A stretch of 64,000 bases of DNA from Nicotiana tabacum (lineage: Eukaryota; Streptophyta; Magnoliopsida; Solanales; Solanaceae): positions 65,725,990 through 65,789,989 of the forward strand of contig NC_134095.1 of NCBI RefSeq assembly GCF_000715075.1, in the 5' to 3' direction. A model generated the notes under the pieces. It was not told the DNA's origin, did no database searches, and saw nothing but the letters and a program-made list of their open reading frames with translations. Of the stretch, positions 1-64,000 are shown piece after piece (positions within the stretch are counted from its first letter, which is position 1; each line of letters starts with the position of its first letter). The position numbers were made by a program, and so were the translations under genes.

Positions 1-2016
1 CGATATTGCACCATGTAGTATTGTACGCTGAATTTGTCGTAAGGTAATTGACATTAGTCCAAGGAAAAAGATTATTTGGAGATTATAAGTATGTACTATT
101 TCAAACAAGTGATAAGTAAATTCGTGGAGGTAATAAGGTGAACGAATCAAAGAAAATGAATTTCGTCGAAATTCGATATTTTGGGGTAAAATACGACCTA
201 AGTTATAATAATATGTATTTATTGACTAGTATCACGCAAGGCATCAGATGACCACGGTAGTATAATAAATAAAATATATTAAAAATGAGTAGTATTTTTA
301 GGTAATTTAAGATAATTCTTATCTATATGGGTAATTAGTTAATTATCGGGTAACGGGACATTACCTAATTAATTAAAAAAAATGAGACAAAGATTAAATC
401 CCCAAAAACGTGGCAAGCAACCACAAAGCTAAGAAATGACTCTTAGTCATTGTACGATGAGGTGGCTATCTAGGAAATGAAGAGTTTAATATGTAAAAGT
501 CTTAGTCTTTTTAGTCTCTTAGGTATAAAACATAAAATCTCTTAGAAATAGTGATAGAAATCATAGAATCCTTCTTTCCAATTCACAAAATATTCAAGAA
601 CGGTAATAGTAATAGAAATCACAGAACCCCTCTTTCCAATTCAACAAGCATTCAAGAACAGAATTTTTAATCCAACGTGTTTCAATAGAAATTCTTACAA
701 CCAAATATCCAACGAAAAATTGTTAGGACAATTCAACGTGAAAAATTTGCAGTGCTAAATGAGTACAGTGCAATCATTTCCAAGAAATATTATACGAATC
801 GACTCAGGTATGTTAAGACTATCCATTCTTTCTATTTGGTATGATCCATACGGTACAAACGAAATGAGCAAATGCACAACTTCCATAAATTACTCTATTC
901 GTAGAAATACTAGAGATATATATATTCTTATTTTTCCATGTGTCATATTATTCTATCATTTGTTCATGAGTCTCAAAAATACGTAAGTTGGAAAAGTTTA
1001 TTTCATGATATTAATCAGAGGCATAATGGTCTTATGACGTACTGAGAGATTTTATTAACGTATTTCATATGCATTTCATGCATTTATACATGCACATTGA
1101 CCCATGACCAGATGGCGTTATATACGCATATATATATATATATATATGGGATATGGGAAAGGTTATGGCCTTATATACGCACCACCACCTGATCAGCTGG
1201 TATACGTTGATGATTTGTCCACAGTAGCCGAAATGATATGATGGGATACCCTCAGAGGCTTGATGATGTTATGAACGCATATACCTAAGCATGGCATGAC
1301 ATTATACGCATATGCATGACATTATAAATATGAAATGATTTACCGAGCTATTCAGACATACATGTTGAGTCTTTTACTCCATGTTCGACATAGCATTCAT
1401 ACGCATATGCATGACACTATAATTATTTCATGATTTATAGAATTATCCAGACTTACAGGTTGAGTCATTTAGTCTCTATTTCTTCCATGTCTGTTATGTA
1501 CTTATTTATGTGCCTTACATACTCGGTACATTATTTGTACTGACATCCCTTTTTCCTGGGGACGCTGCATTTCATGCCTACAGGTTACGAATAGACACGT
1601 CGAGAGCCCTCCAAGTAGGCTATCAACCCAGCGGAAGATGTTGGTGCGCTCTATTTGCTTCGGAGTTGCTTGTTTGGTTAGTAAGATTTAGACGTGTATT
1701 GTTTGATATGGCGGGACTCTATCCCGACCTTTATAAAAATTATGTATTCTTAGAGGCTTGTAGATAGATGTCATGTACGTAAAATATTGTATGGCCTTGT
1801 TGGCCTATGTTTAGTATAACGGTGGTTAGTTTTGGTCTTATAGGCCCGTATGTCTTATGTATAAGTTGATATCACATGTTGTATTCTACTTATTTCATAG
1901 CAGCCTTCCAGCTTAGTTATCTATGATAAGTATGATATGGAAATATACGTTATGTTGGTACTTGGTTAAGTAAGGTACCGGGTGCCCGTCGCGGCCCATC
2001 GGTTTGGGTCTTGACA
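1..2016 (+). mobile_element. Element A, 5' LTR (left end cut off by window)
   Basis: Base 1 aligns with base 29091 of the 3' LTR copy, so about 88 bases of the LTR lie left of the window. The LTR ends in TTGACA at 2016, followed by a 4-base spacer and a PBS at 2021, which fixes the plus orientation. The other copy is 29003-30528 joined to 54158-54667, about 2.0 kb. By eye I count about 30 differences in the first 360 aligned bases, so the insertion is not recent. Short ORFs here (for example 759-986 and 1510-1767) match no protein family I know and are LTR sequence. Confidence 0.9.
1128..1147. repeat. TA dinucleotide microsatellite in element A LTR
   Basis: A run of alternating A and T, about 10 repeats. 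The matching place in the 3' LTR copy (near 30255) has only a few repeats, so the run changed length after insertion. Confidence 0.85.
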
Positions 2017-2020
2017 AAAG

Positions 2021-2032
2021 TGGTATCAGAGT
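2021..2032 (+). other. Primer binding site of element A (initiator tRNA-Met type)
   Basis: TGGTATCAGAGT starts 4 bases after the LTR end. It matches, with a final C-to-T change, the usual plant PBS TGGTATCAGAGC, which is complementary to the 3' end of initiator tRNA-Met. Confidence 0.88.
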
Positions 2033-2499
2033 AGTTCTGTCCTAGGGAGTCTGCAAGCCATGTCTAGTAGAGTCTTGTTTATGGGTGTGTCATGCACCAC
2101 ACTTATAAGCAGGAGGCTACAGGGCATTTAGGACTGTCACTCTTCCTTCATACTATAGATCATGTGGTAGAGCTCACTTATAAGAATTCAAATCCTGAAC
2201 TTTTATTCGTAATAAGACGATGCCTACGTTCAGAAAGACGATCGATAAGAGATATAGTTGTGGAAGTGTTGAGTTAGAGGAACTCGATTTTGCCTCTTGC
2301 CTATGATGAGTAAATAAGAGGTATTCAGCAGATCATGCATGTACTAAAAGGTGTACGGTTCTTGATAAAGAGCTTTTAGGATAATATACTTATTCACTCT
2401 TGCGGTAAAAAAAAGAGAATATAGGAATCGAAAGTTAGACACGAGCTGCAACAAGTAAAAGAAGCAAGGTGAAGAAGGGTACGAGATACCCAGTTAATA
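2033..2499 (+). other. Element A leader, left internal fragment
   Basis: Sequence between the PBS of A and the insertion point of element B. A 61-codon ORF (2092-2277) is the only open stretch and resembles no gag I know. The sequence resumes at 22901 on the far side of B. It reads like the untranslated leader of Ty3-gypsy elements with this PBS; assignment to the Tekay/Del group is only an impression. Confidence 0.6.
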
Positions 2500-2504
2500 A
2501 AGAT
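2500..2504. repeat. Target-site duplication of element B, left copy (AAGAT)
   Basis: AAGAT directly precedes the TGTCGC start of the LTR at 2505 and recurs at 22896-22900 directly after the CAACA end of the other LTR. A 5-bp duplication is normal for Ty3-gypsy integrase and proves B is one complete insertion in A. Confidence 0.93.
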
Positions 2505-5500
2505 TGTCGCGCCCTCTTTTTCTCCCTCCTTACGGAGAGAGGTCCGGGTTTCGACATTCATGGGGTGTAATGACTCATTTCCTTTAGGGAATTGGGTATT
2601 TGAAGAGTCGTCACCTTATGAGTTATGGTGCATTAGGGAACCTAGTGTGATTAACTCTTGGGTTGGTCTACATTACCAGAGATTAGGGTAAGGGCTCGAA
2701 GTAACCTCTAGGGAAAGGTGTTAGGCACCCTTCTTGGTCCCCAATTGTGGGTCCGACCGAACTTATATTCACAAATTAGTCCATTACAAGTAAACAGTTG
2801 AATCAAATAGGTTGCAGGTAAAACATGTTGGGTAACTCAAGTAATAGAATAAAATTTTTTTGAACAAAGTTGTAAACAAAGGTTTAGATAGAAAAGGAAT
2901 TTTGGTAAATGAGGAGTCCTAGGTTGGTTAGCCTATAGGATCACCCCACACAATGTCCTGTAAACACTGCTCGATGAGGGGCAACACGTGACATTAGCAT
3001 GTGGTCATCATATCCCATATCTACCCATCCCATCCCCTTAGTGGTCATGCAAAACGAGTGTTTGGTCAGCAATCTCTATTGCGTGCTGCTACCCGTCCCT
3101 TCCTAACAGTCCTGGAGGGAGTTAGGACCTCTACTATAAGTGGTTCTAGACAGACCCCGAAGGCCTTAAATGTGAAAATTCTAAGGCGACAAGAAGAACA
3201 CATAGGACTTTCAGCACATAAAAGGGAGCAATTAGAGGCTCAAAGTTTCCTGCTCAAACAAGGCACATAAACAGCGCCACTCAAGGACAATTAATGCCTT
3301 TTATTAGACAGTATCTTAAGGCAGGATGTCTAGGCGAATATGCAGAAGACAAACAATTTCTTTTTAGACTCAGAAGTGATAACCCTAACAGTTGCCTATC
3401 GATTTTAAAAAGCCTGTTAGGATCAGAAAACATTAAGCAATAGGAACAGTTTTAGAGATGCAGTTTTGGAAATGCCCCAAAGGCTTGCCTGTACGCGGAG
3501 TACTGATGGCTACATTTATAGTAAATCAAAGCATGTTTTGAAACGAACTTCTTTAAAACCAATAGGCATGCTGTCTAATGATAGATTGAGGCAGTTTAAA
3601 AGAACTTGTTTCATAAATATAAACTACGTAATTAAACCAATCAAAAGTGAACTAAGCGTGGACTAAGTTGAATTACTTAGACTAGTTTAGACTGACAGGC
3701 AGAATTTCGAATATGATTCCCTATAGACATGATATCTAACTTCGTTGATCTGATTTTAAGACATGCAGACATGAAAACATACATAAACACTTGCCATAAC
3801 AGAATCTGGATTTGGTCTTATAGGCATGACATATATTAGTTAAGTCGATTTTAAGACATTGAAGACATGATTATTTGGAACCTATAGGCATGGTTTCTAG
3901 CATGGCGAGATGATAAAATGTAAAGCCCTATAAGCATGATTTCTACTTGATAAAGCAATCAGATTAAATGTAAAGTCCTATGAACATGATTTCTACCCGT
4001 ATTACCCCATAAAACATGTATCTGCCTATCCCTTTCACTAAATACCCCAATATTTGTTTACAAGTTATTACAGACCAATGAATGAATTACATAAGTAAAT
4101 AAGAAAACAAGAAGCTATTCTATAGGAAGCCTTCGATTAGGCCCATATTTCCCAAAGCCTCTAATGGCCTCAAATGCCTCAATTCCATAGACAATGTCAG
4201 CGTATAGGTGCATTAAAGTTCCCTAAGGATCTCAAGGATCCTTGACAGTACTTACACCTAGACTTAGTAACCAAAGATTGAAAAAGTGCAGTGTGGAAAG
4301 GCCAGCCTCAGTATACCAGAGTTCAGAGGGTTCTCAAGAGGATCCTAAGGTAGTACACATACTAGAGGGGGCAGAACTTATTGACTAGGAGTAGAGTGAT
4401 AGTGATTGACAAAAGTTGAAGGTTTTAGTGAAAAACTGTATTAAAAGGAAGTTTGTTTGAAAGTAATTTAGTAAAACACAGAGACTATTTGAAAAGAGAT
4501 TGAAGAAATGAACAGAAGTCCAAACACAACACCTTAGAACAGGTTCATACACAACCAGGAGTCACAGCACCAAAACCGGTTCAGTAGCCACAAACAGGGG
4601 TCAAAGGGTTTGGGGGATACATAGGATATGATGGTAAGCACATAACAAGTAAGTGATAATTGGTATAGAAATGCTCAGAAACACACAGAGGGGTAATATA
4701 CTGATCTTAATGAAGGGAAGTATATAACATGCTAAAAATGTAAACATCAACTACAAGTTTCACAACAAAACCACAAATAGAAGCAAACTAGAAATAGGAT
4801 GAACTGAAATAATAAGAGAATCATATTGTTGTTGGAACTATGAATTGAAACTAGAACATACCAGCAAAGAGGACAGTAAGCAAAGTGAAACAACAAGAGA
4901 ACACAATGATTAGCCTTCTCTTGCAGCCAGCTAACTTAGAGCAGTAGCAAGTAGCACAAAGAGAGAGCAAAATGTTTTAAGGGTGAGAGACAGCTTTTGA
5001 ACCAAGAGTGTTCGTGTCTTGTGTTGATGAAAGACTAAGGTATTTATAGTTTTAAAGTAGGTAGTAAATAAAGTAAAAATCAAAGTCCATGAGTAACTAA
5101 GGAACTCAGAATCAGTCATTCAGGTAATCAAGGTAAATACTCCACTTAAGTTAAGGGAATTAACTCAAACGGTAAGAACAAATGGTAAATAAGGAAAGAA
5201 ATGAGTATACAACTAATAAAGAAAGATTCAAGTTCAGAAAACTCCAATTAAGGAAATGGTTTAGTAAGAATAAAGTACCATAGCAAATAAGGCAGGGGAA
5301 TCAGTTAACGAGGTAGAATTTTAGGGTTTAAAAGAGGATCTTTCAATCAAACCATAAAATAAGGAATCCAGAATCAATCAAGAGGAAATTATGATTCAAT
5401 ACTCAACATATAAATAGAGTAAGAGCAAGCAGACGTAGCAAACAGGCAGGGTCAGCAATATCGATAGAAAGATGCAAGTCTTGAACAATCGATGAACATA

Positions 5501-6793
5501 ATCACATAGAGGTGGTGTAAGTTAGGCTAAGAACTCAATAAGAACCAAACAAAGAAGATCAAGAAAAATTAGGGATTTTAAATAAGTCTAGTTGAAAAAG
5601 CAGTAAGAACATAGAATCAGTCGAGATATGCAAAGGATAGAAGTTCAAACACAAAAATCAGTTTAAACAAAGTATAGAAGAAGTTCTAAAAAAACCTAAC
5701 TTTAGAAGAAAGTGAAAACAACTTGAAATCGATGACTTTTGTAAAAGAGGTTCAAGAGCAGTGTAAAAAATAAAAGGAACGGAATCAAATCGTTTAAAAC
5801 TAGCACAGATCTAGGAGATGTAAACAAAGCTAGGGTTTCAGAAGAAACCCAAGTAGAGATGGAAACCTGTTTAGACACTCAAAGATCGTAACAAATACGG
5901 TGTGATTTTTCTCGGAATCACACCGGAGTAGCCATGAATAGCCAAAACAGCAAACCCTAGATATAAGTTGGCGTGGCCCAGGGCCCTTGAAAGCCTCAAA
6001 GAAGATGAGCATGGCAAAGGAGGAACCATTGGAGGCTTAGGGGTCGAAGGGTGGTCACCAGAGAAGACCAGAGAAGGGAGGTGGTTGAAAAAGGGTTAGG
6101 GTTAGGTTGAGAGAAGAGAGGAGATAAGAGGATTTGAGGGCGGCAGTGTGTAGAGAATGATTAGGGTTAGGGGTCGTTTAGGATTAAAAAGAAAAAAAAC
6201 CCATGATCTAACGGGTTTTGGGTTGGGTAAGTGTATATAGGGTCTAGGTCGGGTATTTTAGTATGAAATTGGGCTGGGGTTGGGTTCAATTTAGGCTATA
6301 ATCGAAATGCAAATCTAGTTATAATTTAAATAGCCAATTTTCCCTATTTAATTTATAATAAATAATAAACAATTTCTAAAAAATAATTTTATGTACCAAA
6401 ATGATTTAAAATATATATTTATCATTTTAAAAATATAGATACCAATTTTACGCATATAAAAAGTAATTATACATTAAATGAGCCAATATTGCAATTATAT
6501 ACAATTTAGCCTAAAAATACCAAATGCAATTATAAAAAATGCAATAAAAATATATATTAACCATATTTTAGCATACATATAGGAATTAAATGACTAAGGA
6601 ATCATAACAATTATTTGGTAAATAATTATTGGGGATTTTATGAATAAAAGGAGAGAAAATAAATCAATTTAAATCCTTAAAATTATGAAAAAATTATAAA
6701 AACACTGTGCATGCTTATATATGTATGTATATGCTATTTTGAAGTTATTTATGCATATTTAAAAAATATATAGGGAAAACTTGGGTATAAACA
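2505..6793 (-). mobile_element. Element B (Ogre/Tat-type), 3' LTR, 4289 bp
   Basis: It starts TGTCGCGCCC and ends TATAAACA on the plus strand, and aligns throughout with 18416-22895. Coding sequence of B is on the minus strand, so this is the element's 3' LTR. The copies differ by about 8% over the first 355 bases (my count by eye), mainly substitutions. The other copy is longer partly through a short tandem duplication near 22190-22310. LTRs over 4 kb are typical of Ogre elements. Short ORFs such as 3001-3270, 3466-3666, 4931-5119 and 5830-6012 match nothing I recognise. Confidence 0.92.
5041..5048 (-). promoter_or_regulatory. TATA box in element B 3' LTR
   Basis: TATAAATA on the minus strand. 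The sequence downstream in element sense is rich in CTCTCT, as in plant LTR transcription starts. The same box is at 20931-20938 in the 5' LTR, the copy that would drive genomic RNA. No start site can be proven from sequence. Confidence 0.55.
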
Positions 6794-6797
6794 GATG

Positions 6798-6807
6798 CCC
6801 CTTCTTT
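6798..6807 (-). other. Polypurine tract of element B
   Basis: In element sense AAAGAAGGGG lies 4 bases before the 3' LTR. This is the expected place of the primer for plus-strand DNA synthesis. Confidence 0.7.
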
Positions 6808-6885
6808 ACCTGGGAAGGATGAAAGAGTTTTCGGGTAAAGAAATGATGGCCAATTTTGACTAGACGGGATGTTTTGAAAGACAGA

Positions 6886-6953
6886 GGCCAAACTTCGATC
6901 TTCGAGTTCCCTACATATCCCAGGTTTTACAGGAATCAGGCCATGTATAGTTC
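6886..6953 (-). ncRNA. Conserved nested-pseudoknot RNA motif, copy B2 (before 3' LTR)
   Basis: Minus-strand helices: P1 TACAT 6947-6943 with ATGTA 6916-6912; P2 GGCC 6942-6939 with GGCC 6889-6886; P3 AT/CC (6936-6935, 6933-6932) with GGAT 6920-6917, one T bulged; P4 AACT 6908-6905 with AGTT 6894-6891. One T (6890) separates P4 and P2'. GAA precedes the P1 region, and TGATTC joins P2 to P3, as in the other four copies. P1 carries a 2-base insertion relative to them. It ends about 90 bases from the 3' LTR, as copy C3 does in element C. No family is assigned. Confidence 0.7.
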
Positions 6954-7159
6954 TGGATTCACCCGCGGAGTATGCCGATGAAATTATTGCAAGAACGGAC
7001 ACGAGATGCGCAAGCGGTTACGGTGAGTGGTTAAAGATCGGGATGGTTGGAGTGAATTGGAGTGAGATTGATCCTGCTAGGATAGCGGTTGCTAACTAGT
7101 TACCTACAGATAAAAGATGCCACAAACGTATTTGCAAAATTTTAAACATGATGCAAATT

Positions 7160-7430
7160 CCCTTCGGGCCATGGTGGTTGTCTTTGGACAATTAAAGATG
7201 ACGTCCTTGGACCATGAAGTCCTGGGCCATGAATTGTTTAGTGAGGGATTCGCAGGTCATGAAATGATGTTCTCGGACCATGAAAATGGTGCCTCCGAAC
7301 CATGACGCCTTTGAATAACGATATGCAAATTCGAGAGATCCTTAGGCCATGGAATGGTGTCTTCCGGCTATGAGGATGATGCCTTGAGACTATGATGCCT
7401 TTGGATAGATTGGTGATGTTTCAGCCTATG
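7160..7430 (-). repeat. Degenerate CCATGA-containing repeats in element B 3' UTR
   Basis: GGACCATGA, GGGCCATGA, GGTCATGA and similar 8-9-mers recur at roughly 30-base intervals. The repeat is too decayed to give a firm unit. It lies between motif B2 and the hairpin array. Confidence 0.5.
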
Positions 7431-7481
7431 ATATGCAATAATATGATGTTATCAAGACAACGCTTATTCTTGTGAAATGGA

Positions 7482-8072
7482 GGGCAGAGCTTAGCCCGAT
7501 TGAGAAGCAAATAGATAGTATTAGCAATAGAGCAATATTTGTGCAAAGAGGGACAATGCTTAGTCCCATGCGAATGTGGATGCAAGAATTAGCCTCATGC
7601 AAGTATGAAGGCAAGTATTAGCCTCATGCAGATAGGGAGTCAAGGATTAGACTCACGCAAGTGCGGAGGCAGGATTAGACTCACGGAGTCAAGGACTAGA
7701 CTCATGTAAATGGGGAGGCAAGGATTATCCTCATGCAAATGAGGAGGCAAGGATTAGCCCCATAGAGTCAAGGAATAGACTCGTGTAAACAGGGAGGCAA
7801 AGATTAGCCTCATGGAGTCAAGGATTAGACTCATGCAAATGGACAGACAAGGATTAGCCTCATGGAGTCAAGGATTAGACTCATGCAAATGGGGAGGCAA
7901 GTATTTGTCTCATGCAAGTATGAAGTCAAGGATTAGACTCATGCAAGTATGGAGGCAAGGATTAGCCTCGTGCAAGTAGGGAGGCAGGGATTAGCCTCAT
8001 GCAAGTATGGAGTCAAGGATTAGACTCATGCAAGTAGGGAGTCAAGGATTAGACACATGCAAGTAGGGAGCA
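7482..8072 (-). repeat. Tandem array of short hairpins in element B 3' UTR
   Basis: About 20 units of roughly 22-35 bases. Each has two complementary 4-5 base arms around an 8-base loop close to AAGGATTA. Arms occur as GAGTC/GACTC, GAGGC/GCCTC, GGGAC/GTCCC (7550-7567) and GGGC/GCCC (7482-7497). Most units keep arms that match each other although arm sequence changes between units; about a third carry one mismatch. The array is in the 3' UTR between integrase and LTR, the region known in Tat/Ogre elements to collect satellite-like repeats. Confidence 0.8.
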
Positions 8073-8455
8073 AGTAGTGAGTAAAAGTAGCATGTGTCTT
8101 AGTTAGAGATGTATATTCGGTGTCTGATAGCTTGATTGATAGTAATCGTGCTACGTGCATATATCTGCGGATGTCATCGTTACGTCAATCGTGCATGCAT
8201 TCAAAGAAAAATTGTAAGTTCTGTGACGGGAGGTTGATTCGTGCTTTTGTCGGATGGCTTTGCCCTGCTTCATTCTGAAAGCCCCTTCGAGCCCCCTAGG
8301 AAGCACCTGATTATTATGGAAATAGAACGTTTGCGAAAAATATGCAATTATTGATAAGAAATAGAGTTTTTTTGGGAACATATTGATATATCAAGTAATT
8401 TTGATGAACTAGTGGCTGTAACACGTCTTAAAGGCATTGCAACTATCTCACATTG

Positions 8456-8664
8456 GAATTTTGAGGGTCCTCCTCAAAATTCTGCCCCAGTTTGGTAGAT
8501 GATTTTTAACTGTTTGCGGATGATGGGCCCTGCTGAACCTTCTTTGGAATTTTGAGAATCCTTCTCAAAATTCTTCCCCATTTCTTGACTGATTACTAAC
8601 TTCCTGACACATGTTGGCGTTTACTGGACTTGCTCCGGAATTTTGAGGACCCTCCTCAAAATTC
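8456..8664 (-). repeat. Three 91-bp-spaced hairpins in element B 3' UTR
   Basis: Three inverted repeats with perfect 11-bp stems and 5-base loops at 8456-8482, 8547-8573 and 8638-8664. The starts are exactly 91 bases apart. The first and third have stem GAATTTTGAGG/CCTCAAAATTC. The middle one has GAATTTTGAGA/TCTCAAAATTC, a compensated change. In element sense each begins just after TGGGGCAG or a variant of it, and a similar GGGGCAG follows pol in element C near 45881. Confidence 0.85.
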
Positions 8665-8711
8665 TGCCCCAGTTTCCGATCTTGGGGGGAAATGCAAATT
8701 TTATTATAATA

Positions 8712-8775
8712 TGACCGAACCCATAAGGCTGCCTACGTATCCCCTCTTAAACGGGAATCAAGTCAAGCGTAATTC
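8712..8775 (-). ncRNA. Conserved nested-pseudoknot RNA motif, copy B1 (after pol)
   Basis: Minus-strand helices: P1 TTACG 8772-8768 with CGTAG 8737-8733 (one T.G); P2 TGACT 8765-8761 with GGTCA 8716-8712 (one T.G); P3 AT/CCC (8758-8757, 8755-8753) with GGGAT 8743-8739; P4 AGCC 8730-8727 with GGTT 8721-8718 (one G.T). C8717 is the only base between P4 and P2'. GAA and TGATTC are conserved. It begins about 30 bases after the pol stop at 8806. Confidence 0.75.
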
Positions 8776-8805
8776 AATTATATCAGAAGAGAAAATGAAA
8801 AGTAT

Positions 8806-11800
8806 CTAAGCATAGTATCTCATGACTGCATCTGAATTGATCGGTTTTGGACAGACTTCTCCGTCCATTTATGCAAGTATGAGTGCTCCACTTGTTAGTA
8901 CTCTATGAATCATGTACGGTCCTTTCCAGTTGGGAGAGAATTTCCTTTTGGCTTCATCTTGGTGTGGGAAGATTTTCTTCAATACCAGCTGCCCTGGTGC
9001 GAACTATCTTAGTTTGACTCTTTTGTTGAAAGCTCTGGACATTCTGTTCTGATAAAGTTGGTCGTGACACACTGCGTTCATCCTCTTTCCATCAATAATG
9101 GCCAATTGTTCATAGGGACTCCTTATCTACTCTGCATCGCTAAGTTCAGCTTCTTGTATGATTCTTAAAGAAGGAATTTCCACCTCAGCTGGGATGACAG
9201 CCTCGGTACCATAGACCAACATGTAGGGAGTTGCCCCGGTTGACGTGCAAACCGTAGTGCAGTATCCTAACAGAGCAAAGGGTAACTTCTCATGCCATTA
9301 CTTGTGGTTTTCTACCATTTTCCTTAATATCTTTTTTATGTTCTTGTTTGCGGCTTCTACGACTCCATTAATCTGAGGTTTGTAGGTTGTAGAATTCTTG
9401 TGCTTGATTTTGAAAGTTTCACACATAACTTTCATCAGATCATTGTTGAGATTGGCGGCATTATCAGCAATAATGGACTCGGGAACTCCAAATCGACAAA
9501 CAATACGATCCTTGACAAAATATGCGACGACTTTCTTAGTTACAGCTTTGTAAGATGCAACCTCTACCCAGTTTGTGAAGTAATCAATGGCTACCAGAAT
9601 GAACCTATGTCCATTTGAGGCAGTGGGCTCAATCGGACCAATAACATCCATTCCCCAAGCGGCGAATGACCAAGGTGAGCTTGTTACATTGAGCTCGTTT
9701 GGCGGCACTTTTATCATATCGGCCTGTACTTGACATTGAAAGCATTTTCAGACATACTGAATGCAATCCGTCTCCATGGTCATCCAAAAGAAACCTGCCA
9801 TGAGTATCTTCTTGGCCAAGACGAAACCATTCATGTGCGGACCACAGGTCCCAGCATGCACATCCTCAAGTATCTTAGAAGCCTCCTACGCATTGACACA
9901 TCTTAGCAATCCCAGATCCGGGGTTCTTCTATACAGGTTTCCTCCACTGTGGAAGAAGTGATTTGATAATCTCCGGAGCGTGCGTTTCTGAGTGTGATTT
10001 GCATGCTCCGGGTATGCTCCTTTTGATAAGTATTCTTTGATGTCATGGAACCATGGCTTTCCATCTGCTTCTTCCTCGACATTAGCACAATAGGCCGGAT
10101 AATTATGGATCCTCACCGGAATGGGATCAATATAGTTCTTATCTGGATGTTGTATCATTGATGATAAAGTAGCTAATGTGTCGGCAAAATCATTCTGAAT
10201 TCTGGGCACATGTCGGAATTCTATCTTTGTGAACCTCTTTCTCAATTCCTGCGCATGGTGCAGATATGGCAATATCTTGGAATTCTTGGTGGCCCACACT
10301 CCTTGTACTTGGTGCATGAGAAAATCTGAATCGTTGATCCCCAACAGCTCCTGAATGTTCATGTCGACTGCCATGTTGATCCCTAGTATATAGGCTTCAT
10401 ATTCGGCTATGTTGTTAGTGCAGGGAAATCCGGTTTAGCAGATACCGGATAATGTTGACCCGTTTCTGATACCAAAACTGCTCAAATACCTACTCCTTTG
10501 AAATTTGCGGCTCCGTCAAAGAACATCCTCCAACCGTCATATGCTTCGGTAATATCTTCCCCTACAAATGACACTTCTTAATCAGGAAAATATGTTTTCA
10601 AGGGTTTGTATTCTCCTCCCACTGAATTTTCAGCAAGGTGATCGGACAACGCTTGTCTTTTGACCGCCTTTTGAGTTACATAGACGATATCGAACTCACT
10701 CAGTAGTATCTGCCATTTAACCAACTTCCCAGTGGGCATGGGTTTCTGAAATATGCACTTTAGTGGATCCATTCTGGATATGAGGTAGGTAGTGTAGGCA
10801 CAGAAGTAATGCCTCAATTTCTGGGCTATCTAGGTCAAAGCACAACAAGTGCGTTCACAGAGAATACCGTGCTTCATAAGGTGTAAACTTCTTACTCAAG
10901 TAATATATGACTTGCTCTTTTCTTCCTGTCACGTCATGTTATCCCAAAATGCATGCAAAGGCTCCATCCAATACAAATAGATAGAGTAGCAAAGGTCGCC
11001 CTGGTTCTGGCGGGACCAGAACTGGTGGTGTGGACAGGTACTCCTTAATCTTGTCAAAAGCTTTATGACAATCCTCGGTCCAACTTGTCTCGGCATCTTT
11101 CCTCAGCATCTTGAAGATGGGTTCACATATGACCGTGGACTGTGCTATGAAGCGACTGATGTAGTTGAGACGCCCTAGGAAGCTCATCACATCCTTTTTG
11201 CACTTGGGAGGTGGTAACTCTTGAATAGCTTTGACATTATATGGATCCAGCTCGATCCCTCGGCGACTGATAATGAATCCCAGTAATTTTCCTGCGGGAA
11301 CCCCGAATGCACACTTTGCGGGTTTCAGTTTCAAGTTGTACCTCCTTAGCCTGTCAAAGAACTTTCTCAAGTATGCTATTTGATCTGCTGCCCTTTTGGA
11401 TTTGATAATAACGTCATCCACATACACCTCTATTTCTTTATGGATCATATCATGGAAGATAGTTGTCATGGCTCTCATGTAAGTGGCCCCAGCATTTTTC
11501 AGACCGAATGGCATCATCTTGTAACAGTATACACCCCAAGGTGTAATAAAAGCTATCTTCTCTACATCTTCTTCATCCATCCAAATCTAGTGATAGCCCG
11601 AAAAGTAATCCACAATGGATTGGAGTTCATGCTTGGCGCAATTGTCAATTAAAATATGTATATTTGGCAGTGGGAAGTCGTCTTTGGGACTTGCTCTATT
11701 TAAATCCCGATAGTCAACACATACCCTAACCTTCCCGTCTTTCTTTTGAACTGGCATGATGTTAGCTAACTAGGTTGGATATTCAACCATCCTGAGAACC

Positions 11801-12231
11801 TTGGCTTTGATCTGCTTGGTCACTTCCTCCTTGATTTTCAGATTTATGTCTGGTTTGAATTTTCTCAATTTCTTCTTAACTGGCGAACACATGGGATTAG
11901 TAGGAAACTTGTGAGCTACTATGGAATTGCTCAAACCAGTCATGTATTACCATGCGAATATGTCCTTATATTCTTTTAGGAATGAATGTACTCTTCCTTT
12001 TCTATTGGCGATAAGTGAATGCTGATGCGGTTCTCTTTGACGGTCTCGATGTCTCCCAAATTTACTGCTTCGGTTTCGTCCAGATTGGACTTAGGCTTAT
12101 TTTCAAAATTCTCAACCTACCTGACAATTTCCTCGGGTATCTTATCTTCTTCCTCTAAGTCACTATTCTTATGTTACGTTGCCTCATTACATGTCACAGT
12201 CACTGGTTCATCAGGAAAAGTAATAATAGCA
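8806..12231 (-). pseudogene. pol: Element B pol: RT, RNase H, second RNase H, integrase (broken)
   Basis: The polyprotein that would copy and integrate the element. Visible in order: reverse transcriptase with an intact YVDD box (open stretch 11580-10939); a Ty3-type RNase H remnant (10817-10578); a second, archaeal-type RNase H (about 10510-10120) as known for the Tat lineage; integrase with GMDVIGP and a VEAANK glutamate (9717-9298). The second integrase aspartate is present, but the usual DNGAN reads DNAAN. Similarity continues past the TAA at 9298 to a TAG at 8806-8808. Stops, for example at 9298, 9886, 10578 and 10939, break it throughout. The closest relative in the window is C pol at 42114-45591. 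It cannot be functional. Confidence 0.88.
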
Positions 12232-12449
12232 CTGTGGAAAGAAAAAAGTGTAAAGATAGTAGTGAATAATGAAGACCAAATGCATTTGATTAAAACTTGA
12301 GAAATTGTTCAGACAGAACAGGGCTCGATGAATCGAGTATTTTCTTTGAAACAAGTAAAGATTAAAATGAAACTACAGGAAATTTTAAGTGCCTAAAACG
12401 CTATAGAGGTAAATCCTGCCAAGCTATCTAGGGACACTTCGGGATGGTG
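12232..12449 (-). other. Element B pro-RT intron remnant
   Basis: On the minus strand a pyrimidine-rich tract ends in CCACAG with its last base at 12232, followed by RT-side sequence. This is the position of the acceptor in element C. At the place matching C's donor, just after the protease domain (about 12430-12450), the GT is not preserved (AGATAG against C's GGTAG). So the acceptor survives and the donor appears lost. The upstream boundary is approximate. Confidence 0.5.
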
Positions 12450-15400
12450 TGGTGGTCCAGTTTCTGAGAACAACTCCCTTTGCCACGATCTGAATAGTGA
12501 GGTCTTCTTCCTCCTCCTCCTCAATTATGGCACAACAATCCATGTCCTCATCTTCCAAGAACAAATTCTTCAACCCAGCGAGTGCTTCTTCCTCTAAAGT
12601 TCCCCATATTGTGTCAGCCTAGTGAAAAACTTGTTCCAAATGTGGCACTGGCTGCTCAAGAGGGTAATATGGTCCACGCCATGGAGGCAACCACTCCCTG
12701 TACTCTCGCCATGTGTACTGGTATCCGAGCCCAAAGTGGTACCATGATTTTTTAGTTGTATTGGCTTGGTGATACCTTGGAGGTTCTTTCCCAAACCTTT
12801 TCTGGGTTCGTACCCGGATCATGCTAGTATGCTTTCTATTTTGTTACTCCACCACTTATGCTTCTCGACGGCATTGACCCATTCAATGTGATGATAGGTT
12901 TCCCCTCCTAGCCTTCTTCTATGTCCAATGACCGGGATGGTTTGACTAGTGTAGATGGGGTTACTCCCATCTCCATGAATGATTACCTCCTGACGATTCC
13001 ATTCGAACTTCACGGCTTGATGTATTGTGGAGGGCACGACTCCAACAGCAAGGATCCATGGTCGGCCCAACAAAAGATTATATGAGGCCGGTATGTCAAG
13101 CACTTGGAATTCAACGTCGAACCAAGTGGGCCCCATCTGCAAGCAAAGGTAGATTTCCCCGATCGTGGTCCTTTAGGACCCATCAAAAGCCTTCACATTC
13201 ATGCTTCCTACTCGTACCTTGTGGAAACCTTTGTCTAACCTCTTTAGAGTGTCCAGTGGACAAATATTTAGGCTCGAACCTCCATCAACCATGACCCTGG
13301 CAATGAACTTGTCTTCAAATTGTACTGTGATATGCAATGCTCAATTGTGATTCAAACCCTCGGGCGGTAGCGCATCTACGTGGAAGATAATCTTATGGCT
13401 TTCCAGTACTTGCCCGACCATGTTGGCCATTTCTCTGCCGGTGATGTTATTGGGTACATAAGCCTCGCTCAGTACTTTCATCAAAGCGTTCTCGTGTGCC
13501 TCTGAATTCTGCAATAGTGATAGGATAGATATCTGAGCAGGGACTTTGTTCAGATGGTCAACAACATAGTACTCCTTTGCTTGCACTTTCCTCCACAAAC
13601 CATCTGGCCCAATCTCAATAATAGTCTGCCTAGCAGTGTCCTCCTTACTTGAACCTCCCAAATGTTCAAGTGTATAGACTCTTCCGGTTCTAGTCATTCC
13701 TTGTGCAACGTCAGATTCCTCTACCTTGGCCTTCCCTTTTCGCTGAGCCTCGACAACATAATCCTAGGGTATTGCTATTGAGTTGAATGGGGGTGTAGTT
13801 GATACTGTCATAGTAAAAGATGTGACCACTTCTACTTCAAATGGAGCAGAGGTGGATACGGGCGGAGCTACTTCTACCTCGAATGGAACTGATGCAGTTA
13901 CCTCAACATCAATTGGTGCTTGAGTCTTAACCACAATGGGAGTAAGTGTGACTGCAACCTTAAAGTCCCCACCCTCACGAATAATCCCGATTGACCCCTT
14001 AGGGTCCCATTCTTCATTTGTTTCTATCACATGTACACCATCACCTCTGTGATTAGGGAGGGGATTGTTGCGGACATTATGTGCGACTTCATTTGCATGT
14101 ATGACCTTATTGTTGAGCATCTAGATCTTATCCTTCTATGTTCGGCACTCAGCAGTGGTGTGCCCTTTCATACTGGAATGGTACGCACAAGTTTTGTTTG
14201 GATTGACCCATTGGGATGGATTTTCTAATGCCAAAGCGGGAACAGGAGTGACGTAACCTGTGGTTTTTAGCCTTTCATACATTTGGTCGATGGGCTCAGC
14301 AATGACGGTGTACTATCTGGGTGGCTTGCTGTCGAAATTGGGCCTTGGATAATTTTGGTGAGCTGGTGGTGATTGGAAATGGGATTGTTGGGAATTATAG
14401 GTGTGATGGACAAAGGCTGGTTGGGAATAGCTGGGAGATGAAGGTTGATATGTAGGTGGTGATGCTTGGTATGTAGGCGAAGGTATTTGATATGTGGGTG
14501 GAGGTGTTTGATATGTAAGTGGATATTTTGGGCCCTAAGCCACCATTACTACCCCAACATCTCTCTTCTTCAATATGCCACGTGATTGCAGTGCCTTATT
14601 TGTGGCCTGTAGTGCCTCAAAATTCATTACCATCACGCTCTTGATTCCTTCCTCGATCCTTTCTCCAAGCTTGATGATATCAGAGAAGTTGTGATTTTCG
14701 ATGACCATCAACCTTTCATAGTATTGTGGATCCTGTGCCCTGACGAAGAATTTATTCATCTATTCTTCATCTAAAGAGGACCTGACCTTGGCCGCTTCCG
14801 TCCTCCAGGGAGTAGCGTACTCACGGAAAGTCTCAGTAGGTTTCTTCTTAAGATTCTGAATGTAGAAGACATCAAGTGCATTCTTTGTGTTAAACCTGAA
14901 CCGGACCATGAACTCCGATGCCATGCTTAACCAATTGGACCATTTCTTAGGATTCTGGCTGATATACCAAGACAAATCGTCCCCAGTAAGGCTCCTCATA
15001 AAGAGCTTCATCCGGATCTTTTCATCTTTTCTGACCCCAACAAGCTTGACACAATAGGTCCTTAGATGAACCTTGGGATCACCTGTACCATCGAACATCT
15101 CAAACTTAGGAGGTTTGTACCTTTCTGGCAGTTTGACATCTGGATGTATGCACAGATCTTCATAATTCAAACCTTCTATCCCTCTGTCGCCTTCAACACC
15201 TTGAACCCGTCTTGTTAACTTCTTGAGTTCTTCGACTATGTTCTTAATGAGTAGGACCTTCTCAGAGGGTTCCGGTGCACAGGAGATTGGTTGGGTAGAA
15301 TGTGGTATAGTTCCCACGTATATGGGGTTGCTCTGATGGGTGTCAGGGACTTGGGTATAGTGATGGTCATTGGTGGAGTTTTGTGGATCGAGAATAAGTG

Positions 15401-15767
15401 GTGGTGTATTTTGGGAAGTGTGGTAAGTGGTGGTTGGTGGGTACTGAATTGATTGATGATGATGTTGTGGTGAAGTTGGTATTGGGGGTGGAAATACGTA
15501 TTGATTTGGTGCGGGGGGATTCTGTGGCTGTTGGTTTTCTGTATTCTGAGGAGGAGTTGGGTTTTTTGTGTTTTGTTGGTGGACATCGAGGACATTGAGG
15601 GTAAGTGACAGGTTTCCCAAATTGCAGACCTGCTCAAGTTCTCCTTGCAGTTCTAGTATCTTTTGTTCCAGTCTCAAAACCAGATCATTTGGGGTCGGAG
15701 TACTACGACCATCAGAAGTCTCTACGTTCTCAATGTTTTCTTTTCGGATTCCACTTACGTCATCCAT
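12450..15767 (-). pseudogene. gag-pro: Element B gag-pro (broken)
   Basis: Capsid and aspartic protease read in one frame from about 15767 to 12819, then shift. The first in-frame ATG is at 15767; the open frame reaches 15908 without one. Visible: an N-terminal coiled-coil segment, a Pro/Gln-rich region, the Tat-type capsid domain (about 15150-14540), a run of TYQ-plus-proline repeats (14534-14440), a variant zinc knuckle with His in place of the second Cys (near 14170), and a protease site VDGGSS near 13270. In-frame stops include 14760, 14535, 14313, 13764 and 13341, plus a frameshift near 12820. It is homologous to C 38464-41930. Confidence 0.87.
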
Positions 15768-16124
15768 CTTTGCTTTTCCTATGCTTTTTGTGTTGCTTGG
15801 AGGAGGAGGAGGTGGAGGGACTCTATATCTGGTGTGATACGCTGATGAGGCCAGTATGAGTGAACCAACTAAGGGGATGGGAATAATAATAAAAATAAGC
15901 AAAAACAAAAAGGTAACAAGTTAGTGAGAATTCTAAAATGTTTGCAGTATTTAAACACATATAGATTCAAACTATAACAATAAAATAGGTGAACTTCAAA
16001 TGTCAATAAATGCTTCATTTCATAATTATAAAAAATAGGTGAATCCATAAAACGATAATAATAAAATAAGTCACTACTGGCACTTGGCCTTATTACATTT
16101 TTAAGAAAAGCAAGTAAATCTAAT
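15768..16124 (-). other. Spacer between ORF1 and gag of element B
   Basis: AT-rich, without an ORF I trust. In element sense a T-rich tract ends in CCCCTTAG near 15878, which could be a splice acceptor, but no matching donor was identified. The pseudoknot motif present in the same spacer of element C is not seen here. Confidence 0.5.
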
Positions 16125-17707
16125 CTATTTGGTCCCAGAAGGACCTTCCCCAGATTCGATCTTCCGGACTTCATCATACAGATCTCCCAGCTCATGCAGT
16201 CCCAGTAGTAAGTAGGCTCTGGCCAAATGTCCTCCCTCAGCTCCTTCAGCGTTCTGGCAATTTTCAATCCTCTTTATGACTTTGCCCTCCAGCTCCACTA
16301 TTCCTCGCTCCAGATATTCCAGTTTCCTGTTGGAAGTGATTGCCATCTCTTTCCACTCCTGGATCAACTTCACGTTCCTCTCATGTATTTCCCGATGCTC
16401 ATTCTCAGAGTCGTGGACCCTCTTGCGCAGCCTGTTGTACTTGACTTGAGCTTTAGCTTCCTCATTTATGATTTTGTTCCCTCGACTGACCTCTGGTGTC
16501 ACCATTCCTTTCAGATTGTCCTCCAACCATGCCGGGTAGAGAGGCTCGTACCCTGCATGATATCTATCTGGCTCAACGGTTCTTTTCTCCACAATGATTT
16601 TGCAGTGCCACATGAGTGGAGCTTGGCACTTGTAAGGGACGTCGTCATCTTGGAAGTCTGCCCTGAAATGACTCATTTTGACAACCCTTGGTACAACCTG
16701 AATTCTACCTGCTTGCCTCACAACTCGCATAAGGACATATGGATATATCCCTCTCAACCCGATCAGCACCAAGTGCGGAGCATCCCTGGACCCGATAATA
16801 AACTCATCTGTTGGGAACCATTCAACCATCCACTGCACCTGTTCCTCGGTCAGATTGTCGAAGAACTCTACCCATTCTCTGGCGCTTTCCGGCTGAGTAA
16901 ATCTGTCTGGAATGTAAGTCATCTTCTTAGGGTGATGGAAGGCAATGTGGTCGTTCCAAGCCCTTCGCAAAAATTCTTGACGATAGCGACCCTTTTGGAG
17001 ATGCTCCAGCAACCATAACTGTAGCACCTAATTACAACCCTCGAAATGTTTGACCCCTCTTTGACAGTGCTCCAGAGCCCTGTAGATGTCAGCTATGATC
17101 ATGGGGACTATAATGTATGTCTGTCCATTAATCCCTTCCATCAGAGTCTTAGCGACCATGGCCAACCTAGTGTGAATTCTTCCCTTTTTCATTGGGAACA
17201 CTATCAGGCCTAGAAATCACACAATGAATACAAACACTCTGTGGTAGATGTGACCCAGTGAAGTGAGGGAGATCTCATCATGGTAAGTGCGGAAAGACTT
17301 GCTATGGACATACCTCTCGTATAGGTATTCGAAAGGTTTGTATGAATCCTTCAAGCACACTAGGTTGACATTCTTTTTCAGCCCCATCATCTTCAAAAAT
17401 CTCCTGCCCGTACGGTTTTCTGGTACCAAAAGCCTAGGACTGTCCCAAGTCAACCCCACAAGTCCTATTTCCTCTAGAAGCGGTGTCATATCTATGTCAC
17501 CAAAACAGAACACAACTCTTTCACTATCCCAGAATAAGGTGGCAGCCTCGATGAATTTTTTGTTTGGTTCAATATCTAGCAAGGAAGGCAAGTTACCTAG
17601 GTACTTTTTCATATGCTTCTTGTCATTTGAGGAAAGTTCCTCCACCAATCTAGCAGCAATGGTGGGATTTTGCTAACCATGCTGAATCTGGGGACCTCAT
17701 GCCTCAT
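16125..17707 (-). pseudogene. Element B ORF1 (Ogre extra ORF, broken)
   Basis: The extra ORF upstream of gag that characterises Ogre elements; its function is unknown. Two open stretches in one frame (17648-17217 and 17027-16125) are split by TGA 17217-17219 and TAG 17028-17030. An ATG at 17707 opens another frame whose peptide ends in DWW where C has WW; a small indel near 17643 shifts it. Landmarks shared with C: YLGNL, a DMTPLLEEIG block, IYRAL and a C-terminal coiled coil. The TPxxEEI block resembles the plant mobile domain (PF10536 as I recall). No frame is intact. Confidence 0.8.
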
Positions 17708-18394
17708 TTTCTGTAAAACACAAGGGTTAGACCTTACCCCCACCGGACTCGACTATTTAAACATTTATGATCAACATATCGGTATATAGTTCTCCAAATT
17801 AATGCACAAAATATGGTTGCGTCCGTTGGGATTATGGGAAACCCGATGGACTTTGGATAAGGCTTATCTTAAAGGATCATTATGTAAACAACATAACTGA
17901 TCCGACTAGGTTTGACCATGATGCATGCACAATTTTAAACAGCGCAAGGTTTCTATAGGGTTTTATACTGGTACCCTCAAGCAGACAACTTGAGGGGGAA
18001 AGCACGGAATTGTCGACTGCACCGCCGATCGATTGGTTTTACTGCAAATAAGCCTTTCCGAATTTAAGGGTAGTAAATAGGAAGAGCGCAACCACTCATT
18101 GAAGTGTTGCTATAGGATTCGATACACACGAGTGGAATATGATGTGGACCATGATTTATGCATCAGTTAATAACAAGTATTTTCATGTAGGAAAAATAAA
18201 TACAACATTTAAATAATTGAAAGACAGTTATAGGAGAAAGGAAACAAAGAGACAAGTTAGTTACAGGACAATAAATAAATCATAAATGCTTAACAAATGG
18301 ACAGTTAAATTCAAATAAGGGAGAATGGTACGGGATAAACATTCTTGGACTAATTTGTAAAATACAAGTTCGTTATGGTAATAGTCTAAAAATA
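17708..18394 (-). other. Element B leader between PBS and ORF1
   Basis: Untranslated leader with no convincing ORF or repeat. The comparable leader in C is 35183-35888. Confidence 0.6.
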
Positions 18395-18412
18395 TCCCCA
18401 GCAGAGTCGCCA
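18395..18412 (-). other. Primer binding site of element B
   Basis: Minus strand TGGCGACTCTGCTGGGGA, three bases from the LTR end. It is identical over 18 bases to the PBS of element C. It is the type I recall for Ogre/Tat elements, reported as complementary to tRNA-Arg; the tRNA identity needs checking. Confidence 0.85.
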
Positions 18413-18415
18413 TGC

Positions 18416-21400
18416 TGTCGCGCCCCCTTTTTCTCCCTCCTCGCGAAGTGAGGTCCGGGTTTCGATATTCATAAGGTGTAATGACTCATTTCCTTTTGGG
18501 AATTAGGTATTTGAAGAGTCGCCACCTAACGAGTTATGGTGTGTTAGGGCACCTAGAGTGATTAACTCTTGGGTTGGTCTGCATTACCAGGGATTAGTGT
18601 AAGGGCTCGAAGTAACCTCGAGGGAAAGGTGTTAGGCACCCTTCTTGGTCCACAACTATGGGTCCGGCCGAACTTATATTCACAAATCAGTCCATTACAA
18701 GTAAACAATTAAATCAAATAGGTTGCAAGTAAAACACGTTGGGTAACTCAAGTAATAGAATAAAGATTTTTTTAACAAAGTTGTAAATAAAGGTTTAGAT
18801 AGAAAAGGAATTTTGGTAAAGGAGGAGTCCTAGGTTGGTTAGCCTATAGGATCACCCCACAAAATGTCCGATAAATACTCCTCGATGAGGGGCTACATGT
18901 AACATTAGCGTGTGGTCATCATATCACATATCTACCCTTCCCATCCCCTTAGTGGTCATGCAAAGCGAGTGTTTGGTCAGCAATATCTATTGTCTGCTGC
19001 TACCCATCCCTTTTTAACGGTCCTGGAGGGAGTTAGGACTTCTACCTATAGGTGGTTCTCGACGGACCCCTAAGGCCTTAAAAGTGAAAATTCTAAGGCG
19101 ACAAGCAAAACATATAGGACTTTCAGCACGTAAAAGGGAGCAATTAGAGGCTCAAAGTTTCCTCCTCAAACAAGGCACATAAACAACACGACTCAAGAAT
19201 AATTAAGGGCTTTTAATAAATAGTATCTTAAGGCAGGATGTCTAGGCGAATATGCAGAAGACGAATACTTTCTTTTTAGACTCAGAAGTGATAACCCTAG
19301 CAGTTGCCTATCGATTTTAAAAAGCCTGTTAGGATCAGAAAATATTAAGCAATAGGAACAGTTTTAGAGATGTAGTTTTGGAAACGCCCTAAAGTCTTGC
19401 CTATACGGGAGTACTGATGGCTACATTTATAGTGAAACAAAGCATGTTTTGAAACGAACTTCTTTAAGACCTATAGGCATGCTGTCTAATGATAGATTGA
19501 GTCAGTTTAAAAGAACCCGTTTCAGAAATATAAAGTACGTAATTAAACCATTCAGAATGAACTAATCGTGGACTAGTTTTAATTGACAAGCAGAATTTCG
19601 AATATGGTTCCCTTTAGACATGATATCTAACTTCGTTGATCTAATTTTAAGACATGCAGATATGAAAACATACATAAACACTTGCCATAACAGAATATAG
19701 ATTAGGTCCTATAGGCATGACATCTATTAGGTAAGCCGATTTAAAGACATTGAAGGCATGATTATTTGGAACCTATAGGCATGGTTTCTAGCATGGTGAG
19801 ATGACAAAATGTAAAGCCCTATAAGCATGATTTCTACTTGATAAAGCAATCAGATTAAATGTAAAGTCCTATGAACATGATTTCTACCCATATTACCCCA
19901 TAAAACATGTATCTACCCATCCCTTTCACTAAATACCCCAATATTTGTTTACAAGTTATTACAGACCAATGAATGAATTACATAAGTAAATAAGAAAACA
20001 AGAAGCTATTCTATAGGGAGCCTTCGATTAGGCCCAGATTTTCCAAAGCCTCCAATGGCCTCAAAAGCCTTAATTCCATAGACAATGTCAGAGTCTAGGT
20101 GCATCAAAGTTTCCTAAGGATCTCAAGGATCCCGGGCAGTGCTTACACCTAGACTTAGTAACCAAAGATTGAACAAGTGCAGTATGGAAAAGCCAGCCTC
20201 AGTATGCCAGAGTTCAGAGGGTTCTCAAGAGGATCCCAAGGCAGTACATATACTGGAGGGGGCAGAATTTACTGACTAGGAGTAGAGTGAAAGTGATTGA
20301 CACAAGTTGAAGGTTTTAGTGAAAAACATTATTAAAAGGAAGTTTGTTTGAAAGTAATTTAGTAAAACACAGACTCTGTTTGAAAAGAGATTGAATAAAT
20401 GAACAGAAGTCCAAACACAACACCTTAGGATAAGTTCATACACAACCAAGAGTCACATCACCAAAACAGGTTCAGTAGCCACAAACAGGGGTCATGGGGT
20501 TTGGGGGATACATAGGACATATGATGGTAAGCACATAACAAGTGATAATTGGTATAGACATGCTCAGAAACACACAGAGGGGTAATATTACATATCTTAA
20601 GGAAGGGAAGTATATAACATGCTAATAATGTAAATATCAACTACAAGTTTCACAACAAAACCACAAATAGAAGCAAACTAGAAATAGGATGAACTGAAAC
20701 AATAAGAGAATCATATTATTGTTGTAACTTTGAATTGAAACTAGAACATACCAGTAAAGAGGACATTAAGAAAAGTGAAACAACAGTAGAACACAATGGT
20801 TAGCCTTGGCTTGCAGCCGGCTAACTTAGAGCAGTAGCAAGTAGCACAAAGAGAGAGCAGAAAGTTTTAAGGGTGAGAGATAGCTTTTGAACCAAGAGTG
20901 TTCGTGTCTTGTGTTGATGAAAGACTAAGGTATTTATAGTTTGAAAGCGGGTAGCAAATAAGGTAAAAATCAAAGTCCATTAGTAACTAAGGAACCCAGA
21001 ATCATTCAGTCAGGTAATCAAGGTAAATACTCCCTTTAAGTTAAGGGAATTAACTCAAATGTTAAGAACAAGTAGTAAATAAGGAAAGAAATTAGTATAC
21101 AACTAATAAAGAAAGAGTCAAGTTCAGTAAGTATAGGGTAGACAATTAGCACTAAGTTCAGAAAACTCCAACTAAGGAAATAGTTTAGTAAGAATAAAGT
21201 ACCATAGCAAATAAGGGAGAAGAATCAGTTAATTTAGATAGACGAGGTAGAATTTTAGGGTTTAAAAGAGGATCTTTCAATCAAACCATAAAATAAGGAA
21301 TCAAGATTCAATCAAGAGGAAATTATGATTCAATACTCAACATATAAATAGAGTAAGAGCAACCAGACGTAGCAAACAGGCAGGGTCAGCAATATCGATA

Positions 21401-22895
21401 GAAAGAGGCAAGTCTTGAACAATCGATGAACATAATCACATAGAGGTGGTATAAGTTAGGCTAAGAACTCAATAAGAATACATTCGAAGCAAGGTAACCA
21501 CAAAAACTTGACAAGAATCGAGTAGTCATGCTAACACACAGAACCAAACAAAGAAGATCTAGAAAAATTAGGGATTTTAAATAAGGCGAGTTAAAAAAGC
21601 AGTAAGAACATAGAATCAGTCAAGATATGCAAAGCATAGAAGTTTAAACATAAAAATCGGTTTAAACAAAGTATAGAAGATGTTTCAAAAAACCCTAACT
21701 TTAGAAGAAAGTGAAAACAACTTGAAATCGACGATTTTTGCAAAAGAGGTTCAAGAACAATGTAAAACATAAAAGGAATAGACTCGAATCGTTTAAAAAT
21801 AGCACAGATCTAGGAGATGCAAACAAAATTAGGGTTTCAGAAGTAACTCAAGTAGAGATGGAAGAACCTATTTAGAAACTCAAAGATCGTAACCAATACG
21901 GTGTGATTTTGCTCGGAATCACACAAGAACAGCCATGAACCGCCAAAATAGCAAACCCTAGATATAAGTCGGTGTGGCCCAGGGCTCTTGAAGGCCTCAG
22001 AGAAGATGAGCATGGAAAAGGAGGAGCCATTGGAGGCTTAGGGGTCGAAGGGCGGTAACCGGTGAAGACCAGAGAAGAGAGGTGGTTGAAAGGGGGTTAG
22101 GGTTAGGTTGATAGAAGAGAGGATAAGAGAGGATTTGAGGGCGGCGATGTGTAAAGAATGATTTGGGTTAGGGGTTGTTTAGGATTAAAATAGGAAATAA
22201 ACCATACGGGCCGTTGATCCTTCAGATCAATAGTTGGGTTAGGGGTCGTTTAGGATTAAAAAAGGAAAGAAACCATACGGGCCGTTGATCTTTCAGATCA
22301 ATGGCCATGATCTAACGGGTTCTGGGTCGGCTAAGTGTATATAGGATTTGGGTCGGGTAATTTAGTAGGAAATTGGGCTGGGGTTAGGTTCAATTTAGGC
22401 TATAATCGAAATGCAAATCTGGCTATAATTTAAATAGCCAATTTTCCCTATTTAATTTATAATAAATAATAAACAATTTCTGAAAAATAATTTTATGTAC
22501 CAAAATGATTTAAAATATATATTTATCATTTTAAAAATATAGGGACCAATTTACGCATATAAAAAGTAATTATACATTAAATTGGCCAATATTGCAATTA
22601 TATGCAATTTAGCCTAAAAATACCAAATGCAATTATAAAAAATGCATAAAAAATATATTAACCATATTTTGGCATAAATATAGGAATGAAATGACTAAGT
22701 CATCATAACAATAATTTGTGAAATAATTATTGGGGGTTTTATGAATAAAAAGGGAGAAAATAAATTAATTTAAATCCTTAAAATTATGAAAACAATTATA
22801 AAAACCATGTGCGTGCTTATATATACATGTATATGATATTTTGAAGGTATTTATGTATATTTACAAAATATATAGGGAAAAATTTGGTATCAACA
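18416..22895 (-). mobile_element. Element B, 5' LTR, 4480 bp
   Basis: It begins TGTCGCGCCC and ends ATCAACA, followed by the AAGAT duplication. It is the 5' LTR because the PBS abuts it at 18412 and coding is on the minus strand. It is longer than the partner at 2505-6793. One cause is a tandem duplication of roughly 65 bases around 22190-22310, where a block containing CCATACGGGCCGTTGATC occurs twice. A minus-strand TATAAATA at 20931-20938 is the likely genomic promoter. No ORF inside is convincing. Confidence 0.92.
20931..20938 (-). promoter_or_regulatory. TATA box in element B 5' LTR
   Basis: TATAAATA on the minus strand, conserved in both LTRs, with CT-rich sequence downstream in element sense. 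It would transcribe through the PBS into ORF1. Confidence 0.55.
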
Positions 22896-24400
22896 AAGAT
22901 TATCCTTATTTACCATTCAGGAAGAGAGATGTAAGCATTTTGCGTTACCTTCAACAGTAATAGACGTATGTATAATTGGCCATACCGATCTGAGTTATGC
23001 TCTATGGGAACTAACAAATATAGTTTAAGAGAAGGACATAATATCACGATCCGGCTGGGTTAGAGTGAGCCAAAATGGTGGATGAATTGTTTGCGTTAGT
23101 TGACATTTGCGAAGGACGTTGCAAATGTGCTAATAGATCTCCTTGTGAGACACCCAGAGGGCGCATTGTAAAATAGTACATCTAGATATAAGTACTACAA
23201 TGATAGGCACTGGAAGCGTTGAAGGGATAAATATTACCTTAGTAAGGCTCCCATCCCTAGTAGAGAAAGAATGTCAGACAACCCGAAGAGCCAGTAGATG
23301 GAGCAAGGGGAGCTAAAAGCAAAGGAATGTCTTGTTCGAGTTACCAAGAATAAAGTGATAGACATAAATGTTAGCGGGAAATAAGAAGAGAGTTAATGAA
23401 GTATTATGAGCAAAGCATGATACATGGATGACAAAGGCAGATTAAGAAGATGACAATATTACAAAATTTATAGTCAAGTAAATGAAAAGACGAGAGGTTA
23501 TAGGCCTTGAGACAACAAAAAGAGTATATGCCATAAAGTCATATCCTCATTTCGAGAAATAAGTTCGTGATTCCAGCGTGACTACCGGAAGGAAAAGTTA
23601 GACACATATTAATAGAAATTAGTATGTTCTAGTAAACAAAATAAACTAAACATGAATTAGGGACTGATTGATTTGATAATGGTTGACATCGTGAGAATTT
23701 CATATTTCGTTCCAGTGATAATAGAATGGATAACAGAAGAATATTTATGAGAGATTTAGAGAATGGTCATTCAGGAAGATACTTTCCTAAAGAAAGCAAT
23801 ATGATCAAAGTTAAGCTTAAGGGACTACTTGTGCTAGTTACACTAAGTGTCACCCTCGCGAGTAAGGACATTTGTTACCCTTGGTACAAATGGATTACTG
23901 CCAGGCGAGTAACGTCATCGATAATGTGAAAAGATGATAGAGATAAAAGGATAAAACATCTATGCTTAGATCATCGTAGCGCTAAATCGTAGTACTCCCC
24001 TAAAGGGGGAATATGGAGTGATGTGACATTAAATCGGAATTAAGTGGTTCTAGTGACTATGGAATGGTAAAGGAAGAATGTGATAAAAAATTAGAAAGGA
24101 ATGAGATGGCACTTATCCAAATCCTACAGATACACTACGATTTCGAAATATTGTGCAAGCACGACATCAAGGAGAGGAAGTAAAGGTTCCTGCTAGAGCT
24201 GTTATCAATAAATAAGAAGCAAGTGAGAGACATAAGTCAAGACAAAAAAAATAATCCAAGAAAGATTATCTGAATATTGATGCGAGAATGGGCCTATGAG
24301 TAGTTAGTAATTGATCATGAAGAGCCAAGTTATGGCTAAATAGGAGGTTAGTAGATCATGTCAGATAAATATAGTAAAACCTAACATGGAGAATTTAGTC

Positions 24401-27400
24401 TCGTAGTAATATCATTATAACACTTGAAATATATTCAAATAGGAGTCGGGATAGTTAAAGATATTGTATGAGTGTTACGGGGATAAAAGAAAGTGCCACT
24501 GGGAAGGCAGTCAAAATATCAGTTCAGAAGCAACCCTACAAGCACAAGAGCACGAGGGTAAATAATTACGGATGATTATAGGCAAGGAAGAACATAAAAA
24601 AGGTCTGTAGTTCTCCCTAAGTACTAAAATAGAAGACTAGCTAAGGAGATAAGGAGATAAGGAAGAAGGCTTCAACCTAAGAACAACGACCTAAAGAGGG
24701 AAATGGTCATGTAACATCAGTCTCGCAACAACATTGTAAGAACTCCAAAGGAAAGTGGCACCTACCATGTCTAATGAACGGGAAGTAAAATTAAAAGTAA
24801 TATTCGAGATCATATGAGTTGTATAAGAACTATAGCAAATGTGGGAACTAAGATAAGATAAGTATGCACGCAACAAGGGGGCATAAAGACAAGGAAAAGT
24901 AATAGCTTACGTTGAAAGAAAGCTAAGATGGAACGAAAGAAGTTATTCGATCAATGATCCATAGTTAGTTACGCTATGAATGCACTCAAGATTTCAGAGT
25001 ATTATCTATGCAGCATATATGGATATTCCATAACATCCATGAAAGGCTAAAGTAACACCATAAGCCGTAGATCAGAAGATAGCTTAAGTATAAAGGCAGA
25101 TCAAATGGAGAAGGAAACTAAAGAGTTACATCAACAAAGTAAATTAGGAATATGATTACTGAACCCAGAAAATTATAGACATCATGATTGAGAATATTGC
25201 AGGATTACTATTAAATATCATATGTACAAGAAAGACAATTCAGTGGCCATATTATATAATGGCTCTACAATAAAGCCCGTTAAAGGGTACCAGCCTCACA
25301 AGGACTCAGTATGAAGCTCCCGCTGGATTGTGTATGCACTAGAGGTGCAAGTACTATAATAGAGTTTCAAGTTGTGAATATGAGTTACACCTATGTGGAA
25401 AAGAGGTCATGAAAGGGATAGAAGATATGATGCGAGATTTTAAGGTAAGAAAGGTGAAAATGAACAACATACACGATACTCAAGCATAGGAGGTTATGAA
25501 TAGTCCATACTTTGGATAGAAGGCTAAACCGCGGGGATTCAGTATCCATGAATGATAGCAGCGTCGTTAGTGGCGTATCTTCTAGGCATTGAAAGTCCTG
25601 ACTAAGAGAATAAAAAAAGAGTTAGAGACGATGTGATGTCTCGCTTGACTTTCCCAAAATAACATAAGGAAATCTATGATGCAAGCAAGTTGAAAGGTTA
25701 CAATTAATATAAATAGAGATGTGTAGGTCGCAAGCTATAACAAAATGGATAAGTCGTCGGGATTAAGCCCATGAAAACAAGCAGAGCATATGGTTTCTCT
25801 AAGTTATACTAAGCTCACTATACCCTGAATGAACTCAAAGGAGTCTAAGACTAATAACATGTAGAAGAGATGGAATGTTGCACTATTAATAGGTTGAGGG
25901 TGTAATTATTATAGACAAAGGATGACGTTTGGGCTTTCGATTGAATAATGATTTGACGAGGAAAAGAAAGATATCTCATGAATTGGATAGGATTAAAATA
26001 CACACGGAAGGTGAATCACATTGGGATGTTGTGAGATACAGTTATGAAAGCAGGGTATCGCCCCAGGTGGATCAATCTAATCATTTCAGATGGTCCCCGA
26101 TAAAATGTGAGCCCTAGCGGCAGTGTTACATAAGAGATCAAGTTATCAGTCGTAGGTGATAGATCAACATTAAGGTGAATCAATAGTGGATGGATAAAAG
26201 TCACATAGTATGAGATGAGATTGGACCATCAGTCTGAAGGATAAGCAACGAGGGTAACCTGGAATTAGTTGCAGACCTTAGTAAAAGATTATGGTATAGT
26301 ATGACCTACTAGATGCGGTAAAGTCATACGAATGGATAACTAGATCTATGAAATAAGATATGGGCATATTCGCAAGTTCTACGGAGTACCGAGCGAAGAA
26401 CATCAGTACACCTATAGATTCCCAGAGAGGAATCCTATTAAGTGTTGTATATATTTACAAAATAAGCCTAGAGATTGGATTAAAGCTGGAGGAAAAAGGG
26501 GAGAAGTGTCTCATAAGCGCGCTTACAAGGTCAGTATCATAGAAGCTGCATGAAAGAAGGTAACAACAGTTACGATATTGGGAAGAATTCGATCACAAGT
26601 CATGGAATGGGAAAGAGGCCTCGTAGTAATATCATTATAACACTTGAAATATATTCAAATAGGAGTCGGGGTAGTTAAAGGTACTGTATGAGTGTTACGG
26701 GGATAAAAGAATGTGGCACTGGGAAGGCAGTCAAAATATCAGTTCAGAAGCAACCCTACAAGCACAAGAGCACGGAGGTAAATAATTACGGATGATTATA
26801 GGCAAGGAAGGATATCAAGAAGGTCTGTAGTTCTCCCTAAGTACTAAAATAGAAGACTAGCTGAGGAGATAAGGATATAAGGAAGAAGGCTTCAACCTAA
26901 GCATAATGACCTAAAGAGGGAAATGGTCATGTAACATCAGTCTCGCAACAACATTGTAAGAACTCCAAAGGAAAGTAGCACCTACCGTGTCTAATGAACG
27001 GGAAGTAAAATTAAAAGTAATATTCGAGATCATATGAGTTGTATGAAAACTCTAGCAAATGTGGGCACTAAGATAAGCTAAGTATGCACGCAACAGGGGG
27101 CAGAAAGGCCAGGAAAAGTAATAGCTTACGTTGAAAGAAAGCTAAGATGGAACGAAAGAAGTTATTCGATCAATGATCCATACTTAGTTACGCTATGAAT
27201 GCACTCAAGATTTCAGAGTATTATCTATGCAGCATATATGGATATTCCATAACGTCCATGAAAGGCTAAAGTAACACCATAAGTCGTAGATCAGAAGATA
27301 GCTTAAGTATAAAGGCTGATCAAATGGAGAAGGAAACTAAAGAGTTACATCAACAAAGTAAATTAGGAATATGATTACTGAACCTAGAAAATTATAGACA

Positions 27401-28852
27401 TCGTGATTGAGAATATTGCAGGATTACTATTAAATATCATAGGTACAAGAAAGATAGTTCAGTAGCCATATTATATAATGGCTCTACAATAAAGCCCGTT
27501 AAAGGGTACCAGCCTCACAAGGACTCAATATGAAGCTCCCACTAGATTGTGTATGCACCAGAGGTGCAAGTACTGTAATAGAGTTTCAAGTTGTGAATAT
27601 GAGTTACACCTATGTGGAAAAGAGGTCATGAAAGGGATAGAAGATATGATGCGAGATTTTAAGATAAGAAAGGTGAAAATGAACAACATACACGATACTC
27701 AAGCATAAGAGGTTGTGAATAGTCCATACTTTGGATAGAAGGCTAAAAGCGCGGGGATTCAGTATCCAGGAATGATAGCAGCGTCGTTAGTGGCGTATCT
27801 TCTAGGCTATGGTCTAGGCATTGAAAGTCCTGACTAAGAGAATAAAAAAAGAGTTAGAGACGATGTGATGTCTCGCTTGACTTTCCCAAAATAACATAAG
27901 GAAATCGATGATGCAAGCAAGTTGAAAGGTTACAATTAATATAAATAGGGATGTGTAGGTCGCAAGCTATAACAAAATGGATAAGTCGTCAGGATTAAGC
28001 CCATGAAAACAAGCAGAGCATATGGTTTCTCTAAGTTATACTAAGCTCACTATACCCTGAATGAACTCAAAGGAGTCTAAGACTAATAACATGTAGAAGA
28101 GATGGAATGTTGCACTATTAATAGGTTGAGGGTGTAATTATTATAGACAAAGGATGACGTTTGGACTTTCGATTGAATAATGATTTGACGAGGAAAAGAA
28201 AGATATCTCATGAATTGGATAGGATTAAAATACACACGGAAGGTGAATCACATTGGGATGTTGTGAGGTACAGTTATGAATGCAGGGTATCGCCCCAGGT
28301 GGATCAATCTAATCATTTCAGATGGTCCCCGATAAAATGTGAGCCCTAGCGGCAGTGTTACATAAGAGATCAAGTTATCAGTGGTAGGTGATATATCAAT
28401 ATTAAGGTGAATCAATAGTGGATGGATAAAAGTCACAAAGTATGAGATGAGATTGGACCATCAGTCTGAAGGATAAGCAACGAGGGTAACCTGGAAATAG
28501 TTGCAGACCTTAGTAAAGGATTATGGTATAGTATGACCTACTAGATGCAGTAAAGTCATACGAATGGCTAACTAGATCTATGAAATAAGATATGGGCATA
28601 TTCACAAGTTCTACGGAGTACCGAGCGAAGAACATCAGTACACCTATAGATTCCCAGAGAGGCATCCTATTAAGTGTTGTATATGTTTACAAAATAAGCC
28701 TAGAGATTGGATTAAAGCTGGAGGAAAAAGGGGAGAAGAGTCTCATAAGAGCACTTACAAGGTCAGTATCATAGAGGCCGCATGAAAGAAGGTAACAACA
28801 GTTACGAGATTGGGAAGAATTCGATCACAAGCCATGGCATGGGAAGAGGCCT
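24401..28852 (+). repeat. 2.2 kb direct tandem duplication inside element A
   Basis: 24401-26620 aligns with 26621-28852 at a constant offset of 2220 bases, plus small indels. Both copies begin TCGTAGTAATATC, directly joined. Differences are a few percent, fewer than between the LTRs of A. A 62-codon open stretch is retained in both copies (25929-26117 and 28161-28349) but resembles no known protein. Confidence 0.92.
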
Positions 28853-28990
28853 AAAGGGAGGAATTCCATGGTCTTTGGATTTATTCAAAGAACACTAATC
28901 TAAATGGAAAGTAGAATATTAAAGTATTCCCAAGAGTTATGGGTCGTGAGAATGATAAATGCATCAGTCAACAATCGAGGACGAAGGTTC

Positions 28991-29002
28991 CAAAGGGGGG
29001 AA
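28991..29002 (+). other. Polypurine tract of element A
   Basis: CAAAGGGGGGAA directly precedes TGATGTTACG, the first bases of the 3' LTR, confirming plus orientation. Confidence 0.8.
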
Positions 29003-30528
29003 TGATGTTACGCCCTGCAATATTACGTCGATATTTCGTTCCGCAGTACTACACTATGATGATGTTACGCTTTGCAGTATTAAATTACGACGATATTGCA
29101 CCATGTAGTATTGTACGTTGAATTTGTCGTAAGGTAATTGACATTAGTCCAAGGAAAAAGATTATTTGGAGATTATAAGTATGTACTATTTCAAACAAGT
29201 GATAAGTAAATTCATAGAGGTAAGAAGGTGAGCGAATCAAAGAATATGAATTTCGTCGAAATTCGACATTTTGAGGTAAAATACGGTCTAAGTTATAATA
29301 ACTTGTATTTATGGACTAGTATCATACAAGGTACCATATGACCACGGTAGTATAATGTATAAAGTATATTAAAAATGAGTAGTATTTTTAGGTAATTTGA
29401 GATAATTCTTAATTCTACGGGTAATTGATTAATTACCGGGTAACGAGACATTACCTAGTTAATTAAAAAGAATTGAGATAAAGATTAAATCCCCCTAAAA
29501 ACGTGGCAAACAGCCACATAGCTAAGAAATGACTCTTAGTCATTATATGATGAGGTGGCTATCTAGGAAATGAAGACTTTAATGTGTAAAAGTCTTAGTC
29601 TTTTTAGTCTCTTAGGAATAAGACATATAATCTCTTAGAAATAGTGATAGAAATCATAGAACCTATCTTTCCAAATCCAAAACATTCAAGAACAGTAATA
29701 GTAATAGAAATCATAGAACCCTTCTTTCCAATTCCACAAGCATTCAAGAACAGAAGCATTAATCCAACGTGTTTCAATAAAAATTCTTACAACCAAACAA
29801 ATTCCAACGAAAAATGTTAGAACAGTTCAACGTAAAAAATTTGCAGTGTTAAAGGAGTACGGTGCAATCGTTTCCAAGCAATATTATACGAATTTTCCCC
29901 TACTCCAAGTTTGTTAAGGCTATTCATTCTTTCTATTTGGCATGATTCATACGATACAAACAAAACGAGCAAATGCACAACTTCCATAAATTACTCTATT
30001 CGTAGAAATGCTAGAGATGTATATATTCGTATAAATGCTAGAGATATGTATATTCTTATTCTCCCATGTGTCATATTATTCTATCATCTGTTCATGGGTC
30101 TCAAAAATATGTAAGTTGGTAAAGTTTATTTCATGATATAATCAGAGGCATAATGGTCCTATGACGTACAGAGAGATTTTATTTACATATTTCATATGCA
30201 TTTCATGCATTTTTACATGCACATCGACCCATGACCAGATGACGTTATATACGCGTATATATATGGGATATGGGAAAGGTTATGATGTTATATAAGCATC
30301 ACCACCTGATCAGATGGTATACATTGATGATTTTGCCCACAGTGGCCGAGATGATATGATTGGATGCCCTCAGAGGCCTGATGATGTTATGAAAAATGTA
30401 CCTATGCATGACAGGACATTCATACGCATATGCATGACACTATAATTATTTCATGAATTACAGAGTTATCCAGACTTACAGGTTGAGTCATTTATTATAT
30501 ATTTCTTCCATGTCTGTTATGTACTTAT
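29003..30528 (+). mobile_element. Element A, 3' LTR, left part (interrupted by element C)
   Basis: It starts TGATGTTACG after the PPT and aligns with the 5' LTR from window base 1 (equal to 29091). Alignment stops at CTTAT (30524-30528), where element C begins, and resumes at 54158. Confidence 0.92.
30524..30528. repeat. Target-site duplication of element C, left copy (CTTAT)
   Basis: CTTAT lies before the LTR start at 30529 and again at 54153-54157 after the second LTR. The uninterrupted A LTR has a single CTTAT at this place (near 1500). Confidence 0.94.
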
Positions 30529-31162
30529 TGTGAGCACGTGATTTTTGCCTCACGAAAGCTACTCCCAAATAAATCAAATTTCTTTTAGTGTGCAATTTTA
30601 GAATTTGTGTTGCGTTTATTAATTGTTTGTGTTTTGTCCGTAAAATGTTTGCTTTGTTATAATTAAACAAAATTAAAATAAAAATACATGTTTCATGCAT
30701 ATCTAGGATTTAATTATGCATTTAATAATTAATTAAAAAATAAAATTACAAAAATATGCGTTTGTTCTAATTTTAATGTTTCACTATGTGATTAATGTGG
30801 TGTCCATGCATTAATAGGTAATTTATCTTTGCAAGGATAATTTTATTTTTTATAATTTTTAGGAATTTAATAATTAGGAATTTAATTAGGAAATTAAAAG
30901 AAGTAGAAATTAAGTGGGTAAAACGGATCTGGGCCAAATCTTAAACAAAACAATCAGGCCCAAACCATTTTAACTCACCCCCACAGCCCAATCCCAACAA
31001 CCCCATGTCCGGTCCAATTCAAACAAATCGAAACGACGACGTTTCATCACCCTTCATCAAGGGCCGTTGGATTCAATCCATCCAACGGCTGAGATCTCAT
31101 CACCCTAACCCGTGATCCTTACCCGACCCAGTGACCCGACTCAGTCCGACCCCAACGTTAAA

Positions 31163-31180
31163 CCAAACGACGTCGTTTGG
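31163..31180. promoter_or_regulatory. Perfect 18-bp palindrome with GACGTC core upstream of TATA
   Basis: CCAAACGAC followed by GTCGTTTGG, a perfect inverted repeat about 70 bp upstream of a TATA box. GACGTC cores are typical plant bZIP sites. It is preserved in the 3' LTR at 50153-50170. Binding is inferred. Confidence 0.5.
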
Positions 31181-31247
31181 ATTAGTGGATTGATCCTGGC
31201 CATTCATCTCACTTGATCGGACGGACAATACCAATCCACCCCACCCC

Positions 31248-31255
31248 TATATAAG
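31248..31255 (+). promoter_or_regulatory. TATA box of element C 5' LTR
   Basis: TATATAAG within a C-rich stretch, followed by pyrimidine-rich, CCTAACC-rich sequence as in plant core promoters. The 3' LTR has TATATAAA at 50238-50245. Confidence 0.6.
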
Positions 31256-31472
31256 TCACAAGCCTTACCCCGGCCCCCTAACCAAACACCCCCCCTCCGC
31301 TCCTGTTCATCATCGTTCCAAACCAAACCCCTTAACCCTAGCCGCCCCTATTCCCCACCGCCTGAAACCCGGCGGCATCAACGTCGCCGGTCACCAACTT
31401 AACACCCCAGAACCCCCTGAACACCCTCTATTCAAATATGTTAATCTCTTTGCTCGAATCTTCCTGAAGGTT

Positions 31473-31630
31473 CTCGAATCTTCATTTGAAGATTCGAGCC
31501 AAACTCGGATCTAAACCTAACAGCCCCAAATCGACACCATAGCTTCCCCTAGCCACCCTAAGTATGGATCTGTTGTTTGTTTAGCTCGAATCACTTCAGA
31601 GTTTCTCGAATCTTCTTTTGAAGATTCGAG
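31473..31630. repeat. Two similar hairpins in element C LTR
   Basis: 31473-31498 has an 11-bp stem CTCGAATCTTC/GAAGATTCGAG with a 4-base loop. 31605-31630 has the same arms with a different loop. Both lie downstream of the TATA box, so they would be in the RNA. Both are preserved in the other LTR. Confidence 0.8.
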
Positions 31631-31824
31631 CCAAACAAGAACTTACCCAGATCTGTTTTAAAATGACACCGAATGACCCCTAGGCTACCCTCACCCTTGT
31701 GTCATGTTTGGTTCTCCTCGAATCTGACCAGAAATGGTTAAGTCCCAAATAGAACTTTCAAGAACCCTAAAAAAAACCAAACTTTTGGATTCTGTTCAGA
31801 GTAAATAAAGATTGAGGTTTAATC

Positions 31825-31870
31825 GACCTTAGTCGAAGTATTTTCAGTGGAAAATACTTTGACTAAGGTC
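31825..31870. repeat. 21-bp-stem hairpin in element C LTR
   Basis: Arms start GACCTTAGTCGAAG and end CGACTAAGGTC around the 4-base loop AGTG. The stem is perfect (21 bp) in the 3' LTR copy at 50817-50862. In the 5' LTR one C is T, leaving a G.T pair. The U-shaped RNA would lie about 580 bases downstream of the TATA box. Confidence 0.85.
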
Positions 31871-32843
31871 TGTTTGATTTCAAAAAAAAAATCCAAATCC
31901 AAGTTGAGTTCGAGTCGGAATAAAATTGAAGATTCAAAGGTATTTTTTCTATTTATTTTGTGTATTATACGTGTATTTTTGTGTTTGTTTTAGTCTGTGT
32001 AATTTTCCCATTTTTTATCGTCATACTGTCTCCTACCCGTCTACTTGATTTTAAATGTGAATTGTTTCTGTTGGTTGTGCTTAGTTACAATGTGTGTAAT
32101 CGACTCAATTAAGTTCGTCGATTAGTTATATTATGAATTCTCATTCATAATAATACTGATTGAAACAATCTGTTTCTATTTTTATGTACTGTTTGTTGAC
32201 AGATATTGTAGATAATCATTTTTAACTAATACTCGTCAGTTAAATCATCCTGGTTTATATGAATCTGTCAAAATAAGTGTTGTACATATGTTATTGTCTG
32301 AACATTAATGTTTCAGGGCATTGTCAATTTTGACAATGATCCTATGTGTGTTTGATCTTGGTTTAATGTTAAGTCCAGTCTGAATTATTATGATAATTTC
32401 AGTAATATGTTGTTATGATGTTAGTTCTGAATTCAGTGTAATATTGCTGTAATGTCAAGTTTGAATTCAAGTTTACAAAAGTTGGTCAAATACAATTGTG
32501 TTAGGAGGTTAATAGGATTGGTTATAGCTGTAAATCAGAAGGATAATTAAGTTTATACAGATTTTAGAATCTGTTTTGCAGTAGGTTCTGATTTTTCAGT
32601 AATAACATCAGGATTTCAAGGGCATTTCTGGGAATGAAACAGTAAAAACAGGGTGTTAGTGCTAGTGTATTATAATGTAATGTTAGTGGCTATAGTTTAA
32701 GATAATAATGGGGAACAAGGGATAATGGGGCTGCTGAAAATCAGGTTAGGATCATATATAGTATTAAAAAGAAGTTTGTAATGGAACTTTCTGTTTTAAA
32801 AGAAGAAAGGGGTCCAAGAAGCATTAAAAAATATAGAACCAGC

Positions 32844-32859
32844 CCTGTATAAATACAGG
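32844..32859. promoter_or_regulatory. Second TATA-like site inside an inverted repeat, element C LTR
   Basis: CCTGTAT AA ATACAGG, 7-bp arms around two bases, extended outward by CCAGC/GCTGG with one extra base. It contains TATAAATA at 32848-32855. It is about 1.6 kb downstream of the first TATA. The same site is at 51835-51850. Whether it is a promoter or just an inverted repeat is open. Confidence 0.4.
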
Positions 32860-35164
32860 AGCTGGACAGACAGAAGAGAGTCAGTTTTCAAAAGAGGAGA
32901 GTTTGAGAGATTTTAAAAGATAGAAAAAATCTGATTTAAGAGTTATTCAGAGAAAGATTGAGAGGGATTTTAAGAGAGAAAAAGATCAGTTTTGAGAGGG
33001 AGGGAAATCAGTTTTCAGACAGAAATATTAAAGTTCAGTTTTCAGAGAAATTAGAACAAAGAAAACTGAGATTTTGGGTAGATTTTAAGAGGAGGAACAA
33101 TCTGATTTAGAAAGGCAGTTTTGATCTTCTTCAGGTTATCTGTTTAAGAGAGGTCGATCTTCAAAACATTAGGAAATATATACAGAAGTACATTCCCAAA
33201 TTGTGAAAAATAGAAAGAAAGAAATGTGGAATAGGAATATGAAACAGGAAGAGAAAAGAAACTGAAAGCTGAAATGTTATCTTTCTAGAATCTGTCTGTT
33301 GTTTGCTTGTGATTATTGTTCAGTCCAAATCTGAAATTTTTCTCAAGTCTCTGTCACTATTCATCTGGGTTAACGGGTCTTGTTCAAACTTGCTGTGTTA
33401 TTGTATATTCTGCTAATTTTTGTTACTGCTGCAACTGCTGAAACTTACTTCTTCTACCTCCATTTCCAGGTACATATCCTTTTAAATTCTATGTTGGAAA
33501 GAGATTCAGTATGACGGATAAATGAAGATTGAATTGTAATAATATCTTTGAGTTCTTTAATTAAAAACTCAGTTTTGTTTCTGGATCGAATAAGTAGTAT
33601 ATGTTGATAGGATGACTGTAAGCTAATTATCTTTTATTGAAGACTGTATAAGTATTGTAACAAGGTTAATTTTCTAAATTTTCATTAAAGTATAGTTTTG
33701 ATTAAGATTGTCAAGGTAGGAAACAGGGCATAAAGTGGGCCATTATTTAAATTTTATGGTGTTGTTAGTTAAGTAAAGAGTAATGTAGAAATATCAAGAA
33801 AACTACATTACTAACTCTTGTTGTTAAATAAGGTTTAGATGGTATTGATGGTATATGTTTATAAAGATAATAGATGTGTGTATAAACGTTGGTGAAAGGT
33901 GATATGATATAACTTGTTACGATGTTTAAAACATTATGAATGTTTACGACATACAACTAAGTTGCATGTAAGGTAATTTTATTGAATTGGCTTGTATAAT
34001 AATTCCTTTCCTATAAACTCGAATGCCTATCTACCTTTTTTAAAATAAATTAACCAAATAGTTAGGCCAATTAGATTAAAAGCAAATATATAAGAATAAA
34101 ATGAGGTGTACAAGCATAAACTGCAATACTTATATCAATGGTAAGTAGAAATAGAATTTGCACTAAATAAGAAATAAATAAAAATTGTCCAAAAATACTT
34201 CTTCCATTCATAAATTATCTTGTGAGTTTCATATGTCCCTCATTCTTCGATATATGTATATATGTTGTATTTGTGAAGAATAGTATTAATCATATCCTTA
34301 TTCTTTATTTTGAATTTGAATAGTCTTGGATGAACATGTTATATGCGGAAATTATAATCAATGGGCAACATTCAATAAATTGTGAATTCTTTTTCAAGAA
34401 TTAAGGGATATCTTAAATGAAGATTTCTCATAATATAATAAACAATTTATGAAAAAATCCCTAATATCATTGCAAATATTTCGCGCAATTAGGGATACGT
34501 TCGCGTACTCTGATTATATTTTTAAAAGCAAAATTCGGATTATGCGTACGCGCAATTTCGAGTGAATATTTAATAAAAGGATTTTTCCAAAGGCGTTAAA
34601 TTAATTTCATAAAAATCCGCGATGTGCGGTTCAATATTTAAGAAAAACAAATATTCTTGATTCAGCACAATCTCGAAAAAATGATTGCTTAATAAATATA
34701 TTATCAAAAGTTATTGTGTACACGTATGCGTGACACAATTCCGCATTTTTAAATTTATAACACGAATATACGTACGCGTAATTCGAATCAAAAAAGGATT
34801 TTCAATCACAATAAGTATAAGCGGTAGTAAAATCATGTAACATCAATATATTTAATAAAATCAAGATAATTAAGCCAATAATAAAAACAGTTAAGCGACC
34901 GTGCTAGAACCACGGAATTCGGAAATGCCTAACACCTTCTTCCGGATTAACAGAATTCCTTACTCAGGATTTCTGGTTCGCAGAATAATAAACAGAGTCA
35001 TATTCTCCTCGATTCAGGGATTGAAATTGGTGACTTGGGACGCCTTAAAAATCCCAGGTGGCGAATCTTAAATAATTAAATAAATCCCGTTTCGACTGTC
35101 CTTCAATTGGAGAAAACTCCCCACGCGCCCCCGCGGGCGCGGTGAAAAGGAGGTGCGACAGCTC

Positions 35165-35182
35165 TGGCGACTCTGCTGGGGA
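35165..35182 (+). other. Primer binding site of element C
   Basis: TGGCGACTCTGCTGGGGA begins 4 bases after the LTR end. It is identical to the PBS of B and supports the Ogre/Tat assignment. Confidence 0.88.
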
Positions 35183-35888
35183 TAATATTGTTATTATAAC
35201 CCAGAACCATTGGTTCAGGGTTTAAAGAATTCGAGCTTAAAATATCTGTTTTTATTGGCTTTATTTACTATATGATTTTCAACTGTTTATATGCTAATAT
35301 GCTAAATGTTTTTTTTTACCGCTTTAATATTATTTGAATTGTGAATATATACAACTGCTACGAAACCCCTTCTTTCTGAGTCTTCTGAATTTATGGTGTA
35401 CACGTGCGCGTGACCCACCTTTCTGTTAAAGTCATACCAAATAAGACGGAGTTGGGACAAGTAACTAGGCCGGGCAGACTTTCGTGCTCCCGGTACGTTG
35501 CCCCCGCTTCGGCTCAAACTGTCCGTTTGGGTAAGCCAGGTTTAGAACAATCAACCTAAGGTTTTACACTTAGAATAACTCAGCCATGTACCGGATCCCT
35601 AGTAGGAACGAATATTTGCATCATATGCATTTGGCCTTGGAGACTCAACACAGGGGTTGGGTCTGTCTAGGACAGGTGAACCCAAAAAAATTAAAAGACC
35701 ATCATGATGCATCCTACTTGTTACTTGTGCATTCATTTGCCTCGAACATGCTTGTTGACCAGCTTAAATAAAATCATGGTAAGAAGAAAGGAATAAAATG
35801 GGTTGTTTTAAAAATTTCGAAAATAATTTTTAGTAAAAATTTCCCAAAATGAATTTTGACTTTATTAAAATTAAATTTCAGATACAAA
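35183..35888 (+). other. Element C leader before ORF1
   Basis: Untranslated leader of about 700 bases. A 61-codon ORF (35586-35771) matches nothing I know. TTTCAG lies 8-13 bases before the ORF1 ATG and could be a splice acceptor, but no donor is evident. Confidence 0.6.
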
Positions 35889-37960
35889 ATGAGCACCACA
35901 CAAAGCCCCTCATCCACAAGTATAGAGGAATTTCTATGTCAGCTTCAAATGTGGTGGTATGATTTAGGCGAAGACGGTCAAAAATGGGTCGTCAAGCATT
36001 TGGGAAATCTCACGGACATTATGAAAGTTGAACCTCGTGATGATCTGATTACGGCGTTGGTAACTTTCTGGGATCCTGTTCACAATGTTTTTCGTTTCTC
36101 TGACTTCGAGCTTACTCCTACATTTGAGGAGATAGCTGGCTATGCTGGTTTTGACGGAAGTTTAAGAAATCAAAGCTTGATATTCACAAAGGCTCCTTCC
36201 GTACATCGATTCTTCGGTCTTCTGAACATCAGCAGTCAAATCAGGAAAAGCAATGTCATCAATGGATGTTGTTCTTTCAACTTTTTGTATTCAAGGTTCG
36301 GAAAGACAGATGGGTCCGAAATTCATGAGAAAGGCCTTACTAATAATCAAAACAAAGACACTTGGCAGATGCACCGTCGATTTGCTTTCATGGTGGTTTT
36401 TCTAGGAGTGATGGTCTTCCCAAATAAAGAGCGAACAATTGATATTCGCACCGCAAAAGTTGTGCAAATCCTCACCACTAAAGAAAATCACACCCTTGTC
36501 CCCATCATTCTATCAGATATTTATCGGGCTTTGACTTTATGCAAATCAGGAGCAAAAGTCTTCGAAGGATGCAAAATTTTGTTGCAAATGTGGGTGATTG
36601 AACATCTCCAACAACAGCCCAAGATCATACAGTATGGGTCCAACAAAGCTAATTGCATTGAGAGCTATGAGGAAAGAACAAAAAATTATCAGGCTCCAGA
36701 AGGGATAGAAGCATGGGTATCTCATCTAAAGGCTTTAACGGCAAATCAAATTGAATGGACTCTGGGATGGCTCCCGATGAGAGAAGCAATACATATGTCA
36801 ACCTCAAATAGTTATCTGCTACTATTGGGATTGAGAAGCATTCAGCCGTATGCACCACTAAGAGTCCTAAGGCAGCTAGGGAGATATCAAATAGTTCCTG
36901 ATGATGAAGATTTGAGTATGTAAGTAATCGAATTACACCCAGAAGCCACTATTCCCGAAGCTCTACTTCAGCAGATGTGGAATGGGTGCCGATACTTGAA
37001 AAGCGATACTCAAGTCCTAGACGCTACAAAGGGTGAGATAAATCCTGGATATGCAAGGTGGTTCGAAAAACGGTCTCGCGTGGATGATGTACCAGAACCT
37101 GAGCTAAAAAGGCCAACAAAAAGACCCCATTTTCAAAACTTCAATGATAAAATCCAAGAGCGGTTGATCTGGGGAGAAAAAGAAAAAGGGTACAAAGCAA
37201 CTATCCATGCCCTAAAAGAAAATCTAAGAAGCCTCAGTTTGGAGAAAGATTTGCAAGCACAAGAAGCCGAAGGCGAGAAAAAGAGTCTAGCTTGTGAGAA
37301 TGAAAATCTTCATGCTCGATTCCAAAAATGAAAAGAGTTTCTGAAACGCCAAAGAGGAGCTGGAAGGATCAAAAAACCATCGCCAATCTCTTTGAAAGAA
37401 TGCAGGATTATGATTCCATTCTTGCGGAAAACGAAAGGGCATTGAGCAAAGCAAAAGAAAGGATCCAACGATTAAACGAAGAAGCCAGATCTAACAAGGA
37501 ACGCCAAGATAGGCAATCCGAAAAAGACAAGGCACAATTCAAGGAGGAAAAAGACTATTGGATGCGATCAGAAGACCAGCTTCGTGCACAACTAGAAGAG
37601 GCAAGAAGATGCAACAAAGAACATCAACAAGCAGACCTCGACAGGGAAAGATAGCAAGCAAGATTAGAGCAGGCCAAACTCCGAGCTCTGTTAGAATCAG
37701 CTCTAGATCGTGAAAACCATGTCAGAGATATAGCCACCACTCGTCAGCAGCAATTGCAAGACCAAGACCAACGTCTCCAAGGTTTCAGGGCACAAATCCA
37801 CGACCTGGCAGTCTTCACATCTCAAAGTTATGTAAACTGCCAAGGAATGGATTATGAAAGGTTTACAGAGCATGCGCCCACTTTTGCTCGTCATCTAGCA
37901 ATGGAGTTGGAAAGGATGTATCGAACGTTGGGAGGCCATCCGGGTCAAGCCCCACATTGA
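35889..37960 (+). pseudogene. Element C ORF1 (Ogre extra ORF, broken)
   Basis: Extra ORF upstream of gag; role unknown. ATG 35889 is chosen because the peptide from it (MSTTQS) precedes a WWYDL block matching B. Residues about 60-110 carry FELTPTFEEIAGYAGF, like the plant mobile domain core; further on are IYRAL and a long Lys/Glu-rich coiled coil (about 37130-37750). Breaks: TAA 36921-36923 in frame, TGA 37329-37331, then one or more frameshifts before 37390, TAG 37652-37654. The frame then stays open to TGA 37958-37960. An intact product would be roughly 690 residues. The same protein, more decayed, is at 16125-17707 in B. Confidence 0.85.
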
Positions 37961-38463
37961 GCAGAGAACCCAATATTTGACAACAAAAGTGGAAAGTGGG
38001 GCACGTTGTGAGATGTTAAGAATTGTATCTTTATTTTGATTAAAGTGTGTGTGTTTTCAAGCCATTTTCTTAAAGTTTTCAAATGTAATTCCATCTTTGT
38101 GTAATGAATAAAAGTGATTGCCTTTGTTCCGAACTACGCAAGGTCTGATTCATGTAAGGCATGATACGTAGGCAATCTCTAAGATTCGACCACCACGATA
38201 AAAGATATATATAGTAAATAAAAGTGAATGACAATTTTTCAATTTCAAGAAAGCTGGGACGACACAAGCAGCCGAGCGAATGCATAATAGAAAGGGATTA
38301 TTTGTCTAGGAGCATTGCATCTCAACGTGTGATTATATATGTGTTAAATTCACAAAACTAACAAGTTTGTTCATTTTCAGAATTCAAGCAGTTAGTTTCT
38401 CTAAAGAGTATACTGGCATATTATCACTATCACACAAGATCAAAAGGACCAATACCCGAAAGT
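37961..38463 (+). other. Spacer between ORF1 and gag of element C
   Basis: No gene. It holds one copy of the nested-pseudoknot motif (38131-38191), and a T-rich stretch ending TTTTCAG near 38380 that could be a splice acceptor, though unpaired with a known donor. Confidence 0.7.
38131..38191 (+). ncRNA. Conserved nested-pseudoknot RNA motif, copy C1 (after ORF1)
   Basis: P1 CTACG 38134-38138 with CGTAG 38167-38171. P2 GGTC 38142-38145 with GACC 38188-38191. P3 AT/CATG (38148-38149, 38151-38154) with CATGAT 38160-38165, T38150 bulged. P4 AATCT 38074+ frame: 38174-38178 with AGATT 38182-38186, loop of 3. C38187 joins P4 to P2'. GAA precedes P1 and TGATTC joins P2 to P3. P2 arms are swapped relative to C2 and C3 (GGTC/GACC against GACC/GGTC), strong evidence for pairing. 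It begins 170 bases after the ORF1 stop. Confidence 0.8.
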
Positions 38464-41400
38464 ATGTCTATCCCAGATGTTGACACAGGTATGGAAATAG
38501 AAGAGATGGATGTCGGGAAAATGAAAGAAGAGATGTTTAAGCTCAAGCAGCAAATGGCTGAGATGTACCAAGCTTGGTCTATAGGACAGTTACCCCCATC
38601 TTACCCAAATAACCCTGCTCCATCAAAGACCCAAACTCAGGATAATATCACCGCTGAATTATCCCCAAGTTTCCCCATTTATCAGCACTACCGAGGCACC
38701 ACCTCTTAGACACCACAGTCTCCACCTCCAAAACCAGTTCCGTACTTTCCTCCACCTATGACTCCTGTTTTCGTAGCACCTCCCCCTGCTACCTTTCACA
38801 AATCTCCTAGTGAGCCTACATTTCAGGCCCAAGACAACCAATATTACCCCCCGGAGCCCACCTTCAAAGCCTCCGAAATCAATTCAACTGCTCCTCGATT
38901 TGATCTCCCAACCGAAATTGACAAGCCAGCCAAAAATGCTGAACAAGAAGAGATGTTCAGGAAGGTCAAAAGTCTAGAACAATTGTTCCGAGACATGCGA
39001 GGATTAGGTGGGCAAGTCAGTGTAGCATACAAAGATTTATGCTTATTCCCTAATATATAATTACCAGTTGGCTTCAAGATGCCCAAATTTGACCTATACA
39101 GCGGGCACGGCGACCCAGTAGCCCACTTAAGGGGTTTCTGTAGCAAGATGCGAGGAGCTAGGGGAAAGGATGAATTATTGATGGCTTACTTTAGTCAAAG
39201 TCTAAGCGGATCAGCTTTGGAGTGGTATACACGCCAGGACCATGGAAGATGGTACACCTGGGATGACCTGGCACAGGCATTCGCATACCATTTCCAATAC
39301 AATCTAGAAATCATCCCAGATCGATTATCTTTGACCAAATTTGAGAAGAAACACAATGAAAGTTTCAGAGAGTATGGTTTTCGGTGGAGAGAACAGGCAG
39401 CAAGAGTGGATCCTCCTATGAAGGAGAGCGAAATGGTAGACTACTTCCTTCAAGCCTTGGAACCAACTTACTATGCCCACTTGGTTTCAGCGGTTGGAAA
39501 ATCATTCAACGAGGTAGTGAAGATGGGAGGTATGGTGGAAGAAGGCCTTAAGACAAATAAAATCATGAGCTATTCAGCAATTAAGGCAACTACTCAAGCT
39601 ATTCAAGGCGGGGTAGGAGGAATCGGAAGAAAGAAGAGGGAGGAAGCAGCCGTAGTTGATTCAGGAATTTGGCCGGGACCCAGAGGTTCACCGCTTTACT
39701 ATAATCAACAACGACCTCGCCAATCAGCTTACCACCATGATTCATCCCAACACTACTATCACCCTTCAGAGCCTCATTTTGCCATTAACCATGCTCAAGC
39801 ATACAATCAGCCACCTGTTCACACCAATTGGCATGCTCCTGTCACACCAAATACTTACCCACGAGCCTATCCCGGACCAGGTTTCAGGCCTAGGCCAGCA
39901 TTCAGGGGAGAAAGAGAACAGAAAAAGAAAACTTACACTCCATTGGGAGAGTCTTACACTAGCCTGTTCCACAGGCTGAGACAGTTGGATATGCTGAGAC
40001 CAATACAATCCAAGCTACCCAATCCTCCTCCAAAGAATCTGGATTACACCATTAGCTGTGAATATTGCTCCGGTGCACCAGGCCATGATACGGAGAAGTG
40101 TTGGCATTTGAAAAATGCAATACAAGAGCTGATTGATACTAATAAAATCGAGGTTCAAACCCCCGAAGCCCCAAATATCAATAGAAATCCAATGCCAGCC
40201 CATCAAGAGGCTAATATGATAGAAATCATACAAGCTGATGGGAAGACAAAGAAGCCGTCACAAACTGTCATGATGATCAAGACTCATGAAACCAAGCCAG
40301 ATAAGCAGTTAATGGAGGAGAAGCCGGTGTCTAAACAGAACAAAAATAGTGACGAACCGTCTATCATAGTCGATGAGGCATCATTGAGCAAAGTTGCCGC
40401 AAAACAAGAAAGGCCGAAAGTGATAGTACCAGGGGTTTCTAACAAACCCATTATATTCGTGGAAGGAGCACGTACAGATCGGGTTATTATTGCACCTGTA
40501 ATCCAGCTGTCGATCATCAACAACAAAGCCATCCCATGGAACTATGAACGGGTGACTGTAATGTACAAGGGCAAAGAAATCAAGGAAAAAGTGTGTGAGG
40601 TGCAAGGCTTGACTCGTTCGGGAAGATGTTTTACTCCCGAAGAGCTGAGAAAAACTAAAAACAATCCAATGCCAACAAAGAAAGCTGTGACGGAAGAAGA
40701 GGCGGAGGAGTTTTTAAGAAAAATGAAACTCCATGATTATTCTGTTGTGGATCAATTAAAGAAGACCCCCGCTCAAATTTCATTATTGTCATTACTGATC
40801 CATTCAGAAGAACACCGTCTGGCATTGATGAAAATCCTGAATGAAGCTCATGTTTCTGAAAAGATCTCTGTAAATCATTTGGGCAAAATAGCCAACAGAA
40901 TCTTTGAGACAAACAGAATTACGTTTGCTGATAATGAATTACCTGTGGAAGGTACTGAGCACAACAGAGCTCTTTACCTCACCGTAAAATGTGAAAACTC
41001 CATAGTAACCCGGGTATTGGTTGACAATGGGTCAAGTGCAAACATATGCCCTCTCTCCACTTTAAACAAATTAAAGATTAAAGAGGAGAGGATCCAGAAG
41101 AATAGTATCTGCGTACGAGGGTTTGACGGTGGAAGCAGAGATTCATTTGGCGACATAGTATTGGAACTAACAATAGGGCCAGTTGAATTCACAATGGAAT
41201 TCCAAGTGTTGGACATAACTGTTTCTTACAACTTGTTGTTGGGTCGACCATGGATCCACGCTGCTAAAGCAGTTCCGTCAACACTACATCAGGCTGTCAA
41301 GTTTGAATGGGATCATCAAGAAGTAGTCGTGTATGGAGAAGAAAGTTTACATGCTCACAGCAGTACCATTGTACCGGTCGAGGGAACAGAAAATGACCAG

Positions 41401-41930
41401 GGACCATGGGTATACCAAGTAACCGACACGGTGTCGATAGAGAAAATTCCAGAGGGGAAATATCTTCCAAATTCAAAGATATCCTCTGCATCAGTCATGG
41501 TAGCTTATGAAATGTTAAAGAATGGCTTTATACCCGGCAAAGGTTTGAGTTTATCTTTGCAAGGAATTATACAACCAGTATCTCTCCCCGAGAACTGGGG
41601 AACATTCGGTTTGGGGTTCATACCCATTGCCAATGACGTGATAAGGGCCAGGAAGCTGAAACACCAAACATGGGTTCTTCCAAAACCAGTCCCACATCTG
41701 TCAAAGTCTTTTGTCAAGACCGGCGCTAAAAATCGCCCGATAACAACAATTCCTAAATCCCGGGTCAATCCTGAAGAGAAATTAATTGAAAGGTTCAAGA
41801 AATTGTTTAGTAATGTGAACATGTTGGAAAGCGGAGAAGGGTGTAGCAACGCAGAAGTTCAATTCGTTGGGCCAGAAACAAAGCTCAATAATTGGAAAGC
41901 CACTCCTCTCCCAATTCGAAAGGAGTCTTG
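38464..41930 (+). pseudogene. gag-pro: Element C gag-pro (two in-frame stops)
   Basis: Capsid and aspartic protease in a single frame. ATG 38464 starts a coiled-coil segment, then a Pro-rich linker. The Tat-type capsid begins about 39070 (PKFDLYSGHGDP). A variant zinc knuckle C-x2-C-x5-H-x4-C starts at 40057, and the protease site VDNGSSAN has its Asp codon at 41023. TAG 38707-38709 and TAA 39058-39060 break the N-terminal third. From 39079 on, 951 codons are open. The frame ends in TAG 41932-41934, but that lies inside an intron beginning at 41931. Without the stops this would encode polyprotein for particle assembly and maturation. Confidence 0.9.
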
Positions 41931-42113
41931 GTAGTTTATTTTGATTTTCTTTCAGTTTGTTTGGGTTATTTCAAGGTTGTAATCCCAAAGTTTATCTTAC
42001 AGTTGGTTTGAAGTGTGCAAAACCTTGTTATCTTTCATTATCCAATAAAAAGCAGTTTCCTTTTTATTATCATTCCTAATAGCTTTCTTTTCTTTTTCTT
42101 CTTTTCTGTACAG
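41931..42113 (+). other. Intron between protease and RT of element C (183 bp)
   Basis: The donor GT is at 41931-41932. The acceptor CTGTACAG ends at 42113 after a long T/C tract. A branch-like TCCTAAT lies near 42074. Removal joins the protease frame (phase 2) to the frame that runs through ATG 42139 into RT, with no stop between. Ogre elements are known to have a partly spliced intron here. Leaving it in ends translation after protease; splicing gives the full polyprotein, so splicing would set the gag-pro to pol ratio. Confidence 0.8.
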
Positions 42114-45100
42114 TTCCTTTTACGCTGGCTCTAGTGATATGGCATGCATGAGGAATCCTCAGCCCAGTCTTAAAAATCAATCTGGTTCCAAAGTAATAAT
42201 TCAAGAAATATATTGTGATTATGAATCAGAATATGATGAAGATGAGGTTTTTGAAGAGATTAGTAAAGAGTTAATTCACTTTGAGGAAAAAATCAAACCT
42301 AACTTGAGTGATACCGAAGACATCAATATAGGGGACACGAGTAATGTCCGGGAAACTAAAATAAGTGTCCATCTCGAACCAAAGATCCGAGAGGAGTTAA
42401 TTAAAGCACTCATAGAATTCAAAGATGTTTTTGCATGGTCGTATGATGACATGCCGGGCTTGAGCATTGATTTAGTGGTCCACAAATTGCCCACCGATCC
42501 AATAATACCTCCTGTCAAGCAGAGGCTGAGAAAATTCAAGCCTGACATGAGTGTGAGAATTAAGGAAGAAATCACCAAACAATTGGAAGCAAAGGTCATT
42601 CGAGTTACTCGATATCCTGTTTGGTTGGCTAATATCGTTCCTGTACCAAAGAAAGACGGCAAAATTAGAGTATGCGTCGACTATCGCAATCTCAACAAGG
42701 CAAGTCCAAAGGATAATTTCCCATTACCCAATATCCATATTTTGATCGACAATTGTGCCAAGCATGATATAGGGTCTTTCGTGGATTGTTATGCCGGGTA
42801 TCATCAAATTCTAATGGATGAAGAAGATGCAGAAAAGACGGCATTCATCACACCATGGGGAACTTATTGCTACCGGGTAATGCCATTCGGTCTGAAGAAC
42901 GCCGGAGCAACCTATATGAGAGCAATGACCACAGTGTTTCATGATATGATACACAAGGAAATTGAGGTATACGTGGATGATGTGATCATAAAATCAAAGC
43001 ATCAGGCCAACCACGTTGGGGATTTGAGGAAGTTCTTCTTAAGACTTCGCAGGTACAACCTCAAGCTTAACCCTGCCAAGTGCGCATTTGGAGTTCCATC
43101 TGGAAAGTTGCTGGGATTCATAGTCAGTCGACGAGGCATCGAACTAGACCCATCAAAAATTAAAGCCATCCAAGAACTGCCACCTCCAAAAAACAAAACT
43201 GAAGTAATGAGTTTGTTGGGGAGGTTAAATTATATCAGCAGGTTTATTGCTCAGCTCACAACAACCTGTGAGCCAATTTTCAAATTGTTAAAAAAGGATG
43301 CTGCAGTCAAATGGACCGATGAGTGTCAAGAAGCGTTTGATAAAATAAAAGGGTACTTGTCAAACCCACCCGTGTTGGTCCCGCCAGAGCCATGAAGACC
43401 TTTGATTCTTTACTTGACAGTTTTGGAAAATTCATTTGGTTGTGTATTGGGGCAACATGACCTCACTGGAAGAAAAGAACAGGCCATCTACTACCTTAGC
43501 AAGAAGTTCACAGCTTATGAGGTTAAGTATACTCATCTGGAAAAGACATGTTGCGCCCTAACATGGGTAGCTCAAAAATTGAAACACTATTTGTCATCCT
43601 ACACTACTTACCTCATTTCTCGGTTGGATCCATTGAAATACATTTTTCAAAAGCCTATGCCAACGGGAAGACTTGCAAAGTGGCAGATATTGCTCACGAA
43701 ATTCGACATCATCTATGTGACTCGAACTGCAATGAAGGCTCAAGCACTGGCCGATCATTTAGCTGAAAACCCGGTCGATGAGGAATATGAGCCGTTGAAG
43801 ACTTATTTTCCTGATGAAGAAACGATGCATATCGACGAGGCGGAACAAATTGAAAAACTTGGCTGGAAACTTTTCTTTGATGGAGCCGCTAACATGAAAG
43901 GAGTCGGAATAGGAGCTGTAATCATTTCTGAAACAGGGCATCACTATCCTGTTACAGCTCAATTACGATTTTATTGCACCAATAATATGGCTGAATATGA
44001 AGCTTGTATTTTGGGGTTAAGGCTAGCTGCAGACATGAGTATCCGAGAAATCTTAGTCATGGGAGATTCAGATCTTTTGGTACATCAAATTCAAGGAGAA
44101 TGGGAAACCCGAGACTTGAAGCTCATCCCATACCGGCAATGTCTACATGATCTTTGTCAGCGGTTTCAATCAGTGGAATTCCAACATATTCCAAGAATCC
44201 ATAATGAGGTTGTCGATGCATTGGCTACCCTAGAATCAATGTTGCACCATCCGGACAAAGCTTATGTAGATCCAATACATATTCAAGTCCACGATCAGCA
44301 CGCTTATTGCAATATGGTTGAAGAAGAAATTGATGGTGAACCATGGTTCCACGACATCAAGGAGTATATCAGAATGGGGATATATCCTGCACAAGCCACA
44401 GGAGATCAAAAGTGGACCATTAGGCGATTGGCAAATGGATTCTTCTTAAGCGGAGGAATTTTGTATAAAAGAACACCAGATCTTGGATTATTAAGATGCA
44501 TAGATGCCAGACAAGCTGCAGCTGTCATGTCTGAAGTACATTCAGGAGTTTGCGGACCCCACATGAGTGGATATGTATTGGCAAAGAAAATCCTCCGAGC
44601 CGGTTACTATTGGCTTACCATGGAGCGAGATTGTATCAGTTTTATGCGCAAGTGTCATCAATGCCAAATACACGGAGATTTGATTCATTCTCCACCATCC
44701 GAGTTGCACACAATGTCGGCACCATGGCCCTTCGTTGCCTGGGGCATGGATGTGATTGGACCAATTGAGCCGGCAGCATCCAATGGACATAGGTTCATTC
44801 TGGTAGCTATTGATTATTTTACCAAATGGGTTGAGGCCAAGGCCTTCAAATCAGTGACCAAGAAAGCTGTGGTCGATTTTGTCCACTCAAATATCATATG
44901 TCGATTCGGAATCCCGAAGGTGATCATCACAGATAACGGTGCTAATCTTAATAGCAACCTAATGAAGGAAGTATGTCAACAGTTTAAGATTACACATCGC
45001 AACTCTACCCCATATCGGCCCAAGGCGAATGGAGCAGTAGAAGCAGCCAACAAAAACATAAAGAAGATACTTCGGAAAATGATAGAAGGATCAAACCAAT

Positions 45101-45591
45101 GGATTGAAAAATTACCATTTGCATTATTGGGATACCGCACTACTGTTCGTACTTCAGTAGGAGCCACTCCTTATTTGTTGGTATATGGCACTGAAGCAGT
45201 AATTCCTGCAGAAATTGAGATTCCTTCCCTTCGGATCATCGCCGAAGCAAAGATTGATGATGTTGAATGGGTCAAAACCCGTCTAGAACAGTTAAACTTG
45301 ATTGATGAAAAATGATTGACCACAGTATGTCATGGTCAATTATATCAAATAAGAATAGAAAGAGCATACAACAAAAAGGTGCGTCCTCAGAAGTTTGAAG
45401 TAGGTCAGCATGTGCTGAAACGTATTCTTCCACATCAGGTTGAAGCAAAGGGCAAATTTGCCCCGAATTGGCAAGGACCATTCATTGTGACCAGAGTATT
45501 ATCGAACGGTGCACTATGCTTAACAGACATTGAAGGCAAATGCATAGATATGGCGATCAATTCTGACGCGGTAAAGAGATATTATGCATAA
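42114..45591 (+). pseudogene. pol: Element C pol: RT, RNase H, second RNase H, integrase (two stops)
   Basis: RT spans about 42500-43100, with the palm Asp in FVDCYAG and YVDD at 42970-42981. A Ty3-type RNase H follows (about 43400-43780). The second RNase H (about 43860-44240) keeps four acidic residues in FFDG, AEYE, GDSD and VVDAL, as in Tat elements. Integrase has the H-H-C-C zinc site (44539-44664), then DVIGP, TDNGAN and VEAANK catalytic acids. TGA 43393-43395 (glycine codon in B) and TGA 45313-45315 (probably CGA to TGA) break the frame; the rest is open to TAA/TAG at 45589-45591. Two single-base changes are the only clear lesions. Confidence 0.9.
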
Positions 45592-45758
45592 CTTTTTGAG
45601 TGTTTGTATTTAGCTTTATTTCGAAGATTGGAATGACAAAGACAATTTATTCTGCTATCCAAACACTATACCATTTGCTTCCCCTTTGACCCATACTTGT
45701 TTCTTTCCTACCCTCTCTTGGAAGTAAAAAAAATAAAATATCATCACTATTATGTAGT

Positions 45759-45817
45759 GAACTACGTTTGACCTGATTCCTCAAAGAAGGATACGTAGGC
45801 GCCTCACGGCTTGGTCA
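45759..45817 (+). ncRNA. Conserved nested-pseudoknot RNA motif, copy C2 (after pol)
   Basis: P1 CTACGT 45762-45767 with ACGTAG 45793-45798. P2 TGACC 45769-45773 with GGTCA 45813-45817. P3 AT/CCT (45776-45777, 45779-45781) with AGGAT 45788-45792. P4 GCC 45801-45803 with GGC 45808-45810. TT joins P4 to P2'. It begins about 170 bases after the pol stop. Confidence 0.8.
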
Positions 45818-46080
45818 TAGGGTGCACCATATGCACAATGTGCACGGAAAAGAAACATTAAGAGACCCCAATCAAGAAACTGGGGCAGGAATCGTATTGG
45901 AAATAAGAAAAGATTCCAAGAGTTGTAATTTTAAACCCATACCAAAGCTATTTAGCTTTTAATACCTTTTCCATTTTTCTAACCCCATACCAAAAAGACC
46001 TTTCGATCAATCTTAGAAAAATGCTTAGGCAAGCAAATGAAGTGGTTCATAACACTCTGGTACAAACAAGAAAAGAAAGT

Positions 46081-46260
46081 AAAAATGAGAGAGTCTTATA
46101 GGTGAAAACCCACACGGGCACCATAAGGCGACGAAAGTTGAGAGAAAAGTAAAATGAGAGAGTCTTATTGGTGAAAACCTTCGTAGGCACCATAAGGCGA
46201 AAAGAAAGTGAAGAAGTGAAAAATGAGGAAAATTTATCGATGAAAACTCCTTGAGACAAT
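46081..46260 (+). repeat. Short tandem repeat, about 70-bp unit
   Basis: GAGAGAGTCTTAT, GGTGAAAACC and GCACCATAAGGCGA recur in order about 70 bases apart, two full copies and a decayed third. Confidence 0.7.
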
Positions 46261-46778
46261 TGAAAAGATATTGATTAAAAGACTGGGTTGATTAATCCGA
46301 AATGCATACCCTGATCATTGGTGCCAGTAATTCCAATCAGATAAGTCCTTTATTCCTTTTCCAACAGTCATCCAAAAATTGGATTTTTCTTTTCATTCTA
46401 TAATTGTCGAAATTAGCGTATTTCGCTACTAATAATCTTACTTTCTCCAAGCTTTGAGATAAGTTTTATTCCAAACAAATAAGAAGGAATGTCAAGATAT
46501 ACTACCAAGATTCAAGGGTGCAAGATACAGCCACGAAAGGTGGGAGATAAAATATGGGTGTAAGAAAGGTAAAATCAAAAATGGATCAGCAAAGTCAGAA
46601 GGGGCATATGATTACAGTTAAAAGGTTTTGAAGGAAAACATACAAAGGGGAATCCTATAGTCAAGGATCAATTACAAAGACAAAACAGTCTTTTCAACCA
46701 TTCCGAGGCAATAAAGAGAGACAAAGAGAAGCATCACCATCTGCAAAAATACCACAACAAACCACCCTGCTTTAAACT

Positions 46779-48955
46779 AATGAGGATGAAGAATTGAAGA
46801 AGTCAGGCGTCCACCTGGAGAATGAGGATGAAGAATTAAAGAAGTCAGGCGTCCACCTGGAGAATGAGGATGAAGTTAAAAAGAAGTCAGGCGTCCACCT
46901 GGAGAATGAGGATGAGAGTTAAGAAGAAGTCAGGCGTCCACCTGGAGAATGAGGATGAGAAAAGAAGAAGCCAGGCGTCCACCTGGAGAATGAGGATGAG
47001 AGAATAGAAAAAGTCAGGCGTCCACCTGGAGAATGAGGATGAGAAAAAGAAAAAGTCAAGCGTCCACCTGGAGAATGAGGATGAGAAAAGAAGTCAGGCG
47101 TCCACCTGGAGAATGAGGATGAAGTTAAGAAGAAGTCAGGAGTCCACCTGGAGAATGAGGATGAGAAAAAGAAGTCAGGCGTCCACCTGGAGAATGAGGA
47201 TGAAGTTAAGAAGAAGTCAGGCGTCCACCTGGAGAATGAGGATGAGAAAAGAAGAAGTCAGGCGTCCACCTGGAGAATGAGGATGAGAACAGAAAAAGTC
47301 AAGCGTCCACCTGGAGAATGAGGATGAGAAAAGAAGAAGTCAGGCGTCCACCTGGAGAATGAGGATGAGAACAGAAAAAGTCAGGCGTCCACCTGGAGAA
47401 TGAGGATGAGAAAAGAAGAAGTCAGGCGTCCACCTGGAGAATGAGGATGAGAACATAAAAAGTCAGGCGTCCACCTGGAGAATGAGGATGAGAAAAAGAA
47501 GAAGTCAGGCATCCACCTGGAGAATGAGGATGATTAAAAGAAGTCAGGCGTCCACCTGGAGAATGAGGATGAGAATTAAAGAAGTCAGGCGTCCACCTGG
47601 AGAATGAGGATGAGAAAAAGAAGAAGTCAGGCGTCCACCTGGAGAATGAGGATGAGAAAAAGAAGTCAGGCGTCCACCTGGAGAATGAGGATGAAGAAAA
47701 GAAGAAGTCAGGCGTCCACCTGGAGAATGAGGATGAGAACAGAAAAAGTCAGGCGTCCACCTGGAGAATGAGGATGAGAAAATAAGAAGTCAGGCGTCCA
47801 CCTGGAGAATGAGGATGAGAAAAGAAGAAGTCAGGCGTCCACCTGGAGAATGAGGATGAGAACAGAAAAAGTCAGGCGTCCACCTGGAGAATGAGGATGA
47901 GAAATTAAAGAAGTCAGGCGTCCACCTGGAGAATGAGGATGAAGAAATTGAAGAAGTCAGGCGTCCACCTGGAGAATGAGGATGAGAACAGAAAAAGTCA
48001 GGCGTCCACCTGGAGAATGAGGATGAAGAAATTGAAGAAGTCAGGCGTCCACCTGGAGAATGAGGATGAAGAATTAAAGAAATCAGGCGTCCACCTGGAG
48101 AATGAGGATGAGAATTAAAGAAATCAGGCGTCCACCTGGAGAATGAGGATGAGAAAAAGAAGAAGTCAGGCGTCCACCTGGAGAATGAGGATGAGAAAAG
48201 AAGAAGTCAGGCGTCCACCTGGAGAATGAGGATGAGAAAAGAAGAAGTCAGGCGTCCACCTGGAGAATGAGGATGAGAAAAGAAGAAGTCAGGCGTCCAC
48301 CTGGAGAATGAGGATGAGAAAAGAAGAAGTCAGGCGTCCACCTGGAGAATGAGGATGAGAAAAGAAGAAGTCAGGCGTCCACCTGGAGAATGAGGATGAG
48401 AAAAGAAGAAGTCAGGCGTCCACCTGGAGAATGAGGATGAGAAAAGAAGAAGTCAGGCGTCCACCTGGAGAATGAGGATGAGAAAAGAAGAAGTCAGGCG
48501 TCCACCTGGAGAATGAGGATGAGAAAAGAAGAAGTCAGGCGTCCACCTGGAGAATGAGGATGAAGAGAATTGAAGAAGGCAGGCGTCCACCTGGAGAATG
48601 AGGATGAAGAAATTAAAGAAGTCAGGCGTCCACCTGGAAAATGAGGATAAGAATTAAAGAAGTCAGGCGTCCACCTGGAGAATAAGGATAAGGATTAAAG
48701 AAGTCAGGCGTCCACCTGGAGAATGAGGATGAAGAATTGAAGAAGTCAGGCGTCCACCTGGAGAATGAGGATGAAGAATTAAAGAAGTCAGGCGTCCACC
48801 TGGAGAATGAGGATGAAGTTAAAAAGAAGTCAGGCGTCCACCTGGAGAATGAGGATGAGAAAAAGAAGAAGTCAGTCGTCCACCTGGAAAATGAGGATGA
48901 GAATTAAAGAAGTCAGGCGTCCACCTGGAGAATGAGGACGAAGAAAGAAAAGAAG
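46779..48955 (+). repeat. Satellite-like tandem array in element C 3' UTR (about 50 copies)
   Basis: Units of roughly 38-47 bases. Each carries a near-invariant core GTCAGGCGTCCACCTGGAG and AATGAGGATGA, then an A/G-rich stretch that varies in length. Copies around 48180-48550 are nearly identical with constant spacing, suggesting the newest expansion. The core can fold CAGG/CCTG around six bases. Satellite-like arrays in this position are documented for Tat/Ogre-type elements. Confidence 0.95.
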
Positions 48956-49332
48956 CAGTCAAGGCACCACCTGAGGAACGAGGGAATGCAATTGAAGTGT
49001 TGAAACCAAAAGCCCACTCATATGAGAAAGGAGCACACTTAGAATCAATAAAGCAGAGGAGTCCAACAGAATCCCCAGCAAGAAACAACAAGAGTTCCAA
49101 AAGGAATACGGAATAAGCCAAATGCCCAAGAGTCACCAAGATATCAAGACAACAAGAAACGCAAGGGCATGATCTAGATACGATTTTTATAATTCATGTA
49201 CCATAGTCTAGTTTAGCTTTTTGTATTTCCTTTAAAGTAAGGTGTAATAAGGAGGTCAGCAAGCAGTAAAAACAGCACGAAGCAGCAGTAACATCACAGT
49301 CCCATGGTAGTCCCAGCTACCAAAAAATTCCC

Positions 49333-49401
49333 GAACTACATTGACCTGATTCCTTTATAGCTAAGGATATGTAGGAAACCTTCGAAGCAGAGGTTCGGTC
49401 A
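49333..49401 (+). ncRNA. Conserved nested-pseudoknot RNA motif, copy C3 (before 3' LTR)
   Basis: P1 CTACAT 49336-49341 with ATGTAG 49369-49374 (compensated relative to C2). P2 TGACC 49342-49346 with GGTCA 49397-49401. P3 AT/CCTT (49349-49350, 49352-49355) with AAGGAT 49363-49368. P4 AACCT 49377-49381 with AGGTT 49391-49395. C49396 joins P4 to P2'. It lies about 110 bases before the 3' LTR. Confidence 0.8.
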
Positions 49402-49501
49402 AATCTTTCAAAAAATGCTTCCCACGGAGTATTCGAACGGGCAAAAATCGCTCGTATCCGCTCACTTTATCTTTGCACGAAAACTCTTCGAGTTTCCGCA
49501 C

Positions 49502-49510
49502 AAAGAGGGG
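49502..49510 (+). other. Polypurine tract of element C
   Basis: AAAGAGGGG, then CAGC, then the 3' LTR start TGTGAGCACG. Confidence 0.75.
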
Positions 49511-49514
49511 CAGC

Positions 49515-52500
49515 TGTGAGCACGTGATTTTTGCCTCACGAAAGCTACTCCCAAATAAATCAAATTTCTTTTAGTGTGCAATTTTAGAATTTGTGTTGCG
49601 TTTATTAATTGTTTGTGTTTTGTCCGTAAAATGTTTGCTTTGTTATAATTAAACAAAATTAAAATTAAAATATATGTTGCATGCATATCTAGGATTTGAT
49701 TATGCATTTAATAATTGATTCGAAAAAAAATAAAATCACAAAAATATGTGTTTGTTATAGTTTTAATATTTCAATGTGTGATTAATGTGTTGTCCATGCA
49801 TTAATAGGTAATTTATCTTTGCAAGGATAATTTTATTTTTTATAATTTTTAGGAATTTAATAATTAGGAATTTAATTAGGAAATTAAAAGAAGTAGAAAT
49901 TAAGTGGGTAAAACGGATCTGGGCCAAATCTTAAACAAAACAATCAGGCCCAAACCATTTTAACTCACCCCCACAGCCCAATCCCAACAACCCCATGTCC
50001 GGTCCAATTCAAACAAATCGAAACGACGACGTTTCATCACCCTTCATCAAGGGCCGTTGGATTCAATCCATCCAACGGCTGAGATCTCATCACCCTAACC
50101 CGTGATCCTTACCCGACCCAGTGACCCGACTCAGTCCGACCCCAACGTTAAACCAAACGACGTCGTTTGGATTAGTGGATTGATCCTGGCCATTCATCTT
50201 ACTTGATCGGACGGACGATATCAATCCACCCCACCCCTATATAAATCCCAAGCCCTTACCCCGGCCCCCTAACCAAAGACCCCCCCCCTCCGCTCCTGTT
50301 CATCATCGTTCCAAACCAAACCCCTTAACCCTAGCCGCCCCTATTCCCCACCGCCTGAAACCCGGCGGCATCAACGCCGCCGGTCACCAACTTAACACCC
50401 CAGAACCCCCTGAACACCCTCTATTCAAATATGTTAATCTCTTGGCTCGAATCTTCCTGAAGGTTCTCGAATCTTCATTTGAAGATTCGAGCCAAACTCG
50501 GATCTAAACCTAACAGCCCCAAATCGACACCATAGCTTCCCCTAGCCACCCTAAGTATGGATCTGTTGTTTGTTTGGCTCGAGTCACTTCAGAGTTTCTC
50601 GAATCTTCTTTTGAAGATTCGAGCCAAACAATAACTTACCCAGATCTGTTTTAAAATGACACCGAATGACCCCTAGGCTACCCTCACCCTTGTGTCATGT
50701 TTGGTTCTCCTCGAATCTGACCAGAAATGGTTAAGTCCCAAATAGAACTTTCAAGAACCCTAAAAAAACCAAACTTTTGGATTCTGTTCAGAGCAAATAA
50801 AGATTGAGGTTTAATCGACCTTAGTCGAAGTATTTTCAGTGGAAAATACTTCGACTAAGGTCTGTTTGATTTCAAACAAAAATCCAAATCCAAGTTGAGT
50901 TCGAGTCGGAATAAAATTGAAGATTCAAAGGTATTTTTTCTATTTATTTTGTGTATTATACGTGTATTTTTGTGTTTGTTTTAGTCTGTGTAATTTTCCC
51001 ATTTTTTATCGTCATACTGTCTCCTACCCGTCTACTTGATTTTAAATGTGAATTGTTTCTGTTGGTTGTGCTTAGTTACAATGTGTGTAATCGACTCGAT
51101 TAAGTTCGTCGATTAGTTATATTATGAATTCTCATTCATAATAATACTGATTGAAACAATCTGTTTCTATTTTTATGTACTATTTGTTGACAGATATTGT
51201 AGATAATCATTTTTAACTAATACTCGTCAGTTAAATCATCCTGGTTTATATGAATCTGTCAAAATAAGTGTTGTACATATGTTATTGTCTGAACATTAAA
51301 GTTTCAGGGCATTGTCAATTTTGACAATGATCCTGTGTGTGTTTGATCTTGGTTTAATGTTAAGTCCAGTCTGAATTATTATGATAATTTCAGTAATATG
51401 TTGTTATGATGTTAGTTCTGAATTCAGTGTAATATTGCTGTAATGTCAAGTTTGAATTCAAGTTTACAAAAGTTGGTCAAATACAATTGTGTTAGGAGGT
51501 TAATAGGATTGGTTATAGCTGTAAATCAGAAGGATAATTAAGTTTATACAGATTTTAGAATCTGTTTTGCAGTAGGTTCTGATTTTTCAGTAATAACATC
51601 AGGATTTCAAGGGCATTTCTGGGAATGAAACAGTAAAAACAGGGTGTTAGTGCTAGTGTATTATAATGTAATGTTAGTGGCTATAGTTTAAGATAATAAT
51701 GGGGAACAAGGGATAATGGGGCTGCTGAAAATCAGGTTAGGATCATATATAGTATTAAAAAGAAGTTTGTAATGGAACTTTCTGTTTTAAAAGAAGAAAG
51801 GGGTCCAAGAAGCATTAAAAAATATAGAACCAGCCCTGTATAAATACAGGAGCTGGACAGACAGAAGAGAGTCAATTTTCAAAAGAGGAGAGTTTGAGAG
51901 ATTTTAAAAGATAGAAAAAATCTGATTTAAGAGTTATTCAGAGAAAGATTGAGAGGGATTTTAAGAGAGAAAAAGATCAGTTTTGAGAGGGAGGGAAATC
52001 AGTTTTCAGACAGAAATATTAAAGTTCAGTTTTCAGAGAAATTAGAACAAAGAAAACTGAGATTTTGGGTAGATTTTAAGAGGAGGAACAATCTGATTTA
52101 GAAAGGCAGTTTTGATCTTCTTCAGGTTATCTGTTTAAGAGAGGTCGATCTTCAAAACATTAGGAAATATATACAGAAGTACATTCCCAAATTGTGAAAA
52201 ACAGAAAGAAAGAAATGTGGAATAGGAATCTGAAACAGGAAGAGAAAAGAAACTGAAAGCTGAAATGTTATCTTTCTAGAATCTGTCCGTTGTTTGCTTG
52301 TGATTATTGTTCAGTCCAAATCTGAAATTTTTCTCAAGTCTCTGTCACTATTCATCTAGGTTAACGGGTCTTGTTCAAACTTGCTGTGTTATTGGTATAT
52401 TCTGCTAATTTTTGTTACTGCTGCAACTGCTGAAACTTACTTCTTCTACCTCCATTTCCAGGTACATATCCTTTTAAATTCTATGTTGGAAAGAGATTCA

Positions 52501-54152
52501 GTATGACGGATAAATGAAGATTGAATTGTAATAATATCTTTGAGTTCTTTAATTAAAAACTCAGTTTTGTTTCTGGATCGAATAAGTAGTATATGTTGAT
52601 AGGATGACTGTAAGCTAATTATCTTTTATTGAAGACTGTATAAGTATTGTAACAAGGTTAATTTTCTAAATTTTCATTAAAGTATAGTTGTGATTAAGAT
52701 TGTCAAGGTAGGAAACAGGGCATAAAGTGGGCCATTATTTAAATTTTATGGTGTTGTTAGTTAAGTAAAGAGTAATGTAGAAATATCAAGAAAACTACAT
52801 TACTAACTCTTGTTGTTAAATAAGGTTTAGATGGTATTGATGGTATATGTTTATAAAGATAATAGATGTGTGTATAAACGTTGGTGAAAGGTGATATGAT
52901 ATAACTTGTTACGATGTTTAAAACATTATGAATGTTTACGACATACAACTAAGTTGCATGTAAGGTAATTTTATTGAATTGACTTGTATAATAATTCCTT
53001 TCCTATAAACTCGAATGCCTATCTACCTTTTTTAAAATAAATTAACCAAATAGTTAGGCCAATTAGATTAAAAGCAAATATATGAGAATAAAATGAGGTG
53101 TACAAGCATAAACTGCAATACTTATATCAATGGTAAGTAGAAATAGAATTTGCACTAAATAAGAAATAAATAAAAATTGTCCAAAAATACTTCTTCCATT
53201 AATAAATTATCTTGTGAGTTTCATATGTCCCTCATTCTTCGATATATGTATATATGTTGTATTTGTGAAGAATAGTATTAATCATATCCTTATTCTTTAT
53301 TTTGAATTTGAATATTCTTGGATGAACATGTTATATGCGGAAATCATAATCAATGGGCAACATTCAATAAATTGTGAATTCTTTTTCAAGAATTAAGGGA
53401 TATCTTAAATGAAGATTTCTCATAATATAATAAACAATTTATGGAAAAATCCCTAATATCATTGCAAATATTTCGCGCAATTAGGGATACGTTCGCGTAC
53501 TCTGATTATATTTTTAAAAGCAAAATTCGGATTATGCGTACGCGCAATTTCGAGCGAATATTTAATAAAAGGATTTTTCCAAAGGCGTTAAATTAATTTC
53601 ATAAAAATCCGCGATGTGCGGTTCAATATTTAAGAAAAACAAATATTCTTGATTCAGCACAATCACGAAAAAATGATTGCTTAATAAATATATTATCAAA
53701 AGTTATTGTGTACACGTACGCGTGACACAATTCCGCATTTTTAAATTTATAACACGAATATACGTACGCGTAATTCGAATCAAAAAAGGGTTTTCAATCA
53801 CAATAAGTATAAGCGGTAGTAAAATCATGTAACATCAATATATTTAATAAAATCAAGATAATTAAGCCAATAATAAAAACAGTTAAGTGACCGTGCTAGA
53901 ACCACGGAATTCGGAAATGCCTAACACCTTCTTCCGGATTAACAGAATTCCTTACTCAGGATTTCTGGTTCGCAGAATAATAAACAGAGTCATATTCTCC
54001 TCGATTCAGGGATTGAAATTGGTGACTTGGGACGCCTTAAAAATCCCAGGTGGCGACTCTTAAATAATTAAATAAATCCCGTTTCGACTGTCCTTCAATT
54101 GGAGAAAACTCCCCACGCGCCCCCGCGGGCGCGGTGAAAAGGAGGTGCGACA
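49515..54152 (+). mobile_element. Element C, 3' LTR, 4638 bp
   Basis: Same ends as the 5' LTR and followed by the CTTAT duplication at 54153-54157. It differs from the 5' copy by about 1%, except for a patch in the first 300 bases (near 49660-49790) where differences are about tenfold denser. It repeats the palindrome (50153-50170), TATA box (50238-50245), hairpin (50817-50862), second TATA (51835-51850) and the PBS-like TGGCGACTCT (54051-54060). Confidence 0.94.
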
Positions 54153-54157
54153 CTTAT
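54153..54157. repeat. Target-site duplication of element C, right copy (CTTAT)
   Basis: It matches 30524-30528; after it the element A LTR resumes with TTATGTGC. Confidence 0.94.
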
Positions 54158-54667
54158 TTATGTGCTTTACATACTCAGTACATTATTCGTACCAACATCC
54201 CTTTTTCCTGGGGATGTTGCGTTTCATGCTCGCAAGTTCCGATAGGCACGTCGAGAGCCCTCCAGGTAGGCTATCAGCCCAGCATAAGATGTTGGTGTGC
54301 TCCATTTGCTTCGGAGTTGCTTGTTTTGGTTAGTATGATTTAGGCGTGTATTATTTGGTATGGCGGGACTCTGTCCTGGCCTTTATAAAAATTATGTATT
54401 CTTAGAGGCTTGTAGACAGATGTCATGTACGTAAAAGGTTGTATGGCCTTATCGGCCTATGTTCAGTATACGGGTGGTTATTTTGGTCTTATAGGCCCGT
54501 ATGTCTTATGTACAAGTTGATATCACATGTTGTATTATACTTATTTTACAGTAGCCTTCTGGCTCAGTTATCTATGATAAGTATGACATGGAAAGATGTG
54601 TTATGTTAGTACTCGGTTAAGTAAGGTACCGGGTGCCCGTTGCAGCCCATAGTTTTAGGTCTTGACA
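54158..54667 (+). mobile_element. Element A, 3' LTR, right part
   Basis: It aligns with about 1505-2016 of the 5' LTR and ends in TTGACA at 54667. Sequence beyond is unrelated to the PBS side and belongs to element D. The matching left flank of A is outside the window, so its target duplication cannot be tested. Confidence 0.92.
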
Positions 54668-55684
54668 TTTCTGATGGAAATTTCATGACAACATCATATG
54701 CAGAAGCTTGTGAGATTCTTGATGAAATGATGGATACTTCATCGGTATGGCAAGTTAGAGCAAACTTTCCTCAAGGTGATCCAAATGTGATTCACTTATA
54801 TAAAGAATTACATGATCATGGGCAAGCAACTGCCGTGTTGACCACCACAATGAATCAACTAGACAAAGCTCAAATTCAATAGATGCAAGGTCCCAAGAAA
54901 GTCAACGTAATGGAGGGAGTTAGTATGATTGTAAACAAGAGAAGGAAAAGGTTTCTGAAGTGCAAAACTGTGTTGAAAATTATGCGTAAGACTATAGTGG
55001 ATTTGATCATGATGAGTCATACAATGAACAAGAAGATGAGGTACAATATCTGAACAACTTCCAAGGACAAAGAATCAACAATCAAGGTCCGAATCAACAA
55101 CTATGGCGACCACAAGAAAATCAAGGGAATTAGAATTCAAAGAACCAAAGTAATTGGAATGGTGGTAACAACCAAGGGAATTAGAATAATCAAAACAATC
55201 AAGGAATTAGAATGGTCAAAATAACCAAGGCAATTGGAGTGGAAATAATCAAGTCTATTAGGGAGGCAACAACCAAGGAGGGTGGAACAACAACAACAAC
55301 AACAACAACAACAATTGGGGGTCGGTTTTTCAAAGGCCCCCGATGTATCAATAATCGAGCAACCCGCCTCCTTATCCTTCCCAAAGTTAGAGTTCTTCCA
55401 ACACTGAGATGGGCCAAATTGAGAACATGTTCAAACAAATGATGGAGAAGAATGTCGACTCCTATGCTCAACTAGCCTCTTACAACACTTCAATTCGCAA
55501 TTTGGAAATTCAATTGGGGCAAATCTTGCAAGCTTTGAACACTCATCCTAAGGGGGAATTAACAAGTGATACGGTGGTGAACCCAAAGGGTGGGAACAAC
55601 ATGGTAAATTCTATGGCCATTACTACAAGGAGTGGAAAAGGTAGGGATGCAACCACCTCAAGTCAAAAAAAAACTTATGGATGA
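54668..55684 (+). pseudogene. gag: Element D (Athila-type) gag, 3' part, broken
   Basis: Capsid protein of an Athila-type Ty3-gypsy element, truncated on the left by element A. Visible: YAEACEILDEM and MNQLDKAQ blocks (to a TAG at 54880), an Asn/Gln/Gly-rich stretch with a run of AAC codons (55060-55330), a TEMGQIENMFKQ coiled segment and AITTRSGKG (55409-55684), all familiar from Athila gag. At least two frameshifts and several stops; the A9 run near 55667 probably caused one. Confidence 0.8.
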
Positions 55685-56860
55685 TGAGCAAATGGTACAA
55701 CAAGATGAGATCCCAGAAAATGAAGTGCAAGAAAATGATGAGGTGAGAATTGATATTGATGACAATATGGAGGAGACTCATGAGGAAGTGAACCCGTCTA
55801 TGGAACACATTGTTGACATACCAGAACCGGTAGTGCCAAAGGATAAGGCACCAATGCCAAGGCCTCCTCCTCCATGCCCTCAAAGGCTTGCCAAGAAAAA
55901 TGGCGAGAACCAATTCAAAAAGTTCATTGATATTATGAAGAGTCTATCTATAAACGTGCCATTGGTTGAGGATTTGAAGCAAATGTCGGGTTATGCAAAG
56001 TTCATGAAGGACTTGGTGACAAAGAAGAGATCTATGAATTGTGAAACTATAAAGATGACTCATCAAATGAGTGATTGGAAGATCCCGGTGCTTTCATAAT
56101 CCCTTGTACCATTGGGAGTGCTGACTTTTCTAAAGCTTTATCTGATCTTAGGGCAAGTACCAACTTGATTCCCTACTAGGTTTTCAAAACTTTAAGGATT
56201 GGTCTACCAAGACCCATATCTATGAGGTTACAAATGACGGATCGTACTATGAAGAGACCGTTGGGTATTATTGATGATGTGTTGTTTCGTGTTGATAAAT
56301 TCATCCTCCCGGCGGACTTTGTGATTCTTGATTGTGAAGTGGACTATGAGGTTCTGATTATTTTGGGTAGATCATTCCTTGCTAGGGGAAAGAATCTTAT
56401 TGATGTGGAAGCCGGTGAGCTCACTTTCCGGGTGGTGATGAAAAGGTTCTTTTACATGTGTGCAAATCTATGAGGCAACCGAATAGCAATAAAGTTTGTT
56501 CGTTTGTGGATTTGGTGATCGATGTGATTGTTGATGAAACAAGTGCCGTGATGAATGTTGATGACACTTTGGATGCTGTCTTGCTCAATTGTGATGATAA
56601 AGAAATGTAAGGTTATGTGGAATGTGTGAATGCTTTGCAAGGAATGGGGTCATACACTTATAAGCCCCGCAAATTATCTTTGGATCTTGAGAATAGAACC
56701 ACTCCTCCAACAAAGCCTTCAATTGAGGAGCCTTCTATTTTGGAGTTGAAGCCATTGCCTCTACATCTTAGGTATAAATTTCTTGGCCCTTCTTTTACTT
56801 TACCGGTTATTCTTTCATCTTGTTTGGCTAACGTGTAGGTAAATTCCACTTTGGTGGTGC
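55685..56860 (+). pseudogene. Element D protease region, broken
   Basis: An acidic linker and Pro-rich region (55685-55890), then an Athila-type aspartic protease (about 56100-56460). The usual DLGAS catalytic motif reads DLRAS here, which would inactivate it. Stops include 56097 and 56471, with a shift between them. A further conserved block (ECVNALQGMGSYTYKPRKLS, 56620-56680) leads into RT. Confidence 0.75.
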
Positions 56861-58180
56861 TACAAAAGAGGAAGAAAGCTATTTGATGAACTTAGGCGGA
56901 TATTCAGGGAATGAGCCCCACATTTTGCATGCACAAGATCAACTTGGAGAAAGGTGCCAAACCATCTATTGAATATAAAAGGGGAATCAATGAAGCCATG
57001 CAAGAGGTTGTCAAAAAAGAGGTGATCAAGTGGTTGGATGCCGAGGTTGTGTACCCTATTTCTGATAGTTCGTGGACTTCTTCGGTTTAATGTGTCCCAA
57101 AGAAAGTGGCATGATGGTGATCACCAATGACAAGAATGAGTTGATTCCTACAAGAACGACGACCGGGTGGAGAGTGTGTATGGAATATTGCAAGCTCAAG
57201 AAAGTCACAAGGAATGATCATTTCCTACTTCCCTTCCTAGGTCAAATGCTAGATAGGTTGGCCGGCATGCTTTCTATTGTTTCCTTGATGGGCATTCCGG
57301 CTACTATCAAATTCTTATTACTTTGGAAGATCAAGAGAAGACTACTTTCACTTGTCCTTATGGTACTTTTGCATTCTTGCGGATGCCATTTGGGTTGTGC
57401 AATGCACCAGTGACTTTTCAAAGGTATATGAAGGCTATATTCATGGACATGATGGAGGATTTTCTTGAAGTCTTCATGGATGATTTTTCTATGATCGGGA
57501 ATTATTTTGATCATTGTCTAGCAAATTTGGACAAAGTGTTGGCAAGATGTGATGAAACAAACTTGGTGCTCAATTGGAAGAAGTGTCATTTCATGGTTGA
57601 GGAAGGCATTGTCCTTGGCCATAAGATCTCAAAGAATGGCGTTGAAGTCAACAAGGCAAAGATTGAGGTGATTTCTAAACTTCCACATCCAACTTCGGTC
57701 AAAGGCGTGCGGAGTTTCTTAGGCCACGCGGGATTTTACCGGCGGTTCATCAAGGACTTCACTAAAGTGGTAAACTCATTGTGGAAGCTTTTGGAGAAAG
57801 GTACAAAGTTCCATTTCAATGATGATTGCATGAGAGCCTTTGAGTTGCTAGAGCTCAAGTTGACTACTACTCCCATCATTACCACTCCAAATTGGAGTGT
57901 GCCTTTTGAGCTTATGTGTGATGCAAGTGATGTAGCAGTGGGAGCTGTATTGGGGCAATGCATCAACAAAAATTTTCATTCGGTTTATTATGCAAGTAAA
58001 ACCATGAACAGTGCCCAAGTTAACTACACCGTTATAGAGAAAGAGCTTCTTGCCATTATGCTTGCTATGGAGAAGCTTCGTCCATACTTGATGGGTGCAA
58101 AAATGATTGTTCATACGGATCGTGCGGCACTTCTCTATCTCATGAGCAAGAAAGATTCAAAAGCCAATTTGAAGAGATAG
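56861..58180 (+). pseudogene. pol: Element D reverse transcriptase-RNase H, broken
   Basis: RT begins near 56930. The finger region is open at 57072-57230, then shifts frame and runs open 57323-58180 with the catalytic FMDD box at 57475-57486. RNase H follows with MCDASD, EKELLA and HTDRAA acids. The wording of conserved blocks (LVLNWKKCHFMV, GHAGFYRRF) is that of the Athila clade. The frame stops at TAG 58178 and continues beyond as linker to integrase. Confidence 0.88.
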
Positions 58181-59614
58181 GTACTGTTGTTGCAAGAGTT
58201 TGACATTAAAATCCAAGATCGAAAAGGAAGTGAAAACTAAGTGGTGGACCACTTGTCTCGTTTGGAGGAGTAGGGGAGGCTGCATGATGGCCTTGAATTC
58301 AATGACTCTTTCCCCGATGAGCAACTTTTTGCTATTTCTATTAAGGAGATGCCTTGGTTCGCGGATTTGGAAAATTATCTTGTGAGTGGAATCATTATGG
58401 TTGAGTTCTGTTCAAACCAAAGGAAGAAGCTCAACCGGGATTGTCAAGACTACCTTTTCCGGATTTGCACGGATAGAGTGATTAAAAGATGTGTACCGAA
58501 GGAGGAGCAAAGTGAAATTCTTGGGGTTTGTCACTCTTCACCTTATGGTGGTCACCATGGTGAAGCAAGAACGGCGGCCAAAGTCTTAAGTTGCAGTTTT
58601 TATTGGCCCACTCTTTACAAGGATGCAAGTGAGCTTGTCAAGCATTGTGATGAATGCCAAAGGCCGATGGAATCTCACATAAAAATAAAATGCCCCTCAC
58701 CACCATCTTGGAGATTGACATTTTTGATGTGTGGGGTATTGACTTCATGGGATCGTTTGTGAGCCCTTGTGAAAACACCTACATCCTAGTTGCGGTTGAT
58801 TATGTGTCTAAATGGGTTGAGGCCATTGCTTTTCCCAATAATGAAGCGAGGAGTGTGGTGGCATTTTTGAAGAAGAACATATATACAAGATTTGGTACTC
58901 CAAGGGCTATCATAAGTTTATTGGGGTTTGCATTTCTGCAATAAGGCTTTTGAAACCTTACTCACCAAGTATGGTGTCACTCACAAAGTTACGACCCCCT
59001 ATAATCCTCAAGCAAGTGGTCAAGTGGAAGTCTCCAACCGGGAGATAAAGAGTATTTTGTCAAAGACAGTGAATGCCAACTGGATTGATTGGTCAAATAA
59101 ACTTGATGATGCTTTATGGGCTTATAGGACGGCTCACAAAACACTGATTGGGATGTCTCCATAACGGTTGGTATTCGGGAAGGCTTGTCATCTTCCGGTG
59201 GAACTTGAGCATAAGGCCATGGGGGCTTTGAAGAAGTTGAACCTTGAATGGGATGTCTTCACCAACTTAAGGGTGGCACAATTGAATGAGCTAGATGAGT
59301 TCCGGTACCATGCATATACAAGTTCATCCTTCTACAAGATGAAGGTAAAGTACCTCCATGACAAGTACATTTGGAACAAGGAGATTAAAGAAGGTGATCT
59401 TGTGTTGTTATTCAATTCTCAATTACAAATGTTTTCGGAAAAGTTGAAGTCAAAATGGAGTGGCCCATTTGAGGGTGTTGGTGTGACACCCTTTGGTGCA
59501 TTGGACATGAAAAATAAGAATGATGAAGTATTTAGAGCTAATGGGCACTGGGTGAAGTATTATTTGGGAAAAGTTGATGATGGACACGTCGTGGCAGTTC
59601 TTCATTTCAAGTGA
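58181..59614 (+). pseudogene. Element D integrase, broken
   Basis: The linker has in-frame stops, then the zinc site (HSSPYGGHHGE to CDECQ, about 58530-58662). A frameshift near 58660 precedes the core (GIDFMGS at 58735). The second catalytic aspartate region (58912-58935) is altered: where SDGGSHF is usual the sequence reads through a small indel, losing the Asp and the frame. [10 protein letters not shown] supplies the third acid. TAA 59162-59164 interrupts before the GKACHLPVE block. The C-terminal domain is open to 59612-59614. Confidence 0.85.
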
Positions 59615-60846
59615 TTGGTAATCTGAGTCATGTTGCAACGTTAAATCGGGCGCTTCATGGGAGGAAACCCATGTGTCTTTTTCTTTTTCTTTTCATTCTT
59701 CTTTAGATAGATCTTGTTTTGTGCTAACTAGTTTTGAAGGGTATTGCAGGAATGAGTGTGCTTTGCAGGGACTATGCTCAAAAAAATTTGTTAAGTATGG
59801 AAAATGTGCGGACATCACAAAATTGAGTGCAACAGCAGAATAGAATATGCGGCCACACAATTATTGTGCGGGTCGCACAACTAGAAAGTCAAAAGTGCAC
59901 ACTCTCTGAAGTTTGTTTGTTATAAAAAGGCCATTATGCGACCGCACAAGGAATTGTGCGGTCCGCATCACAATCTGCAACCGCACTCACTATTATGCGG
60001 ACCGCACATAAAATTGTGCGGTCGCACTCATCTTTTGAAACTTAAGCCATGGACATAAGTATAAATAGTGCTCTTCCTCATTCAGTTAAAATTTTATGCA
60101 CTCTGAAAACTTTACGCAAACACAAGCACAGTACTTTCATCTGAATCAAGCTTCTAACACTCATTTCATCATCTTAATCTCTTCCTTGCATCACTACATT
60201 ACTGGTATGTTCAATCCATCCTTAGATTTTTCAATTTTCTTAAATTTTGTTCTTAATTAGTTTAGTTCTTTTTAGACCTAATGTTAAAATTCATCATCAT
60301 GTGAGTTGAAATCTGTTGAGTAACTTCATACTTGCTAATGTGGGGATGAGTAAACTAGTTACCATGTTTAATTAGCGTTACCTTGTCAAAATCTTGCTGA
60401 GAAGTTAGAAACTTAAAGTTACTACCAAATTAATTTGAAATGTGCGGTCCGCAGATCCTTCGTTTAGGGAAATATGATGTGAATTGATTGTGTGGACCGC
60501 ACTCCAAATTGTGTGGTCTGCAGAAATTGGATTGCGGTCATAGAAAATTGTGTACGGCCGCAAATCGATCAATTCTCTAATATCAGAGAGTTGCATGCTT
60601 TAAGATGGAATGGTGTGACCGCCCTCAAAATTGTGCGGTCCGCACTTCAATTGTACGGTCGCACAAGAAATTATGTGGACCGCAGAATCAGGGCTATGAC
60701 TGCACTTTAAAATTGTGTGGTTCACACTTTCCCTTGTGCGGACCACACTTATTTACCTGCATTTGGTTTTTCCTGGTTTGTTCTGCAACTGTATAATGCT
60801 ATGAGTATTGAACTTAACTGAATCCTATTTCTATGACTTGTAGACA
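59615..60846 (+). promoter_or_regulatory. Element D spacer with promoter- and intron-like signals
   Basis: Between pol and the env-position ORF. It begins with the GCGCTTCATGGGAGGAAACCCA block usual after Athila pol. It carries many GCGGTCCGC-type repeats (59850-60750), TATAAATA at 60060-60067, a donor-like ACTG/GTATGT at 60204-60206, and an acceptor-like TTGTAG ending at 60843, three bases before ATG 60847. This layout suggests a separate transcript for the downstream ORF, with an intron in its 5' UTR. The ORFs at 60492 and 60605 are repeat sequence. Confidence 0.5.
60060..60067 (+). promoter_or_regulatory. Internal TATA box upstream of the extra ORF of element D
   Basis: TATAAATA then G, about 30 bases before pyrimidine-rich CTCTTCCTCATTC. 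The LTR has the same TATAAATAG at 63988-63996 behind similar GCGG repeats. Confidence 0.45.
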
Positions 60847-62406
60847 ATGGTAAGATCTCATGGTAGATGTGATACATCCAAAGGGAGGGGTGAACCCTCT
60901 CGAGGACGAGGCAGGGGTAACATGCCACTAGCAGTGCAAAGAGCAATAGCAAATAAAGCTATAGCTAGAAGCCTCAGAGGGAAATTCTACGCAAGAGCAA
61001 CCCGATGCACAATCTCAACAAAAAATAGTTTCTTGGTAGACTACAACTCAGAGATGAGCCTTCCTCCTCAGCTAGCTCTTCTGAGGGTCCAGAAGAGGAT
61101 ATCCAAGAATCAAAGCCTTCTTCCTCACATGCCCCCGCAACACCTATCCCAATTGATGAGGGGGTGATACCCGAGTTGCCTGCCTAGAGAGGTCGAAGAA
61201 GAAGGGGGTTTGGTAGGACAGATTCGTGAGCTTGAATGCTTTCAATAGGTTCTGAGAATGGTGGACTCATAGATTGCTCACTCTTGAGCGTAAATCTAAT
61301 TTGAAGGATTTGGATAGATATAATCTGAACGTGGCAGGACAGTTTTGGGAGAGAAAAGGGTGGACATGGTTCACTTAAAGCGTGGTGGACGCAACAGAAC
61401 ACTTAGTCTGGGAATTCTACGCCAATGTGGCACATGTCAAAAAGGGGACTAAGGTGACCAAAGTGTGGAGCCTAAAAGTTCGATTTGATCAGACATCACT
61501 AAACACATACTTGGGGCTTGAGGATGTGGAGCCAGTACAATATCTGGAGAAGTTTCAAATGGGTGGTGCGGCTCGCCCTTGGTTAGCCGAGATATTAGAA
61601 GCTCCAGGACCACCACCACTATGGATCACAGCAGGGGTTCCCATTCAGCGGAACACCCTCAACTTTGAAGCCAAGGGTTGGCAAACATTTGTCTGCAGTT
61701 GGATTGACCCATGTAGAAATGAAAACATCCTTCCAATCCCTCGGGCAGTCTTAGTTGCATCCATCATAGTCGGGTACCCTATCAATGTGGGTGCCATCAT
61801 GTCGGTCAACATGTCTTTGATCGGTAGGTAGGGTGAGAGCTCCTACTTGTATCCAAACACTACCACAGAATACCTTACGAATGTGGGGGTGGAGTCAAAG
61901 AGTTTTGACATAAAGGTTCGGGCAAAACAGCACTTTACATAGTACTCCTTGAAGGACCCGAGGAACCCAAACAACAAGAAAAAGGGTCAGCCAACTACTA
62001 CCGTGGGCTAGTCTGATAAGCCTTCGGTTGTAGTTACAGATTCAGCTGACGTGACTACCACTGCAGCCGGGACTTCCACTGATACAATTGCCATAGCTCC
62101 TCCTCCATCTTCCTGGCCATCATCAGTTCCATCTACTTCGACTCTGAGGACGGGGCATATGCCAGCTCATCCACTCTCTGCGCTGCGAGTCTCCCAGACC
62201 CTTGCAAGTCTTAACAACTAGATGCAGACAGCCATTGCAAAGATGGCTGACCTATCCAGTGCTGTTGCAGCACATACATCTACCCTAGCACCCTAGATTC
62301 CTCCGATAGTGGAGGAGACTTTGAGGAAGATTGCGGAGAACCAAAAGACCATTATGGATACCCTATGGCACACGGAACAGCTATTGAAGAGCTTGGGAAG
62401 CAGGTG
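60847..62406 (+). pseudogene. Element D extra ORF in env position (plant-transposon-type protein, broken)
   Basis: ATG 60847 starts a basic RGRGRG region, then an acidic/Ser-rich linker whose frame is lost, then GWTWF near 61360 and an open stretch 61382-61831 (VWEFYANV, LNTYLGLED, PIPRAVLVASIIVG). I associate these blocks with the 'putative plant transposon protein' domain found next to Athila pol in solanaceous genomes (PF20167 as I recall). After TAG 61829 the frame continues with stops near 61940, 62008 and 62219, through a Thr/Ser/Pro-rich region and a coiled-coil tail to TGA 62404. No transmembrane segment is seen, so it is not a typical Env. Function unknown. Confidence 0.65.
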
Positions 62407-63421
62407 AAGAAAATAAGGAAATCTCAGGCTTGAAATTTTCCATGTCCCACCGATGTTTCTATCCTTAGTTAAGCCATTTGAGCCTAAGACCTTTCTCATT
62501 TGATAACAACCAATGTTACTCATTTTGTAGTGACCCTCTCTTGGCACCCAAGCTTTCCTTAACACTCTTGAGAAATGATTGGCAAAAACATAAGTTTGGG
62601 GGAGAGACGAGGAGTTTGAAAGTGGTATCAAGGCACAAAAAGAGAAAATAAATGAACAAAAGGAAAGGCAAAGAAAAAGAAAGAAAGAAAGGACAAAAGA
62701 AAAATGCAAAAAGAAAGTAAATAAGTTGAAAAGTTGAAGGGATTCAATGCAACGCAAGGAGAAAACAAAGAAGAAGAAAATGAATATCATAACCAAGAAA
62801 GAGTAATGTTAGGTCTCTCTAGTTCCCCTAAGGAAAAAGAAAATGACTCTAAGAGTCGGCAAAACATGAGCCAAAAAAGAGAAAATGGAGTACTTAAGGA
62901 AAGATGTACCTGTTCTATTCCAACATTTCCTACCTTAGTCCAAAAGCCTTCATTACATTCCCAAAAAGCCCTACGTGATTTCAAGTTGTGTGAACTTGCA
63001 TTAGTGGTGGTTTACATGAGGGGCAAGCATATGGTACCTAGAGTCGTACTTGTGACATTCTTTTGAGAGAGATGAGCGAACCTTTCACAAATCCTTGAAT
63101 TAAGTGCTACATTTTTAAGTGAGATATGCTAATGAAGAGTAGAGGAGGAGGAGTTTGGGATCCATAATGACCTACATGAAAGAGCAAGCTTCCATGATTA
63201 ATAAAGTCAACTCTTGATGCTCAAGTGTCACATTAGAACTAGTGGTGCTTAAAACATCAAACCATTGTCTTGTTGATAATTCATAAGTTTCGTGGTAATT
63301 GTTAGTCCCAATTGATGTGTGTTTGATACACCTTCGACTAATTGGAAGATATTCTAACTTGTGGAGGTGGGAATTACTTTAATTTGCTTTAGGACAAGCA
63401 AAAGCTTAAGTTTGGGGGAGT
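62407..63421 (+). other. Element D 3' UTR with two PPT-like tracts
   Basis: No coding match. AAGTTTGGGGGAG occurs at 62592-62604 and again at 63408-63420, the second directly before the 3' LTR. Between them is A/G-rich sequence (62630-62900). The ORF at 62734-63066 lies in this purine-rich stretch and matches nothing I know. Confidence 0.65.
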
Positions 63422-64000
63422 TGATAAGTGAGGATTTTGACTACTTATTAGCGCCTTTTAGCATTCGTTTTAGTCCAAAAGTGCTTAATTGTACTCTGGA
63501 AAATTGATGAAATGTGCTTTAATGCAGGAGTATTGGAAAATGATCCACAAAGATGAAATCTAACTCAAAAGGAGTAATGTGAACTCAAGGACAAAAGGCA
63601 GGCAAAAGGCTAATGTGCGGACCGCAGAATGCAAAGGAAATCCAATAGAGCCCAAGAGCAATATACGGACCACACAATTATTGTGCGGTCGCAGAAGCTA
63701 TGCTAGAGTTCAAGTTCAGAGAAGTCCCAGTTCAAGCTTCAAGGATATACGGGCCGCACAATTATTGTGCGGCTGCAGAATTTAGCCACGCGGCCACACT
63801 CAGATTTGTGCGGTCCGTAGAAAGGGCATGTGCGGCTGCACCAGGAAATGTGCAGACCGCAGAACACTCTAGATGCGGCCGTAGACCAAGCTCCTACCAA
63901 GACTGAAGAAGAAGTGTGGACCACACATGGAATTGTGCGGCCGCAGAACCTCCTAAAGGGCAATTTTGTCCGAAATTTCCAGTTGTGTATAAATAGACTT
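63422..64000 (+). mobile_element. Element D, 3' LTR, left part (cut by window end)
   Basis: It starts TGATAAGTGAGG right after the PPT. It contains a cluster of GCGGNCCGC-like repeats (63610-63955), with inverted pairs such as GCACAATTATTGTGC, and TATAAATA at 63988-63995 near the window end. The rest is outside. Confidence 0.75.
63610..63955. repeat. GCGG(T/A)CCGC-type repeat cluster in element D LTR
   Basis: About ten copies of a 9-12 base GC-rich near-palindrome (GTGCGGTCCGCA and variants), in pairs separated by AT-rich spacers. It lies upstream of a TATA box, like the cluster at 59850-60050. Confidence 0.75.

Follow-up and report, generated by a model that had tools for sequence, protein, structure and literature searches.

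Nested-pseudoknot RNA with compensated helices is kept in several copies at gene boundaries of tobacco Ogre retrotransposons

Ogre-type LTR retrotransposons of Nicotiana tabacum carry an RNA of about 65 letters, with two to five copies retained per element at gene boundaries and tens of thousands of copies in this one genome. The data support a structured, compensated nested-pseudoknot RNA, and its compact nested double pseudoknot is almost certainly a real RNA structure. Four helices are arranged in nested double-pseudoknot order in all five copies of the window, which is the whole analysed DNA stretch of 64,000 nucleotides. The fold runs in the order GAA, P1, P2, UGAU, P3 hairpin, U, P1′, G(C)A, P4 hairpin, YC, and P2′. 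Covariation is strongest for P2, P3, and P4, the helices for which the evidence holds best.

The hosts of the window copies, elements B and C, are Ogre/Tat retrotransposons, a type marked by a second RNase H between RNase H and integrase and by a plant-mobile-domain ORF1 before gag. Element C, on the plus strand, is delimited by a 5′ LTR (30529..35160) that is 98.7% identical to the 3′ LTR (49515..54152), directly before which the PPT AAAGAGGGGCAGC was identified by eye. The element is composed of ORF1 (open part 35856..36923, DUF7745 / plant mobile domain), a gag reading frame (39079..41934, Retrotrans_gag), and pol (42139..45315), two open stretches with reverse transcriptase (RT), RNase H, second RNase H (RVT_3), and integrase. 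The likeness to pol of element B extends to about 45596, and 204 letters separate the open stretches of gag-prot and RT. Matches within 43402-45315 to RT_RNaseH (2-101), RVT_3 (167-276), and rve (445-540) position the second RNase H (aRH) between RNase H and integrase, the arrangement that defines Ogre (Tat) elements in passages of PMC6317226. The same passages report an ORF1 with a plant mobile domain in 57% of Ogre elements (PMC6317226). The match of ORF1 to this domain has an E value of 2.4e-23 in element C.

Element B, on the minus strand, has a 3′ LTR at 2505..6810 (BLAST range; first TG near 6793 by eye), which is about 90-92% identical to the 5′ LTR at 18416..22914 (BLAST range). RT and the second RNase H are located in separate open stretches at 9886..11580. 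ORF1 of element B (16125..17027) has a weak DUF7745/plant mobile domain match (E 4e-5), below the curated Pfam cut-off. When B and C are compared over their whole length (E<=1e-3), they match in pol, in part of gag, in the LTR-end/PBS region, and between copies B2 and C3 of the RNA (72.5% over 91). With only the 3′ regions compared, on a finer scale, B1-C2 (79% over 67) and B1-C3 (67% over 85) also match, as does the PPT area (E 0.004).

Copies B1 (8712..8775, minus strand, 45.1 bits) and C2 (45759..45817, plus strand, 42.2 bits) are located after pol and belong to class d. Copies B2 (6885..6953, minus strand, 47.7 bits) and C3 (49333..49401, plus strand, 51.2 bits) precede the PPT and 3′ LTR and belong to class e. 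The apparent pol stop is about 30 nucleotides from the start of B1 and 167 from that of C2, and the 3′ LTR begins about 91 and 113 nucleotides after the ends of B2 and C3, respectively (all by eye), in agreement with the original prediction of one copy after pol and one before the 3′ LTR in both elements. The additional copy predicted after ORF1 of element C is C1 (38131..38192, plus strand, 46.7 bits), a class c copy between ORF1 and gag. The places and helix order anticipated for the five copies were confirmed, and a model built from them recovers all five at 42-51 bits, with the next match in the window at 15 bits (E 0.037).

Two elements of the genome, followed in pieces, have the order LTR - a - ORF1 - c - gag-pol - d - 3′ UTR - e - LTR, in which copies mark the LTR-ORF1, ORF1-gag, pol-3′ UTR, and 3′ UTR-PPT boundaries. 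Class a lies in the 5′ leader of these two elements, 0.7-0.8 kb after the LTR. Seven 10-kb stretches that cover LTRs and coding regions of element C and two further elements yield no copies with the P2 model other than those at boundaries. The copy number per element is not fixed: element B carries its two 3′ copies alone, and class a is absent from element C. The original prediction did not extend to the genomic copy number, to the additional class ahead of ORF1, or to the copies in derivatives lacking ORF1 and pol.

The RNA could be part of a PPT module for plus-strand priming, as the class d and e copies among the matches listed (which comprise 6 of the 29 d and 6 of the 28 e copies) are followed by a PPT or a G-rich run resembling it; two of these runs are one-letter variants. 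By eye, no PPT-like run follows the class a copies among the matches listed (6 of the 26), and those of class c (5 of the 25) show at most a faint trace after one. Priming by all copies was rejected because the runs follow only classes d and e among the matches listed, and plus-strand priming as the role of the RNA is highly improbable.

In a manual structural alignment of the five window copies, 90 of 94 cells contain standard pairs, and both-sided changes occur in 11 cells at nine pairs; when the 3′ letters were shuffled 20,000 times, the maximum was 88 paired cells. The alignment was fitted to the fold, and its pairing statistics are therefore favoured. The fraction of shuffles matching the observed pairing is 0.0019 for P1 and P2 alone, 0.007 for the P3 hairpin, and 0/20,000 for the P4 hairpin. 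In a set of 500 shuffles, none matched four of the five measures, and 79 matched the fifth, further pair types. Helix P1 is less compensated than originally claimed: one pair of its six columns switches, from G-C to A-U, B1 has U.G and B2 has A.G at the outermost pair, C.A stands at the innermost pair of B1 and C1, and pairing of P1 in B2 needs two extra letters (CT) ahead of the arm.

Chance or an alignment artefact without function would fit two observations. Topology alone is cheap in the window: a letter-free descriptor of the fold is not specific, matching 442 clusters on one strand and 408 on the other, so that the evidence consists of homology and compensation. The pseudoknot-free folding energy is ordinary (z -0.60 to +0.25 for the window's five copies plus one of class a). 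The genome-wide P2 table and the top covarying pairs presented below make a chance origin hardly credible.

The core pattern has 96,532 matches in the 4.0 Gb genome from which the window derives, compared to 16 for the reversed pattern. The P2 arms GACC/GGTC occur 28,200 times and GGTC/GACC 11,140 times, and the non-pairing combinations 148 and 375 times. A further P2 control, GGTT-GGTC, has 8,751 matches; where listed places coincide, these end five letters earlier, and GGTC there is the P4′ arm (GGGTC), so that the count is confounded and does not reflect mispairing. In 108 genome copies, P2 has 43 arm combinations, some not fully paired, which include TGACC/GGTCA, AGGTC/GACCA, CGGTT/AACCT, TGACT/AGTCA, TAACC/GGTTA, and GGGTC/GACCC. 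P2 is paired in 92% of cells even in an alignment that does not model it.

The top six of 1,891 column pairs of the 108 copies are all pairs of the structure and come from all four helices. Significance was evaluated by a G-test with APC, for which the null consisted of columns simulated along a FastTree tree (60 and 400 simulations). In alignment R1, two P3 pairs and one P4 pair have E<0.05, and P2 pairs reach 0.62 and 1.35. In alignment R2, in which P2 is modelled, one pair each of P4, P2, and P3 has E<0.05, followed by a second P3 pair (0.13) and a second P2 pair (0.48). A covariation test of the kind proposed with the original prediction thus placed structure pairs on top and, against the tree-based null, gave significant pairs in P2, P3, and P4. 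In shuffles of the genome copies two of the five measures are weaker: 3 and 21 of 500 shuffles reached the both-sided changes, and 41 and 4 of 500 reached the further pair types. The 11 covarying pairs comprise 993 Watson-Crick, 70 G.U, 14 A.C, and 11 other cells, as expected for a sense RNA.

The claim that arms change yet keep pairing therefore stands for P2, P3, and P4, as shown by the top covarying pairs and the P2 table, and is weaker than originally stated for P1. The single covarying pair of P1 ranks sixth of 1,891, and alone is not significant against the tree-based null (E 2.5 in R1 and 3.9 in R2). P1 is mostly invariant, with a CUAC/GUAG core held by sequence. Compensation at its third pair was looked for without success: GUAG is changed to GCAG in 460 copies, and CUAC is kept in 33/33 among the matches listed. 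The GAA 5′ of P1 is conserved at 95-98%. Motif identity, computed without the 16 letters used to pick the loci, is 0.83-0.87 vs 0.66-0.69 for the flanks (same-class pairs with flank identity of 0.6-0.9), and exceeds the flank in 468/485 same-class pairs. Since the paired arms change together, it is the fold itself that evolution preserves.

Eleven loci contain copies of classes a and c but lack an ORF1 match in the interval and an RT or integrase match on that strand. Class d is present in nine of these loci (L049 and L065 lack it on the same strand), and class e in each of the seven loci with a stretch long enough to include it. Two pairs of derivative loci are collinear across the same deletion. 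The pairing in ten derivative loci is 90.2%, vs 91.7% elsewhere. Because copies persist in loci without ORF1 and pol, the RNA probably acts in cis, independently of these genes, and a cis role on the genomic RNA is likely.

The position of class c between ORF1 and gag and of class a before ORF1 would suit a cistron-handling signal, such as a putative IRES, re-initiation, or cleavage site between ORF1 and gag. However, no known gene follows classes d and e, and a and c are present where ORF1 was not detected, in L040 and L043 also without a gag match, which makes this role very unlikely.

Packaging and dimerisation signals are usually located in the 5′ half of a genome. The RNA might be such a signal, with Gag nucleocapsid or ORF1 protein binding the pseudoknots and selecting full-length RNA for virus-like particles. 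The derivatives, which need only transcription, packaging, and reverse transcription in trans, keep classes a and c, mostly d, and, where reached, e; class a is in the 5′ leader; and P1′ holds the palindrome UACGUA (by eye). Element B, however, lacks a copy in its 5′ half, and we consider this possibility unlikely, though plausible enough to be weighed.

We hypothesize that the RNA is a conserved cis-acting element of the full-length Ogre transcript, a putative protein docking site that would mark unspliced genomic RNA and steer its fate. The near-invariant patch (GAA, CUAC/GUAG, UGAU) may be read by a protein. CTE and RSV DR are structured cis-acting RNAs near the genome 3′ end, as are RTE, MTE, and RSV RSE, and classes d and e likewise provide a structured cis element near the 3′ LTR. 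The known folds of these elements differ from that of the Ogre RNA, which also differs in its two to five copies at gene boundaries, a layout atypical of CTE-like elements that speaks against a role in export. MTE holds a pseudoknot, as described in a section of PMC12786077. Passages of PMC6317226 report that part of the Ogre transcripts is spliced between gag-prot and RT, and unspliced Ogre RNA therefore has to leave the nucleus. By analogy to CTE, MTE, and RSV DR/RSE, docking might serve splicing-independent nuclear export and cytoplasmic stability first, rather than packaging; we put this forward tentatively, as the likeliest of the readings but one that could well prove wrong.

HDV-like ribozymes have the helix order P1, P2, P3, P1′, P4, P2′, and the Ogre RNA shares this nested double pseudoknot. 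Retroelements, R2 and other LINEs among them, carry such ribozymes according to passages of PMC7761336. A self-cleaving ribozyme would also be consistent with the C that precedes P2′ in 94/102 distinct copies (T in seven and A in one), but this letter is T in window copies B2 and C2, and J4/2, of one or two letters, lacks the letters after this C. A P1.1-like complement is present in 16/102 copies, below the 39.5 expected from shuffled L3, and GAAA occurs as L3. The first P1 letter is C in 93, A in 5, and T in 4 of 102 copies, and never G. The Ogre RNA further differs in UGAU between P2 and P3, in several copies inside one LTR element, at which cleavage would cut the genomic RNA to pieces, and in the conserved GAA 5′ of P1, outside the HDV cleavage product. 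The doubt about HDV kinship voiced in the original prediction was right, as P1.1, the +1 letter, J4/2, and Rfam all fail, and self-cleavage of this kind is very doubtful.

Rfam has no sense-strand match at the motif (E<=5; window and 12 of 64 loci), including HDV-like, xrRNA, and tRNA-like families, the comparison suggested at the outset. A weak snoRNA match (E 2.2) covers the motif on the opposite strand of L076. A tRNA-like structure was rejected, as ARAGORN found no tRNA fold in the window and 12 of 64 loci. A compact pseudoknot upstream of each segment could be an exoribonuclease-resistant RNA, putatively stopping 5′-3′ decay to keep the RNA downstream of each boundary or to make stable sub-RNAs. 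The helix order differs from known xrRNA folds, no described xrRNA family matches in Rfam, and class e would protect little past the LTR; this role is improbable.

Plant retrozymes also place structured RNA in non-autonomous LTR elements related to Ty3/gypsy; passages of PMC11722881 and PMC7761336 describe hammerhead ribozymes in these small elements. The hammerhead lies within the LTRs, whereas the Ogre RNA is a nested pseudoknot outside them. The Ogre passages of the literature mention no structured RNA of this kind, and no description of the Ogre pseudoknot RNA was found in the literature searched, where a match to TACGTAGGCA was a maize actin primer. Viral and prokaryote pattern scans returned 9, 8, 0, and 1 viral and 4 genome stretches, with the rest of the motif in 0/22 by eye, and the viral contigs encode no relative of the RT.

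There is a small chance that the RNA represents a new family with its own activity, self-cleaving or nuclease-blocking, that has no more than its helix order in common with HDV and punctuates Ogre gene boundaries. If so, a giant RNA would be divided into functional segments, on which non-autonomous relatives depend. The fold would be a second, unrelated use of the HDV-type helix order, and a warning for ribozyme searches based on topology only. The 96,532 pattern matches in 4.0 Gb could rank it with the most abundant structured RNA motifs that a plant genome contains, and it belongs to a family whose cis-acting RNA is hardly mapped, as far as the literature searched shows. Its presence without pol or ORF1 makes the RNA step needed by a plant LTR element directly testable with 65-letter constructs.

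All five copies of the original prediction, a nested double-pseudoknot RNA motif of about 65 letters, were found in the window where it had placed them. The motif is composed of GAA, the 5′ arms of helices P1 and P2, UGAU, the P3 hairpin, U, the 3′ arm P1′, G, the P4 hairpin, YC, and P2′. In a manual alignment of the five copies, 90 of 94 cells show standard pairing, and changes on both sides of a pair occur in 11 cells at nine pairs; no shuffle reaches their paired count. The topology by itself is not rare in the window, and the pseudoknot-free folding energy of the copies is ordinary. Therefore, the case for the motif rests on homology and compensation. P1′ of the copies bearing ACGTAG contains the palindrome UACGUA, which would permit pairing between two RNA molecules.

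The copies belong to two Ogre-like elements (defining features as in PMC6317226). Element C, on the plus strand, has LTRs at 30529-35160 and 49515-54152 that are 98.7% identical; the LTRs of element B, on the minus strand, are ~90-92% identical. Each element encodes ORF1 with a DUF7745/plant mobile domain (a weak match in B), gag, and RT, followed in C by RNase H, a second RNase H, and integrase. The RTs are 80% identical over 193 residues. When B and C are compared over their whole length (E≤1e-3), matches occur only between copies B2 and C3, in pol, in part of gag, and in the LTR-end/PBS region; a finer search restricted to the 3′ regions also brings out B1-C2, B1-C3, and the PPT area. Copy B1 is closer to C2 (46.8 bits) than to C3 (35.4), and B2 is closer to C3 (49.7 bits) than to C2 (25.4). 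Because B1 best matches C2 and B2 best matches C3, the arrangement with two sites probably predates the divergence of the B and C families. The predicted bracketing of the 3′ UTR by a copy after pol (class d) and one before the PPT/3′ LTR (class e) holds in both elements; B carries only these two, other B-like loci being known from the 3′ end only, and C lacks the copy before ORF1 (class a).

Between the d and e copies lie tandem arrays with a unit of ~41 letters in C (46.7-48.9 kb) and ~29 letters in B (7.5-8.1 kb). By eye, a short hairpin CCCCA...TGGGG and a PPT-like GGGGCAG follow the class d copies of both elements (8700-8440 minus, 45860-45920 plus), and the PPT-like part is repeated in B, with long inverted repeats GAATTTTGAGGA...TCCTCAAAATTC (minus strand, 8700-8440). 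Splice-acceptor-like ends (ACTAAC or CTAAC, pyrimidines, TAG/CAG) were also seen by eye between ORF1 and gag of both elements (15865-15930 minus, 38355-38381 plus). A direct duplication of ~2.2 kb, 95-98% identical, occupies 24400-28107, and positions 1-1506 resemble 29091-30529 (87-95%), both belonging to another element that nested insertions have probably split.

The window's own 4.0 Gb genome, in which the window lies on contig G000:C16, was the one searched. The core pattern TGATTC-(6 to 20)-GATAYGTAGG, whose 16 fixed letters (one of them Y) miss diverged copies, has 48,966 matches on one strand and 47,566 on the other, with the host element examined for a minority; the reversed pattern has nine and seven. 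Sampling started from 100 listed places, all in C1:0.27-3.13 Mb and thus not random. Fifty-six stretches, including flanks and one window stretch, were fetched, and eight loci from the pattern search complete the set of 64. Covariance model R1, which derives from the five window copies and includes only P1, P3, and P4, was applied to 51 sources (50 of the 64 loci and the window, the 14 omitted overlapping others or being flanks) and gave 108 matches with 102 distinct rows. Model R2, with P2, P3, and P4 but no P1, finds the R1 sites to within a few letters, and one chance hit in the window. Modelling P2 lifts some class a copies (for example L039, L047, and L066, 22.8 to 31.6 bits) and lowers others (L035, 25.9 to 22.2; L049, 26.8 to 26.4; L076, 31.8 to 28.2).

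P2, unmodelled in R1, is paired in 92% of cells. Each of its five pairs shows double changes, though the outermost is unpaired in 31 of 85 cells. The entire structure is paired in 91.3% of R1 cells, falling to 18-42% when partners are slid by one to three columns, and contains 283 double-change cells versus 96 in shuffles, 0 of 500 of which reach 283. P1, unmodelled in R2, is paired in 89%, and 23 copies have A-U in place of G-C at one of its pairs. When the 1,891 column pairs are ranked by a G-test with APC, those at the top (seven with R1, six with R2) are all structure pairs and represent each of the four helices. Under a null simulated on a tree, which was made from the same columns as those tested, P3 and P4 reach significance in R1, and P4, P2, and P3 in R2; P1, taken by itself, does so in neither. 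Eleven covarying pairs comprise 993 Watson-Crick, 70 G·U, 14 A·C, and 11 other cells: the paired strand is the sense RNA.

Genome-wide, a 5′ GACC arm of P2 is combined with 3′ GGTC at 28,200 places and with non-pairing GACC at 148, and 5′ GGTC with GACC at 11,140 and with non-pairing GGTC at 375; by our arithmetic, the odds ratio of this 2 × 2 table is ~5,700. GGTT is combined with AACC at 9,244 places and with GGTC at 8,751, but the P4′ arm confounds the latter count. One tandem array (G000:C2:9781155-9793431) contains six of the 148 GACC-GACC places, with a spacing of ~2,031-2,039 letters, once double, and P2 arms that fit the non-pairing pattern. The claim that arms change while pairing is kept holds best for P2, P3, and P4. 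It fails for the CUAC/GUAG core of P1, whose mutants lack compensation in 33 of 33 cases among the matches listed (460 in all). Therefore, this core is held by sequence. Copies with P1 core mutations are probably decaying.

Among the 102 distinct copies, P1 is preceded by G (99/102), A (97/102), and A (98/100), P4 by A (91/92), and P2′ by C (94/102); conservation of UGAU and the P1′ side is partly imposed by the choice of loci. In same-class pairs with flank identity of 0.6-0.9, compared after removal of the 16 chosen letters, identity is higher in the motif than in its 250-letter flanks for 102 of 103 class a, 73 of 73 class c (ORF1-gag), 102 of 113 class d, and 191 of 196 class e pairs.

Comparison with Rfam 15, which the original prediction proposed, gives no sense-strand match to any family over the motif in the window and 12 of the 64 loci. 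No description of the motif was found in a search of open literature on Ogre (PMC6317226), on plant LTR retrotransposons and HDV-like ribozymes (including PMC7761336), on retroelement RNA more broadly (including PMC12786077, PMC11381356, and PMC11722881), and on Ogre/Tat RNA structures and pseudoknots; subscription literature, mostly outside this search, could contain one. We rate the motif as a new RNA family of an already known wider kind, cis-acting structured RNAs of retroelements.

The positional classes contain 26 (a), 25 (c), 29 (d), and 28 (e) copies, assigned by a simple stem-letter rule with at least one mislabel (a second "e" in L068, which belongs to d by both its letters and its place). 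Five loci (L033, L042, L050, L057, and L069) have ORF1 between a and c, and in L044, L045, L077, L083, and L084 classes c and d flank gag-RT-RH-INT. Seven 10-kb stretches with LTR and coding parts have boundary copies only. Two elements of contig C1, each traced in separate pieces, carry class a ~0.8 kb (first element, ~346-370 kb) and ~0.7 kb past the 5′ LTR; the longest ATG frame of the first leader is 28 codons. L048 and L060 have a second class a copy. Some class a type places also occur in pairs ~220 letters apart (G000:C1:3344805/3345026, 11084962/11085187, and 13011457/13011679).

Eleven loci, noticed through copies clustering within 10 kb and hence no measure of the share of all elements, carry a and c on one strand and lack tblastn matches (E≤1e-8) to ORF1 between them and to RT or RH-INT on that strand: L035, L039, L040, L043, L047, L048, L049, L060, L063, L065, and L066. 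Class d comes next in nine of them and was not found in L049, where an opposite-orientation element follows, and L065; class e is present in all seven with enough reach (L039, L043, L047, L060, L063, L065, and L066). Eight have gag matches (none in L040, L043, and L049), with open frames of ~500 codons in the gag-only L047, L048, and L066; L040 and L043 have no frame above 150 codons. L048 aligns collinearly with L060 across a deletion common to both (84% over 4.7 kb), as L040 does with L043 (83% over 2.8 kb), and parts of L039 recur in L047, and parts of L063 in L066, at 81-85%; at least some derivatives are therefore families rather than isolated accidents. Pairing is kept in 90.2% of cells in ten derivatives (L049 outside the group) versus 91.7% in other copies.

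An explanation of the motif has to cover the sense-strand RNA, the gene-boundary positions, the presence without ORF1 or pol, and a covarying scaffold that bears a patch fixed in sequence. All these points would fit a putative docking site for a protein on the genomic RNA. The deletion derivatives speak for packaging as the step it serves, which we place close behind export or stability. In retroviruses, the DR elements of RSV sit at the 3′ end, and CTE-like and RSV DR elements resemble the Ogre d and e copies in this placement. We favor export or stability as the first choice for the step that the candidate docking site would serve, because the 3′ copies d and e are common to both window elements, in CTE-like or RSV DR fashion, and because Ogre RNA is spliced in part, according to PMC6317226.
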